Origin: Rugalucina vietnamica | Taxonomy: Eukaryota; Mollusca; Bivalvia; Lucinida; Lucinidae | Length of the DNA: 64,000 nucleotides | Direction of reading: 5' to 3' | NCBI GenBank assembly: GCA_964017185.1 | Contig: OZ024870.1 | Span: 23,459,621 to 23,523,620, forward strand | The notes under the pieces: model-generated | What the model was told of the DNA's origin: nothing | Seen by the model: the letters and a program-made list of their open reading frames with translations, nothing else | Database searches by the model: none | Translations under genes and position numbers: made by a program | Shown here: positions 1 to 64,000 of the stretch, one piece after another | How positions within the stretch are numbered: the stretch's first letter is position 1 | How the letters are laid out: every line of letters begins with the position of its first letter

Positions 1-133
1 AAAATAAGTATGAACAAATGAAATATGTTTCTAAGCACAAAAAGTGATATACTGTATGGAAAAGCGATTGAAGTGCGCTAAGTGAAGCGTATATATATAA
101 AAATCTCAATTTCTGTGCGTTTTTGATTACCAG

Positions 134-334
134 AAACCTACTGGGCACAGTGGAGTAGATGCGTGTCATTTCACGGAAGAGGTTTTCGGAGGCGTTACGG
201 GAAATGTGTTGGTTCCCGGTGTAACAAGGTGGTAAAACAGGTAGAGCGATGCGAGGACGGGCCAGTCCCACCACCACCGACAACGGACCCGCCAACGACC
301 ACCCCACCACCCCCGCCCCCGACAACAGATGCAG
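134..334 (+). CDS. Gene 1 exon: C-terminal part of first TSP1-like module plus Pro/Thr-rich linker
   Basis: Acceptor ATTACCAG ends at 133; donor GTAAGC starts at 335. The frame reads TYWAQWSRCVSFHGRGFRRR, then a Cys-rich segment (YGKCVGSRCNKVVKQVERCE), then a Pro/Thr-rich stretch of about 23 residues. WAQWSRC, the RRR before GKC and the Cys spacing match the exons at 39708-39988 and 62041-62321. In those two genes the module is continuous, whereas here an intron falls in the codon just after the Cys preceding TYW. The N-terminal half must therefore be in an exon outside the window. The linker is probably extended and O-glycosylated (inference). Confidence 0.8.
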
Positions 335-3300
335 GTAAGCATTGCAAAAACGTGCCAATCTTTAATGCAATAAAACAACTCACAAAAAGAGCTAGAGGCT
401 TGAAATTTGATTTAAGAAGAAGATGGATTGTTCTATTCGGTTTTCTCTTGTCGCAGCTCATTTGCTTTCATCAAGATAGCATGTCCTTGTAATATATACC
501 CCCTTATACATCACGTTTATATCATAGCAAACCTGGGGTATGCAGGGGTATGCCTATGTTTCTTATTTTTTGCTCCAAAACATAGATTGTGGGTATACGT
601 TAGAAACGACTCGTCGAGGCGGATCTAGCGTGTACCCACAATCTATGTTTTGAGCAAAATTAATTTAAAGCATCAAAATTTTCAAATGAAAATTTTCAAT
701 TTTACCTATTCAAATCTTTATATTACATGGGTGCGTATTCAGCGTAATGTGTTTCCTGTTGTAGTATCCGACCTATGCGAAACCCTTATGCCATGTGTTC
801 ATGGGTCGTGTCGAGATACAGGCCCTGGAGCTTATGAATGTGATTGTACAGGGACGGGCTACACGGGCGTCAATTGTTCAGTAGGTATGAAAACAGTCAA
901 ACAGTCACCGGATAAAGTGGCATAAAAATCCACAGAAAAAAATCACAGGAAAAAAAGTCACAGTGAGGAAAATGTCACAGAAAAAAGTCATAGGAAATTA
1001 TTGCAGGAAAAATAAGTCACAGGAAATAAAAAGTCACAGAAAAGTATCACAGTTTCTTTCTACTTCTGGTTATAGAAATGAACCTCATTTGGTTATGCCA
1101 TTACCATCTTATGCTTTGTTTTGCGAGATGTTTTAGCGCTTTTACTTCCCACTTAACGTGTTCAGTCATGCGTGGACTTAGCCATTGCTTCCGTGGTACT
1201 TAACTTGGCCAGTTCTTTGGAGGCTTGTTCAAGGGCACTATATGACATTGGTAGTTTTTAAACCCGTCCTTAGGCTCCATGTTCTGAAACTCTACCACTG
1301 AGCCATCGTGCTCTCCAGATATTTGGTGTTTTTTTTTTTTTTTTTTTTTTTTTTCTTTTTTATCTAATTCATGGTTTAGTTACTACCTATTTCAAGGGCA
1401 TGATTTGATTTGTGATAATGAGGGAACCCCCATCATTGCCCGGTAAAGCCTCAGATGAGACTTGCATAATCTGAAAATTTGCCTGAGATTTCCTTGTATC
1501 TGCACAAACCCCAGACCGGTCCCGATAGCGTAATGGTTAGAGCGTTCGCTTCGGAAGCGGGAGGCGCGGGTTCTAATCCGGGCCGCGTCATACCAAAGAC
1601 GTTAAAAATGGTACCAGTGGCTACCTTGCTTGGCGCTCAGCATTAATAAGGCAAGCACTGGCTTCTCTTCTCTCAAAAAGATAACTTCAATGATGAGAGC
1701 TCCATGTAATACTCTGTTTATGAGGTGTTTGGAGTACTTGGCAGATTCAGATTATAGATTCTTTAAATTTTGCTTTTGCTCAAAAACGTAGCCTTGTGGG
1801 TAATCGTAAGAACGGCCTAGGCGATATGGCTATAACATGTACCAAGAATGTCTGTTTTAAGCAAAAAATAGCAGTTTTTGCAACTGAAGATTTTCAATGT
1901 TTTCTGCTGTAAGACAACAACGTACACTGCATGACCATGTTATCGTATTGTCCTCTGTTACAGATATAAACGAGTGTGATACTGGTACCCCGTGTAATAC
2001 GGGCGCTTGCAATAACAATGATGGTTCTTTCGATTGTGACTGCAGGGACACTGGCTTTGATGGACCGACATGTTCAAACGGTAAGTTGATAAATAAGCCG
2101 CATCGTAGAACAACCAACAATGTGGTTTCCGAACAGGTCCGACACAAACCGGGCTGTACAAGCACAGAAAAGAGCTAGAAGCTTGAAATTTCGGATTTAA
2201 GAAGAAGAGGAATTGTACTATCCAAGTAGCGAAAACAAAGGCGCTGATCAGCTTCGCAGTTGATCTGCGCCTTTGTTTTCGCATATGCACATTGTTGGTT
2301 TTTCCACGAGGCTGCTCAAATAAAGTTTTGATAAATGACCACATATATATTTACTTTTGCGGGAGTTCGTTGGGTTAATTTAAGAAGTAATATGGTAAAC
2401 AGAATCTTACATGAGTGGTGGTCATTTCATATGAAATTAATAAAAATCAGAGAAGACCGCTCGTGCAATGTTCTCTATACATGTTTATTATTCCTCATTA
2501 ATATTCATTGGCTGAGTGTGGATTTTGACTGGTCCAGAGCTGGTCACGCGGAGGGTGCTATTCTGTCATGTCGCATGATCATATTACCCTCTGACGTCAT
2601 ATCTGCCTAAAAACGTGCAGCTGCACTTGCAGTCACATGCGTTTGTTTACAGTGCACGTGGAGGGGGCTATTCTGTCATGTCGCATGATCATATTACCCT
2701 CTGACATCATATTCGCCTAAATGTGCAGTTGCACTTGTAGTCATGTGTTTTTCCTGTGGTATGTCGCTAAATTGTTTAAAAAGGGGTTCTGTATAATAAA
2801 ACAATTGTTGCCCTTGAATGAGGGTAACATGACGATTTGTTCACCCTTGACAGTTAATATTGCCCTCAGGCAATATCACCTGCCTCTGGTGAACAAATCG
2901 TCATGTTAATCTCACTCAGTGGCAACGATTATATAATATTACCTTTACATTTCAATGTGTCATCTATCGACATTGAACACTAGTCTGTATTCTATATATG
3001 TATTCTAAGTTGAAAATTAAATGAATAAAAGCTGTTTAGCCTGATAACATGGTATATATAAATAATGTTATGTAATTTAAATACCAAAAGATACATGGGA
3101 ATATTGCATTAATGTTTACATGTAGATTAAGGATTCAAAAACGCCAATAATATATACATCTCGCACCAAATGTTACAAAAGTAAACACCAATATTTTGAT
3201 GTTTGGTGTCGTATATATTGGCTCATAGGCAAATTATATAAACCAAGATGAGACGTCACAGAAGGTGGTGCCACATCTAGGGCTAAGATTCTGTTTTCAT

Positions 3301-6300
3301 CGAAAATGAAATAAACTGAAACTTTAAAATAGCTCCTGATGTCCGTAATTGGTGAAAGCCGCCTCATGATAAAACCAACAATTTGCATAAGCAAAAACAA
3401 AGACGCAGATCAGCTTCGCGGTAACCGCGAAGCTGATCAGCGTCTTTGTTTTTGCTGCTCGGATAGTACAATTCCTCCCCTACTTATATACAAAATTTCA
3501 AGATTCTATCTTTCTTCTGTGACTGTACAGGCCGGTTTGTGTCGGACCTGTTCGGAAACCACATTGTTGGTTTTCCCACGAGACGGCTCATATGGTATCG
3601 CTGGGCATGTCCTTTCGTTACAAATGTGTTAGCTTCATCTTTATATAGACACATACATGTATAACACAAATTCATATCCATCAATTTCAGATATAAACGA
3701 GTGTGCAACTGGAACCCCGTGTAACACTGGTGCATGTTCTAACACACCGGGAACCTTCTCTTGTGATTGTACTGGTACAGGATTTGAGGGAGACACGTGT
3801 CAAAATGGTGAGTTATGAGTCTTTAAACATATACCGCGGCCACAAAATATGACGAAATACCAACATCCACGTGTCGCCATCATCGAATATTTACATTTTT
3901 ATTGCAATTGACCGAGATGAAAGTGTCATTCTTGGTGTTCTTCATTTCCCAATATAAAACATTAAGTCATGTGATCTAGAGGCCACGCCTATGGGCGGGG
4001 CGACGTCAAAACTAGCCAGTGACGTTGTTTGTTTACTCTTGTTGGCGGGACGTTGGTCGCGTATCGCCATGACGTTGAGCGCGAAAATTAGACGTTTTGG
4101 TTTTTTCCATAATTACGTTAAGTCGGATTTAATGTCAAATAACATGAAAATGAGCGATGATATGTGCATATAAAAATCTGCTACTTGATCGATAATTTAA
4201 AATGTAAATGCAAGTATTGAATTTCAGATTTTAGCTTTCCCTGAATGATGAAAAACATTAATTGTTTTAATGTCTCCGAGAAGCCCTTCGGGCTTCACAG
4301 ACATTAAAACAGCCTTAGGCTAATGTTTTTCATCATCCAGTGCAAGCTAAAATCTGAATTTCAATCCTTTTAAAAATTAAACGCCGATCTGACGTAATAT
4401 GATGTTGCTATGACTGGATAAAGTAAGATAAAGATTCTGATAAGAAAATGTATTTCAGTATCTTTGGTATTGATTATATGACCAGAGGACCAATGGTCCT
4501 GTAAACGCTCACCTGAGACCTGAGATATATACCAATAAACTTGTTTGACTAGAATGGTAATATACATGTATATAACCCCAGGGCAGGGTCAGAGCAATCT
4601 CTGGAGTCAATTTCTTTTTTAAATCATAAAGATTCAGTCCATTTGCCAATTTACTGCAAGTTTTGCCCTTCAAATGACATTGTAACAATTTTCCCCATTC
4701 AAATGCATTGACAACCTAAGTTGACCTTGCCGTAAAAAGGTCAAGGTCATCCCAGGGTCATGATTTATACAAACTTTGTAGAGCTCTATTGCCTGATGCT
4801 TCATGCCAAGTTTCAAAATCATAGGACTTCTGGTTCTGGAGGAGAAGATTTTTAAAGGATTTTGCTATTTATAGCCATGGCGGCCATCTTGATCATGTGA
4901 CCTTGACCATTTATACAAACTTTGATTCACTCTGCCTAAGAATGCTCCACATAAAGTTTGGCTTTGATTGGCCAAGCGGTTTTAGAGAAGAAGATCTTTG
5001 AATATCATTATAATATACATGTATTTTGCCGGGGCGGGGGCAGACAGACCCCTGGGGTCCAAATCTTTTCAGAATCATCAATCATAAGTCCATTTGCCCA
5101 TTTCCTGCAAGTTTATCCCTAAAAATGACATTTTAACACTTTTCCCCATTCAAATGCATGAGCGACCTATGTTAACCTTGCCGTAAAATAGGTCAAGGTC
5201 ATCCCAGGGTCATGATTTATATAAACTTTGTAGAGCTCTAGTCACTGATGCTTCACACCAAGTTTCAAAATCATTGGCCTTCTGGTTCTGGAGAAGAAGA
5301 TTTTTAAAGTTTTTTTTTTCTATTTATAGCCATGGCGGCCATCTTGGTCATGTGACCTTGACCATTTATATAAACTTTCTTTTCCCCTTCCAAAGGATGC
5401 TCCACATCAAGTTTGGCTTCGATTGGCCAAGCGGTTTCAGGGGAGAAGATGTTTCATTATTATGGAAATATAAATGTATATAGCCCCGGGGCAGGGACAG
5501 ACAACCCCCCAGGGCCATAAAATTTTCCATTAACATTAATCTTCTGTCCATTTGCCTATTCCCAGTAAGTTTTACCCATTAAATAGCATTTTACCATTGT
5601 TTTCCCATTCAAATGCATTGGCGACCTAAGTTGACCTTGCCGTAAAATAGGTCAAGGTCATCCTAGGGTCATGATTTATATAAACTATAATGGGCCCGTG
5701 TCCCCGATGCTACATACCAAGTTTCGTGGAAATCGGCCCACTGGTTCTGGAGAAGGAGATTTTTAAAGGTTTTTGCTATTTATAGCCATGGCGGCCATCT
5801 TGGTCATGTGACCTGGACCATTTATATAAACTTTTGTCCCCCCTTCCTAAGGATGCTCCACATGAAGTTTGGCTTTGATTGGCCAAGCGGTTTCAGAGGA
5901 GAAGATCTTTGAAATTGTGGACGACGGACGGACGGACGGACGACGACGTAGCATGGGTATACTATAAGCTCACCTGTGAGCCTTCGGCTCAGGTGAGCTA
6001 TAAATCTATGCTTTCGTTATATTGGACACTGTCAAAAATGATTTTTTTCATTTTGATAAAAATCAGTGTGATTTTTTTAAATGCTTTTGTATATTCCCAG
6101 ATAAATATACTTATCAAATACATCGGGATAAATGCATGTTCGTCCGTGAAATTTATATAGCCTATTTATGTTTAGTAAAACTGGGATATTCAGGAGTATA
6201 AATATACATTATGTTTTCTCATTTTTTGTGCTCCAAAACTTAAGTGTGGATACTCGTAACGAGCACCCGCACAACGTTTTGAGCGAATAAAACAAAATTG

Positions 6301-6947
6301 TATGAATAAACTGTGTACTAAAATTTGTCAGAGTTTCGCAGTTTAAATTTCCGTGTTCATTGCATTGTCATATGCTGCAATGAAAATCTACCTTGGTCGT
6401 TGCAGATATTAACGAGTGTGGCACTGGTACCCCGTGTAATGGTGGCACATGTTCAAACACACCGGGAAGCTTCAGCTGCGATTGTACTGGTACCGGGTTC
6501 CTGCCGCCATTTTGCGACGATGGTTAGTACATCCTTTTTTCCATGGAAAGCCAGAATTCAAAGTCATTTGTTGAAAGCATGCGAGTTTTCTTTTTTAAAT
6601 CCCTTTGCATGATTTATGTTTGTCAATTATTACTGCTTTTCAATACAAGAATATAATTTGTATACCAATTCTACAAATGAACAAAAGTTTACACATTTAT
6701 GTACCTCAGACACTCATTACAAACAAAGTTATATGTTTTAAACTGTGATTCACACGGCTTTTGTTTTCTTTTTATCTATATATAATTGTTCATATCGTTT
6801 TCTAATGATTGCAGATCAAGACGAGTGTTCTGATGGTACCCCGTGTGATAATGGTGGAGCATGTACAAACACACCGGGAACCTTCACCTGTGATTGTACT
6901 GGTACTGGGTTTGAGGATCCTACGTGCTCCAGTGGTATTTATAAATC

Positions 6948-7003
<56 letters not shown>

Positions 7004-10000
7004 TAATAATATTAATTGTACAATTCCTGTTCTGATGACATATGATAAAAACAGTGTTTGCAAGAAATTAGTCGGACCAATTTTATTAAGGTATTTAATA
7101 TCTATACTATCGCAACCATCAGGAAAACATGTCCGTGTGATGTATACCCCCTTATACCCCACTTTTATATAGTAACACTGGGGTACGCAGGGGTATACCT
7201 ATTTTTCTTATTTTTGCTTCAAAACATAGATTGTGGGTACTCGTTAGAACCGCCTCGGCGAGGCGGTTCTAACGTGTACCCACAATCTATGTTTTGGAGC
7301 AAAAATAAGAAAAATAGGTATACCCATGCATACCCCAGTTTTTGCTATATAAAAGTGGGATATAAGGGGGTATTTATTTCACGGACATGTTTCCTGATGC
7401 GCGACAGTTGTTTCAACAATCCACAACCACTGGATATAATAATTATACTTCTAGTAATGCATTGTATAACGCTCAAATAATCAGTAATTCCAGTCCTTAA
7501 ATGTTGCATTTAGGACCTTTAGACTTATCATGATGTAAATGAAAGAAAATAAGAAAAGAGAAAAAGTAGCGATTGTATAAAAAAAAATTGATGTCTGTTC
7601 CAGATATTAATGAGTGTGCTACTGGTACCCCATGTAACAGTGGATCATGTTCTAACACACCGGGAACATTCACATGTGATTGCTCTGGTACCGGGTTTGA
7701 GGGAGACACTTGTCAAAATGGTAACGTTGATTTATAATAATTTTTTTAGGCTTCGGAATAACATACTATAATGGTGGTCTGTCAAAAAGTAAAAGCAGTC
7801 AAAGTTTTATGTTTGTTTCTTAAAAAAGGCCTTTGGTCGAAATATTGAATAAGAGTTAACTTTAAAAATTATTGTATATATTTTAATAAATGATTGACCA
7901 TATCCGGTACTCGTGTCTGCCCCTTGTTAACACTGGACACTGGGCCGAGCCTTCATCTTTTACTGTACAGGTAATCCGACCAGGTCTGACACAAACCAGC
8001 CTGTGCAATCACAGAAGGTGGCTAGACGCGAAAACAAAGGCATAGGCAAAAACGTGTTTTCTCACGACAAGGCTCAAGTGATATGAGTCATAGATGCCGA
8101 AATCAGAAAAGGAAAGAAAACATGCCAATACAGACATACTTCTTTTAAAGGTCAGTAGGTGTTCAGATTATTTAGATGGATATGCCAGAAGAATTATTAT
8201 CAAATGCAAACATAATCTTTATCATTTTCAGTAGTTTGAAGCATTTTCTTTCTCTTGTTAAGTGTCGGTCCCACTGCGATCGCTTAAGATCGCTATACGA
8301 TTTTCTAAATATTAATTTAGGGGTCATTTATTTGGCCCGGATATGCAAATTAAAAAAGCATAAACACGTTGGAAAACATTGTACATAATCTGCATGCGCA
8401 GTCTTATCACAGAACTAATGATTACACAATCGTACGATTCCTTACGATTCAGTGGGACCGGCGCTTTATTTATATATGTAGAATATTTTATAATGTTTTG
8501 CACAATTATATTTTTGTATTCGGATTCAAGATAAAACATATCTTTTACAGATATAAACGAGTGTGCGGCTGGTACCCCGTGTAATTCGGGCACCTGTAAT
8601 AACACACCGGGAACTTTCGATTGTGACTGTACGGGATCTGGATTTGAGGGACCGACTTGTTCAAGTGGTAATAACATCAGGAAAACATGTCCCTGCAATG
8701 AATACCCCCTCAAACCTAACTTTTATATAGAAAAAAACTGGGGTTTGCAGGGGTATACCTAATTTTCTTATTTTTGCTCTAAAACATAGATTGTGGGTAC
8801 CCGTTAATCTATGTTTTGAGCAAAAATAAGAAAAATATCAATTTTTACTACTGAAAATTTCATTTTTACAACTCCAAAAATCTCTGTATATTACATGGGC
8901 AAGTTTTCGTAATGATTTGAGTCTTTGCATAATGTAATAATGTCTGCACCAGAAAATGGCTCTAAAAGAGCCATAAATAATTTATAGGACGCTGGATGGC
9001 ATTTTGAATAGATGGAAGTCGCTTTATTAAATTTATTCTGTCAAAGGTTAGTTGACCAAGACATGTAAGTTTGACAAGTATAAAAAATAAAAGTCATCTC
9101 TTCAATACATGCTTATACATGGTTGAAATTCGAATTGTAATCAGATCAGCTTTTTGTTTATGCACATTGGAGACTCGTATATCCAGCTAAATCGTTTCAG
9201 ATTTAAGGCGTTTGAACTGAAAAACGTTTTAATGTTAGGACGTTGGAACTTAACGGTTTTAGTGTTTAGTGGATATTTGCTCCAGATATAAATGAGTGTG
9301 CTACTGGTACCCCGTGTAACACTGGCTCATGTTCTAACACACCGGGAACCTTCTCATGTGATTGTTCTGGTACCGGCTTTGAGGGAGACACGTGTCAGAA
9401 TGGTAATTTCAATTACGTATTTCATACACGACAAACTTTGTAACATATTGCGTTTGGCGTATAGTTTGCGAAATTCGAGGATGAATAAATCACTTCTGAC
9501 ATTGACATTCACATGTAAAGCAGTGCGATTCTTTTTCACTTTTGGTATACATAAAGATATTAATTTTGAATTAATGAAATTCTGTACAGATTTAAATTCT
9601 TAGAAAAGAAAATGATGTAATCATACGTTTTTCATCAGTAGCTGAATGCATCCACACCATAGAAATGAAATGTAATTATCTCTTTCACATTGGCCTGAAA
9701 GTATTAAGAGGTGCATCTCAATTTGTGATTTTCTGATCATTAACTGGAAGTCCTTTCGTAAAATAAAATGTCTATTGCAGACATAAACGAGTGTGCGGCT
9801 GGTACCCCGTGTAATTCGGGCACCTGTAATAACACGCCGGGAACTTTCGATTGTGACTGTACGGGATCTGGATTTGAGGGACCAACTTGTTCAAGTGGTA
9901 AGTCAGATAATAAAATAATACATGGTGTTACAAGCGTTGCAAGTGATATAAAAGTTGAAATAGTGTCTATTAAATAAAATGAATATTTAATCAGGTTGTC

Positions 10001-11111
10001 ATGCTTTGATGCTTCGCAATTATTTTGGTGTGCTGTTTTGGTGTCAAGACCTGTAGCGGTTAAATTTTCTGATGACTGTTTGAGTCATGTTGGTGCTGAG
10101 ATTAAAAGAATCTATGATGGGGTTGAGGCCGAGACAAGGAAATCTCAGGCAAGTTTTCAGATTATTCAAGTCTCATCCGAGGCTCTGCCGAGGATGAGAC
10201 TTGAATAATCTGAAAACGAGCCTGAGATTTCCTTTTTGAGGCCAAAACACCATCATTGATTATTTTTCTCACCCATCAATTTATACCATTTTGACTCTGA
10301 ATAGGCTTCAAATGCAGTTCAGGCAGCCATTTTGTTTTTACATGAAACAATATGCAAATTAACCAATGAAAAAAATAAAAATAATTTTGTATATGCACTT
10401 ACCGTACAAAAAATATTCAATCAGCATTTTGTTTTGTGCAGAAAATCCTCAACAAAATTAAATTTTGCGATTTTTATCAAAGCAGCAGACTACAATGACT
10501 CTTGTAAACTCCTGAAATTAACACCTGCAGGGTTATTTTTGTCACTGACAGTTGACACCTAGCTCATCATTTCCTTATATGGAAGTACACATAAAGGTGT
10601 ACATTTCTATTAGCTAACTGCAGAAATGATTGGCATTTTGAGACAGCTAAAATCTACTAGTACTGAGACAGAAATATCTCAGACAGGCACACAAAGGGAT
10701 GTGCTTGTCTGATGGGTGAGAAATATTCTTCTCTTTTCGTAGAAAGCAAATTGAGTTTAATGCGTCACCTCCGCAAAACCAGAATCTGATTGTATGGAAT
10801 TACGCAGACAATAACTTTAAATTTTGCATCTAAATGTCTCTTGACACCGAGTTGCAATTATGTGTATTTCAGATATAAACGAGTGTGCAACTGGTACTCC
10901 GTGCAACAGTGGATCTTGTTCTAACACACCGGGAACCTTCTCCTGTGATTGTTCTGGTACCGGGTTTGAGGGAGACACGTGTCAAAACGGTAACGTTGAT
11001 TTATGAAATAGATAGTTTGAGGGCGACACGTATCAAAATGGTAATAACCCTATTCACTTTAATTAACAGCGCATGAATATAGCAGTGCAATTCTTACAAA
11101 TGTCAGTCATT

Positions 11112-11198
<87 letters not shown>

Positions 11199-11304
11199 TG
11201 AGAGATAGAGAAAGACAGAGAGAAAAAACAAAACATAGCAAACTCCAAATTTAAAGTGAATATATTCAGTGCAAATTATGTAATTATGTATTCATCGCTA
11301 CTTT

Positions 11305-11355
<51 letters not shown>

Positions 11356-12466
11356 ACTTGCCTAATATTTTAGAAATGTAAAAATCAAAAGTTTTCATCT
11401 GAAAATATGTGATTTTGTTCAAAACATTATGAGTACAGTCTATGTCACGTTTACGTGTTTGGTTATTAACGGAATGTGGAGGAACCGTTAAACAAACTTT
11501 TGCTACCGTATACGTTGACCTATTTGATTGATAGGATATTGTGTTTAGTCTCCTTAAAAGACTACTGTTTGCTGCAGTACTAGCATTAAACCCTGATCAT
11601 TAGCGTGTTGGTTAATACTTCAAATGGTAAAACCAACTTATTTCATTCTTTGATGCCAAATTATCCAAGAATGTGATAAAATACGTCCTGGAAAACAGAT
11701 GTTGATACTATTGTTAGTTAATTACGCCTGTCATATTAATTTCTGTTTCAGATATAAACGAGTGTGCGACAGGTACCCCGTGTAATTCGGGCACCTGTAA
11801 TAACACACCGGGAACTTTCGATTGTGACTGTACGGGATCTGGATTTGAGGGACCAACTTGTTCAAGCGGTAGGTCAGATAATAAAATAATACATGTTGTC
11901 ACAAATGTATGCACGTGAAAAAAGTTACAAGTGAACTAATATTGAAATGGTGCCCATTAAAATCATTACTTATTCAGGTTTTAATATTTTGATGTCTCGA
12001 AATAATTCTAATACGCTGTGTTGTTTTGGTGTCAAGACTTTTCTGATGAATGTTTGGGTCATTTTGTGTCGAAATATATTTTGATTGAGTACAATGAAAT
12101 CAAATTGAGTACACTGGCCTACCCTCACAAAATCATGATCAATATATTTAAAATTTGTATCTAAATGTACATGTATCCTGCAATAATTGATTACACTGAA
12201 CTACAAACATTTGTTAAAATGATTATTTCAGACATAAATGAGTGCGCTACTGGTACCCCGTGTAACAGTGGATCATGTTCTAACACACCGGGAACCTTCT
12301 CTTGTGATTGCACTGGTACCGGGTTTGAGGGAGACACGTGTCAAAACGGTAATACCGACTGTTTTACTATGTATAGAGCATTATGAACATATGATCTTTA
12401 CAAATACAAGTCATTGAGTCACTCTCGGAGAAAGAAACTGACACACACACGCACACACACACACAG

Positions 12467-12519
<53 letters not shown>

Positions 12520-15500
12520 TAAAACATTGAAAACTCAATTTTTAACTGAGCATGTTCAGTGCAAATAAGGTACGTATATATACTCACGGACTTTAAAATT
12601 GCAACATTTGCATTATCGATTCTTCCTCTCAGAATACAGGATTTTTTCCGAAAAATATTTGTTGAACTGAAAAGTACAATCAGTCTGCTTACCTTCATAC
12701 CAAAATCGAAATTCTGGTGTCCATAATTAACGCCATACAGTATAATTTCAAGCGTTACCTAACATTTAACAAAAATAAATTGCATAATAGGTCAATGGGG
12801 ACGAAGTCCAACATGATTTCTGGAAAGATATACTCAGTATCAAAACCAAACGAATGCTGTTGGTTCGCTTTCATTTGCATTAAAAACGCGGTTGTTACAT
12901 GTACCTCAGTTTAACGTTTATTAAGAAAGCTTAATTTTTGCGCGTAAAATTGAAACAAATTCAATTCTTTTGAACACATCATATAGGCACGGGACTAACG
13001 TACGTGTACATGTAAAAGTACCATAACATTTTGGTGCTGTAATAGAATGCCTATTTGTTTGGAGCACTTTGCGTTTGACGTCAGCGAAAAACGCTAGCGC
13101 CTTAAACGACATTGAAAGAAAACGTCAATAATTATTTTGCATTTTCTTGTGCTTTGGATTGTTAGCTTGCATTAAAACGCGGTTATATCATGCACCTCAG
13201 TTTAACGTTTATCAAGAAAGCTTAATTTTTGCGCGTAAAATTGAAACAAATTCAATTCTTTTGAACATATCATATAGGCCCGGGATTAAGTAGATGTAAA
13301 AGTACCATAACATTTTGGTGCTGCAATAGAATGCCTATGTGTTTGGAGCAATTTGCGTCTGACGTCAGCAGAAAAACGCTAGCGCCTTAAACGACATGGA
13401 AAGAAAGTTGCGTTTTCTTGTGCTTTGGATTGTTAGCTATTACCAGAGATGTTTGGCTTTCACAAAATCCCTTTCTTGTAGCCACCATAAGGGTTTCGTC
13501 AGAAAAGTTGCGTCTCGATGACGTTGAAGAAAACAGCTTTAGCAAAGAATTCAGCGAACACATTTTTATGGGCCATAATGCACAATTTCGGGTAATGAAC
13601 GGCCTCCTCAGTGACCCATATCAAACTGGCAATGAAAGTCTAAGCATTAATCCAGCGTATGCCAAGTCGACTGAGCAATATTATGTTGAACAAAGGTGCC
13701 GGTAATCCAGAATGTGATAGGCATGTGATACTGGGGACACCAAACGTGGATTACAGTCAACATTTTCTTTGCTACAGATATAAACGAGTGTGCTACCGGT
13801 ACCCCGTGTAACACTGGATCATGTTCTAACACACCGGGAACCTTCACATGTGATTGTACTGGAACAGGATTTGAGGGAGACACGTGTCAGAATGGTATAT
13901 ATGGTTTACTTAAATTTCTCAATTATTTTGAAATATCACTTACATTGTGTGTATGTTAATGAATGTCATAATAGTATCGAAACATTGGCATGTCTAAAGC
14001 GGCATGGCATAAACCGACTTTGTATTTAACAGATTAAAGATATGTACGTTTAGTTATAAAATAAGAGGAAAATCACAAGCTCAGCCTAATATCTTTTCCT
14101 TAAACACTGTTGCTACAAACAATCAGAAACAATGATGACATATGAGCCGCCTCGTGGGAAAACCAGCAATGTGGTTTCCGAACAGGTCCGACACAAACCG
14201 GCCTTTACAAGCACAGAAAAGAGCTAGAAGCTTGAAATTTCGGATTTAGGTAGAAGAGGAAATGTACTATCCGAGTAGCGAAAACAAAGGCGCTGATCAG
14301 CTTCGCGGTTACCGCGAAGCTGATTAGCGCCTTTGTTTTCGCATATGCAGATTGTTGGTTTTCCCATGGGGCGGCTTATATGGTAAAGTGAAATCTATTC
14401 TGAGAAACATAGACACGAAGCTATTTTAACCATACAAAAAAGAGAAGATTTGTACTCATAAATGTTTTATAAGTTAATATAAATGAATATACCATTAATT
14501 TAAAGCAAGAAACAGAAGGAACTTCCGTAATAGTACCGTCGGAAATATGTCAAGTTGCTAACATGTTTACATTCTTTCTTCTATTCATTTTCTCATCGAA
14601 ATATTTCAATGGCATAGAGGAAAAAAATGAAAGAAAGTAACGAATAGTGACTAGCAAATACTGATGTTTTGGTATACTCGTATTTTCTCAAAAGAGCTGA
14701 AGCATTTCCATCAATAAATCCAGTAATGACGCTTTCCTCTGTACTCTCAAGTGCGTGTGAGAATCATAACTATTAAAAAGTTAAACTACATTTCATTTTG
14801 CCTCAACAGATATAAACGAGTGTGCTACTGGGACCCCCTGTAACACTGGATCATGTTCTAACACACCGGGAACCTTCACCTGTGATTGTTCTGGTACCGG
14901 GTTTGAGGGTCCGACCTGCGCAAATGGTAAATTGTATAACATTGATAAATAAAGTTATGTGCTCATTCTCCAATTCATTCTTTAATACAGAATTTTAAAG
15001 CAATTTTACTTTTCGTGTGAGATTTAAAAAAGGCCACATAGCAATTACTCGTATATCTCTATGTGTATAATGAAATGCCAAAAATCTAGTTATAAACCAT
15101 ATTTTATCATTTTGAAAAAAGTCTAACGATAACACCTTTTTACATAGTTACCGTTATAAATTATATAATGATGTACAGAAAATGATGTTTTGGTATTTGT
15201 GTTTTTCTCTAGATATAAACGAGTGCGCTACTGGAACCCCGTGTAACTCTGGATCATGTTCTAACACACCGGGAACCTTCACCTGTGATTGTACTGGTAC
15301 CGGGTTTGAAGGACCAAACTGTGCCGCAGGTTGGTAAAAGACCGTATGACACCGGGCCATATGCAAACTTGGTGTGTCTTATGTCATCCGTTCTTAATGT
15401 GCCGGTGTTGGCCACGTTTCATCCTGATAATCGTGTTCTCATAATAGCGATGCTACCACGGTGTAGCTAGCACTGGTCCTGGAAAAGATGGACCCGGTGT

Positions 15501-15692
15501 TTCTATGTATGTGAGAAGTCACTAATCGAACAATATGTTTTTCAACCGCTATAAGACATCCCGTCATTAATAAATAAGAAAATTTTGATCTGAATAAAGT
15601 TGAATTTATTATCATTACTATCATGATTTGAATGTATATATTATAATTTTTCAAAACTTATTACGCTTTCCTTTTGCATCATCATCATCATC

Positions 15693-15753
<61 letters not shown>

Positions 15754-16217
15754 ATATCGACGAATGCACTGCTGATACCACCATATGTAACCTTGGTTCC
15801 TGCTCGAACACCCCGGGGAGCTACAACTGTGATTGTAGTGGCACCGGGTTCGAAGGACCGAACTGTGCTGCAGGTCTGTATAACACCGTCACGAAAACTT
15901 ACAAATTTTTCTGAAGCTGAAAAAAAATTGAAAAATTTCAGTTGAAATGTTTCTTAAACTCTTCTTACATTGCTCAAAACCATCAGGAAAACATGCCCAT
16001 GACATGTATACCCCCATTGAATTCCATGTTTATATAAACTGGGGTTGACAGGGGTATACCTATTTTTCTTATTTTTGCTCTAAAACATAGATTGTGGGTA
16101 CTCGTTAGAACTGCCTCGGCAAAGCGGTTCTAACGTGTACCCACAATCTATGTTTTGAGCAGAATTATTAAAAATATCAAACTTTTTCCAATGAAATTTT
16201 CAATTTTTTTTTATTTT

Positions 16218-16264
<47 letters not shown>

Positions 16265-19200
16265 CTATATATTGCGAGGGCAAGTTTTTGTAATAATTGA
16301 TACTGGGGACATATCAGAAACGCCATGTCAAGCCGGTTGTAACGAGTAGCCACATACGTTATATTACGTATTGAAAATAAGGAAAATACCATGCATACCC
16401 AAGTTTTACTATATAATAGTGGGGTTTAAGTATTATCAGGATTGGAAAACACATACACCAAAATAACAACTTTATATGACACAAGAACTCCATATACCGA
16501 AACAAAGGCAACTTTTGCACGATACATTGGCTATTCAACTGAAAACATATTTTGATGGTGCAAGAAGCTGTTGCTATGAAAAATGATGTCTTTACATGGT
16601 CGAAAAGTTCATTTTTTCATTGTGATATAGAATAACAAAAGTGTTTGAAACTGCAAACGAACAGAAAAAAAATAGTTACGTAGAGTGAATTTATAGACTT
16701 TCCTTTCCTAGATATAAACGAGTGTTCTACTGGTACCCCGTGTAACACTGGAACCTGTACCAACACACCGGGAACCTTCAACTGTGATTGTACTGGTACC
16801 GGGTTTGAGGGACCAACGTGCTCCGATCGTAAGTCAGATTATTTTACCGAACGTGGCTTAGTTTATAGATCAAATTGTACCTTAACTTGCATTTTTCTAT
16901 ATTAATAATAATTGTACCGAACAAAACAAATTAAGCCTCACTGAACTAAATTCTATTTTCCTCGGTCTAAAACATACCAGGTATACATGTAATCTACAGT
17001 CAATGGGAATCCATAAGATCTGGAACAATGACCTCTGCTTACTGCCACGATTCCGTCGATTACAAGGCATGCCTTGTAACCGATGGCTCGGAAATCGAGG
17101 CAGTATAAGCAAACAATGTTCTTGATTTATTTCATTTTTTCGTAAAATTATGTTTTCAAAAAACAAGCGCCGGATTTTTCAAAACTAGATCAATCATAAA
17201 TAATATATATAGAAAAAAATGAATCCTTTACTGTCTGTGTTTCCAAGAACGCGTTACAGACCGATCGTAGTCAATAATGTCGAGGCCTACAATGTATTCA
17301 AATTATTAGAATAATCCACGGGGCATTCATTGCCTGTGTAAGTTGTCATTTGGGTTTAAGTCGGGGTTGGTTTACATTGTGGTATTATAAAATGATCATA
17401 ATATTACAGTGGTACATAACTTAATTTGTTGGGTATAAATGTCTCGCAGAATGTATTTATGTTTCAGGAAACATAATTCAAGCTTTGATGTGTTAAAACA
17501 CGAAACTATTATCAATATTGCATTACTTTTTGAATATACTATTCTTTTTATCCTCATTCCAGCTCAGCATGAAATTCAAGCTGCTACTAAAAATATGAGC
17601 CGCCGCATGGGTAAACTAACAATCTGCATAGGTGAAAAAAAGGCGCAGATCAGCTTCACAGAAACTGCGAAGCTGATCAGCGCCTTTGTTTTCGTTACAG
17701 GGATAGTACATTCTAAACTTCTTCTGTGACTATACAGCCCAGTTTGCCGGGACCTGGTCGGAACTAGTCGGAACCCAAATTTTTGGTTTTCACACGCATA
17801 GGCTCATTTATTGTAAAACCAACAAATCATTTTTACTCAGGTGATGGAAATTGGGCAGCATGGAGCGCATGGCTCGAAACCTCGTGTACAGCGACTTGTT
17901 GTGGAGGAACACAGGACCGTACAAGGACCCGGACCTGCTCGAATCCGGCGCAGGCAGGAAACGGAGCTGACTGCCCCGGTTCAGACACGGAGAACGAGAC
18001 GGGAATTGCCTGCAACGAGCAAGTCTGTCCACGTAAGAATTTGTTCCTCATTACGAAAACATGCCCATGTAATATACAGATTGTTGTAAAAATTGAAAAT
18101 TTTCAGATGTTTTAAAATATTTTTCTTATTTTTGCTCAAATCATAGATTGTGTGTACACGTTAGAACCACCTCGGTGAGGCGGTCCTAACGAGTACCTAC
18201 AATCTATGTTTTGGAGCAAAAATAAGAATAGGTATATCCATGCATACCCTAGTTTTTTTTATATAAAAGTGGGATATACGGGGGTATACATGTCACGGAC
18301 ATGTTTTCGTAATGTGTTCGTAATAATTGACAAAATGTTTATCTTTATTATAATTATTTATTATTTTTATTATTATTAGCTCACCTGAGCCGAAGGCTCA
18401 CAAGGTGAGCTTATAGTACAGTAGTCGAGCCGGCGTCCGTGCGTCCGTGCGTTCGTCCGTCCGTCCGTTCACATTTTCAAACACAAATATCTCTAAGACA
18501 ACATGGCCGATCGTAATCAAATTTTATCTAAAGCATCATTGAGGAGGGGGAAAGGTTGTGCAAGGTTTTGGGGCAGGTCAGATTAGAACTCTAATTTCCA
18601 TGGCAACAGATGGCTCCCATAGACTTACAATGGGAAAAACATCAAAATATCTTCTTCTCCGAAACCACAAGGCCCAGAGCTTTCATATTTTGTGTGTAGC
18701 AATGTATAGTGGTCTTCTTTATAAATCCTGCCAACCGTGCCCCTGGGGTCCATACGGGCCCCGCCCCGGGGGCGTCATGGGAAAACATAAAAAAAATCAT
18801 CTTCTCCGAAACCACAAGGCCCAGAGCTTTCATATTTTGTTTGTAGCAATGTATAGTGTTCCTCTTTATAAATCCTGCCAACCGTGCCCCTGGGGTCCAT
18901 ACGGGCCCCGCCCCGGGGGCGTCATGGGAAAAACTTTAAAAAATCTTCTTCTCAGAAACCACAAGGCCCAAAGCTTTCATATTTTGTTTTTAGCAATGTA
19001 TAGTGGTCCTCTTTATAAATCCTGCCAACTGTGCCCCTGGGGTCCATACGGGCCCCGCCCCGGGACGTCATGGGAAAAACATAAAAAACCTTCTCCGAAA
19101 CCATTTGGCCCAGAGCTTTCATATGTTGTTAGGACCAATGTATAATCCTCTCCTTTATAAATGCTGCCAACGGTGCCCCTTGGGTCCATACAGGCCACGC

Positions 19201-20897
19201 CCCAGGCATGTCGTTATCTACCATAGACTTATAATGGAAATGTATGAAAAAAATCTTCTCTGCAACAGCATGACACAAAGCTTATATATTTGATATACAA
19301 CATTGTCATGTGGAGCTCTACATAAATCCTGCCAATCTTGCCCCTGGGGTCAAATATGGTCCCACCCCGGGGGTCATTATAGGACCCTGACCTTGTTAGA
19401 TGATTTTTTCACGTGAACCAAAATGGCAGAAAAGAGGATACACAATCCAGACAAGAGCTCTTCTGCTGATGTAAGTAGGGTTTCAAGGTCACATGACCAA
19501 GATGGCCACCATACCCATATATGGTAAAAACCCGAATTACTTTGTCCAGTGACTGTACTTGTTGACTCTCAGGTGAGCGATCGTTGCCCCTGGGCTACTT
19601 GTTGTTATTATTATCATTTTTCTGATCAATCGGACATTATTCTGATAAACAACATAAACTAGTTAAAACACACTACGTTAAACCAATGTCGATATGACCG
19701 CATTGCATAATGTCGACGTTAATCTGACGTTCTGTAAGACGCATGATTTTGTTTGACGCAGATTAATTATAAAAACACGGTCATACAATCATGACAATAA
19801 TCCAGGATTTATACAGCTGTAAAATACAGATGAAAATTGTAATTTTGAAAGTTTTCTATGATCTTTGATATTTACAATGTACTTATGTTTGCACAAAACA
19901 TTGATTGTGGCTACCCGTTAGAACCGCCTTCCCGAGGTGATTCTAACGATATATGATTTGAAGCATAAGACAAATGTTCCCTTGTTCTCCCTAGTAAAAC
20001 TATACATAAAATGGAAAAAGGTACAAATAGGCAAAGATCAGGAAAAGGCGCAATCAGAAAAAGATTCCCACTCCAAAAACCGAGATGGGAAAAAACTAAA
20101 TAAACAATCAGATACTTATACCACGAAACCATATCGTAAGCCGAATGGGCAGCTATTTTCCCAATAGGTGGCCACTCAGGTACCTAAACTTAACTAAAAA
20201 TATGAAAACATAATTAAGGCGCCAACAGCATCAAAATTTTTAAACATCAAGACATAAAACGAAAGAACCACCACAGAAGTATCGCCTTGGAACGATCAGT
20301 AATATAAATTACTGACGGGCTTAAATCGATTTTACAGGTACCTAACCTCACCCGTGGTTCATAACATTTAGTTAGTTCTTCGGTCCTCGTGGTGAATCTC
20401 TAACTAGTCAATGAATCATCAAGAACAAACAGATAAATCATGATAAACATCATGATGAATCAAAAACGAAGACTCAACAGAGTCAGTAAGCTGCCTGACG
20501 ATGGAGATCCCTGGAAGATGAATAAATTACTAACTCCGGAGCAAAAGAAAAACACCAGTTGGATCCCGGTGGGCCAAGCAACAGACAAGAAGCTCCGGTC
20601 CCAACCAACTAAATTGAATAGCTTTAAGTCGGGGCCATCATTGAGTCTGACGCCCGATCCACCGGCCGTTAATAAGTATTTATACATTTCACTGACATGT
20701 TTTTCTTATTGATGAATTACTTCATTTCAGTAAATTGTGATATTCAGCCAGTTGGGTTCATCTACAACGACCCATGTATTGTATGCAGCAACATATTCTA
20801 CGCATGCGCTGGCGCCAGCGAACCTCAGCCCTTCAACTGCCCCGGGGACCAGGTCTGGAGTCCTGCCCAAGGAATGTGTGAAGAAGAGTGCGACTAG
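134..20897 (+). CDS. Gene 1: multi-exon TSP1 / 17x EGF-like / TSP1 / chitin-binding-like protein, 5' end outside window
   Basis: Spliced model of 20 exons: 134-334, 765-884, 1964-2080, 3691-3807, 6406-6522, 6815-6934, 7604-7720, 8551-8667, 9286-9402, 9781-9897, 10873-10989, 11752-11868, 12232-12348, 13778-13894, 14810-14926, 15213-15329, 15754-15873, 16712-16828, 17841-18032, 20731-20897. Every intron seen is phase 1 with AG/GT borders, so the frame stays open throughout. Modules in order: TSP1-like plus Pro/Thr linker, 17 EGF-like modules of 39-40 residues, a canonical TSP1, and a six-cysteine chitin-binding-like module ending in TAG. The many cysteines and module types indicate a secreted or extracellular protein; chitin or matrix binding is inferred from the last module. 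Signal-peptide exon(s) must lie left of position 1. Specific function not recognised. Confidence 0.85.
472..745. mobile_element. Palindromic F-type MITE copy 1
   Basis: Core ACATAGATTGTGGGTA then a TTAGAACG hairpin and the inverse ACCCACAATCTATGT (579-651). Outer arm ATGTCCTTGTAATATATACC; the right arm ends TTACATGGGTGCG. In the intron after gene 1 exon 134-334. Confidence 0.8.
765..884 (+). CDS. Gene 1 exon: EGF-like module 1 (divergent, non-calcium type)
   Basis: Acceptor TTGTAG ends at 764; the donor is best placed at GTATGA from 885. Six cysteines in EGF order (LC, PC, SC, EC, DC, NC). It starts SDLCET rather than DINEC, so it lacks the acidic N-terminal residues of calcium-binding EGF modules. 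It is the most divergent of the 17 and likely the oldest end of the array. Confidence 0.75.
   Translation, partial: YPTYAKPLCHVFMGRVEIQALELMNVIVQGRATRASIVQ
930..1060. repeat. GTCACAGGAAAAA short tandem repeat
   Basis: AGTCACAGGAAAAA-like units repeated about eight times with variation. The same word recurs at 33310-33395. Confidence 0.6.
1236..1322 (-). mobile_element. tRNA-derived SINE fragment
   Basis: The minus strand carries an A-box-like TGGCTCAGTGGTAGAG, but the B box is degenerate. A 26-base poly(T) follows at 1329-1354. Confidence 0.5.
1517..1660 (+). mobile_element. tRNA-derived SINE
   Basis: A box TAGCGTAATGG and B box GGTTCTAATCC within a recognisable tRNA cloverleaf: anticodon stem TTCGC/GCGGG with loop TTCGGAA. 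The 3' part (ACCAGTGGCTACCTTGCTTGG onward) is not tRNA. It sits inside an intron, so a SINE head rather than a working tRNA gene is likely. Confidence 0.65.
1775..1900. mobile_element. F-type MITE, decayed core
   Basis: GCTCAAAAACGTAGCCTTGTG, a diverged hairpin, then GTTTTAAGCAAAA. Only the core and right arm are left. Confidence 0.55.
1964..2080 (+). CDS. Gene 1 exon: EGF-like module 2
   Basis: DINECDTGTPCN start, then CNNNDGSFDC and CRDTGFDGPTC. It has the calcium-binding D-I-N-E-C start and the C-x-N-x4-F-x-C pattern associated with Asn/Asp hydroxylation in EGF modules. Donor GTAAGT at 2081; a hairpin MITE begins about 15 bases into the intron. Confidence 0.85.
2095..2318. mobile_element. 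M-type hairpin MITE copy 1 (AGCCG...GGCTC ends)
   Basis: Arms start AGCCGCATCGTAGAAC and end GTTGGTTTTTCCACGAGG. Inner hairpin words GCGAAAACAAAGGCGCTGAT and its complement. Starts 15 bases inside the intron after EGF exon 2. Confidence 0.8.
2540..2735 (+). repeat. Tandem duplication, unit about 110 bp
   Basis: GAGGGTGCTATTCTGTCATG to GTGCAGCTGCACTTGCAGTC occurs twice, starting near 2551 and 2661. Confidence 0.7.
2813..2922. repeat. Inverted repeat / hairpin
   Basis: AACATGACGATTTGTTCACC near 2827 pairs with GGTGAACAAATCGTCATGTT near 2888. A smaller ATTGCC/GGCAAT hairpin lies in the loop. Confidence 0.75.
3356..3590. mobile_element. M-type hairpin MITE copy 2
   Basis: AGCCGCCTCATGATAAAACC to CCCACGAGACGGCTCA, with an internal GCGGTAACCGCGAAGCTGAT hairpin. 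Opposite orientation to copy 1. Upstream of EGF exon 3. Confidence 0.8.
3691..3807 (+). CDS. Gene 1 exon: EGF-like module 3
   Basis: DINECATGTPCNTGAC then CSNTPGTFSCDC and a FEGDTCQN end (the D-type ending). Acceptor TCAATTTCAG ends at 3690; donor GTGAGT. Confidence 0.87.
4215..4366. repeat. Long near-perfect hairpin
   Basis: Arms TTGAATTTCAGATTTTAGCT and AGCTAAAATCTGAATTTCAA, inner AGCCCTTCGGGCT turn. Probably a small MITE. Confidence 0.75.
4485..6001 (+). mobile_element. GCTCACCTGAGCC-family element, copy A
   Basis: Begins ACCAGAGGACCAATGGTCCT with CGCTCACCTGAG. It holds three tandem units of about 455 bp (GTCCATTTGCC at about 4637, 5089, 5547; each with CATGGCGGCCATCTTG). It ends in a CGGACGGA run and the hairpin CTCACCTGTGAGCCTTCGG. 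Lies in the intron between EGF exons 3 and 4 and has no plausible coding frame. Confidence 0.75.
6168..6300. mobile_element. F-type MITE, decayed
   Basis: AAACTGGGATATTCAGGAGTAT, then CTCCAAAACTTAAGTGTGGA, a short hairpin and GTTTTGAGCGAATA. Confidence 0.5.
6406..6522 (+). CDS. Gene 1 exon: EGF-like module 4
   Basis: DINECGTGTPCNGGTC, CSNTPGSFSCDC, and an unusual last loop GFLPPFCDD in place of GFEGxTC. Acceptor GTTGCAG ends at 6405; donor GTTAGT. The altered loop sets it apart from the homogenised modules downstream. Confidence 0.85.
6815..6934 (+). CDS. Gene 1 exon: EGF-like module 5
   Basis: DQDECSDGTPCDNGGAC start, one residue longer than its neighbours (120 nt), and a FEDPTCSS end. Only about 290 bases from module 4. 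The donor GTATTT is weak and an AAT microsatellite starts about 11 bases later. Confidence 0.85.
6946..7011 (+). repeat. AAT microsatellite
   Basis: About 20 ATA/ATT-type triplets starting 11 bases after the EGF module 5 donor. Confidence 0.9.
7117..7399. mobile_element. F-type MITE, symmetric and nearly intact
   Basis: CATCAGGAAAACATGTCCGTG to CACGGACATGTTTCCTGATG: both outer arms are the same type. The core GTTAGAACCGCCTCGGCGAG makes an almost perfect 280-base palindrome. Confidence 0.88.
7604..7720 (+). CDS. Gene 1 exon: EGF-like module 6 (D-type)
   Basis: DINECATGTPCNSGSC, CDCSGTGFEGDTCQN. First D-type member of the alternating D/P block. Donor GTAACGTTGATTTAT is shared almost base for base with module 10, showing that the intron was duplicated together with the exon. 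Confidence 0.88.
7965..8076. mobile_element. M-type MITE, centre deleted
   Basis: GGTCTGACACAAACCAGCCT and AGGCTCA end are present, but most of the central hairpin is gone. Confidence 0.6.
8551..8667 (+). CDS. Gene 1 exon: EGF-like module 7 (P-type)
   Basis: DINECAAGTPCNSGTC, CNNTPGTFDCDC, GSGFEGPTCSS. Its protein is identical to module 9 and one residue from module 11; the nucleotides differ from module 9 at only a few sites. A palindromic repeat begins at 8675, leaving only 7 native intron bases after the exon. Confidence 0.88.
8675..8914. mobile_element. F-type MITE, asymmetric arms
   Basis: CATCAGGAAAACATGTCC on the left and TTACATGGGCAAGTTTTCGT on the right. Core shortened to GGGTACCCGTTAATCTATG. 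It starts 7 bases after EGF exon 7. Confidence 0.8.
9286..9402 (+). CDS. Gene 1 exon: EGF-like module 8 (D-type)
   Basis: DINECATGTPCNTGSC, CSNTPGTFSCDC, FEGDTCQN. Acceptor TGCTCCAG ends at 9285; donor GTAATT. Confidence 0.88.
9781..9897 (+). CDS. Gene 1 exon: EGF-like module 9 (P-type)
   Basis: Same protein as module 7. The intron that follows starts GTAAGTCAGATAATAAAATA and stays similar to the intron after module 11 for more than 100 bases, including the string TTGGTGTCAAGAC. Confidence 0.88.
10115..10256. repeat. Long hairpin (GAAATCTCAGGC arms)
   Basis: GAAATCTCAGGCAAGTTTTC pairs with GAAAACGAGCCTGAGATTTC around a CTCATCCGAGG/CCGAGGATGAG turn. A fragment of the same family is at about 1425-1495. 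Confidence 0.75.
10873..10989 (+). CDS. Gene 1 exon: EGF-like module 10 (D-type)
   Basis: DINECATGTPCNSGSC, CSNTPGTFSCDC, CSGTGFEGDTCQN. A second, partial copy of this exon's 3' end with its own GT lies 25 bases downstream (11014-11041). The intron carries a GA microsatellite and is homologous to the intron after module 12. Confidence 0.88.
11014..11041 (+). repeat. Partial duplicate of EGF exon 10 3' end with a GT
   Basis: GTTTGAGGGCGACACGTATC then AAAATGGTAATA repeats the last 27 or so bases of the upstream exon and its donor with three or so mismatches. It could act as a decoy 5' splice site. Confidence 0.65.
11113..11193 (+). repeat. GA microsatellite
   Basis: About 40 AG dinucleotides. 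Related tract in the homologous intron at 12470-12515. Confidence 0.95.
11311..11354 (+). repeat. Poly(A) tract
   Basis: 44 A residues, not obviously tied to a retroelement end. Confidence 0.9.
11752..11868 (+). CDS. Gene 1 exon: EGF-like module 11 (P-type)
   Basis: DINECATGTPCNSGTC, CNNTPGTFDCDC, GSGFEGPTCSS: a P-type module whose first loop (CATG) is D-type like. Donor GTAGGTCAGATAATA, homologous to the intron after module 9. Confidence 0.88.
12232..12348 (+). CDS. Gene 1 exon: EGF-like module 12 (D-type)
   Basis: DINECATGTPCNSGSC, CDCTGTGFEGDTCQN. The following intron shares a CA/GA microsatellite and a GTTCAGTGCAAAT motif with the intron after module 10, so this is a further copy of the D-type half unit without a P-type partner. 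Confidence 0.88.
12439..12515 (+). repeat. CA then GA compound microsatellite
   Basis: ACACAC run followed by GAGAGA run, in the intron after EGF exon 12. Confidence 0.95.
12885..13440 (+). repeat. Tandem duplication, unit about 285 bp
   Basis: AACGCGGTTGTTACATG...CTTTGGATTGTTAGC occurs twice (about 12886-13165 and 13172-13440), with shared landmarks GCGCGTAAAATTGAAACAAA and AAAACGCTAGCGCCTTAAAC. Confidence 0.8.
13778..13894 (+). CDS. Gene 1 exon: EGF-like module 13 (D-type)
   Basis: DINECATGTPCNTGSC, CSNTPGTFTCDC, FEGDTCQN. Acceptor TTTGCTACAG ends at 13777; donor GTATAT is weak. Confidence 0.88.
14144..14377. mobile_element. M-type hairpin MITE
   Basis: GAGCCGCCTCGTGGGAAAAC to GTTTTCCCATGGGGCGGCTTA; central GCTTCGCGGTTACCGCGAAG palindrome intact. 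Confidence 0.88.
14810..14926 (+). CDS. Gene 1 exon: EGF-like module 14
   Basis: DINECATGTPCNTGSC, CSGTGFEGPTCAN: D-type first half with a P-like end. Acceptor CCTCAACAG ends at 14809; donor GTAAAT. Confidence 0.87.
15213..15329 (+). CDS. Gene 1 exon: EGF-like module 15
   Basis: DINECATGTPCNSGSC, FEGPNCAA end. Acceptor TTTTTCTCTAG ends at 15212. The donor GTTGGT is the weakest of the series. Confidence 0.85.
15695..15751 (+). repeat. TTA microsatellite abutting a 3' splice site
   Basis: About 19 TTA units running directly into CAG of EGF exon 16. Confidence 0.92.
15754..15873 (+). CDS. Gene 1 exon: EGF-like module 16
   Basis: DIDECTADTTICNLGSC, SNTPGSYNCDC, FEGPNCAA; one residue longer than its neighbours. 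Its acceptor is the end of a long TTA microsatellite followed directly by CAG, so the repeat itself supplies the upstream part of the 3' splice site. Donor GTCTGT is poor. Confidence 0.83.
15981..16296. mobile_element. F-type MITE with poly(T) expansion
   Basis: CATCAGGAAAACATGCCCATG start, core TTAGAACTGCCTCGGCAAAG, then a T run of about 50 (16206-16259) inside the right arm and an end at GAGGGCAAGTTTTTG. Confidence 0.8.
16310..16442. mobile_element. F-type MITE half copy
   Basis: AGCCGGTTGTAACGAGTAGC then CATGCATACCCAAGTTTTAC, TATAATAGTGGGGTT and ATTATCAGGA: right half only. Confidence 0.55.
16712..16828 (+). CDS. Gene 1 exon: EGF-like module 17 (last)
   Basis: DINECSTGTPCNTGTC, CTNTPGTFNCDC, FEGPTCSD. 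Acceptor CTTTCCTAG ends at 16711; donor GTAAGT. No further EGF exon was seen before the TSP1 exon at 17841. Confidence 0.87.
17597..17806. mobile_element. M-type hairpin MITE
   Basis: GAGCCGCCGCATGGGTAAAC to TTTTGGTTTTCACACGCATA; reverse orientation. It ends 34 bases before the TSP1 exon. Confidence 0.8.
17841..18032 (+). CDS. Gene 1 exon: thrombospondin type-1 module
   Basis: Acceptor TTTTACTCAG ends at 17840; donor GTAAGA at 18033. It encodes GDGNWAAWSAW, then CTATCCGGTQDRTRTRTCSN, and ends CNEQVCP. WxxW, the CCGGTQxRTRxR strand and six cysteines define a TSP1 repeat; the tryptophans and arginines would form the layered W/R core of this fold (family knowledge). It aligns over its full length with the TSP1 exons of genes 2 and 3, which have a longer acidic insert before the last cysteines. 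Confidence 0.9.
18049..18314. mobile_element. F-type MITE
   Basis: CATTACGAAAACATGCCCATG to CACGGACATGTTTTCGTAATG, core TTAGAACCACCTCGGTGAGG. Starts 17 bases after the TSP1 exon. Confidence 0.82.
18376..19602 (-). mobile_element. GCTCACCTGAGCC-family element, copy B
   Basis: Starts with hairpin AGCTCACCTGAGCCGAAGG, then a CCGTCCGTCC run. Four tandem units of about 160 bp each contain GGGGTCCATACGGGCC (18745-19200). Ends CTCAGGTGAGCGATCG at about 19572-19590. An apparent 195-codon frame over it is just the tandem unit. Confidence 0.75.
19960..20700 (-). repeat. Dispersed repeat, uninterrupted homologue of 34.56-36.27 kb
   Basis: Reverse complement matches 34560-34930 and 35980-36270: shared strings include TTGATTCATCATG, ACTAACTAAATGTT and TATTACTGATCGTTCCAA. 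The foldback at 34936-35974 is absent here, so this is its empty site. It lacks the GGCGACC arms. The intron before gene 1's last exon contains it. Confidence 0.75.
20731..20897 (+). CDS. Gene 1 last exon: chitin-binding-like (peritrophin-type) module and stop
   Basis: Acceptor TTCATTTCAG ends at 20730; stop TAG at 20895-20897. Residues include VGFIYNDPCIVCSN, FYACAG, FNCPGDQVWSPAQGMCEEEC. F-x-N/D-P-C, the Y-x-C and CPG-x4-W/F patterns with six or more cysteines resemble the ChtBD2/CBM14 fold, so chitin or glycan binding is the likely role. Same position and stop layout as in genes 2 and 3. The assignment is by motif only. Confidence 0.75.
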
Positions 20898-21056
20898 ACT
20901 AACGAATTACTCAATTATTATTTTTGGAGTATTTATTTTTATTTTAATGCCAACAACAAACTCCCAGTCAATGAAAAATGACGTTTTCAAAATTTCCTGA
21001 AATTTTAAACTCTAGTAGATCTGTATGAAAATTGACGAATCTTCACTAAAACATTT

Positions 21057-21291
21057 GAGCCGCCTCATGGGAAAACCAACAATGTGGTTTCCTAACATGG
21101 TCGACACAAACCGGGCTGTACAAGCACAGAAGATGGCTAGAGACTGGACATTTTGGATTTAGAAAGTAGAGGAATTGTACTATCCGTGTAGCGAAAACAA
21201 ATGCGCTGATCAGGTTCGCATTTACTGCGAAGCTAATCTGCGCCTTTGTTTTCGCCTAGGCAGAATGTTGGTTTTCCCATAAGCATGCTCA
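21057..21291. mobile_element. M-type hairpin MITE
   Basis: GAGCCGCCTCATGGGAAAAC to GTTTTCCCATAAGCATGCTC. It lies 160 bases past the gene 1 stop, so the 3' UTR is short or includes it. Confidence 0.82.
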
Positions 21292-21366
21292 TATTTTATT
21301 GTAATTATTGCTTAATTTATTAAACTTTCAAATGACAGTAAAAGCATGAACATATGCTTACAGAGC

Positions 21367-22199
21367 AGCAGGAAAACATGTCCATGTAATTTATACCCCA
21401 TAGAACCCCACTTTCATATAGTACACTGGGGTTTACAGGGGTTTACCTAGGGGTAAACCTATTTTTTTCATCCAATACATTGATTCGGGTAGTCGTTAGA
21501 ACCGCCCCAATGTTCAGAGCAATTATGTTAAAAATATCAAAAGTTTTCTAATGAAATTTTCATGTTTTACAGCTGAAAAAAATCTCTGTATATTGCATGG
21601 GCAGAACGTTCTCGTCATGAAGTGGCAAGATAAACGTGAAAACATACCCATGCAATAATAACAAAGATTTTTAAAGTTAAAAAATATGAAAATTTTCAGT
21701 AGAAAAAAATGATATTTTTTTTTTTTTTTTTTACTAAAAACATAGATTGTGGCATGGGTACACGTTAGAACCGCCTCAGCGAGGCGGTTCTAACGAGTAC
21801 CAACAATCTATTTTTGGAGCAAACATATGAAAAATAGGTTTACCCATGAAACTCCAGTTTCAGTTCCATATAAAAGTGGGGTTCAAAGGTTCAAGGGGGT
21901 ATACTTTTCATGGACATGTCATCACGAAAACATGTCCGTGTAATATTTACCCCCCTGAACCCCACTTTTATATAGCAAAACTGGGGTATGAAGGGGTATA
22001 CCTATTTTTCTTATTTTTGCTCCAAAACATAGATTGTGGGTACTCGTTAGAACCGCCTCGATGAGGCGGTTCTAACGTGTACCCACAATCTATGTTTTGA
22101 GCAAAAATAAGAAAAATATAAAAAAAATTCCTCTGAAAATTATCGATTTTTGACCTGAAAAAATTACTGTATATCATATGGGCATGTTTTCGTAATGTT
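21367..22199. mobile_element. Three F-type MITEs in a row
   Basis: Copies at about 21367-21620, 21637-21922 and 21921-22199. The last two abut: ...CATGGACATGTCATCACGAAAACATGTCC, with only a few bases between the ends (21909-21935). The middle and last copies keep the GAACCGCCTC...GAGGCGGTTC core; in the first only GAACCGCCCC remains. Confidence 0.78.
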
Positions 22200-22217
22200 T
22201 TCCTAATGCATTGATGC

Positions 22218-22998
22218 CAAGGGACATTGATTTAGTACATTACGAAAACTCACCCATGAAAATTGAGCCGCGACGCGAGAAAACCGGTCTTCGGGGTGTC
22301 CGACCAGGTCTGACACAAATCGCTCTGTACAGTCACAGAAGCAGGCTAGAAGCTTGAAATTTCGGATTTAGGAAGAAGAGAAATTGTACTATCCGTGTAG
22401 CGAAAACAAAGGCGCTGATCAGCTTCGCGGTTACCGCGAAGCTGATCTGCGCCTTTGTTTTCGCCTAGGCAAAAATCCGGTTTTCTCACGATGCGGCTCA
22501 AATATACAAAGCATTTTTCAGCTGCAAAAACTGAAAATTTTATTGTTGGAAAAATTTTGATGTTTTTAATATTTTTGCTCAAAACATAGATATCATTGTT
22601 GGTACACTTTAGGAGGGTCTGGTATTCACTCATCACTAAAAATTTAGCCATTTATTCACTGTCATTAAAATTTTGGCTTATTCATTTAAATTAGCTCGAT
22701 TATTCATTAAAATATGATAATATCGTAGTGGACATTGATTTAGTACATTACGAAAACTCACCCATGAAATAATATACAAAGCATTTTTCAGCTGCAAAGA
22801 CTGAAAATTTTATTGTTGGAAAAATTTTGATGTTTTTAATATTTTTGCTCAAAACATAATTTGTTGGTACACTTTAGGAGGGTCTGGATGGGGGTTCTGG
22901 TATTCACTCATCACTAAAAATTTAGCCATTTATTCACTGTCATTAAAATTTTGGCTTATTCATTTAAATTAGCTCGATTATTCATTAAAATATGATAA
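22218..22998 (+). repeat. Direct duplication of about 265 bp, first copy carrying an M MITE
   Basis: GACATTGATTTAGTACATTA onward occurs at about 22223 and 22731. In the first copy the M-type MITE (22265-22500) lies between CCCATGAAAA and ATATACAAAGC. The second copy reads straight through, CCCATGAAATAATATACAAA. Confidence 0.8.
22265..22500. mobile_element. M-type hairpin MITE
   Basis: GAGCCGCGACGCGAGAAAAC to GGTTTTCTCACGATGCGGCTCA, central palindrome GCTTCGCGGTTACCGCGAAG perfect. Confidence 0.88.
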
Positions 22999-24166
22999 TA
23001 ACGCCTTATCACGCCTTCTTCACCCAGCTAATATCTATAAGCAGATAGGTGTTCCCCACCAAAGGCACCCCTTATCTCAAGCCACATTCTATGATATTAA
23101 ATTGTAGACTGCTGAGTGCAACCTTGATATTGACATATTAATTATATACTCTGCTAGCTAGACCACAAAGCCTCATAGAAATAGTATACCGATTTTTTTT
23201 AGAAAATCCCCTTTTAAATCTGTTGAGAGTATAATCCCCTGCACCTTAAATATGCCCTAAGTTTTACCATGAATCTTTCTCTTCAGTTATGAATACCAAA
23301 GGTATGAAAAATTGTAACTTCAGGGGTAAAAGTTATAATAAAATGCTGACTGTTGTTTTTTTAGTAAACTAGTTAGCATAGGAGTACTATGTGATGTATT
23401 GATTTGTGCTTGTGCCTGATTGTACAATACATATAAATAATGTTTAGATACCGAGCGAGCGAAGCGAGCGAGGAAAAATATGTAGCACCATATAAATTGC
23501 CAGATTTTGCATTAACGTTCTTAGTGCTGCCTTGTTTTTGATTGCAAAAGACACTTTCATTATGTTCTGTAATATAAAAAGGCAAGATGATGCCCATCCA
23601 CAGAAAAACGTATCATTATAGGATTGAAAAATACATAATAAGGACAAAGTGGGGTAATAGAATGAAAAGAAAATACATGTACATGTACATATACATAAGC
23701 AAACAAAAGAGTGAAATAGTATCTGGCTCAGTAAACATCCAGAATGATTGAATTTATATTTGTCTCTGCCTTCAAATGACACATTTCTTTTTCAATTGGT
23801 CCTTGAGGTGAGTCCCTACATGCTTGGCTTCCAGACAGATGTCTTTCCAAACATTCAAGGATTTCTGAAATATGAATACAACATTTGAACAAAGTCGGGT
23901 CTGGGGGCGTCCAGACCCCAGAAAAAAATGAAATTCTGGAATGTCAGGGAGGCCATCTAAGGCAATTCCATAACCAAATTTTAGCATATTCATTATTCTT
24001 TAAAATGTTATTATTCACTATTATTATATTACTCTGCTAGTCATTAAAAATTTACATTTATTCATTATTCTTTAGGACCTCATTATTCACTAATCATTAA
24101 TTTTTTTGCTCTTTATTCACTCTCATTAAAAATTTCATTAATCATTATACCCCATCCAGACCCTCC
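22877..24166. mobile_element. Foldback element FB6 (ATTCACT / ATTAAAA words) inserted in an F-type MITE
   Basis: Ends GGAGGGTCTGGATGGGG and CCCCATCCAGACCCTCC. Both arms are built of repeated TTATTCACT and CATTAAAAATTT words. Flanked by TTTA on both sides (22873-22876, 24167-24170). The two halves of an F-type MITE continue outside: GGTACAC on the left, GAACCTAACGAGTACCCACA on the right. No transposase seen within. Confidence 0.78.
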
Positions 24167-24306
24167 TTTAGAACCTAACGAGTACCCACACTCTATGTTT
24201 TGGATCAAAAGTAATAAAAATAGGTATACCCCTGTAAACCCAAGTTTTGCTGTATAAAAGTTGGGTACGAGTGGGTATACTTTTCATGGACATGTTTTCC
24301 TGATAA
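24167..24306. mobile_element. Right half of the F-type MITE split by FB6
   Basis: TTTAGAACCTAACGAGTACC, CATGTTTTCCTGAT end; symmetric arm type. Confidence 0.75.
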
Positions 24307-24555
24307 CTGATATCCATCGGTGTTCCGTTGGAACTCCCCACACGATATATTGAGCCCTTGGTCGAAAATGAAAATTCAACAAAAAAGCAAAGAAACTTAT
24401 GTTAGATCTTTTCTGGCATATATGAAATAAATTATAAATATTCTAGTTGTTAAACTACGCAGAATTACAAAATACTTCATTATTTCAAGGATGCCTATAA
24501 ATAGATCAGGGGAGACTTTTGTAGAATTAATGACTCAATGTCGAAAATCGTTTTT

Positions 24556-26470
24556 AGCTCACCTGAGCCGAAGGCTCATAGGTGAGCTTATAGTATACCC
24601 ATGCTCCGGCGTCCGTCCGTCCGTCCGTCCGTCCGTCGTCCACTATTTCAAAGATCTTCTTCTCTGAAACCGCTGGGCCGATTGTTCTCATATTACACAT
24701 ACACCATCTACAGGTAGGGGGAAAGAATAATTGTGTTTTTTGTTTTGATCGGATAAGGACTCTGGTTGCTATGGCAACTTATGCTTCCCATAGACTTATA
24801 ATGGAAAAAAGTGAAAATTGCCAGTTTTTGCTGTCTTGTTGGAGATATTTGAATTTTGTTTTTGCAGAAATGTTTATTGAGTAGTCCTCTACGTTTCATG
24901 TGACTTTTGTCCTAATCCTTCATTTTGATTGGTTGCAGGGGCCCCATATAGGGCAAAATTTCGAAAAACATTCAAAAATCTTCTTCTCAGAAACTGTCAA
25001 GGGGATTAAGCTTGTACTTTGTATACATGTTCTTGACAGTGGCCTCTACATAATTTGTGTTTTTTATTCCAGGCGGATAAGAAGTCTGGTTGCTATGGCA
25101 ACTTAAAGTTTCCATAGACTTATAATGGGAAAAGTGGAAATTGGCTATTTTTCCACTAAAATTGCAGACATTTGAATTTTGTTTTTGCAGAAATGTTTAT
25201 TGAGTAGTGTTTGACGTTTCTTGCGAGTTTTATCCTAATCCTTTATTTTGATTGGTTGCTGGGGCCCCATAAAGGGCAAAATTTTGAAAAAAACATTCAA
25301 AAATCTTCTCCTCGGAAACTGTCAAGTGGATGAATCCTGTACTTTGTACACATGTTCCTGACAGTAGCCTCTACATAATTTGTGTTTTTTATTCCAGTCG
25401 GATAAGAACTCTGGTTGCTATGGTAACTTTAAGTTTCCATAGACTTATAATGGGAAAAGTGGAAAGTAGCAATTTTTTGAAAACTATTGCAGCCTGAGAT
25501 CTGAAAAGTGGTAGATGCAAACAACTAATGGATTAGATGAAGGTTTATGATTAATTTAGGTCAAGGTCATCTCTTGACCTTGGCCAGTCTGTCGTCCATA
25601 CACACTTTTCAAAGATTTTTTTCTCTGAAACCACTTGGCCAATCAAAGCCAAATTTTATATGAAGCATTTATAGGAAGTGGGAACCAATGTTTATATAAA
25701 TAATCCAGGTCACATGACCAAGATGGCCGCCATGCCCATATATGGTAAAAACCCTTAAAATATCTTCTTCTCCAGAACCGGTGAACCGATTTCAACAAAA
25801 CTTTGCATGAAGTATGGATGACTCAAGTACTACAATGCATATATAAATCATGACCCTGTGGTGACCTTGACCTATTTTATGGCAAAGTCAACATAGGTCG
25901 TCAATGCATTTGAATGGGGAAAACTTTTAAAATGTCATTTTAAGTAAAAGTCTTGCAGGAAATGGGCAGTAAGACTGAATTTTAATGATTCTGAAAAAAA
26001 AAATAAATGGACTGCAGGGGCTCATCTGCTTTTAAAATGTTATTTGAAGGGGAAAATCAGCAGGAAATTGGCAAATGGACAGAATATTGATTATTCTGAA
26101 AAAAGAAAATGGCCCAAGGGTATCATCTGCCCCTGCACTGGGGTTAAATACCATAAGAGCCGCGACTCAAGAAAACCGGTCTTCGGGGTTTCCGACCAGG
26201 TCCGACACAAACTGGCCTGTACAGTCACAGGAGCAGGCTAGAAGCTTGAAATTTCGGATATAAGAAGAAGAGGGAATATACTATCCGTGTAGCGAAAACA
26301 AAGGCGCTGATCAGCTTCGCGGTTACCGCGAAGCTGATCTGCGCCTTTGTTTTCGCATAGGCAAAAATCCCGTTTTCTCACGATGCGGCTCATAATATTC
26401 AAATATGTTTATTGGTATATGAAGCAGATCTCAGGTGAGCGTTTACAGGACCATTGGTCCTCTGGTTTTT
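24556..26470 (-). mobile_element. GCTCACCTGAGCC-family element, copy C
   Basis: Begins AGCTCACCTGAGCCGAAGG, CCGTCCGTCC run, three tandem units with GGTTGCTATGGCAACTT, then CATGGCGGCCAT-type units in reverse. It ends TCAGGTGAGCGTTTACAGGA and GGACCATTGGTCCTCTGGT. An M-type MITE (26157-26392) sits near its end. Confidence 0.75.
26157..26392. mobile_element. M-type hairpin MITE
   Basis: GAGCCGCGACTCAAGAAAAC to CCGTTTTCTCACGATGCGGC. Nested in GCTCACC copy C. Confidence 0.88.
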
Positions 26471-27335
26471 TATGTTAATTTAAACATTGTAGGCAAGTTC
26501 ATGTTTTTACCGCAAGATGTTTGCTATTGGTACAAATTCTTAACAAAAATAGCATGATTATCACAAACATAACGCAACTACAAGTAATTGAATTGGAGTG
26601 CAGGTTAGCCAGCTGATCTAATACTACGCTGCATAGACATATCACTAAAAACATCGTTTCTATAGCATTGGAATGTTGGTTATTCTATTTTGAGATTTTA
26701 TATATAGTCAAGTCAATTTTATTAGGTTCTCAGTTCACATTATGTAGCAAATGAGCAAACATATATACACCACATCACATATATTGAAAAGAAAGTTAAA
26801 GATGAAATAAAGTGAGTCGAAAATGGTTATATTTGAATTATAATTATTATAACTGATGACACGACTCTTCTTATTATGCTTTGAAATCAAGCCTTGTCAT
26901 AAATAGGTTTGTAAGAAATAAGTTTATCCTGTAAGGTACGAATAGACAAATCTGTCCCTCGAATCACAGTAAAGCATCACTCAGCAGAGTCTACATGTAC
27001 ATGTATGTCAAAATGATCCTATGGCCGGTTTTGTTTATCCTACACTCATCAGATTCTTACAGTCTTTTGCATCAAACATTGTCCCGTTTCTTACATATCT
27101 TGACTTGTAACATGTAACATATATTCTAAGACTAGGTAATAAGAGGGAAATAAAATGTCATTGCCGATGTTAAATAAGAGAAGGTATAACAGCGATTTTT
27201 TTATAAACCATGCTACAAAATATGCACACTAGAAAAAAGTTAGGGAGCGCCTGACTTTTAAAGATTAGTGCTGCTTTTCATTTGGAATCCCGAAATATTA
27301 TTTCGACTTGTACGTAAAATATTGATCAAGTTGAA
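26471..27335. other. AT-rich intergenic stretch, nothing recognised
   Basis: No coding frame, hairpin or repeat unit was seen apart from a short TACATGTACATGTA word near 26995. Confidence 0.5.
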
Positions 27336-29165
27336 GTACCAGAGGACCAATGGTCCTATAAATGCTCACCTAAGATCTGGGATATGCCATCTAAGCTGAC
27401 CTTGCCATAAAATAGGTCATCCCGGGGTCATGATTTATACAAACTTTGTAAAGCTCTATTCACTGATGCTTCAGGCAAAGTTTCAAAATCATAGGTCTTC
27501 CGGTTCTGAACAATAAGAGTTATAAAGGTTTTTGCTACATGTATTTATAGCAATGACCGCCATCTTGGTCACGTGACCTGAACCATTTATATTAACTTTC
27601 ATTCCCCTTTCCAAACGATGCGCCACATAAACTTTGGCTTTGACTGGCCAAGCGGTTTCAGAGAAGATGTTTGAAAAGTATGGTCATAAACATGTATATA
27701 GCCCCGGGGCAGGGGCAGACAATCCCCTGAAGACATTTTTTTTTCATAAGCATAAATCTTCTGTCCATTTGCATACTCCCAGCAAGGTTCCCCCCATTAA
27801 ATTACATTTTACTTATTTTCCCCATTCAAATGCATGGGCAACCTATGTTGGCCTTGCCATAAAATAGGTCAAGGTCATCTCAAGGTCATGACTTATATAA
27901 ATTTTGTAGAGCTCCTCTCCCTAATGCTTGATGCCAATTTTCAAAATCATAGGTCTTCTGGTTCTGAAGAAGAAGATTTTTAAAGGTTTTTGCTTTTTAT
28001 AGCCATGGTGGCCATCTTGGTCATGTGACCTTGACCATTCATATTAACTTTCATTCTTACTTCCTAAGAATGCTCCACACGAAGTTTGGCTTTGATTGGC
28101 CAAACGGTATCAGAGAAGAATATCTTTGAATATTATGGCAATCAAATATTGCCTCGGGGTGGGGCAGACCTATCCCTGGGGTATATTTATATTTAGAATC
28201 ATAAATCTTCAGTCCATTTGCCCTTTTCCATAAAGTTTTTCCCTTCAAAAGACATTTTGACAATTACATGGTCGCCCTATGTTGACCTTGTAATAAGATA
28301 GGTCAATGTCATCCCAGGGCCATGATTTATATAAACTTTGTAGAGCTCCTTCCCCTGATGCTTCATGTAAAGTTTCAAAATCATAAGCATTCTGGTTCTG
28401 GACAAGAAGATTTTTAAAGGTTTTTGCTACTTATAGGCATGGCGGCCATCTTGGTCATGTGACCTAGACTATTTGCATAAACTGTCATTCCCCCATCCCA
28501 AGGATACTACACAAATGATAAAATTTGGCTTTGATTGGTCGAGCGGTTACCAGAAAATTAAGTTTCTTGTACATAAAAAGGCAATAGAATATGTTTAAAA
28601 TAAAGAATTTAATTTGTAAATGACCTTTGGCCAAAGTCGAGAAATGACCTTGACCTTTAATACTCACAACACTTCATTAGCTCAACATGGTGTCTGTATC
28701 TACCAACTTTCAGGTCACCAACTACAAAACTTCCCGAAAAATTCAAAATTTTCAATTTTTTCATTGAAAGGCCTATGTAACCAGAATTGACCTTGTCGTA
28801 AAATAGGTCAAGGTCAACCGAAGGTCATGATTTATATAAACTATGATAGGCCAGAGTCCCCGATGCTACACACCAAGTGTCATTGAAATCGATCCACTGG
28901 TTCCAGAGAAGAAGATTTTTTTTATGGTTTTTAACATATATTGCTATGGCGGCCATCTTGGTCATGTGACCTGGACCATTTATAGAAACATTAGTTCCCC
29001 CTTCCTAAGGATGCTCCATATGAAGTCTGGCTTTGATTGGCCAAGCGGTTTCAGAGGAGAAGATCTTTGAAATTGTGGACAGACGACGGACGGACGACGG
29101 GCGGACGCCGGATCATGGCCATCTTATAAGCTCACCTTGTGAGCCTTCGGCTCAGATAAGCTAAC
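27336..29165 (+). mobile_element. GCTCACCTGAGCC-family element, copy D
   Basis: Begins ACCAGAGGACCAATGGTCCT. Four or so tandem units with CATGGCGGCCATCTTG and ATAGGTCAAGGTCA. CGGACGG run at about 29085 and terminal TCACCTTGTGAGCCTTCGG. Same orientation as copy A. Confidence 0.75.
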
Positions 29166-29230
29166 AAATGCTAATCAAGCATTGCTGATTCGCCGTTTAT
29201 GATCGCTAATACACTGAAAACTGTCAAACA

Positions 29231-29995
29231 ATAAAGTTACATGTAGTAAAATACATGTAACACTGATTAAGAAGTATGGCCATAGGGGGCAAAAAAACTG
29301 CCGATAGGTTATTATTGTGATTTACGAAGCTATTTTGGTTTATCGTAAGCGGCAAAGAATAAAGTTACATGTAGTAAAATACGTGTAACACTGATTAAGA
29401 AGTATGGCCATAGGGGGCAAAAAAAGCCGATAGGTTATTATTGTGATTTATGGAGCTATTTTGGTGTATCGTAAGCGGCAAAGAATAAAGTTACATGTAT
29501 ATAGTAAAATGCATGTAACACTGATTAAGAAGTATGGCCATAGGGGGCAAAAAACCGCCGATAGGTTATTATTTTGATTTATGGAACTATTTTGGTTTAT
29601 CGTAAGCGGCAAAGAATAAAGTTACATGTAGTAAAATACATGTAACACTGATTAAGAAGTATGGCCATAGGGGGCAAAAAACCGCCGATAGGTTATTATT
29701 GTGATTTATGGAGCTATTTTGGTTTATCGTAAGCGGCAAAGAATAAAGTTACATGTAGTAAAATACATGTAACACTGATTAAGAAGTATGGCCATAGGGG
29801 GTAAAAAAACCGCCGATAGGTTATTATTGTGATTTATGGAGCTATTTTGGTTTATCGTAAGCGGCAAAGAATAAAGTTACATGAAGTAAAATACATGTAA
29901 CACTGATTAAGAAGTATGGCCATAGGGGGCAAAAAACCGCCGATAGGTTATTATTGTGATTTATGGAGCTATTTTGGTTTATAGTAACATTGTAG
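29231..29995 (+). repeat. Tandem array, six copies of about 127 bp
   Basis: ATAAAGTTACATGTAG starts at 29231, 29359, 29485, 29616, 29743 and 29871. Each unit has AAGTATGGCCATAGGGGGCA, CGCCGATAGG and GGTTTATCGTAAGCGGCAAA, with only a few differences. Each also holds a TTACATG...CATGTAA inverted word. Confidence 0.92.
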
Positions 29996-30735
29996 GACAA
30001 TATAATGAACACGCAGTGATCTGAATTATCCATGACATCCGTGAGCATTGACCACGACTGGAGTGAACCTCGCCATATCACAATCGACTGTTTTGATGAT
30101 TTAGCCATGCATCTTTGACCTTATCGTGACTGTATATGGGTCATACATGTACTTATCAACTTTCAAAACTGGAAAGTGGCTATTTCTTCAAGATAAAACC
30201 CCAAAAAATAATAAAGGTGCTAATCTTTGTCAGGTAAAGTTTACTGCTACTGTATCATGACAATGATCATTACTATCCGTCGTCATACGGGCGGTTGGGG
30301 TTCGTTAGCCTTTGGTCGGCAACCCATCCATGAGTTTGCAAATCACAAACTTTCTAGCTGGGCAGGGGAATTCAATAAGATTTGCACGTCTCCTTATAAA
30401 CCTGAAATGGGTGCATGGGGCTCTACAGCTGTGTTTCATTTACATGCATCATTTCATGCCTATTTCTGTGTCTGCGTGTCTATCTAGCTGTGGTATCGGG
30501 TCGTTTCGGCCGTGAGTCGTTTCGGCCTTGAGTCGTTTCGGCCGTGAGTCGTTTCGGCCTGGGTCGTTTCGGCCTGAGTCGATTCGGCCCTATGTCGTTT
30601 CGGCCAATTTTGGTGAGTCGTTTCGGCCTGATTTTTATTCTATCCTAAAACATAATTTACAGAAGATTTTTATGTTTTACGAGGCTAGTTTACCTTGCAG
30701 TCAGTCTTGCAAGGGTGCTTGGTCTATTACAGGGT

Positions 30736-31023
<288 letters not shown>

Positions 31024-31149
31024 GATAATCATTAAATGCTAATGGGGACTTTTTATGAGACACTAAGAATATGTGAGGCTGGAACTGTGACTACAATTCT
31101 GTCAAAACCCATATTGTATCGTGTATTCACCATTTTTGCACTATTGGCT

Positions 31150-31262
31150 GGTTCCCAGCTTTAAAAAATCAATATTGGAAATACAGGTAACCAGAACCCC
31201 CCTGAGGGGGGTTCCTGGTTACCTGTTTTTCCAGTATTGATTTTTGTCAGCAGGAAACCAGC
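31150..31262. repeat. Hairpin inside FB3
   Basis: AATATTGGAAATACAGGTAACC pairs with GGTTACCTGTTTTTCCAGTATT across CCCCCCTGAGGGGGG (positions 31168-31245). Confidence 0.85.
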
Positions 31263-31980
31263 CGATAATGCAAAAATGGTGATAATATGTCAACAAAGAT
31301 TTCTATGCTCAAGAAGACCCAATTATCTTTGAGTTGATATAACCCTGATGACTCTCCATATGCTTTGGCCGAAACGACCCAGGTCCGAATCGACTCACCC
31401 AGAAAACTGGCCGAAACGACCCACCTACCAAGGCCGAAACGACCCATCCCCTAAATTGGCCGAAACGACCCAGGCCGAAACGACTCAGGCCGAAACAACC
31501 CAGGGCCGAAACGACCCGGATTCCTATCTGTCTGTCTTTCTACCTGTCTGTTTATCTTTCTTTCTTTTTTTCTTTACTTTGCGTAAATGTAATTGTTTTG
31601 TTTTCACTTTTCATTGTTTTGAATGTATAATTCAATGTATGCTATAACCATGTTTTTGAGGGCTCCAAGGAAGATTGGCTATGCTAATTGGGCTTCCCTG
31701 GTAAAATAAAGTATACTCAGAGGAAAAAGTTTAGTCTGTAACTTTGACCAGCTCGATTATTATAATGCCCAGCCGCTTGCCTAAGATGTGCCCCTCTATT
31801 AAATTTGCAAAGTCAATCTTTATCTAATTATGGCAAGAAAGTCTATCACTTCTTAATTTCGACAGAGTTATTGGCCTTTTTCGTAAAACATCATTTTTGT
31901 AATTACCCGATAAATGATCAAATCGGTGCTTTGATTAATAACGCTTTCTGAAATGGGTGGTTACCAGTGACAAAAATCCG

Positions 31981-31995
31981 AAAAAAAAAAAAAAG

Positions 31996-32025
<30 letters not shown>
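31981..32025 (+). repeat. Poly(A) tract
   Basis: About 45 bases, one G interruption. The surrounding 31520-32560 region holds a CTGT/CTTT-rich run, a TTAC tetranucleotide run at 32331-32372 and nothing coding. Confidence 0.85.
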
Positions 32026-32029
<4 letters not shown>

Positions 32030-32330
32030 TTCAAAATTCATCCACAGTATCGAGAAATAAGTCAAATATTCATTATTTTTAGATTACCTCCCTTTCATTT
32101 AAAACAAAAACGAAACTTGGTGTATGCACTGTGGCAAAACCACATGCGATATTTCAATCGTTTTTGTTTGAAATGTTATGTTTTATTCACAGTTTTATGA
32201 TGTTTTATGATCGGTAATTTTAATCCCAAACTATCGAGGGGTTTTGAAACCAAAGCGATTTAAACTGTCCCAATGGGATTTTACATGTATTTTCACTGAC
32301 TAAACTTTTGCCGGTGAGCATATATATATA

Positions 32331-32371
<41 letters not shown>

Positions 32372-32404
32372 TACAAGCAATTCATCTGGGAAAATTGTTA
32401 CAAA

Positions 32405-32465
32405 ATTAATTTGTTTGTGCTGAGGCTTAACGTCCAAGTCAACAAGTTTTCGGTCATGTCGGGAA
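32405..32465 (-). mobile_element. SINE tail fragment
   Basis: GAGGCTTAACGTCCAAGTCAAC, similar to GAGGTTTAACGCCCCAGTCAAC at about 49001 and AGGTTTAAGGTCCCAGTTAAC at about 53082. Confidence 0.45.
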
Positions 32466-32568
32466 AATTAAATCAGTGTGTTTCGACATGCCTAGTCCGT
32501 ATATACAAAGACTGTTTCGGTAGAGGGAGCGAAATAAATCAGCTTTTGATTCAACGGTAGCAACATTT

Positions 32569-32787
32569 GAGCCGTCTTGTAAGAAAACAAACAATGTGGT
32601 TTCCCAACAGGTCGTACATAAACCAAGCTGTATAAGGGCTGGAAAGTTTGGATTTAGAAAGAAGAGGCATTGTTCTATCCATGAAGAGAAACCAAAGGCG
32701 CTGATCAGCTTCGCAGTTACTGCGAAGCTGATCTGCGTCTTTGTTTCCGCATATATGCAGGTTGTTAGTTTTCTCATGAGGCGGCAC
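32569..32787. mobile_element. M-type hairpin MITE
   Basis: GAGCCGTCTTGTAAGAAAAC to TAGTTTTCTCATGAGGCGGC, with central GCTTCGCAGTTACTGCGAAG. Confidence 0.82.
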
Positions 32788-33023
32788 ATTTTGTGGAACA
32801 AGATGTAACGGCCATCTGTTGCAACTAAACCCGACTCCAGACGTCATGACCTGTGTCTTGCCGCCTCCGTGTACAGTTTGGTAAGGAGTGAGTAAGGTTG
32901 TCACTGCACACCTCTTCTCCGCCATAATCCCATTACATAGCGCACGCCATCTAGTTTTGCAGCACTCAAGCAGTCCAGGCCAACCTCAAGGATATGCAAG
33001 ACTCCTGGCTGAGAAAGAAAGCG

Positions 33024-33025
<2 letters not shown>

Positions 33026-33062
<37 letters not shown>
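33026..33062 (+). repeat. Poly(A) tract
   Basis: 37 A residues; flanks not recognised. Confidence 0.9.
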
Positions 33063-33065
<3 letters not shown>

Positions 33066-33439
33066 GGAAAGTTGGACAGAACACTTCCAATAGTGTGCTC
33101 AATCATCTATCAAGTATCAATGACGTGGACAGAATATTTCCATCGGTATTCCGTTAAACCTCTCCATGTCATGGAAGTGGAACGAGGTACCGAAGTGGAG
33201 CGGAGTGACAGTTAGCCAGCTGATCTATCAATGGCGGTGATATCGACAGTCCGACAGATATCATGTGATGTTCTGGGCCCATGTGTTCAAAACTTCGTTA
33301 GAATGAATGTAGGAAAAAAAAGTCACAGGAAAAAAAGTCACGGAAAAAAGTCACAGATTTGGGTAGGAAAAAAAGTCACAGGAAAAAAAGTCTAAGAACT
33401 AGAAAATGTGTTTATGAAACACTATGCCCCCAACTCGTA

Positions 33440-33840
33440 CGTCACTTTCAAGATGTGACAATGTCCGAAATCTGAAAAGTTCAAATTGCCAAAAAAAAGT
33501 GACAAAAATTAATCTGAGGAGTATATCCCAACCACGTGCATATCTTCAAAGCATGGTCACAATGTATGTAGAGTTTCAAAAGTCTTGATTTTTAAACTGT
33601 ATGAGGAGTTGCGCACACAAGGTACCCTCTATCAATTCACTAAAATGCCGGAAAAATTGACTAAGTTCAAATTGTGAAAAAAAAAATAATGACAAAATAT
33701 AATCCGAGGATCATATCCAAATCATATGCATATCTTCAAAGCATGGTCACAACAACTGCAAAGTTTCAATAGAATCGGTATTAAACTGTAGGAGGAGTTG
33801 CGCACACAAGGTACCGTCTATCTATTCACTAAAACGCGGA
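33440..33840 (+). repeat. Imperfect tandem duplication, unit about 200 bp
   Basis: CATATCTTCAAAGCATGGTCACAA and GGAGTTGCGCACACAAGGTACC each occur twice (about 33538/33727 and 33605/33792). Confidence 0.7.
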
Positions 33841-33999
33841 AAATGACCTCCAAACAATATTTTTTATTCGACAAACCATTGTTGGAGCTGATCGTTTTCT
33901 TAAATAAAAAAATAAAAGCGTCTCGTGCGCAACAGAGCAGTATCTATATAGAGAAGTACTAAACCGTTATTCACAGCAGCATCGGTGAACAGTTTAACC

Positions 34000-34215
34000 C
34001 ATATTTGACGAATGGATTCGCCCATCATCATCTATTGGACGAGTCCACTTTCACTTTGAGGGGTCTTAAGAGTGATTTTTATTTTTTATCTCAATTTTCA
34101 ATGAAATTTCTTTGCGCAAACAGAATAGCCCCAGATAGGACGCCGCGTTCTGCGGCGTCACATCTGGGGCTTCCCTGTTTGCCTATGTTCCATAAAAGGG
34201 ACGCCAGGCTTATAT
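34000..34215 (+). repeat. Dispersed repeat with GCCGCG hairpin
   Basis: CCCATATTTGACGAATGGATT to AGCCCCAGATAGGACGCCGCG, hairpin with CGCGGCGTCACATCTGGGGCT-type complement at 34128-34176. A truncated copy is at 52278-52430. Confidence 0.65.
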
Positions 34216-34935
34216 GAGTTAAGCTATGCTTACACAGACCTTGCAACCGCTTTGCGACCTGGCCGCGACTGATTTTGTTGCAACTGATCCGCGACCGCTG
34301 AAACCTATGAAACCAAAATATGCCCATATTTGGAAAAGGATTAGAATCGCCGACCAGTCGGCGACCGGTCGCCGATTAGTCGGCGACCGATCGCCGTAGA
34401 CGTAAGATCTGTTTCCGATTTGACGAAATGATCGGCGACCAGTCGCCGACTAGTCGCCGACCAGTCGGTGTTTACAGTGTACAGGTGTATATACGAATTG
34501 CACAAGCTGCAGGAAGTCTTGGAACGCGCTGTATTATGGTTTACATTTTCAACATGGAGGTACCACATCAAATGCAGTTATTGCGTCTGCAGAGCGGGTT
34601 ACCGAGACTTAATACCCTATCAAGTGCTGCCTGGGAAAAGATGCAGATTTCAAAAAGAGGTGTTTTTCTTTCTTTTGCTCGATATTTTCAGCGATGTTGT
34701 TTGGCGCCTAGGGATCTCCATCGCCGAGCAGCTTATTGAATCTATGAATTCTCGTTTTTGATTCATCATGGTGGTGATCATAATTTATTTGTTTGTCCTT
34801 GATGATTTATTGGTTAGTTATAGAGTCTCCACGAGGACCGATCAACTAACTAAATGTTGTATGAACCACTGCATAAGCAGAGGGTGTGGTTGGGTACCCG
34901 TCAAACCGGTTTAAGTCCCCTGTAATTTTATCACT

Positions 34936-35974
34936 GCTGTCAAACTGTTGTGAGCATACCTAGCTTATACTCCTCCATACGTAGCTCATACTTGGCAACC
35001 CCGATACGCTATGTATACGTCACACATACGTCGTACATACGAAAGCACCGTAGCAGGTACGTAGCAGGTACGCTGTTGATACGTACCTTATACTCCTGAT
35101 ACGTCACACATTCCCTGATTTATATGCCTCGCAACCATGTCGCATGCACGGCATGCCTTTCGTATTCTGTTACGTATGTGTGGCGTTTCATCGAATATCT
35201 ACTGCATATCAGCGACGTACGTATGGCGTGACTCGCGTTTCAACGGCGAATGTTCTACGTACGTTCTACATGTACATACGTTTGCTGTGGATTATGTGTT
35301 TCGTATTTTGTGGCGTTCCAAGAGTATGCCTCTATATATGTAATTGTGTAATTAAAAATAGCTTTGTGTTCGTTTTCCACAGTCGTGGATCAGATGTTTC
35401 TAACGGCCCCGGGTGCCGTGTGGGGCTCTTTCAGGGCTACGTTCACGGTAGCCTCTGTATTTGTTGGAGACGTCTCACGAACACGATGGGGAGGTATTGG
35501 GATTGTTCCCCCCCCCCCCTCCCAATCGATCGCTTAATTTAGTGTTCATCTAGATTATTTTTGGTGGCATCTTCGACCTCTGATTATCAATAACTGTAAT
35601 GCGCGATTTGCACCGACAAAGCGAACACAACCGTTTGTTCACATAGGTTTTAAAACGCAATTGGTACAGAACAGATACGCCGCAGATAAGAATGGAACGT
35701 AGTGGATACGCCGTAGATACGTCACGGGTACGCTTCATACGCCAGACATATATCACACGTACGTAGCAAATACACCTTGATACGCCGTACATACGAAAGT
35801 GAAATTCCATATGAATACAGATGCATCCATCACTGATACGTCACGTAGCCGTAACATAACACTTATGTGGTACATGCGTCGCTTGAACTAATTGTGCCAA
35901 AGATCTCCACGTATCGAAATTCTCATAGATGCAGGAGCGATACGCCACTGATACTGTACGTGAAGGTGTGACAC
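34936..35974. mobile_element. Foldback element FB1 copy (CGTATC / ACGTAC words)
   Basis: Left end GCTGTCAAACTGTTG, right end AAGGTGTGACACATG. Arms are full of TACGTAGC, GATACGCC and CGTATC words. Right part GAACACAACCG matches the FB1 copy at 55.9-56.3 kb. Compared with the empty site at 20.3 kb it is flanked by TTA on both sides. Confidence 0.8.
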
Positions 35975-36522
35975 ATGTTTATATTACTGATCGTTCCAAA
36001 GCGATACTTCTGTTGTGGTTCTAATTATTTTATGTTCTGGTGTTGATTTTTGTGCTGTTTGCAGCTTATGTGCGTTTTCAAATTTTAGTTAAGGTCGGAC
36101 GGTAACTGAGCGGCCGCCTACTGTGAAATAGCTGCTCATTCGGCTTACTATTTCTTAGTATTAGTACCTGATTGTCAATTAAGTTTTTCCCATTTCTGTT
36201 TTTGGAGTGGGAATTTCTTTCTGATTGTTCGTTTCCTGATCATTCCCTGTTTTTACCTTTTCATTTTAAAAATGACGTGACTAGTCGCCGATTGATCGGC
36301 GACCTGTCGCCGACTAGTCGGCGATCAATCGTCGACAAGTCGGCGACCGATCGCCGAATAAATACACACTGTTATAATCGGCGACTGATGGGTGACCTGT
36401 CGCCGACTGGTGGCCGACCAGTTCGCGACCTTTGAAACCTCTTCGCGACTGAAATCAGTCGCGGCCAGTCTTTTCAAAAGACTGTCCGCGATTGACTTTA
36501 GTCGGCGACCGGTCGGCGACTT

Positions 36523-36541
36523 TAAAAAAAAAAAAAAAAAA
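36523..36541 (+). repeat. Poly(A) run inside FB2 right arm
   Basis: About 19 A residues between two GCGAC word clusters. Confidence 0.8.
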
Positions 36542-36634
36542 CCTTGTCGCGACCTTTGCAACCTCTCCGCGACCTCAGCGATTTTTAGTCGCGAAGCGGT
36601 CGCGAGTCAGGGAAATTTTCATTAAAATGTATTT

Positions 36635-36806
36635 GATATTTCAAAACATAGATTGTGGGTACACGTTAGAACCGACTCGCCGAGGCGGTTTCAACGAGTA
36701 ACCACAATCTATGTTTGGGTATACATGTACCCCTGCATACCCCAGTTTTGCTATATAAAAGTGGGATATGAGGGGGTACACATTTCACGGACATGTTTTC
36801 CTTATG
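36635..36806. mobile_element. F-type MITE, right part
   Basis: ACATAGATTGTGGGTACACG core, right symmetric arm ending CACGGACATGTTTTCCTTATG. Left arm missing. Confidence 0.75.
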
Positions 36807-36999
36807 TTTTGTCGCTAATTTTGCTTCAAACATACTGAAAATTGTTCTGAGACTCACTTTCGCTTATAAGTCCTATTACAATCAATATATAAGGGCATAC
36901 AAACTGAAGATGCTGGTCGATTATTCAATCATTTTAGATCGTCCTGAGTGAAATCGTGACTGAAACAACTTGAAGAAAAGCAACTATCAATTCATCATC

Positions 37000-37012
37000 T
37001 CTTTATTTATAT
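37000..37012 (-). promoter_or_regulatory. Possible poly(A) signal 3' of gene 2
   Basis: On the minus strand an AATAAAGAGATGATG string lies about 1.17 kb after the gene 2 stop. The same string is at the matching place after gene 3 (about 57050-57062). Conservation in both flanks is the only support, and the distance is long. Confidence 0.25.
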
Positions 37013-37107
37013 TTTCCTGAAAATTACAAATGCTTGAACAATCTTTCATTAGCATTTAGATATTCGAGTTTTTTCTCAAGTACAGTACAGAGGCAAAGCA
37101 AGTAACA

Positions 37108-37386
37108 TCAGGAAAACATGTCCGTGTAATGTATACCCCCTTATACCCCACTTTTATAAAGCAAAACAGGGGTTTGCAGGGGTATTCCTATTTTTCTTAT
37201 TTTTGCTGTAAAACATAGATTGTGGGTACTCGTTAGAACCGCCTCGGCGAGGCGGTTCTAACGTGTACCCACAATCTATGTTTGGGGCAAAAATAAGAAC
37301 AATATCAAAATTTTTTGCACTGAAAATTTTCATTTTTTACAATTTTAAAAATTTCTATATATTGCATGGGCATGTTTTCATAATGA
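37108..37386. mobile_element. F-type MITE, absent from the gene 3 flank
   Basis: CATCAGGAAAACATGTCCGTG to TTGCATGGGCATGTTTTCAT, core GTTAGAACCGCCTCGGCGAG. The matching site near 57158 lacks it (AAAGCAAGAATTATCTG). Confidence 0.88.
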
Positions 37387-37530
37387 ATGTACTCGAATTA
37401 TCTGCGCCCAGAATTAAAACGCGTCCTTTAAGTGTAAACCCACCATACACATGTAGTTAGAGTGACATATTTTGACTCGATATTTTACCATTAAAATAAA
37501 TACATAAAACTGCCTTTACGGAAACGTACA

Positions 37531-37763
37531 GGACCCAGTTGTTCAAAGCATCGTTAGCTTAACGATATCGTTAAGACATAAATTTGTTAAGCAAATATCA
37601 GCTAAAGTAACAAATACACTGTTATTTTTTGTTGAAAAAATGTGAGAATCCTTTGCAGTGCAAAGGATTTTCACATTTTTTTCAACAAAAAATAACAGTG
37701 TATTTGTAATATTTATGTTTGAAATTTTAACGAAACGTTAACTAACGACGTCGTTAGGCCCAG
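37531..37763. mobile_element. GGACCCAG/AACGA inverted-repeat MITE, absent from the gene 3 flank
   Basis: Outer arms with TCGTTAGC/TAACGACGTCGTTA. A long central hairpin ACAAATACACTGTTATTTTT / AAAAATAACAGTGTATTTGT (37608-37706). Gene 3 flank reads through near 57295. Confidence 0.8.
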
Positions 37764-38176
37764 ATGTGCAGAATACATCTATATGCCAATCTATAAGTTT
37801 GTTTTGGGATGCTGAAATTCGACACCTTAAAAGTGAGGTCTTCCTTTACTTCAAGATATGATTGTAATTCTGGGCCCTGGATCCGATGTTATAAAACTTG
37901 TTTTCATGCTCAACTCAACTGGGCACAGTGTTTTAACTGCTAACAAATACCGAAAACCCCCAAACAGAATGTCATTTCAGGTTGAAATCACCAAAGTCAG
38001 TAATTTATCCAGCGAATAAATGTTAAAATACCAACAATTGTAATGTTAAAATACCAACAATTGTAATGTTAAAATGCCAACAATTGTTTGCATTTTAACA
38101 TTTATGGGCAGGATGAATTTTAGTTGAGCATGAGAACGTTTCATAAGGTCGGAGCCTGGTCTTGTGGATGCGACTA

Positions 38177-38364
38177 TTATATGGGAGCAATCTCATCATC
38201 GTCACATCCCGGCTGACACCGATAGTCGTTGGGGCTCCAGTTTTCACCCGTGGGGCAAAACGTTGGAATTGGCTCAGGGGGTCCACCACATGCTCTAAAC
38301 TCGTTGCTACACACGACGCACGGATCGTTGAAAATAGTTCCCGGGGGAGACATATCACACGACA
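38177..38364 (-). CDS. Gene 2 last exon: chitin-binding-like module and stop
   Basis: Acceptor (minus) CTATTTTAG. Reads SPPGTIFNDPCVVCSN, RACGGPPEPIPTFCPTGENW, ending CQPGCDDDEIAPI then TAA. The Cys pattern is the same as in gene 1's last exon, with an added acidic tail of about seven residues. Confidence 0.8.
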
Positions 38365-39988
38365 CTAAAATAGAGAGAGAAAAACACGCTGAAAATATGG
38401 TTTGAATTTCTCAGACATTCAAACAAACAAACAAACAAACAAACAAACAAACAAACAAACAAACAGACAAACAAACGCACGAAACAGCAAACGAACCCTG
38501 CTTCCAATAAACACACAAACAAGCACAACTCTCGGTTATGCAAAAATGTAAATAAATGAGCCGCCTCGTGGGAAAACCAACAATGTGGTTTCCGAACAGG
38601 TCCGACACAAACTGGCCTGTACAAGCACAGAAGATGGCTAAAGACTGGAAATTTTGGATTTAGAAAGTAGAGGAATTGTACTATCCGAGTAGCGAAAACA
38701 AAGGCGCTGATCAGCTTCGCAGTGACTGCGAAGCTGATCTGCGCCTTTGTTTTCGCCTAGTAACTGCGAAGCTGATCAGCGCCTTTGTTTTCGCCTATGC
38801 AGATTGTTGGTTTTTCCATGTGGTGGCTCAAATAATGAAAACAAAATCTTACGTGGGCATTCTTCTTCGTTGCAAGGTATATCCGATTCTTCCTCTTCAT
38901 CCTCTCCCGGGCACGGCGCTCCGTCTCCTGAGGGTGGTGGGTTGTCGCATTCTCTTGTACGGGTTCGAGTCTGAGTTCCCCCGCAGCAAGAAACTGTACA
39001 CTGAGATGTAGTCCATGAGCTCCAGGGACCCCAGTTACCATCTACATCTAGAAATAATAATTGTGCCTGTGCATGAGAATACCAACCATTTGTGTTCCGA
39101 ACAGGTCCGACACAAACCGGGCTGTACAGTCACAGAAGCAGGCTAGAAACTTGAAATTTCGAATTTAAGAAGGAGAGGGATTTTACTATCTATGTAGCGA
39201 AAACATAGGCGCTGATCAGCTGTGCAGTTACTGCACAGCTGATCTGCGGCTTTGATTTCGCCTATGCAAATTGTTGGTTTTCTCATACAGCGGCCCAATT
39301 ATTATGATAATTTGATAGTTATAATGATAACAATTATACCATACTATTGTTGGCATTTATGACAAGGATGAATTTAATGTTCAGCCGAGTTGAGCATGAT
39401 TTTTTTTTCCAACAAAATTGCGAAAACATGCCCATGCAATACATGTATACAGAAATTTTATTGGTTGTACAAAATCTAAAATTTCATTATATATATATAT
39501 GCTCCAAAACATAGATGGTGGGTACATGTTAGAACCGCCTCGGCGAAGCGGTTCTAATGAGTATCCACAATCTATGTTTTGGAGCAAAAAAGGAGAAAAA
39601 TAGATAAACCCCTGCATACCCCAGTTTTTAATATATAAAAGTGGGGGTTATATATATTGCACGGGCATGTTTCCCGATGTCATATTCTTGGAGTTTGGTG
39701 TTGTTACCTGGCTCAGTGGTAGTGGGCGGTGGGGGTGGGGCCGTAGTAGGCGAGGGAGTTGGGTTAGGGTCACATTCCTCGACTTGTTTCACCCATTTTT
39801 CACATCTTGTTCCTATGCATTTTCCAACTCGTCGACGGTAGCCAGAACCGTGGTATTCGTTGCACGGGCCCCACGGGCCCCAGGTAGTTTCACACGCCTG
39901 AAACTTCGTACACCAGTATCTCTTTGTGACGGTCTGTCCGTGAACTATCTTTACTTTGGTGCAAATTCCATGATAAGAGCATACATTT
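38177..39988 (-). CDS. Gene 2: short paralogue (TSP1-like / TSP1 / chitin-binding-like), 5' exon not seen
   Basis: Three exons on the minus strand: 39988-39708, 39047-38853 and 38364-38177 (stop TAA). It has the same modules as gene 1 without the EGF array. The first visible exon starts in phase 2; later introns are phase 1. A DIRS-type retrotransposon is inserted 13-15 bases upstream of that exon, inside the preceding intron (its ends match gene 3's uninterrupted intron). The upstream exon, presumably with the signal peptide, should lie right of 51.9 kb, and the intron is now at least 12 kb. Product likely a small secreted chitin-binding protein (inference). All visible exons are intact. Confidence 0.8.
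38418..38476 (+). repeat. CAAA tetranucleotide run
   Basis: About 14 ACAA units in the gene 2 TSP1 to chitin-binding intron. Confidence 0.9.
38558..38830. mobile_element. M-type hairpin MITE with a duplicated right arm
   Basis: GAGCCGCCTCGTGGGAAAAC start. GCGAAGCTGATCNGCGCCTT and TTTGTTTTCGCCTA occur twice in a row (about 38729-38760 and 38766-38798), so one hairpin arm has been tandemly copied. Confidence 0.85.
38853..39047 (-). CDS. Gene 2 exon: thrombospondin type-1 module
   Basis: Acceptor (minus) ATTTCTAG; donor GTAAGA. Reads VDGNWGPWSSWTTSQC, CCGGTQTRTRTRECDN, an acidic loop PGEDEEEESD, and ends CNEEECP. 195 nt, differing from gene 3's copy at only a few residues in the acidic loop. 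Confidence 0.9.
39065..39297. mobile_element. M-type MITE with a changed hairpin
   Basis: The central palindrome is AGCTGTGCAGTTACTGCACAGCT instead of the usual GCTTCGC...GCGAAGC, with both arms changed in step (positions 39220-39242). Same variant as at 45.15 kb. Confidence 0.8.
39417..39678. mobile_element. F-type MITE in the gene 2 intron, shared with gene 3
   Basis: CGAAAACATGCCCATGCAAT, TTAGAACCGCCTCGGCGAAG, ending CACGGGCATGTTTCCCGATG. Both outer pieces exist in gene 3 (59944-60002 and 61955-62012), split by later insertions. Confidence 0.8.
39708..39988 (-). CDS. Gene 2 exon: Cys-rich N-terminal segment, TSP1-like module and Pro/Thr linker
   Basis: Acceptor (minus) TTTACATTGCAG; donor GTAACA. 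Reads NVCSYHGICTKVKIVHG, RYWCTKFQACETTWGPWGPC, GYRRRVGKCIGTRCEKWVKQ, then a Pro/Thr-rich tail. WGPWGPC and RRRVGKC are TSP1-like. The exon is 281 nt (phase 2 to phase 1) and unbroken where gene 1 has an intron, after the QAC cysteine. Confidence 0.85.
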
Positions 39989-40200
39989 CTGCAATGTAAA
40001 GTAATATAATTTATGTCGTTTGAGCGCAGTGAATTAGACATAAATTTCCTTTCTCTTGCGGCCGCTTTAAGCAACTTTGGAATAGTGTAGGGACAGCCCG
40101 TTTGATAGCATTGTTCGGTCGTGCGGAAAGGTATTTTGTACACGTATCATTCAAGCTCGAGCCGCTTAGAAGATAACACCTAAATTTTAGACGAACGATT

Positions 40201-40920
40201 ATGGCCAATCTTGACAGCAAGTTAGATGAAATTCTGCACCAGTTGTCTTCGCAGAGGGACGAGATTAATAATTTGCAGACTGAATTGAAGCAGAATAGCG
40301 CAGCAATATCTAAGGAGGTGAAAAAGGTCAAAGAAGGAGCTGACTACACGTGGAAGAGACAGGGTAACAAGTATCAGTTTTTGTTTAATTCTGAGTTAGA
40401 GGAGTCTTTGAAGCAGGCAGAGTGGGCCATAAATCATCAGAAACTTGAATACGGGCAAGAAGTTATTGAGGAGGGACTCAATAAAATTAAACAACGTAAT
40501 AAACTCATAAAATTGGCTGATTTCTCTGAAGGAGGTTGGGAAACGGCGAAGCAATACCAGAATAATCCGCTAGCGAGCGACTCAGAAGATGAGAAAAAAT
40601 TGCAGAAGGCTGAATATAGAGCGATTCAGAAAAAACGTAAAAATGAGTCCAAACATGTGGCCAAAAAGCAGTTCAAGGCATCTCGTACAGAGCCTTCTAA
40701 TTCTCTGTTGTCTAGCTGCATTTTTCCAGCATGGGGGCAAGGAGCATGTGGTATCGGGCCAGTGGGTCAGCTACAGATGGGTCAACGGGGGCAGCCCTTT
40801 CGTCAACAGCCGAGTTTCACAGGAGCCAGGGGATGTTGTTTCGCCTGCGGAAGTTTCATCCATTGGCGTAAGGAGTGTCCCTTCCTCAAACCAGTCGGTG
40901 ACACTACAGGGAAGCAGTGA
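40201..40920 (+). CDS. DIRS ORF1: gag-like protein with CCHC zinc knuckle
   Basis: 239 residues. Residues 1-50 look like a coiled coil (LDEILHQLSSQRDEINNLQ). A charged Lys/Glu-rich middle follows (ASDSEDEKKLQKAEYRAIQK), then a C-terminal knuckle CFACGSFIHWRKEC near residues 213-226, which would bind nucleic acid in the particle. The next ORF overlaps its 3' part in another frame (from about 40589), so RT would be reached by frameshift or reinitiation. This is the only retrotransposon ORF still open end to end. Confidence 0.75.
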   Translation: MANLDSKLDEILHQLSSQRDEINNLQTELKQNSAAISKEVKKVKEGADYTWKRQGNKYQFLFNSELEESLKQAEWAINHQKLEYGQEVIEEGLNKIKQRNKLIKLADFSEGGWETAKQYQNNPLASDSEDEKKLQKAEYRAIQKKRKNESKHVAKKQFKASRTEPSNSLLSSCIFPAWGQGACGIGPVGQLQMGQRGQPFRQQPSFTGARGCCFACGSFIHWRKECPFLKPVGDTTGKQ

Positions 40921-41551
40921 TGGTGCAGGCGAGAACGAACGAGACGAGGGAATCTTAAAAGATGAGTATTTCTTAACTGATGATTTTTATGAATATGAGC
41001 AAGGTCAAGCTGACATTATTGTTAAGGATAGATTACGTAAGCATATTCAATTTTGGCGTGAAATCGGGACAGATCCATTTATTTTGGATATTATTGAGAA
41101 CGGTTATGTTATACAATTTCACTCTACACCAAACAGTATGTTTTCTAAAAATAATAAATCTGCATTACAAAATGAAGAATTTGTTTTGGAGGCTATTAAA
41201 GATTTAGAAATTAAAGGATTAATAGAGAGATGTAGTGAAAGACCATACGTCGTTAACCCACTTACTGTTTCAGTGCAAAATAGTGGTAAAAAACGTTTGA
41301 TTCTTGATATACGTTTAGTAAATAAACATTTATGGAAAAGATGTGTTAGATTTGAAGACTTGGAGGTCGCTCTAAATTTCCTGTATTATGAAAACTGCTG
41401 GATGATAAAATTTGACATTCATTCCGCTTATCATTATATTTCTATTCGAGAAAATCAAACGACTTTCCTAGGATTTAGTTGGAAAATTGGTGGAAAAGAT
41501 GTATTCTTTAAGTTGCTGGTTTTACCATTCGGGTTACGCTCGGCCCCATAT
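40589..41551 (+). pseudogene. DIRS reverse transcriptase, N-terminal part (cut by insertion)
   Basis: The open frame overlaps ORF1, then carries RT motifs: PYVVNPLTVSVQNSGKKRLI, LDIRLVNKHLW, MIKFDIHSAYHYISI (first catalytic Asp region) and LLVLPFGLRSAPY. The frame is then broken by the 890-bp element at 41552. The first part of the overlap may not be translated. Confidence 0.8.
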
Positions 41552-42441
41552 CACCCTCTGTACCCGTGATACAATCAATTACCTTACGTCGGAGACTGAT
41601 ACAACTAGACGCGGCGCGTGGCGGAAGATGGAGTCAGGTGAGTTGACGATTATTTTAATTTTACAGGCATTTATGCGGGGGATTTTGGGTCAAGAGTTAG
41701 CAGAGAAATAAAGTGTACATACCTCTGTTTGTTTGCCATCAACAGTATTCTAAACAACATCTCCTTGCCAAAAAAAAACAATAGTTTTCTCGGTGGAAAA
41801 TTCCACCATCGTCACGAAAAATGATTGCATTTGCTAATTTCTCCAATCTTTCGTCACCTATTGACATTTTTAACGTTTCAATATAGACCAAAATCATTCT
41901 TTGTTACATACAAGCAGAAAACAATAATGAAGTCAGGCTGGTTTGTTCACAATATGGTGTTGAACACACACAGGGTAGATCGAAGGATACAACTAACCTA
42001 TATGAGTCAATTACCTCGATACAACTCACGTATAAGACTTTTGGATAGAAAATGATGCTCCTTACGTCGGAGAATAGAGCAAAAAAAGATACTACTTACG
42101 TCAAAAAAGACTGTTGTACATTGAAAAGCCCACGGACTAGCGAGCACGAGTGTGTCAGGCAGGGCAAGTTTGCATGTGTTCCTTATATCAACATGTTCCA
42201 AGGGCTCTTAGTGGGGTATACATTTAGTGGGGTATACATTTAGAATACTGTTGATGGCAAACAAACAGAGGTATGTACACTTTATTTCTCTGCCAACTCT
42301 TGACCCAAACTCCCCTGCATAAGTGCCTGTAAAATTAAAATAATCGTCAACTCACCTGACTCCATCTTCCGCCACGCGCCGCGTCTAGTTGTATCAGTCT
42401 CCGACGTAAGGTAATTGATTGTATCACGGGTACAGAGGGTG
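41552..42441. mobile_element. 890-bp non-autonomous DNA transposon with about 200-bp inverted repeats
   Basis: Ends CACCCTCTGTACCCGTG and its complement; arms are near-identical for about 200 bases (41552-41753 and 42240-42441). Flanked by CATAT at 41547-41551 and 42442-42446. Removing one CATAT and the element restores the RT reading ...SAPY-CLTKL..., which proves insertion and fixes both ends. No ORF of note inside. The 5-bp duplication and CAC start recall Transib-like elements, but this is not assigned. Confidence 0.85.
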
Positions 42442-42778
42442 CATATTGTTTAACTAAATTGGTTCGACCATTGGTGAAAAAATGGAGTTCTCATGTACTT
42501 AGATGACGGTTTTCGGTTGTAATAGTTCAAGACAAAAGACATTAGATATGGCAATTGAAATTAGGCAAGATATTATTCTGTCGGGTTTTGTACCTAAAGT
42601 TGAAAAATGCATGTGGATACCAGTACAATCTTTACAGTTTCTCGGCACAAACATAGATTCGAAAGAGGGATATTTGACTATTCCTGAATCAAGGGTTGTG
42701 AAAGCGCTCAAGGTCTTGCATGAGATAGAAAGAGATATGAAATCCATCGGAAAGGTTCACGTCAAAAAAAGTAGCTAG
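42442..42778 (+). pseudogene. DIRS reverse transcriptase, C-terminal part with frameshifts
   Basis: CLTKLVRPLVKKWSSHV continues the RT in one frame. The catalytic motif MYLDDGF (42493-42513) is in a second frame, and FGCNSS...FLGTNIDSKEGYLTIP is in a third. Another shift at an A-run near 42770 leads into the RNase H frame (VASFVGQI). RT is therefore dead. Confidence 0.8.
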
Positions 42779-43400
42779 TTTTGTCGGACAGATTATATCT
42801 ATGGCAATAGTGATTGGACATGTCGCTCTTATAATGACTAAGAGTTTAAGTGTGGACATTTACAAAGCCAGTACTTGGTTTTCGCTTATCATACTGTCGG
42901 ATGAAAGTAAGGAACAATTGAATTTTTGGCAACAGAATATAAGAAGTATAAACAGAAAGAAAATGTTTTGTATCAATAAGTGTTCAAAGATGATTTTCAG
43001 TGATGCAAGTGCATCTGGGTTTGCGGGATTTCAAGTCTCCACGGTGAACAAGGTAGTGCACGGCATATGGTCTCCAGACGAAATGGTTAAAAGTAGCACA
43101 TGGAGGGAACTTTTTGCAGTTTACAAGGTTTCACGATCTTTAGTAGATTCGATTAAAAATAGTAAGGTCAAGTGGTATTCAGATAATGCAGCTGTATGCT
43201 CTGTTGTTGCGAAAGGCTCCATGAAAACACATTTGCAGGAAATTGCTTATGACATTTTTTCTTTTTGTGTTCAGCATTCAGTTGAATTATTTTTTGAATG
43301 GATACCAAGAGATATGAACGATAAGGCTGACTATTTTTCAAAAAATTTTCAAAAATTTTGGATTATGACGACTGGGGGTTGTCTGTGGAACTGTTTGAAA
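42771..43400 (+). pseudogene. DIRS RNase H domain
   Basis: MIFSDASASGFAGFQ, STWRELFAVYKV, WYSDNAAVCSVVAKGS and FFEWIPRDMNDKADYFSK give the RNase H catalytic Asp/Glu pattern of DIRS and related elements. The frame is lost in an A/T run at about 43345, just before the next conserved block. Confidence 0.8.
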
Positions 43401-43747
43401 TACTCAATAGGAAATGGGGACCTTTCGCTATAGATTGGTTTGCATCAGAGCATAATGCAAAAGTTGCTACTTTTTACACTCGTTTTTGGTGTGAAAAGAC
43501 TTCAGGAGTTGATGCATTTACGGAGGATTGGGGTGGAAGTAACGGCTATTATGTCCCACCGGTTTCCAAGATTTCTAAAGTTATTAAGCATATGGAATGA
43601 TGTAGTGCCTTTGGTGTGATGGTCATTCCATATTGGGAATCGGCGCCATTTTGGCCGTTACTTTGTCAGAGCAAAGGATGCTTTAGGAAATTCGTTTTAG
43701 ATTATGTACATTTGCCTACGGAAAAGGTTTTTTTACACGCCATGTAA
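43358..43747 (+). pseudogene. DIRS conserved linker downstream of RNase H
   Basis: DYDDWGLSVELFEIL, FAIDWFASEHNAKV, GVDAFTEDWGG, YYVPPVSKISKVIKHM, an in-frame TGA (43598-43600), then CSAFGVMVIPYWESAPFWPL up to TAA. DIRS elements have this segment between RNase H and recombinase. The TGA is a point lesion because homology continues across it. Confidence 0.75.
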
Positions 43748-44947
43748 GTCAGGAAATGGTATTTTCGGCAATCAAAATTTGAAGTTTAGAATGATAGCAT
43801 TGAAAATACGTTTTGAGAAGGCTGTTGTGCCTTGATGAATTGTGAGTTTTTTATAAAGATACTTTTACATGTACATGGTACGTGATATTTAACACTGAGC
43901 GGGTTAGGTTTGATCGGTATGATACGGGTTAAGAAACCATAATAACGGTCGGCGGGCCTTGAGAATACGTTCATTATAATGTAACTTTAAAGTCTCTTTA
44001 TACTTTCAATCATTTTTTTCAATTTTGATAATTTTTGATATGTTCTAGTGCTTCGTTTGCCGAATATGGATCTGTCGAAAACTTCCGAAATGCATTACAG
44101 ATAAACCAATTAAAGACTAATTAAAATTTGACAAAAATGAGTGACAGTGATAAATATATATTTTTGCCCGCCCTTTACACTCGAATTTTATGCGCAAAGG
44201 TCTGGAATACCGGAGGTAAATAGAAACACGTGCTAAACTCTACTGACGACCAAAAGCAACTCGGAGTTATTAAAATAAACACATTTGAAAGTATGATCGT
44301 GTGCATAGACAAATCCTGTTCTTCACTACTTGTCCGGCAATGGTGTGTGCCACAAAGTGATATTTTCGTTGTACATATTTAATCGATTCTTGTCGATTTT
44401 GATTACGGAGAGGCGACATACGGGGAAATTAGGAAAGATAACAATAGGCGCGGTGAAAGACCGTTGAAGTACTCAATTTCACATTCTTTAAATGCATTAC
44501 GTGAACGACGGTGCATTCATCTTTACACCAACATCTTGGCCACGTCACATTTCCTTCTGTAGTAATGCTGTATTTTGCGTCCAGCATTCATACGGTGTGG
44601 CGTTGCAATAAAATCAAAGAAAACTTTATACGTCTACCGCAACAGGGTTAAAAACGAGAATAATGCTGTCAGTGATCGAGTATGAGCTATGTCGACCCGG
44701 GAACATCCAGAACTAACCGTGTAAACCAGCTAACCGTCTAGGTTAAGCGCAGTTCCGATTGGCACATGCACACGTCATATACATGTATAAAAATGCGACG
44801 CAGCAGGTACTTCTAATACGCTTCCGTGCATCGGATGTACGTAACGATAAATACATGCACATCACGAAAAGACGGTGTATGAATGGTGTAGTTATCGCTG
44901 TTGCTCTTGCAGATCATCAAACTACATTTTACTAAGCAATTACATAT

Positions 44948-44960
44948 GGGCCTTCGCATG

Positions 44961-45015
<55 letters not shown>

Positions 45016-45236
45016 AATCGTTGTTTTCGACCAGCTTTGACACAAACTGACCTGTACAATCACAGGAGAAGACTAGAAGCTTGAAATTTGGATTTAAGAA
45101 GAGGGATAGGGGATAGTACTACCCGTGTAGCGAAAACAAAGGCGCTAACCAGCTGTGCAGTGTAACTGCACAGCTGATCTGCGCTTTTGTTTTTGGCATA
45201 TGCAGGTTGTTGGTTATGTTTATATGTGGCGGCTCA
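44948..45236. mobile_element. M-type MITE, changed hairpin, poly(A) in left arm
   Basis: GCCTTCGCATG then about 54 A, then the usual body with AGCTGTGCAG...CTGCACAGCT and ATGTGGCGGCTCA end. Confidence 0.8.
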
Positions 45237-45736
45237 TATAAACCCACTCGATTAGCCTTAAAGTAAGAACTCTTTTGAAACATGTTTTGAAATTCAATCA
45301 ATGTTTAAGCGACCAGAATGCCAACTGATCCCGGCCTCAGTACATATATAGCATTGGGGTCGATCATTCTGTAAATATGGCGGCCACACATATTGGGACT
45401 AGGACACATACGCCACAGGAACGTCAGAGGCACGTCACACATACGCAGCTGGAACATTTCACGTCATTGGTCTCAGTGTATCAAGTCAAGTCAAAATCTC
45501 TTTATTCCCTCGTGCAAGGAAAATCTAGGAAGAACAGTATAAGTAGCTCGACAATGACCCCAGACGGATCAAAGACCGGATAAGTATCGAAATTGACATG
45601 CACATGTCACTGTTACGTGACAGTAGTATATTTACTGGGATTGTATGGACTCACAAGCTTTTATGAACATATCCTATCATATTATTCATGTATCATGTAT
45701 GAAAGATAGACCTTTACATAATCTCTGAGAAAAAAA

Positions 45737-45890
45737 GCCTCCGTGGTGTGGTTTTACCGGGCAAAACAGGGGTATGTGTTCAACCCAGAGATCCTTTAGT
45801 CAGTCCTTTGGATGAGACATTAAATCGAGGTCTCGTCCTCGTACTACCATTGGCTGTTGACTGGGACGTAAAACACCAAATCATACAACC
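45737..45890 (+). mobile_element. SINE 3' domain
   Basis: GGATGAGACATTAAATCGAGG, GGCTGTTGACTGGGACGTAA: the tail also present after the tRNA-like head at 47.2 kb (GGATGGGACTATAAACCGAGG). Confidence 0.6.
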
Positions 45891-46289
45891 CACTGAATGT
45901 ACATGTTGTGCGATTTCTTCGTGTCGCTAAAACTGTCTACATCATTCCATGATTTGCTTTTCCTTTCAAAATGACTTTTCCACCCAAACTTTTACTCGTA
46001 TCCCAGGGTTTCAGCATATCGCTATAAGCGTTTCCTGTTGGTGTGCGGGTTGCATTGCTTCAAATCCTCTACATTTTTACTTTATCTCTAAGATGTTTAC
46101 TTTAAAGGTGTATACTTTTTCATCGAGCGTGTTGAAAACAGAATTGTCACAGGTGCGTAAAAATAAAAACAACTGATGTTCCTTACGTTCTAAGACAATG
46201 AATGAATATCCAGATTTACGCTAACGACTACCCAAATTTTCTGGTAAATATACATGTAGGAGTTTTGATTTCTGAAGTTTGTTAGTTTG

Positions 46290-46447
46290 CTATGTCTGGA
46301 CGGCCCCAACGCTCCCGGGGTTTTCACCAGTACTCTGGTTTTAATGTGTCTTGCTCAAGAACACAACACGGTGTCACCAGTGTGGATCGAACCCGGGACC
46401 GCTTCATCAGGAGTTCGATGCTCTAGCACTACGCCACCGCGGTCCCC
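46290..46447 (-). mobile_element. tRNA-derived SINE
   Basis: The minus strand has A box TGGCGTAGTGC and B box GGTTCGATCC (CCCGGGTTCGATCCACACTG), then a non-tRNA body. Confidence 0.7.
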
Positions 46448-47204
46448 TGTTTTCTGAAGTGAAACAAATAAACTTTGATGAAGTCTATTGAATGGAAACG
46501 TCAGAAATAACCAAGAAATTACTGTAGAAATGTCGACTGACTTCAATCAACAGAGAAAATATTAATATCATTCCACTGGTGAAAACACCATTTTTATAAA
46601 ATATAATTTTGTTAAAGGAATAGGCCCACAAACTATTGTGTGTGCGTTTTATGAAAGCCTTCATGTAGCTGAACAGTTTGCAATAAAGTTTATGAAAATC
46701 AACCAAGGTATAAGAAAATTATAGGGGTTTGAAAATTTTGATGGCCCAAATCCAGAACGAGGCTGTGAGGGTATGACGTCACTCCCTCACAATCATGGAA
46801 TTGTAAATATCTGCCATTTCCATGCATATTAAAGTATGAAAGTTGTTGAAATACTTTTCATTCACTTAATAGAATCATACTGACCTGTTTTCAAATGTAA
46901 AAATTAAGTCTACTACTGTAAATAAGCCGCGATTTTCCCTTTTCGGTCACGTGACTAGCTAAACAAAATGGCGGCCACCATAGGCGGCCATTGTTGAATA
47001 TTAAGACTTTCTTCAAAACCACTTAACCGATTTTAATAAATGTGGTGTCAAAATGTGTGTTTCGCTGATCTCTTTCTTTTGAAATGAAGAATAATGTTTG
47101 TAAACCTATTCCTTTAATATCTTCATTGAAGTCACTGCTAAGTTAAATCTTGTAAAAGACAGATCCGTTGGAGCTCGGTCACTGACGAGGCTCAAGTAGC
47201 CGAA

Positions 47205-47370
47205 AACATGGTATGGTGCAGTGGTTATGTCACTCGCCTTGTAAACCAGGGGGGTCGCAGGTTCGATCCCGGGCTTCTCCAGCCCGTCGGATGGGACTAT
47301 AAACCGAGGTCCCGTCTCCATATGACCTTAGCTGTTGGTGGGACGTTAATCCCCAATCGACCAACTTTCT
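47205..47370 (+). mobile_element. tRNA-derived SINE with conserved tail
   Basis: A box TGGTGCAGTGG, B box GGTTCGATCCC, then GATGGGACTATAAACCGAGG and GTTGGTGGGACGTTAAT. Confidence 0.75.
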
Positions 47371-47764
47371 CATTAATATGTTCACTGCTCTTAAAGGATC
47401 TATGTTTATATTTTATTGCTGCGTTCTAACACTTTCGTCACGGTGCAGGCATTTATTTCCGAATCGGTAGAACCCGATGTTAAACTGGTTGGTTCTTAAG
47501 GGTGTCGTGTCATGTAACGGTCTTGTGCTGGTGTTTCACGTTGTTGAAGAAAGCAGCAACCACTGAGATTCACGGGGTGAACCGGGACTCCAACGGATCC
47601 AAAACGGTCTTCAAGGTAGGAAAACTTTTAAAAGGCCCCTGTTCATTAAGGTGGAATCCCGGTGAAGGCCCGGTTTGTGTCGAATGGCACCATTTACCCA
47701 CAGTTTACTTTTTATCACCCCGGTTTATCATGGTCGAACCCCGGTGGTATAACGTTTTGCACTC

Positions 47765-48100
47765 GGTGTCGCCCATGGCCAGTTCTGCAGCGGAATTTCC
47801 AGGCTTGTTACGCATGTCTACGGTGACGTTATGGTTCTACTCCGGTTCAACACGAGTCATCCTGGTTAACCGTAAATAATCCAGGACTGTGAGAACATAG
47901 CTTAAACATCTTCCAAACACCGTTTGATTAATACAAATGTGACGGCTCGCCAGTAATCCCCGGTTTGTCCCTGTATGCCAAAGATTTCCACGGTGGCGTC
48001 ACGGTATCCCTGTCAGTCGACGCGGTTCATTCCGCTTTACAGCGTAAAACGGGACAGTGAGAACAGTACCAAAACATCTCCCAGTCAAACTTTTACCTGA
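47765..48100 (+). repeat. Degenerate duplication of about 165 bp
   Basis: CTACGGTGACGTTATGG / CCACGGTGGCGTCACGG and GACTGTGAGAACATAGCTTAAA / GACAGTGAGAACAGTACCAAAA pairs mark two diverged units. Confidence 0.5.
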
Positions 48101-48319
48101 ATCATCCTGAACTTAACTTTGGTTGGTATCTGATTGAAGTCGCTCATAATCAGCCAACATCGTCTTCGGTGCTATGTTCGTCATCCTTCCCGTGTACTCC
48201 GGCATTAGATTTTCTCCTACTGTGTAAGTTGGCAACGTCTTTTGTTTGAAGGCTTTGCCTACAAGAATAATTTTAATAACAGTAATAAATTTTAAGATCA
48301 GGAGACATATCCATGAAAA

Positions 48320-48565
48320 GTATAAGCCCAAATCCCTAACTTTACGTTGTAAAACCGGGGCATGCAGGTGTTTACATATTTTTGATACCAAACATAGATT
48401 TTGTTTACTCGTTAGAACAGCCTCGTCGAGGCGGCTCTAACGTGTACCAACAATCTATGTTTTAAGCAAAATTATTCAAAATATCAAACTTTCCTATGAA
48501 ATTTTCAATTTTTACAAATGAAAAAAGAATCACTGTATATTGGATGGGCAAGTTTTCGTAACGAT
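48320..48565. mobile_element. F-type MITE
   Basis: GTTAGAACAGCCTCGTCGAGG core, TTGGATGGGCAAGTTTTCG end; left arm diverged. Confidence 0.7.
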
Positions 48566-49164
48566 AAGGTAATCTTTTGCAAACGGTAATAATTAGTGGT
48601 AGTGGGCAAGTCTGCAGCAAGAGCTAGGCACGATAACTACTTCCGCCGTGTAGTGTTCTTCAACGAGGCACTTGATAAAGCTTCGCATAATACTGATTGA
48701 CACCCGGAAACCGCTGGCGTCGTCCCAAGATGACTGAAACATTGTTGATAGTGGTGTGAAGCCATAGCCAAACCAACCCTGATGTTACCTATTCTCAAAA
48801 ATTGTGAGTGAAGTGTATTTTAGGCCGCACACGAAATTATGACATTCATTTTCTCTGAATTTTTTGTTGTTGCTGCTGCTCTGCTTTTAAAGCGAAATGT
48901 TTTGTTTGTTGTTTTTTTTCTTTAATGAATGCTTATGTCTTTCAACATATTCCAAAAAACTTGAGTAATTGCAGACATACCGGGAATGCGTTCGTTTGTT
49001 TTGAGGTTTAACGCCCCAGTCAACAATTTTGTAGCCGTTTCAAACAAACTATCACCATTTGATTATGGGTCGCCAGCAATATTTCGAAACTTATCTTGTA
49101 GACTAACTTCAAAAGATTAAGAATGAAAAATGAAAATGAGAGAAAGCCACGTTAGCAAAACACT

Positions 49165-49167
<3 letters not shown>

Positions 49168-49229
<62 letters not shown>

Positions 49230-49230
49230 T
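49168..49230 (+). repeat. GA microsatellite
   Basis: About 30 AG units with one T interruption. Confidence 0.95.
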
Positions 49231-49501
49231 CTATCCCACCCCACGAGTGCATATCACGACTTCCAAATGATTGGAAGAAGTCCAATTAAATGGAGGCATC
49301 GTCCCGACATGACCATAGCTATTGAATGTGACGTACTGGATATGTTGTGTGAGAGTGAAAATAGAACTTACTCAATGAAAGTTTCATCTGGGTCCTATTG
49401 TTAGGCATCGACAGTCTCTGTGTCCGATTTTCACTAACAATGCCTAAAACGATAAAATCATTACATGGAATATTACGTGAATGCATTGTTGTTATGCACT
49501 A

Positions 49502-49768
49502 GTCATTTGTAACCAGGGCCCTAACTCTTAACCCCGGTGAATAGCGGGGACCTTGACGTTTGGTCCAGCAAATCCCTGCTAAAAGCCACCCTGTGGGGAC
49601 TGCTCGTTGGTAAAACCACTGCTGTTTTCCCCCGTTGCCTGCTATATTTTCATTTCACCGACCTTTATGCCTATATAAAGCAAACCCTAGATATTTCCCC
49701 CACGCCGCCGTGGCCAAATTTTGGTCAAAGCCCCGTTCATATTCCGGGGGAGCGTGGTTACAAATGAC
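49502..49768. mobile_element. Small inverted-repeat element (GTCATTTGTAACCA ends)
   Basis: Perfect 14-base terminal inverted repeat GTCATTTGTAACCA, 267 bp. Interior rich in CCCCG words. A related element is at 59449. Confidence 0.7.
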
Positions 49769-50736
49769 AAGAGCATTACTGGCTTTGGGCACAGTGTGAT
49801 GATCTGTGATTATCGATAAAAATCTCAAAGTACAGCTCGACACTTGTTATTATTAATGTTTTTTTTTTGTTTTTTTTTTTTTGAGAAGCGAATTCATGTC
49901 TTAAATAGACATACCCCACTGTGAACCTCAATTAAAATTAATGTACATGTACATGATAATAAAATCCTGTTCTTATACCACTTTCAATTGTTACACTGTC
50001 TAAATTTGCATGGTGGACAATGTGCGATTCAATAGATTTATATCCACGTCCATTCATGGGGCATCTTGGCTCTTTAAGCAGGATGCACAAAGCTAAAAGC
50101 ATTCAATATACATGGGTTATTTTTAGTTTTATACATGTTTGATAAACAGAACTGAGACTGAACCCTTACCACATGTCTAGAAGTTTTGAAGACGCCTCGT
50201 CATGGGACCTCGCATAATATTCCTCCTCTTCCCTAAGCTTCTCTTCCATATCCCGTTAAAGAATCACTGACTTCTAAAATTATTGCCTCCACATTGACGA
50301 ACCGCTCATGGACACATGTTGTTTATATTTTAAAGATGACGCGAGACTATTTGAGTGCGCAAGCCTACTACGTTTCCACGCCTCTAGCCACGCCTTTAAC
50401 TTATTTTAATAATTTGTCTTAAGACAAAAAATGTAAATAAAGCAAAATTAAGGTATTTCCCTTAATTTTAGCTCAAATTAAGGCGCGTCAATGAGAATTG
50501 TAATGCCCATGTTTAGGCACCATTTTAGCACGAAACTTATAACCCAAAAAAATATTTTTCACATAAAAAATTGCTTGAAAGTATAATGAGACTTTAAATT
50601 TCTGCTGATAGGTTGGCGAACCTTGAGAATACGTGTATTATGTCGTAAGGATGTGTTTAAAAGATAAGTTATCTCCCTTGTATTATTAGATCAGTGTAAG
50701 GTTATAATATTCTTTCTTTCTTTACTGTTATTTCAG

Positions 50737-51700
50737 AAGTATGCTGATGATATGGCTTTGGCAGGTCAGATGGCTCTGCTTCCTGAATTGCTGGTAGAAT
50801 CTAGATCAAAAAGTACAAGTGCGTCGTACCTTCAGGGATTCAAGAAGTGGAAACAATGGTTTGGGGAGTAGAGACATTTTTCCTGCGAAGGCTCTCCATG
50901 TTGCCATTTATTTGGCGTCGATTATTCAGACAGCAAATTCACCAAGTCCGTTGATTCATGCTTTTTATAGTTTAAAATGGATACATAACATAGGAGGTCA
51001 TGATTCTCCTACTGATTCTTATTTAGTGAAAAATGTGTTAGATGCGGGTAAAAGACGGCTTTCGAAGCCAGTGTGTAAGAAAGAACCTATAACTACAGAA
51101 ATTATAGAGAAAATTTACAAGGATTTATATCAAGTGAATAAAACTTTAAGAACTCTGTGTGCTATATTGGTGGCATATGCTGGGTTTTTAAGAAGTCAAG
51201 AGTTACTGGCAATAAGACGTTGTGACATCAATTTTGAGCAATGCTATATGAGTATCTTCATTGAGAAAAGTAAGACGGACATTTATAGAGATGGCGCATG
51301 GGTTGTTATCGCTAAGACAAATACTAAATTGTGTCCAGTTTTGAATTTGATGAATTTTGTAAATTTATTAGGCATTGAGGATGAGCATTCAGAGCAGTTT
51401 ATTTTTTGCGATCTCAGTGCATGTAGGTCCGGTTATAAAATTAGATCTGACAGAAAAGCTTTAAGTTATTCAACATTAAGAGATTTATTTAGAAAGGCTT
51501 TAACACCCCATGTTCATGACATTTCTAGGTATGGACTTAATTCACTTCGTTCTGGAGGCGCTACGAAGGCAGCCAATATGGGAATTTCAGATAGACTTTT
51601 TAAACGTCATGGACGGTGGAAAAGTGAAAATGCAAAAGATGGATATATAAAAGACGCTTTGGAGAAGAGACTGTCTGTTTCTAGAAGTTTGGGACTATAA
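50737..51700 (+). pseudogene. DIRS tyrosine recombinase
   Basis: The N-terminal part (LPELLVESRSKSTSASYLQG, FKKWKQWF) is in one frame and stops at a G-run near 50868; the rest is open in the next frame to TAA at 51698-51700. Core motifs: GFLRSQELLAIRRCDI (catalytic Arg), LNSLRSGGATKAANMG, KRHGRWKSENAKDGYI (second His and Tyr nucleophile). The first His of the usual HxxR box is Asn here (LNSLR). A TTATTTCAG just before 50737 looks like a splice acceptor, but its use is unknown. Confidence 0.82.
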
Positions 51701-51894
51701 GATCTTAAAATTATATGATATGAGGTAGGTTCGATTTTGACCGGATGGCGATTGTTTCCCTGTCTTTGATTTCAAGCTGGCACTCGTCGCTTTACGCCTA
51801 CTTTAATAAATGGTGAAATTTGATGTTCTTTCTGTTTATTTGTAAAGTTGCTTGGTGTGGGGCAAGAGAACGTATGGCTAAATTGTTTATATAG

Positions 51895-52670
51895 ATTTAT
51901 ATACATTTGCTGTTGACTGGGAGGTAAAGCATCAATTCAAACAAACAAACAAATATACGTACTCGTATATGCATTCGACAAAATGACGCCACTCCAGGTC
52001 ATTGTTAAATTGCATGTACACATATTTTTATTTATATAACTACATTTTATGGGACTTTTACCCACAATTCACAATTAAAATGTCATAAAACTAAAACACT
52101 GCTTAAAACAACCACCCAAGTAAGCAACAAAGACTAATATGTATGGATGGTTTTGACTTGAATCTCGTTTTCTGGTCAGGTTCAGTACAAAACGGTTAGC
52201 CTATGTTCTGGATTTGAGGAAAAAGTGGTAGAATTATCATTGTCAAGTTAGAATTGCTGATGAGTGTTTGTTTTTAACCCATATTTGACGAATGGATTCT
52301 CCCACCATTATCGATTGAATTAGTCCATTTTCATTTTTAGGGGTGTTAGGAGTGATTTTTAATTTTTATCGCATTTTTCGATGAAATTTCTCCAAGCAAA
52401 CAGAATAGCCCCAGATGGGACGCCGCGTAATAACAATAGCAAAAGAAGAAAAAAGCACTTACGGGTTTCCATGATGATCCCCTGCGTTAATACATTGTAC
52501 GAAAAAGAAACACAGCGCTACAAAAAATTGCAAATTATTTGCGTTCCACGACATGTTGGTAATGGCGTAACTAGAAATGTTAAGGATTAGTTTTTTTTTT
52601 GTTATTCTGTGTTTCTTTATTTTGGGAGTTCATCTGTATTCATCTGTAATAATCAGCGTAAACAATAAAA
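51895..52670. other. Intergenic / possible gene 2 intron, repeats only
   Basis: SINE tail at 51900-51950 (TGCTGTTGACTGGGAGGTAA), then AT-rich DNA, and a truncated copy of the 34.0-kb dispersed repeat at 52278-52430. No exon recognised. Confidence 0.5.
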
Positions 52671-52671
52671 T

Positions 52672-52909
52672 GAGCCGCGTCATGAGAAAACCAACAATGT
52701 AGTTTCCGAACAGGTCCGACACAAACCGGCCTGCAGAAGCCCAGAAGAGGGCTAGAGGCTGGAAATGTTTGATTTAGAAAGTATTCAGGAATTGCACTAT
52801 CCGTGTAGCGAAAATAAAGGCGCTGATCAGCTTCGCAGTTACTGCGAAGCTGATCTGCGTCTTTGTTTTCGCATGTGCAAAAATGTTTGTTTTCACATGA
52901 CACAACTCA
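52672..52909. mobile_element. M-type hairpin MITE
   Basis: GAGCCGCGTCATGAGAAAAC to GTTTTCACATGACACAACTCA; central GCTTCGCAGTTACTGCGAAG. Confidence 0.85.
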
Positions 52910-53263
52910 AATGATTAAAGGGAGAATAACACCATATTTTTCCTGTTCCAATGATGTCAGGATGTTATTATTCTAAATAGCCAGAGGTAAACCATCTTTC
53001 ACACAGACCTTGCGACCCTTTTTATACACAGTTCGTGGCTGATTGTCGCAAGTGACGTACAGTGCATTTGTTTTTATAAAGGTTTAAGGTCCCAGTTAAC
53101 AATTTTTCAGTCATGTCCGGACGGAACCGTCGCTTTATGTGTTTTGACCAGTACTCAATGAAGTCAATGTTTTGCTTAACTTCCTGAGCTTTATCATTAG
53201 TCCACCGTGGTTACCCTATTGACAGTTTGTAAAGCATTGTCAGTTGAATCATAAAAACGAGCT

Positions 53264-53420
53264 TCCACAGTCAGCACTTTTCTGGTTGCAAATGTCACGG
53301 AAAATGTCGCACTTTTCTGGATGCAAATGTCACAGAAAATGTCGTACTTTTATAGTTGCAAATGTCACTGAAAATGTCACGTTTTTATGGTTGCAAATTT
53401 CACAGAAAATATCGCATTTT
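53264..53420 (+). repeat. Tandem repeat, unit about 35 bp, interrupted by FB1
   Basis: GGTTGCAAATGTCACGGAAAATGTCGC-type unit four times, with a further unit after the FB1 insertion (56315-56340). The insertion therefore lies within this array. Confidence 0.85.
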
Positions 53421-53986
53421 TTATAGGGCTGTCACACATTCGCGTATCGACTCACGTATCTACGGCGTATCGAGATACGAAAGGTACGTCACACGTACGT
53501 CGTAGATACGTGGGCATACGTAGCTCATACTCTTCGATACGTAGCTCATACTCCTCATACGCCGATGTGCTACGTTTTTTTATGTGTGCACTTAAAGATT
53601 CGTAGCACGTACGTAGCAGGTGCGATACGCCGTACATACGTGTACGTCACACATACGTGGTACATACGAAAGCAACGTGGCAGGTACGTCGTGGATACGT
53701 AGCTCATACTCCTGATACGCCACACGTACGTAGCGGTTAAAATGCCACGTAACCGTGACGTATGTACAGCGTACCTTTCGTATCTGCTACGTATGTGTGA
53801 CGTATGTGTGGCGTATCCTCGAATGTCTTTTCGTATCTACGGCGTATCAGCGACGTACGTGTGGCGTATCTCGCGTATCAATGGCGTATGTGCTACGTAT
53901 GTGCTACGTTCGTTTCGCTACTGTGGAGTATGTGTGACGTATCAGGAGTATTAGGAATATTTTGTGGCGTTCCAAGAGAATCTTAA

Positions 53987-54381
53987 TAGCTCTGTCACAC
54001 ATTCACGTATCAGCGGCGTATCGCTCACGTATCTATGAAAATGTCGATACGCCGAGGTCTGAGCCGTATTTTGCTCGAGAGACGTATGTACCACGTACGT
54101 GTGACGTTCCTGCTACGATCCCGTGGCGTATCCGTGACGTATCCGTATTCGTATGGAATTTCACTTTCGTATGTACGGCGTATCAATGCGTATGTGCTAC
54201 GTACGTGTGACGTATGTATGGCGTATGAAGTGTACGCGTGACGTATCTACGGCGTATGTACTACGTTCCATTCTTATCTGCGGCGTATCTGTTCTGTACC
54301 AATTGCTTTTTAATACCTATGAGAACAAACTTTGCTCATGCAATTCGCACATTATAGTTATCAAATATGAGCCGCCGCATG

Positions 54382-54412
<31 letters not shown>

Positions 54413-55418
54413 CATAGGCAAAAACAAAGGCGCCGATCAGCTTCGCATTAACTGCGGACCTGATCAGTGCCTTTGTTTTTTTTCTACATGGATAGTACAA
54501 TTCCTCTACTTTCTAAATCCAAAATTTCCAGCCTCTTACCATCCTCTGAGACTGTACAGGCCGGTTTGTGTCAGATCTGGTCGGAACCCAAGGTGTTGCT
54601 TTTCTCACGCACAGGCTCATAAAAGAGGTCGAAGATGCCACCGGAGAAATCTAGATAATCTAGATTAACACCGAAAAACCCGAGGTGGTGGTGGTGGTGG
54701 TGGTGGTGGAACATCTTCAAGCTCTCCATCCTGGTCGTAAGACCACATGAACAAAGACGGAGGCTACACCAAGCGTAGACATGAAAGAACCCTGCACGAC
54801 ACCCCGAACCGTGAGAAACATTTGATCCATGACTTCGGAAAAACGAAAACATACAGAAGCATTAAGATTCTCTTGGAACGCCACAAAATATTCCTAATAC
54901 TCCTAATACGTCACACATACTCCACAGTCGCGAAACGAACGTAGCACATACGTAGTACATACGCCATTGATACGCGAGATACGCCACACGTACGTCGCTG
55001 ATACGCCGTAGATACGAAAAGACATTCGAGGATACTCCACACATACGTCACACATACGTAGCAGATACGAAAGGTACGCTGTACATACGTCACGGTTACG
55101 TGGCATTTTAACCGCTACGTACGTGTTTCGTATCAGGAGTATGAGCTACGTATCTACTACGTACCTGCCACGTTGCTTTCGTATGTACCACGTATGTGTG
55201 ACGTATGTACGGCGTATCGGACCTGCTACGTACGTGCTACGAATTTTTAAGTGCACACATAAAAAAACGTAGCACCTTGGCGTATGAGGAGTATGAGCTA
55301 CGTATCGAAGAGTATGAGCTACGTATGCCCACGTATCTACGACGTACGTGTGACGTACCTTTCGTTTCTCGATACGCCGTAGATACGTGGGTCGATACGC
55401 GAATGTGTGACAGCCCTA
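53987..55418. mobile_element. Inner FB1 copy
   Basis: Flanked by TAA on both sides (53984-53986, 55419-55421). The undisturbed junction seen inside the inner copy itself (GAATCTTAATGCTTC on its own strand, about 54855-54880) shows the single TAA before insertion. Confidence 0.85.
54369..54619. mobile_element. M-type MITE inside the inner FB1 copy
   Basis: GAGCCGCCGCATG then about 28 A, ending CTTTTCTCACGCACAGGCTCA. The matching MITE in the outer copy (55691-55926) lacks the poly(A). Confidence 0.85.
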
Positions 55419-55690
55419 TAATGCTTCTATATGTATGTTTTCGTTTTTCCGAAGTCATGGATCAAATGTTTCTCACGTTTCGGGGTGTCGTGCAGGGTTC
55501 TTTCATGACTACGCTTGGTGTAGCCTCCGTCTTTGTTCGTGGTCTTACGACAAGGATATGTGGTCTTACGACCAGGATGGAGAGCTTGAAGACGTTTCCC
55601 CACCACCACCACCACCACCATCTCGTTTTTTTTTTCGGCGTTAATCTAGATTATCTAGATTTCTCCGGTGGCATCTTTGACCTCTTTTAT

Positions 55691-55926
55691 GAGCCTGTGC
55701 GTGAGAAAACCAACAATTTGGGTTCCGACCAGGTCTGACACAAACCGGCCTGTACAGTCTCAGAAGATGGTAAGAGGCTGGAAATTTTGGATTTAGAAAG
55801 TAGAGGAATTGTACTATCCATGTAGAAAAAACAAAGGCACTGATCAGCTCCGCAGTTAATGCAAAGCTGATCGGCGCCTTTGTTTTTGCCTATGCAGATT
55901 GTTGGTTTTTTCCATGCGGCGGCTCA
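55691..55926. mobile_element. M-type MITE inside the outer FB1 copy
   Basis: GAGCCTGTGCGTGAGAAAAC to TTTTTCCATGCGGCGGCTCA; same insertion site as the one at 54369, opposite strand. Confidence 0.85.
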
Positions 55927-56307
55927 TATTTGATAACTATAATGTGCAAAGTGAACACAACCGTTTGTTCTCATAGGTATTAAAAAGCAATTGGTACATC
56001 TCATATACGCCGCAGATAAGAATGGAACGCAGTACATACGCCGTAGATACGTCACGCGTACAACTTCATACGCCATACATACGTCACACGTACGTAGCAC
56101 ATACGCATTGATACGCCGTACATACGAAAGTGAAATTCCATACGAATACAGATACGTCACGGATACGCCACGGGATCGTAGCAGGAACGTCACACGTACG
56201 TGGTACATACGTCTCTCGAGCAAAATACGGCTCAGACCTCGGCGTATCGACATTTTCATAGATACGTGAGCGATACGCCGCTGATACGTGAATGTGTGAC
56301 AGAGCTA

Positions 56308-56985
56308 TAACGATTGCAAATGTCACAGAAAATGTTGCCCTGGAGTTACTGGCCACGGACTACACAATCGCCAATTGAGATCATGTGAGTTATTGATCAA
56401 TCGGAACGCATTCCCCGACATGTCTAAGACGGCTAGCTTGCTAAATCACAGACTTTTAAGTCTGTAGATTTACAGACATAGGCAGTACAGTTTTTAGTTC
56501 GTTCAGTCTTTCGGAATATATAGAAAAATCGCAATCTATATATCACGCGGTTGCTTGTCCTATACTTAGGCGGACGCCATTGTTTAAAATTCGTTTGAAT
56601 ATGTTTTACGACAAGATGAACATATGAGGTGTGATCAGAAAGTTATAAGCCTCAAGTGCTTGTGATTACCAGGAAATGAAAATCTGGTGATTATTTTTCA
56701 AAATAATCCCCATTCAAGGCAATGCACTTAGTCCATTTCTGTTCGAGCTTGCTTATCCCTTCCAGATAGAAGTCCTTTACCCATTAGTGTCTACTATATT
56801 GGCGAGGTTCACTGGCGACTAGGTATTATAATATGTTTTCGCGATAATCAAGCCGAGTTTTGCTTAAAGATACTCATGTTCTACGCAACGTGTTAATTAA
56901 ATAAAGTTCTTGGTAATGACAGAATTTCTTCCGGTTTTTTTTTATGATCATTCAAGCACTCGGTCACAACAATACTGACCGATTC
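56308..56985. other. Intergenic stretch, only a mariner relic
   Basis: Apart from the 35-bp tandem unit (to 56340) and the mariner fragment (56626-56783) no structure was recognised. Confidence 0.5.
56626..56783 (-). pseudogene. mariner transposase C-terminal relic with one terminal repeat
   Basis: The minus strand reads KDFYLEGISKLEQKWTKCI then ALNGDYFEK and a stop (TAA at 56691-56693), the typical last 30 or so residues of mariner transposases. Beyond the stop, 56626 onward reads GAGGTGTGATCAGAAAGTTA on the plus strand, like a mariner terminal repeat. The rest of the element is missing. Confidence 0.75.
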
Positions 56986-57478
56986 TTAAATCATTTAGAA
57001 TTTCTGAGTGAAATCGTGACTAAAACAAGGAAAAGCAACTACCAAGTCATCATCTCTTTATTTATATATTTTTTCCTGAAAATTACAAATATATGAACAA
57101 TCTTTCATAAGCACTTAGATATTCGAGGTTTTTGTCAAGTACAGTACAGAGGCAAAGCAAGAATTATCTGGGCCTAGAAATAAAATGCGTCCTTTCAGTG
57201 TAAACCCACCATACACATGTAGATATGGTGACATATTTTGACTCGATATTTTACCATTACTAAAATACATAAAAATGCCTTACGAAAACGTACGGATGTG
57301 CGAAATATGTGTTATATACACAAATCGATAAGTTTGATTTCAGCATCTTTTCGGATGCTGAAATTCGACACCTAAAAAGTAAAGTCCATAACTTCAGGAC
57401 AGGATTCTCCGATGTTATAAAACTTTTTTCATGCTCAACACAACTGGGCACAATGTTTTAACTGCTTACAAATACTGA

Positions 57479-57750
57479 CATCAGGAAAACATGTCCATGA
57501 AAAGTATACCCCTTTGAACCCCACTTTTAAATAGCAAAACTGTGGTTTGCTGGGGTATACCTATTTTTTCTTATTTTTGCTCCAAAACATAGATTGTGGG
57601 TACTCGTTAGAACCGCCTCGGCGAGGCGGTTCTAACGTGTACCCACAATCTATGTTTTGAGCAACAAAAATATCAAAACTTTTCTGATAAAATTTTCAAA
57701 TTTTGCTACCGAAAAATATTCTCCATATATTGCATGGACAAGTTTCCAAA
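57479..57750. mobile_element. F-type MITE in the gene 3 flank, absent from the gene 2 flank
   Basis: CATCAGGAAAACATGTCCATG, core GTTAGAACCGCCTCGGCGAG, end TTGCATGGACAAGTTTCC. The gene 2 flank at about 37945 has no insertion. Confidence 0.88.
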
Positions 57751-57877
57751 ATTCAAATACTGAAATACCCCAGAATTTTATTGTAATTCGAATTCATTAA
57801 TTTATCCTGCGAATAAATGTTAAAATACCAACAATTGTAATGTTATAATGCCAACAATTGTGTGCATTTTAACATTT

Positions 57878-58109
57878 GAGCCGTCTCGTGGGAAAACCAA
57901 GAATGTGGCTTCCGAACAGGTCCCACACAAACCGACCTGTACAATCACAGAAATGAGCTAGAAGCTTGAAATTTTGGATTTAAGTGGAAGAGGTTGTACT
58001 ATCCGAGTAGCGAAAACAGAGGCGCTGATCAGCTTCGCGGTTACCGCGAAGCTGATCTTCGTCTTTGTTTTGCATATGCAGATTGTTGGTTTTTCCACGG
58101 GGCGGCTCA
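57878..58109. mobile_element. M-type MITE in the gene 3 flank, absent from the gene 2 flank
   Basis: GAGCCGTCTCGTGGGAAAAC to TTTTTCCACGGGGCGGCTCA, in the ACAATTGTAATGTTAAAATG repeat. Confidence 0.88.
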
Positions 58110-58241
58110 AATGTTAAAATACTAACAATTGTAATGTTAAAATGCCAAAAATTGTTTGCATTTTAACATTTATGAGCAGAATGAATTTTAGTTTTGCTCG
58201 AAAACGTTTCATAACCTCGGAGTCAGGTCTCGTCTTGAGTA

Positions 58242-58429
58242 TTATATTAGAGCAATCTCATCATCATCACACCCCGGCTGACACCGACCGGAGTTGGGGC
58301 TCCAGTTTTGACCCGTGGGGCAAAACGTTGGAATAGGCTCCGATGGATCACCACATGCTCTGAACTCGTTGCTACACACAATGCATGGATGGTTGAAAAT
58401 AGCTCCCGGTGGAAGAAACTGACACGACA
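58242..58429 (-). CDS. Gene 3 last exon: chitin-binding-like module and stop
   Basis: LPPGAIFNHPCIVCSN, RACGDPSEPIPTFCPTGQNW, CQPGCDDDEIALI then TAA. Compared with gene 2 it has NHPC for NDPC and NSGRC for NDYRC, so the exposed loops vary while the cysteines are fixed. Confidence 0.8.
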
Positions 58430-58791
58430 CTAGTAGGAAAAACAGGAAAAAACGTTGAAAACATCAGGAAAACATGTCTGTGCAATATATACCCCCTTAA
58501 ACCCCACTTTTATATAGCAAAACTGGGGTTTGCAGGGGTATACCTATTTTTCTTATTTTTGCTCTAAAACATAGATTGTGGGTACTCGTTAGAACCGCCT
58601 CAGCGAGGCGGTTCTAACGTGTACCCACAATCTATGTTTTGAGAAAAAATAGGAAAAATATCAACATTTTTCTGGTGAAATTTTCAATATTTGGTACTGA
58701 AAAAATTCTCTATATATTGCATGGGCAAGTTTTCGTAATGTATGGGATGAATTCCTTTCACTTCGTGTGATAGTTAAAACTTCGTGTGATA

Positions 58792-58838
<47 letters not shown>

Positions 58839-59321
58839 TTGCTTTTATAATAAGACAATTCTTAAATAAGTATTCAATTCATCTACCAAACTTACTTCAC
58901 ACGCGATATCAACTTTGAATCCTGACCGACTTTGTTTCGCTCAAGACGTCAACGTTATTTTAGCCGTGTCATGAGAAAAAAGGATTTTCGCCTGTGCACA
59001 GCTGATTTCGCTACAAGAATAGTAAAATTATTATTATTATTATTAATTAATTAATTAATAATAATAATAATAATGATAATAATAATAATAAAATAAAATA
59101 AATTATGAAAGAAAATCTTACGTGGGCATTCCTCTTCGTTGCAACTTATATCCGATTCTTCATCAACATCCTCTCCCGGGCATGGCGCTCCGTCTCCTGA
59201 TGGGGGCGGGTTGTCGCATTCTCTTGTACGGGTTCGAGTCTGAGTTCCCCCGCAGCAAGAGACTGTACACTGAGAAGTAGTCCATGAGCTCCAGGGACCC
59301 CAGTTACCATCTACATCTAGA

Positions 59322-59365
<44 letters not shown>

Positions 59366-62321
59366 TAATAATAATGATAATAGTAAACAGTTGTTATGAT
59401 AATTTGATGATAGTTATACACCATACCATTGTTGGCATTTATGCACCAGTCATTTGTATCCCCGTAGGGGGTGGGTCAGCGGGGACACAGCGGGGCTTAA
59501 GTGCCAGGGTTTAACCTCTGATGAGTCCCGGCAGTGTTTGGAATGTGCCGGGGGTTTAATTTCCCGCCAATACAGTCGAATATTAGTTGCATTTTAACAA
59601 TTACATCACTTTTATGGTCTTTATCTTTTTGCAAATGAACCTATTCATTTCCATGTACATGCAGAAATTAATTCAAACCCATATTCCATATTTCAATTTT
59701 ATCATAAAAACCCAGCTGTTGTTCCACTTTATTGTCACCCCCCCGGGATTTGGTGCTTTAAGCAGGGATTTTTAAATACCACAAATCTAACCACGCAGGG
59801 CCGGGCTTTTACCGAGGCTTTAAAAATTGAAAAATTGAAAGCCCCGCTATTCCCCGGTCCTAGGGGAGCCGAGGATACAAATAGCGGGTGCATAGATTGA
59901 ATCTAATGTTCAGCCGAGTTGAGATTGTTTTTTTAAACAAACTTACGAAAACATGCCCCATGCAATATACAGAAATTTTATTGGTTGTACAAAATCTAAA
60001 ACAGCAGTCACACATTAGCGTATAACCCAAACGCGCGCCGGGCGTATGAAAAATCTCAACACGCTGAAGATTTTGGACGTATAAAATTAATTTGTTCCTT
60101 TAACTCGCTTTTGCAGTCACACATTAGCGCGTGACTGAGGCGTGTGCCGGACGTATAAAAAATCTCAAAGTTTTGGAGTACGTTTGTCGTACGTCCCAGA
60201 CACGCTAGGCACGCGCTACAGACGCGCTGTATGCGTTTCATGCGCGCTCCAAGCACGCTTGGCACACGTTACAGGCGCGTTCCACACTCGCCCAAGCCAG
60301 CATCCGGTTAAAATCGAAACGCGCACGTAGCGTATACGACGTGCTTGAAACGTGTGCTCGGCGTGTGCTGGGCGTGTTCGAAACGTATTCAACGCGCCTG
60401 TAACGCGCGTGGAACGTACTTGTAGCGTGTAGGTCACACGCCCGACACACGCCCAACTTCTAGAAAATTTTAAGCATGTTTAAAATTTTATTTAGCCCAA
60501 ACGCGCACGAAATGTGCGCCGACTTTTAGCGACGCGCGCCGGACGTACACCAAGCGTACCCAGCGCGCGCTTAACTTGCCTTGGACGTGTCTCCGACGTG
60601 CGTCTGGCGTATGTGGAAATTTGTATTTTTACAACACGCCCGGCGCGCGTTTCACTTATACGCTAATGTGTGACTCAGGCGAATCACTCACAAACTAAAT
60701 AAAGCCCGAAGGGCTTTATGAAAAAGTTTGTGAGTGATTCGCCTGAGTTTACACATCGATAAAATCAACAAAAATAATAATTCATTCCTTATAATTCCAA
60801 CTTTTTCTCATGCCACTGCATTTGTCTACATCGACTTAAATTTTTATAACCAGCGGAAGGAAAATAGAGCAAAACGGATGTTCATGAGGCAGTCATCTTG
60901 AAAATTTCCAAAGCCTAGATCTCACTTTTCGCAATTAATAGCAGCTACAACGGGCTTGCTATAGACAGGTTGCAAAAGCGGGAGCTTTAGAACATCTCCC
61001 CTTCATTCAAAATAGTTTTGGGAGAAAATATTTCCGTCTGGACCGATAGAAAGACATGTGGATTTTGAACTACTGTCTGAACACCATCTTTCAGAAACTG
61101 CATTTTTCAAAATCTCACTTTTGTGAAACACTACAAGAAAAATATGACTATATCATCTTTTTGCAACCCAAAAGTCGTAAAATGTGCCGCAAAAGTTTTG
61201 AAAATCGGTTCACTAGTAAAATAATTATGCCCAAAAATTATTTTGAATAGGCCTTTCGCATGTGCAAGGGAGGTAATCCATACACCAGATAATTGAAAAT
61301 CAAGCGAATCTGTAGAATAATTTTAAGAGTTTTGTGCTCAGCTATGCATACAATACAATTTTGTTTTGGTTTGGTGAATTTTAAATGAAAAATAATCCAT
61401 TTAGATTTTTTTCCGGGAAAATAGTTACTTCCCTTTCTGACATTTTTACAATGGAAAAAGCCCTATCCAAAATTATTTTCTGGCATAAAATTTTTATTTG
61501 TTATCCGATTTTCAAAATTTTTGTGGCACTTTTTAAGACTTATGGAATGCAAAATGGTGACATGGTCATATTTTTCTTGAGGTCTTTCAGAAAAGTGAGA
61601 TTTTGAAAAATGCAGTTTCTGGAGGATGGTGTTTAGACAGTAGGGCTCGGAACATTTGGAAATTCAAACGTCAAATTTCAACAAACAACTGAAGAAAATT
61701 TAAACACTTACCGTACGATGTTCCGTTAAAAATTCCAGATGTTCATTTAGACGCCTTCTAAACGCGTTCATCCATTGTTTTTATGACGTTTATATTTGGT
61801 GACGTCAACGTTTATACGAAGAAACGTCACGTAATCACGCAACGTCGCGCCGTTTTTAAGGTGAATACTGAGTATTCTTACGCGTTGCTTTTATCGAAGT
61901 ATAAAGTCTTGCAAACAACCAATCAGAATGTAGGAAATTAGCAAAGTTGGAATTATATATATATAAGTGGGGCTATAAGGGGGTATATATTGCACGGAAA
62001 TGTTTCCTAATGTCTTATTCTCGGAGTATGATGTTGTTACCTGGCTCAGTGGTAGTGGGCGGTGGGGGTGGGGCCGTAGTAGGCGATGGAGTTGGGTTAG
62101 GGTCACATTCCTCGACTTGTTTCACCCATTTTTCACATCTTGTTCCTATGCATTTTCCAACTCGTCGACGGTAGCCAGAACCATGGTATTCGTTGCAGGG
62201 GCCCCACGGGCCCCAGGTAGTTTCACACGCCTGAAACTTCGTACACCAGTATCTCTTTGTGACGGTCTGTCCGTGAACTGTCCTTACTTTGGTGCAAATT
62301 CCATGATAAGAGCACACATTT
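58242..62321 (-). CDS. Gene 3: second short paralogue (TSP1-like / TSP1 / chitin-binding-like), 5' exon not seen
   Basis: Exons 62321-62041, 59316-59122 and 58429-58242 (stop TAA). It is a near-identical duplicate of gene 2 together with 3' flanking DNA (36.93-38.18 kb matches 56.99-58.24 kb). The intron between the first two visible exons is 2.7 kb, versus 0.66 kb in gene 2, because of later insertions. No first exon was seen up to 64000. All visible exons are open with good splice borders. Confidence 0.8.
58462..58741. mobile_element. F-type MITE in the gene 3 intron
   Basis: CATCAGGAAAACATGTCTGTG to TTGCATGGGCAAGTTTTCGT, core GTTAGAACCGCCTCAGCGAG. The gene 2 intron has an M-type MITE instead. 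Confidence 0.88.
58797..58836 (+). repeat. Poly(A) tract
   Basis: About 40 A after a duplicated CTTCGTGTGATAGTTAAA. Confidence 0.9.
58963..59030. mobile_element. M-type MITE remnant
   Basis: AGCCGTGTCATGAGAAAA, TTTTCGCCTGTGCACAGCTGAT, ATAGTAAAATT: about a quarter of the element. Confidence 0.55.
59034..59098 (+). repeat. ATT / AAT inverted microsatellite
   Basis: TTATTATTATTAATTAATTA then AATAATAATAA: the two halves can pair. Confidence 0.85.
59122..59316 (-). CDS. Gene 3 exon: thrombospondin type-1 module
   Basis: 195 nt. VDGNWGPWSSWTTSQC, CCGGTQTRTRTRECDN, acidic loop PGEDVDEESDIS, end CNEEECP. The acceptor is directly preceded (minus strand) by an ATT microsatellite (59324-59384). Confidence 0.9.
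59324..59384 (+). repeat. AAT microsatellite next to the gene 3 TSP1 acceptor
   Basis: About 19 AAT-type units; on the minus strand it ends a few bases before TTTCTAG. Confidence 0.92.
59449..59890. mobile_element. Inverted-repeat element with GTCATTTGTATCC ends
   Basis: ATGCACCAGTCATTTGTATCC and GGATACAAATAGCGGGTGCAT inverted, CCCCGC-rich interior. The gene 2 intron lacks it (GGCATTTATGACAAGGATGA). Confidence 0.7.
59944..60002. mobile_element. Left piece of a split F-type MITE
   Basis: CGAAAACATGCCCCATGCAAT to GGTTGTACAAAATCTAAAA, collinear with 39420-39480 in gene 2. The rest is at 61955-62012. Confidence 0.75.
60006..60675. mobile_element. Foldback element FB4 (GCGTGTGCCGGACGTAT words)
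   Basis: Ends AGTCACACATTAGCGTATA and TATACGCTAATGTGTGACT. A second copy of the end at 60113 (GCAGTCACACATTAGCGCG). The whole interior is made of GCGCGC, ACGTAT, GGCGTG words; no ORF beyond word frames. Confidence 0.82.
60673..60748. repeat. Perfect-looking hairpin abutting FB4
   Basis: ACTCAGGCGAATCACTCACAAA and its complement around AAAGCCCGAAGGGCTTT. Confidence 0.85.
60855..61670. mobile_element. Inverted-repeat element with about 190-base subterminal arms
   Basis: AACTGCATTTTTCAAAATCTC at about 61097 pairs with GAGATTTTGAAAAATGCAGTT at about 61600. CAAAATTATTTT and TCGGATAAC-type words also pair. Interior 61260-61455 is unique and AT-rich. Confidence 0.65.
62041..62321 (-). CDS. Gene 3 exon: Cys-rich N-terminal segment, TSP1-like module and Pro/Thr linker
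   Basis: 281 nt, same borders as gene 2. Protein differs at KVRTVHG versus KVKIVHG and is otherwise the same through WGPWGPC and RRRVGKC to the TTTEPG linker end. Such conservation beside heavily rearranged introns suggests recent duplication, conversion or selection. Confidence 0.85.
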
Positions 62322-62879
62322 CTGCAATGTAAAGTATGGCTAAATCGGTTATATACATTTATATACATTGGTCGACATAATTTTAATCAATCAAATAAAC
62401 AAACAAACAAATAGAGCAGGTAAGGGTATTTCCGAACAGCTAAGGCATAATTTCCGTAAAGACCAAAAACAAGACGATTCTAACCTTACATGTACTTTGT
62501 GTCAAATGACAGAAAATCCAATGCCGAACATTTGCGGCATATCGCGGATGGATAAATCATTTTCACCTTTTCCGATCACGTGACATTAAGTTACATGACC
62601 ATCACTGGGTATTTCCGAACGGGCCGGGTCATCCGGACGAATGCGTCGTCTAATTCCGAACAACTATATATTCTTAAAAGATAAACATGAATATGGAATT
62701 ATAATTGAGATGAAACGCTATTTTATGTTGTAACTCAACTATTTTAATGTAAAATACGATAATACCCAGAGATCCGTAACGCGGGTTTATGACAGCAGTC
62801 TTTAGTGTAACGCTTTAAGTATTTAGGAACCCATGATAACCCTGAAAATGCCGTAATTTTATCAGCATTATAACCGTTC

Positions 62880-63175
62880 ACTTATGGCTAGGTCACACTA
62901 GGGCTTACGTACGCTGTGGACGCTGCGGATAGGTGTTCCGTATCTGTCCGTCCTATCCGTAACGATTCGCATCTTATCCGTAATGTCCATAACTGTACGT
63001 ATCGTATCGTCAGGGCGCGGAAGATCCGCGGGCAATTTTTCATAACTGTCAAAAATTCATGCGCGGATGGACGATCGGTAATGGTAGGTAATGGTACGTA
63101 ACTGAAGGCATTTATTCGAATCTGTCCGCATCTAATCGCATCTAAACGTATCATTCCGCGATCAAGCATTTGTTG
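62880..63175. mobile_element. Foldback-like element FB5, one arm (TATCCGTA words)
   Basis: Starts GCTAGGTCACACTAGGGC, then TCCGTATCTGTCCG, CTATCCGTAACG, CTTATCCGTAATG and GTAATGGTACGTAAC words, then TCTGTCCGCATCTAATCGC. The second end is not clear. Confidence 0.55.
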
Positions 63176-63475
63176 TGGATCGATACTGTTCCATACGTGT
63201 TGTTTCGTTCGGTTGCGGTCTTTGTCGTTTACATACTTTTCGATACAATTTAATACACGTAATGTAACGGTTTTCACGTCTGAAAACGGAATCAAACCAG
63301 GATGTAACTTGAACAATGCTAATAAGCGTGTTGCGGAGCCCTCTAGATAAGCCATAACATAATCTGTATTCAATGCTTGAATGAATCATACAAGAATGTT
63401 TCTGGAATATCCAGTCTCCTTGTCATTTTTCTATTATACAGGTAATACAAGTATTAAATTTTGATACACTATTGT

Positions 63476-64000
63476 GTTTCGACTCACGTATCAATGGCGC
63501 ATCAAGATAAGAACGGTACGTCACAAGTACGTCACATACATACGTGAGCATACGTAGCTCATACTCCTCGATACGTGGCTCATACTCTTCATGTGTTGTG
63601 GTGTTACGTTTTTATGTGTGAATTAAAAAATTCTTAGCACGTACGTGACAGGGCCGATACGCCGTGCATACGTCACACGTACGAAAGTAACGTGGCAGGT
63701 ACGTCGTAGATCTATACGTAGCTTATACTCCTGATACGTCACACGCTCGTAGTGGTTAACATGCCACGTAACTGTGGCGTATGTACCGCATGCCTTTCAT
63801 ATCTGCTACGTATGTATGACGTATGTGTGGTGTATCCTAGGCTCTCTTTACGTATCTACGGCGTATCAGCGACTTACGTGTGGCGTATCACGCGTATTAA
63901 CGGCGTATGTGCTACGTATGTGCTACACGTACGTTTTATTGCTGTGGACTATGTGTGGCGTATTAAGATTATTTGGAATATTGTGTGGCGTTCCAAGAGA
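63476..64000. mobile_element. FB1 left arm, cut by window end
   Basis: GTTTCGACTCACGTATC through GTGGCGTTCCAAGAGA, collinear with 53440-53980 of the FB1 element. The sequence ends at the same place where the arm junction follows in the other copies. Confidence 0.82.

Follow-up and report, generated by a model that had tools for sequence, protein, structure and literature searches.

Word arrays at helical spacing in apparent foldback elements of the bivalve Rugalucina vietnamica: probable non-autonomous members of a PIF/Harbinger lineage

Introduction

A stretch of 64,000 nt from Rugalucina vietnamica (GCA_964017185.1, contig OZ024870.1, positions 23,459,621 to 23,523,620, forward strand), which we call the window, carries several structures that look like foldback elements and whose arms are composed of short repeated words, with a different word in each structure. 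An earlier note listed six of them (FB1 to FB6) and attributed them to one transposition system with shared ends and differing, fast-changing words. This raises the question of whether such structures are foldbacks at all, which of them belong together and what might read the words.

Results

Nested copies account for the long inverted arms of FB1

The near-perfect long arms of FB1 result from a 1.43-kb copy (53,987-55,418) inserted in reverse within another copy that spans 53,424-56,307, and FB1 was rejected as a foldback with long inverted arms on this ground. The outer copy, on the forward strand, consists of the left arm AL with CGTATC/ACGTAC words plus the TAA target preceding the inner copy (53424..53986) and of the interior C' with the right arm BL' (55419..56307). 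AL starts with the end sequence TAGGGCTGTCACACATTCGCG after a TTA flank (53421-53423), whereas TAA follows on the right (56308-56310). The inner copy, on the reverse strand in the order BL-C-AL' (53987..55418), has TAA on both sides, and the empty site can be read in the inner copy itself. The long inverted arms ascribed to FB1 in the earlier note are thus an effect of nested insertion, while single copies have two different arms. Of 20 fetched FB1 loci, 18 contain the complete AL-C'-BL' unit, with arms that are not identical; L025 is without AL, and in L013 the first 58 bases of AL are missing. AL and BL' do not repeat each other over their whole length and show only partial matches of 66-82%. 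An older forward-strand copy in the order AL-C'-BL' lies within FB2 (34932..35979; ends read by eye) with TAT on both sides. The example warns that foldback elements can be imitated by nested copies.

The interior C' holds the start-codon region of a transposase gene and, reversed, that of a MADF gene, and little else of either gene is retained. Since the start-codon regions of both genes have been kept, FB1 looks like an internal-deletion derivative of a coding element.

An end frame at a fixed distance from TWA

The related start motif previously claimed for FB1, FB4 and FB5 corresponds to a common frame, in which a TWA flank is followed by 7 bp and GTCACAC. The end motif TCACACATTMGCG has 12 matches with up to two mismatches compared to 2.2 expected. 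In the window, TWA-N7-GTCACAC occurs at six places, each of which is an end of FB1, FB4 or FB5. Genome-wide, this arrangement is in excess (11,901 versus 7,612 reversed controls), whereas a spacing of 6 bp is at control level (6,911 versus 6,953) and one of 8 bp is near it (6,413 versus 6,091). Both the fixed 7-bp distance and the helical spacing described below had escaped the earlier note.

FB4 (60000..60675, forward strand, ACGCGC/GCGTGT words) is an element of ~683 bp with short inverted ends only, so that long inverted arms are not found here either. Its left end in the window reads TAA (59997-59999), AACAGCA and then GTCACACATTAGCG, and its right end is shorter than the end of the genomic copies, GTGTGACTGCTGTT. 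The left half of FB5 (62885..64000, forward strand, ATCCGTA/AGATACG-type words) begins with TTA (62882-62884), TGGCTAG and GTCACAC; the other half lies beyond the window, where the element reaches L056:3301 and is followed by TTA. It includes AL-type FB1 sequence without its end (63479..64000, forward strand) that also runs beyond the window.

For FB2 (34222..36621, forward strand, TCGCCGA/GGCGACC word; right boundary from the window copy alone) the claimed motif was recovered as a variant at the left end only, where TTA (34219-34221) and AGCTATG precede CTTACAC in place of GTCACAC; at the right end TTA (36622-36624) follows and the motif is absent. Homology to the loci L060 and L061 begins at 34219, and a first look gave 105 FB2 candidates in the genome. 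FB1 sequence is contained in the interior of FB2 and likewise in 5/5 other fetched FB2 loci, among which L061 has an FB1 portion of only ~130 bp; the FB2 loci L057-L059 have common flanks and hence are not independent.

The flanking triplets are identical on both sides in 9/18 FB1 pairs, obtained from 20 loci (L013 and L025 gave none) that were ranked with a query containing the TAA flank, so that these counts are biased on that side. The same proportion (9/18) was found for FB4, with 18 pairs from 20 places (none at L046 or for the window copy) and a query containing no TWA flank. TTA versus TAA accounts for five of the nine mismatches in FB1 and likewise in FB4. Single places with TTA/TTA are the C1 element (see below), FB2 and FB5. 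At L039 and L045, where the FB4 flanks agree, the neighbouring DNA is another FB4 copy, and several FB4 mismatches can alternatively be read as an element end shifted by one base.

Word arrays and their helical spacing

The claim of word arrays was borne out for the arms of FB1, FB2 and FB3. At both k=6 and k=8, the leading family words of these arms are more frequent than the average over 100 dinucleotide shuffles, although the top 6-mer count of FB3_R (7) is below the shuffle maximum (9). For FB4 the claim stands at k=6 only, the top 8-mer (4) not passing the shuffle maximum (6), and no k-mer enrichment over dinucleotide shuffles was found in the left half of FB5. The very top 6- and 8-mers of FB2_R are poly-A.

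The words are degenerate and occur in both orientations, with a helical spacing held over ~60 bp. Most top words include CpG, and outside CpG they vary between families. The CpG observed/expected ratio amounts to 1.6-2.1 in FB1, FB2, FB4, FB5 and FB8 (a family outside the window), compared to 0.97 for the window. Among 20 arms, of which L085, L086 and L089 represent one family, CpG recurs at 9.5-11 bp in 15, with at most 3/200 shuffles reaching the observed power; AL of FB1 is an example (ratio 1.96, period 10.5, 0/200). The other five are FB1_BL (40/200), FB2_L (period 11, 16/200), L092 (199/200), L094 (200/200) and L087 (0/200, but best period 13.75). Shuffle counts per 200 differ slightly between two runs (FB2_L, 7 and 16; FB2_R, 0 and 1; FB5_L, 4 and 1). 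Over lengths of 265-570 bp, most tested arms contain ~30-64 CpGs, spaced at helical pitch.

FB3, FB6 and FB7 lie outside the system

The proposed single system appears tenable for FB1, FB2, FB4 and FB5 and has to be given up for FB3 and FB6, in which the shared ends are absent. FB3 (30498..31520, strand undefined), with GTCGTTTCGGCC word arms flanking a (TCTA)n stretch, has no frame end in the window scan, and its CpG period is non-significant (162/200 shuffles). FB6 (22600..24170, strand undefined), where AT-rich ATTCACT/ATTAAAA words are mixed with a palindromic repeat family, is not CpG-rich, likewise has no frame end in that scan and contains too few CpG for the period test. An extra foldback absent from the earlier list, FB7 (41552..42440, strand undefined), sits in a reverse-transcriptase-like frame, has the 5-bp duplication CATAT and was rejected as a member.

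Coding relatives of the PIF/Harbinger type

A transposase gene bounded by such ends, which the earlier note had proposed to look for, is present in the C1 element (C1:56,185,619-56,191,588), read end to end over 5,970 bp. It has TTA/TTA flanks, short inverted ends and arms of the same kind as the FB arms, both with a CpG period of 10.5. Its transposase belongs to DDE_Tnp_4 (E=1.3e-25, 90.3 bits versus a cut-off of 24.8), and a second gene of the Myb/SANT type matches MADF_DNA_bdg (E=2.5e-8, 34.6 bits versus a cut-off of 22).

FB1 membership of this lineage holds well, its own arm being found beside a transposase exon: an arm of FB1 aligns with L088 over 539 bases at 88.7% identity, and in L088 it adjoins transposase exon 1. 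This relative (L088/L096) comprises exon 1 only, 50% identical to the C1 element transposase, and by reading a gene start similar to that of the MADF gene is present in L096 and FB1. Among the first 100 longer FB1 end pairs listed, none falls by its coordinates at the listed PF13359 places. Upstream of relatives of the C1 transposase, 9/12 fetched flanks start with the frame end or a variant (L084-L089, L091, L092, L095) and an FB2-like end lies in L094, while L090 and L093 have no array within the fetched DNA. FB2 matches coding-relative DNA partially (71% over 136) and FB8 matches L087 piecewise; no coding element bearing the ends of FB4 or of FB5 was found. FB2 appears to be a member mainly by its left end, together with TTA on both sides, and FB4 and FB5 appear to be so by frame, TWA flanks and phased CpG array only.

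The arrays are not a feature of every Harbinger in the genome: 20 flanks of other PF13359 loci have at most 22 CpG/400 bp and a power below 18, versus 35 and 40 CpG/400 bp and a power of 35 and 56 in the C1 element arms, each flank covering 2.3 kb, so that arrays farther out would escape notice. L078 (35%) and L083 (43%), which are among these 20, likewise have no array within the fetched DNA.

Discussion

We propose that FB1, FB2, FB4 and FB5 are probably non-autonomous members of a PIF/Harbinger lineage and that their words may serve as binding sites for the element's own protein. The arrays are likely bound by the Myb/MADF protein: the words would be multiplied sites for it or, alternatively, for the N-terminus of the transposase. 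Lying on one face of the helix, they could align a protein array along the arm, which would recruit the transposase to the shared end frame and hold both ends together. The word would differ by family if each array has changed along with the protein that binds it. At least one of six apparently odd foldbacks is tied to a coding lineage, within a transposon group that combines a constant end frame with long, helically phased arrays differing among relatives. How PIF/Harbinger families recognize their own non-coding derivatives becomes directly testable, and natural pairs of MADF protein and DNA word are on offer.

Harbinger ends might also be combined with arrays that are neutral satellites, shaped by slippage and gene conversion and owing their period to an ancestral unit of 10-11 bp. 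A slowly diverging tandem repeat of that size could produce the period without any protein reader, five of 20 arms did not show it by the measure above, and tandem repeats that vary in number are known from the subterminal regions of the Harbinger MtPH-A6-4 (PMC2213677). We nevertheless consider this unlikely, as arrays of unrelated words in both orientations take the same position across families, the helical spacing is kept despite word degeneracy and the coding relatives have arrays as well. A host factor, i.e., a CpG- or methylation-sensitive DNA-binding protein reading the words for silencing or escape, would agree with the CpG in most top words and the CpG-rich arms compared to the window; yet words that vary beyond CpG would be superfluous for a single host reader, and the words of FB1 and FB8 travel with a coding relative, which makes this very unlikely. 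The inverted arms visible in the window, and the view that arm repeats of Galileo add transposase sites (Tetris paper, PMC4079207), could be taken to indicate genuine foldbacks like FB, Galileo or TU, in which long inverted arms are the functional feature. Given the non-identical arms of single FB1 copies, the short inverted ends of FB4 and coding relatives that are Harbingers, such a system is extremely improbable.

The proposed lineage resembles Harbinger3_DR and rice Ping/mPing in its DDE_Tnp_4 transposase with a second Myb/MADF gene, its apparent TWA target and its many non-coding derivatives, but differs from both in that most arms tested carry ~30-64 CpGs at helical pitch and a family-specific word. 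The sea-urchin foldback element TU has internally repetitive terminal regions, and Galileo/P-element foldbacks make an 8-bp target duplication; the latter class was rejected in view of 3-bp TWA-type flanks and a coding relative with DDE_Tnp_4 rather than a P-type transposase. In En/Spm, numerous short motifs that bind protein lie close to either end, and En/Spm and hAT belong to other transposase superfamilies with other target duplications. Both share subterminal motif arrays with the elements described here, and for hAT such arrays are also described in PMC6188088. Internally repetitive terminal regions are likewise reported for Drosophila FB, Galileo and Tetris (PMC4079207); these and TU differ in being defined by long inverted arms and in being without the coding relatives found here. 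In zebrafish, a Myb-like protein of Harbinger3_DR recognizes a 9-bp subterminal motif (PMC9710019). In MtPH-A6-4 of Medicago, tandem repeats lie subterminally at one end or at both, oppositely oriented, with a 60-bp unit containing a triplicated 12-bp motif, but this is a single subfamily of one plant with a longer unit, and its description, as far as available, presents no set of families with a common frame and differing words (PMC2213677). In IS1535 of the IS607 family, short helically phased motifs near the end nucleate a transposase filament; being a bacterial system with a serine transposase and four motifs, it offers an analogy of mechanism, not kinship (PMC6188088). KolobokP, with long terminal direct repeats (PMC9587614), was rejected, since AL and BL' of FB1 match only partially (66-82%) and the C1 element ends are short and inverted.

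It is possible, and suggested here tentatively, that the arrays act as an address code in which each family has a fast-evolving MADF protein of its own that recognizes the phased words of that family. With many Harbinger families having nearly the same cleavage ends, each family would need an array of its own. If so, the machinery of each family would be kept from moving other families, and the code would change while the frame stays, yielding mutually insulated systems with natural protein-word pairs. Regarding the pace of change, the description of the words as fast-changing can be retained only in that transposase relatives of 46-54% identity differ in their words, whereas those of a relative at 80% are similar.

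End frame and target flanks

The common end motif claimed in the earlier note stands for the foldback families FB1, FB4 and FB5, which carry GTCACAC, and for the left end of FB2 with the variant CTTACAC, but not for the right end of FB2, where TTA follows and the motif is absent. From the flank inward, FB1 ends read TWA, TAGGGCT or TAGCTCT, then GTCACAC; the FB4 end TWA, AACAGCA, GTCACAC; the FB5 end TTA, TGGCTAG, GTCACAC, with TTA again past the far end in locus L056; and the left FB2 end TTA, AGCTATG, CTTACAC. The same frame (AGCCCCT, then ATCTCAC) bounds FB8, a CGCGCGAC word array (L056:900-2500) lying inside FB5 just past the window. In the source assembly (1.09 Gb, 47 contigs; window at C2:23,459,621-23,523,620), the frame with a 7-bp spacer occurs 11,901 times versus 7,612 reversed controls, compared with 6,911 versus 6,953 for 6 bp and 6,413 versus 6,091 for 8 bp; the large excess belongs specifically to the 7-bp spacing. 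Among the first 100 places listed, more spacer classes repeat in this frame (TTA/CGTCCGC/GTCACAC, AGGCCTT-like), and these may be further families of the system.

The TWA flanks agree with the TWA target described for mPing (PMC4561436). The 3-base flanks nevertheless differ between sides in 9 of 18 FB1 pairs, a count biased by the search query, and in 9 of 18 FB4 pairs (L009-L028, L037-L055), five of the nine mismatches in each family being TTA versus TAA. A TWA-target model leaves these mismatches, which affect half of the pairs in either family despite the close similarity of the scored copies, unexplained.

Family copies and the nested FB1

Reading the window confirmed that the word arrays of the families are real. 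The long FB1 arms described earlier are also present there, but they are produced by the nesting of two copies and not by the design of a single one. The order is AL-BL-C-AL'-C'-BL' (AL, left arm; C, interior; BL, right arm), with an inner copy (53,987-55,418) reversed within an outer copy (53,424-56,307). The uninterrupted target GAGAATCTTAATGCTTCT is readable in the inner copy itself, and its TAA is repeated at both nesting junctions. The single unit AL-C'-BL', 1.1-2.4 kb long, was found in 18 of the 20 fetched FB1 loci, the exceptions being L025, without AL, and L013, whose AL is short of its first 58 bases. The exact FB1 end pattern has 742 genomic occurrences, and its reversed control none.

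For FB4, 3,610 first-look candidates were obtained, and the 40 scored are the one in the window plus 39 further copies at 97-98%; for FB2, 40 of 105 candidates were scored, mostly at 75-95%. Three near-identical FB2 copies (L057, L058, L059) lie beside a tRNA-like stretch recognized by eye; because their left flank is common too, FB2 travels there inside a larger repeat. A further word array, GGTCCGAATT / AATTCGGACC, lies at L057:1300-1850 within an FB2 copy, in a style nearer FB3 than the Harbinger arrays.

Coding relatives

A genome search with PF13359 yielded 415 candidates, with 150 scored places listed; one of these, situated 3.6 kb from an FB4 copy, was read through as a 5,970-bp element (C1 56,185,619-56,191,588). 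It supplies the transposase gene bounded by such ends that the earlier note had proposed to look for: flanked by TTA on both sides, it has ends of TGCTGCG then TTTCCAC, arms phased at a period of 10.5 on both sides, and genes for a DDE_Tnp_4 transposase and, reversed, a protein with a MADF domain. Its transposase has 11 full-length copies at 99-100%, a few partial copies, one relative at 80%, one at 78% and many from 54% down. Nearly 40 matches cover a stretch the size of exon 1, starting between residues 32 and 42 and stopping short of residue 170; several have the same single stop and a few are first exons of genes with a listed second exon, a pattern that points to bursts of derivatives of medium size in which exon 1 is kept.

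Upstream flanks were taken for 12 relatives, and nine start with the frame end or a variant: L084 (the 80% relative; TTTACAC), L085, L086 and L089 (word AACGCC), L087 (ATCTCAC, with the word CGCGCGA as in FB8, whose coding relative it is), L088 (FB1 words), L091 (AAACGTA), L092 (frame end after TCA) and L095 (AACGGAC). The end at L094 is FB2-like but contains five additional bases, and the flanks fetched for L090 and L093 have no such end. In twenty contrast flanks taken at other PF13359 loci, CpG density peaked at 22 per 400 bp and the periodicity power stayed below 18; as two of these loci, L078 (35%) and L083 (43%), are also relatives of the C1 transposase, the array feature marks only part of the wider lineage. 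No coding partner of FB4 or FB5 was found among the loci read.

FB1 looks like an internal-deletion derivative of a coding element, judging from the sequence it retains. Its AL matches the L088 arm at 88.7% over 539, and behind that arm L088 has transposase exon 1, the start of a reversed MADF-type gene and a BL-like array. The FB1 interior keeps the start regions of both the transposase (CCGAAGTCATGGA against CCAAAGTCATGGA) and the MADF gene (MPPEKSR against MPPKKSR).

Helical spacing of the word arrays

The recurring distances between CpGs are 11, 20-22, 31-33, 42, 53 and 64 bp in both FB1_AL and FB4; those of FB2 are multiples of 11, and those of FB5 lie close to multiples of 10. Fifteen of 20 arms had a best period of 9.5-11 and a power that no more than 3 of 200 dinucleotide shuffles attained: among the families FB1_AL, FB2_R, FB4, FB5_L, FB5_R and FB8 and, on the coding side, the C1 element in both its arms, L084, L085, L086, L088, L089, L091 and L095, where L085, L086 and L089 represent one family. 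The other five were FB1_BL (40/200 shuffles), FB2_L (period 11, but 16/200), L087 (0/200, yet a best period of 13.75), L092 (199/200) and L094 (200/200). The same kind of test gave no significant CpG period in FB3.

A 9-bp subterminal motif of Harbinger3_DR is recognized by a Myb-like protein (PMC9710019), mPing requires both proteins (PMC2836001), and helically phased motifs serve a transposase filament in IS1535 (PMC6188088). By analogy, the array words probably represent many sites of the Harbinger3_DR kind, and their phasing would place bound proteins along one face of the arm, much as in the IS1535 filament. Harbinger elements with subterminal repeats have already been published (PMC2213677). 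In the titles and abstract openings searched, with most subscription papers and bioRxiv outside their coverage, nothing described CpG words that are helically phased, differ from family to family and stand behind a shared Harbinger end.

Window neighbors

Thrombospondin-type frames were seen by eye within the window; together with its repeats, they give it a molluscan look. The region 40191-51700, with reverse transcriptase, RNase H and tyrosine-recombinase-like frames, is presumably a DIRS/Ngaro-like retroelement, a call made by eye; it is split by a foldback at 41552-42440 with ends CACCCTCTG and a 5-bp duplication, CATAT. A (TCTA)n tract of ~72 units, 99% perfect, sits between two FB3 arms (30735-31021), and a very common palindromic repeat, ACATAGATTGTGGGTACTCGTTAGAACCGCCTCGGCGAGG..., occurs window-wide, e.g., at 37200-37290, 57583-57660 and 58566-58641.
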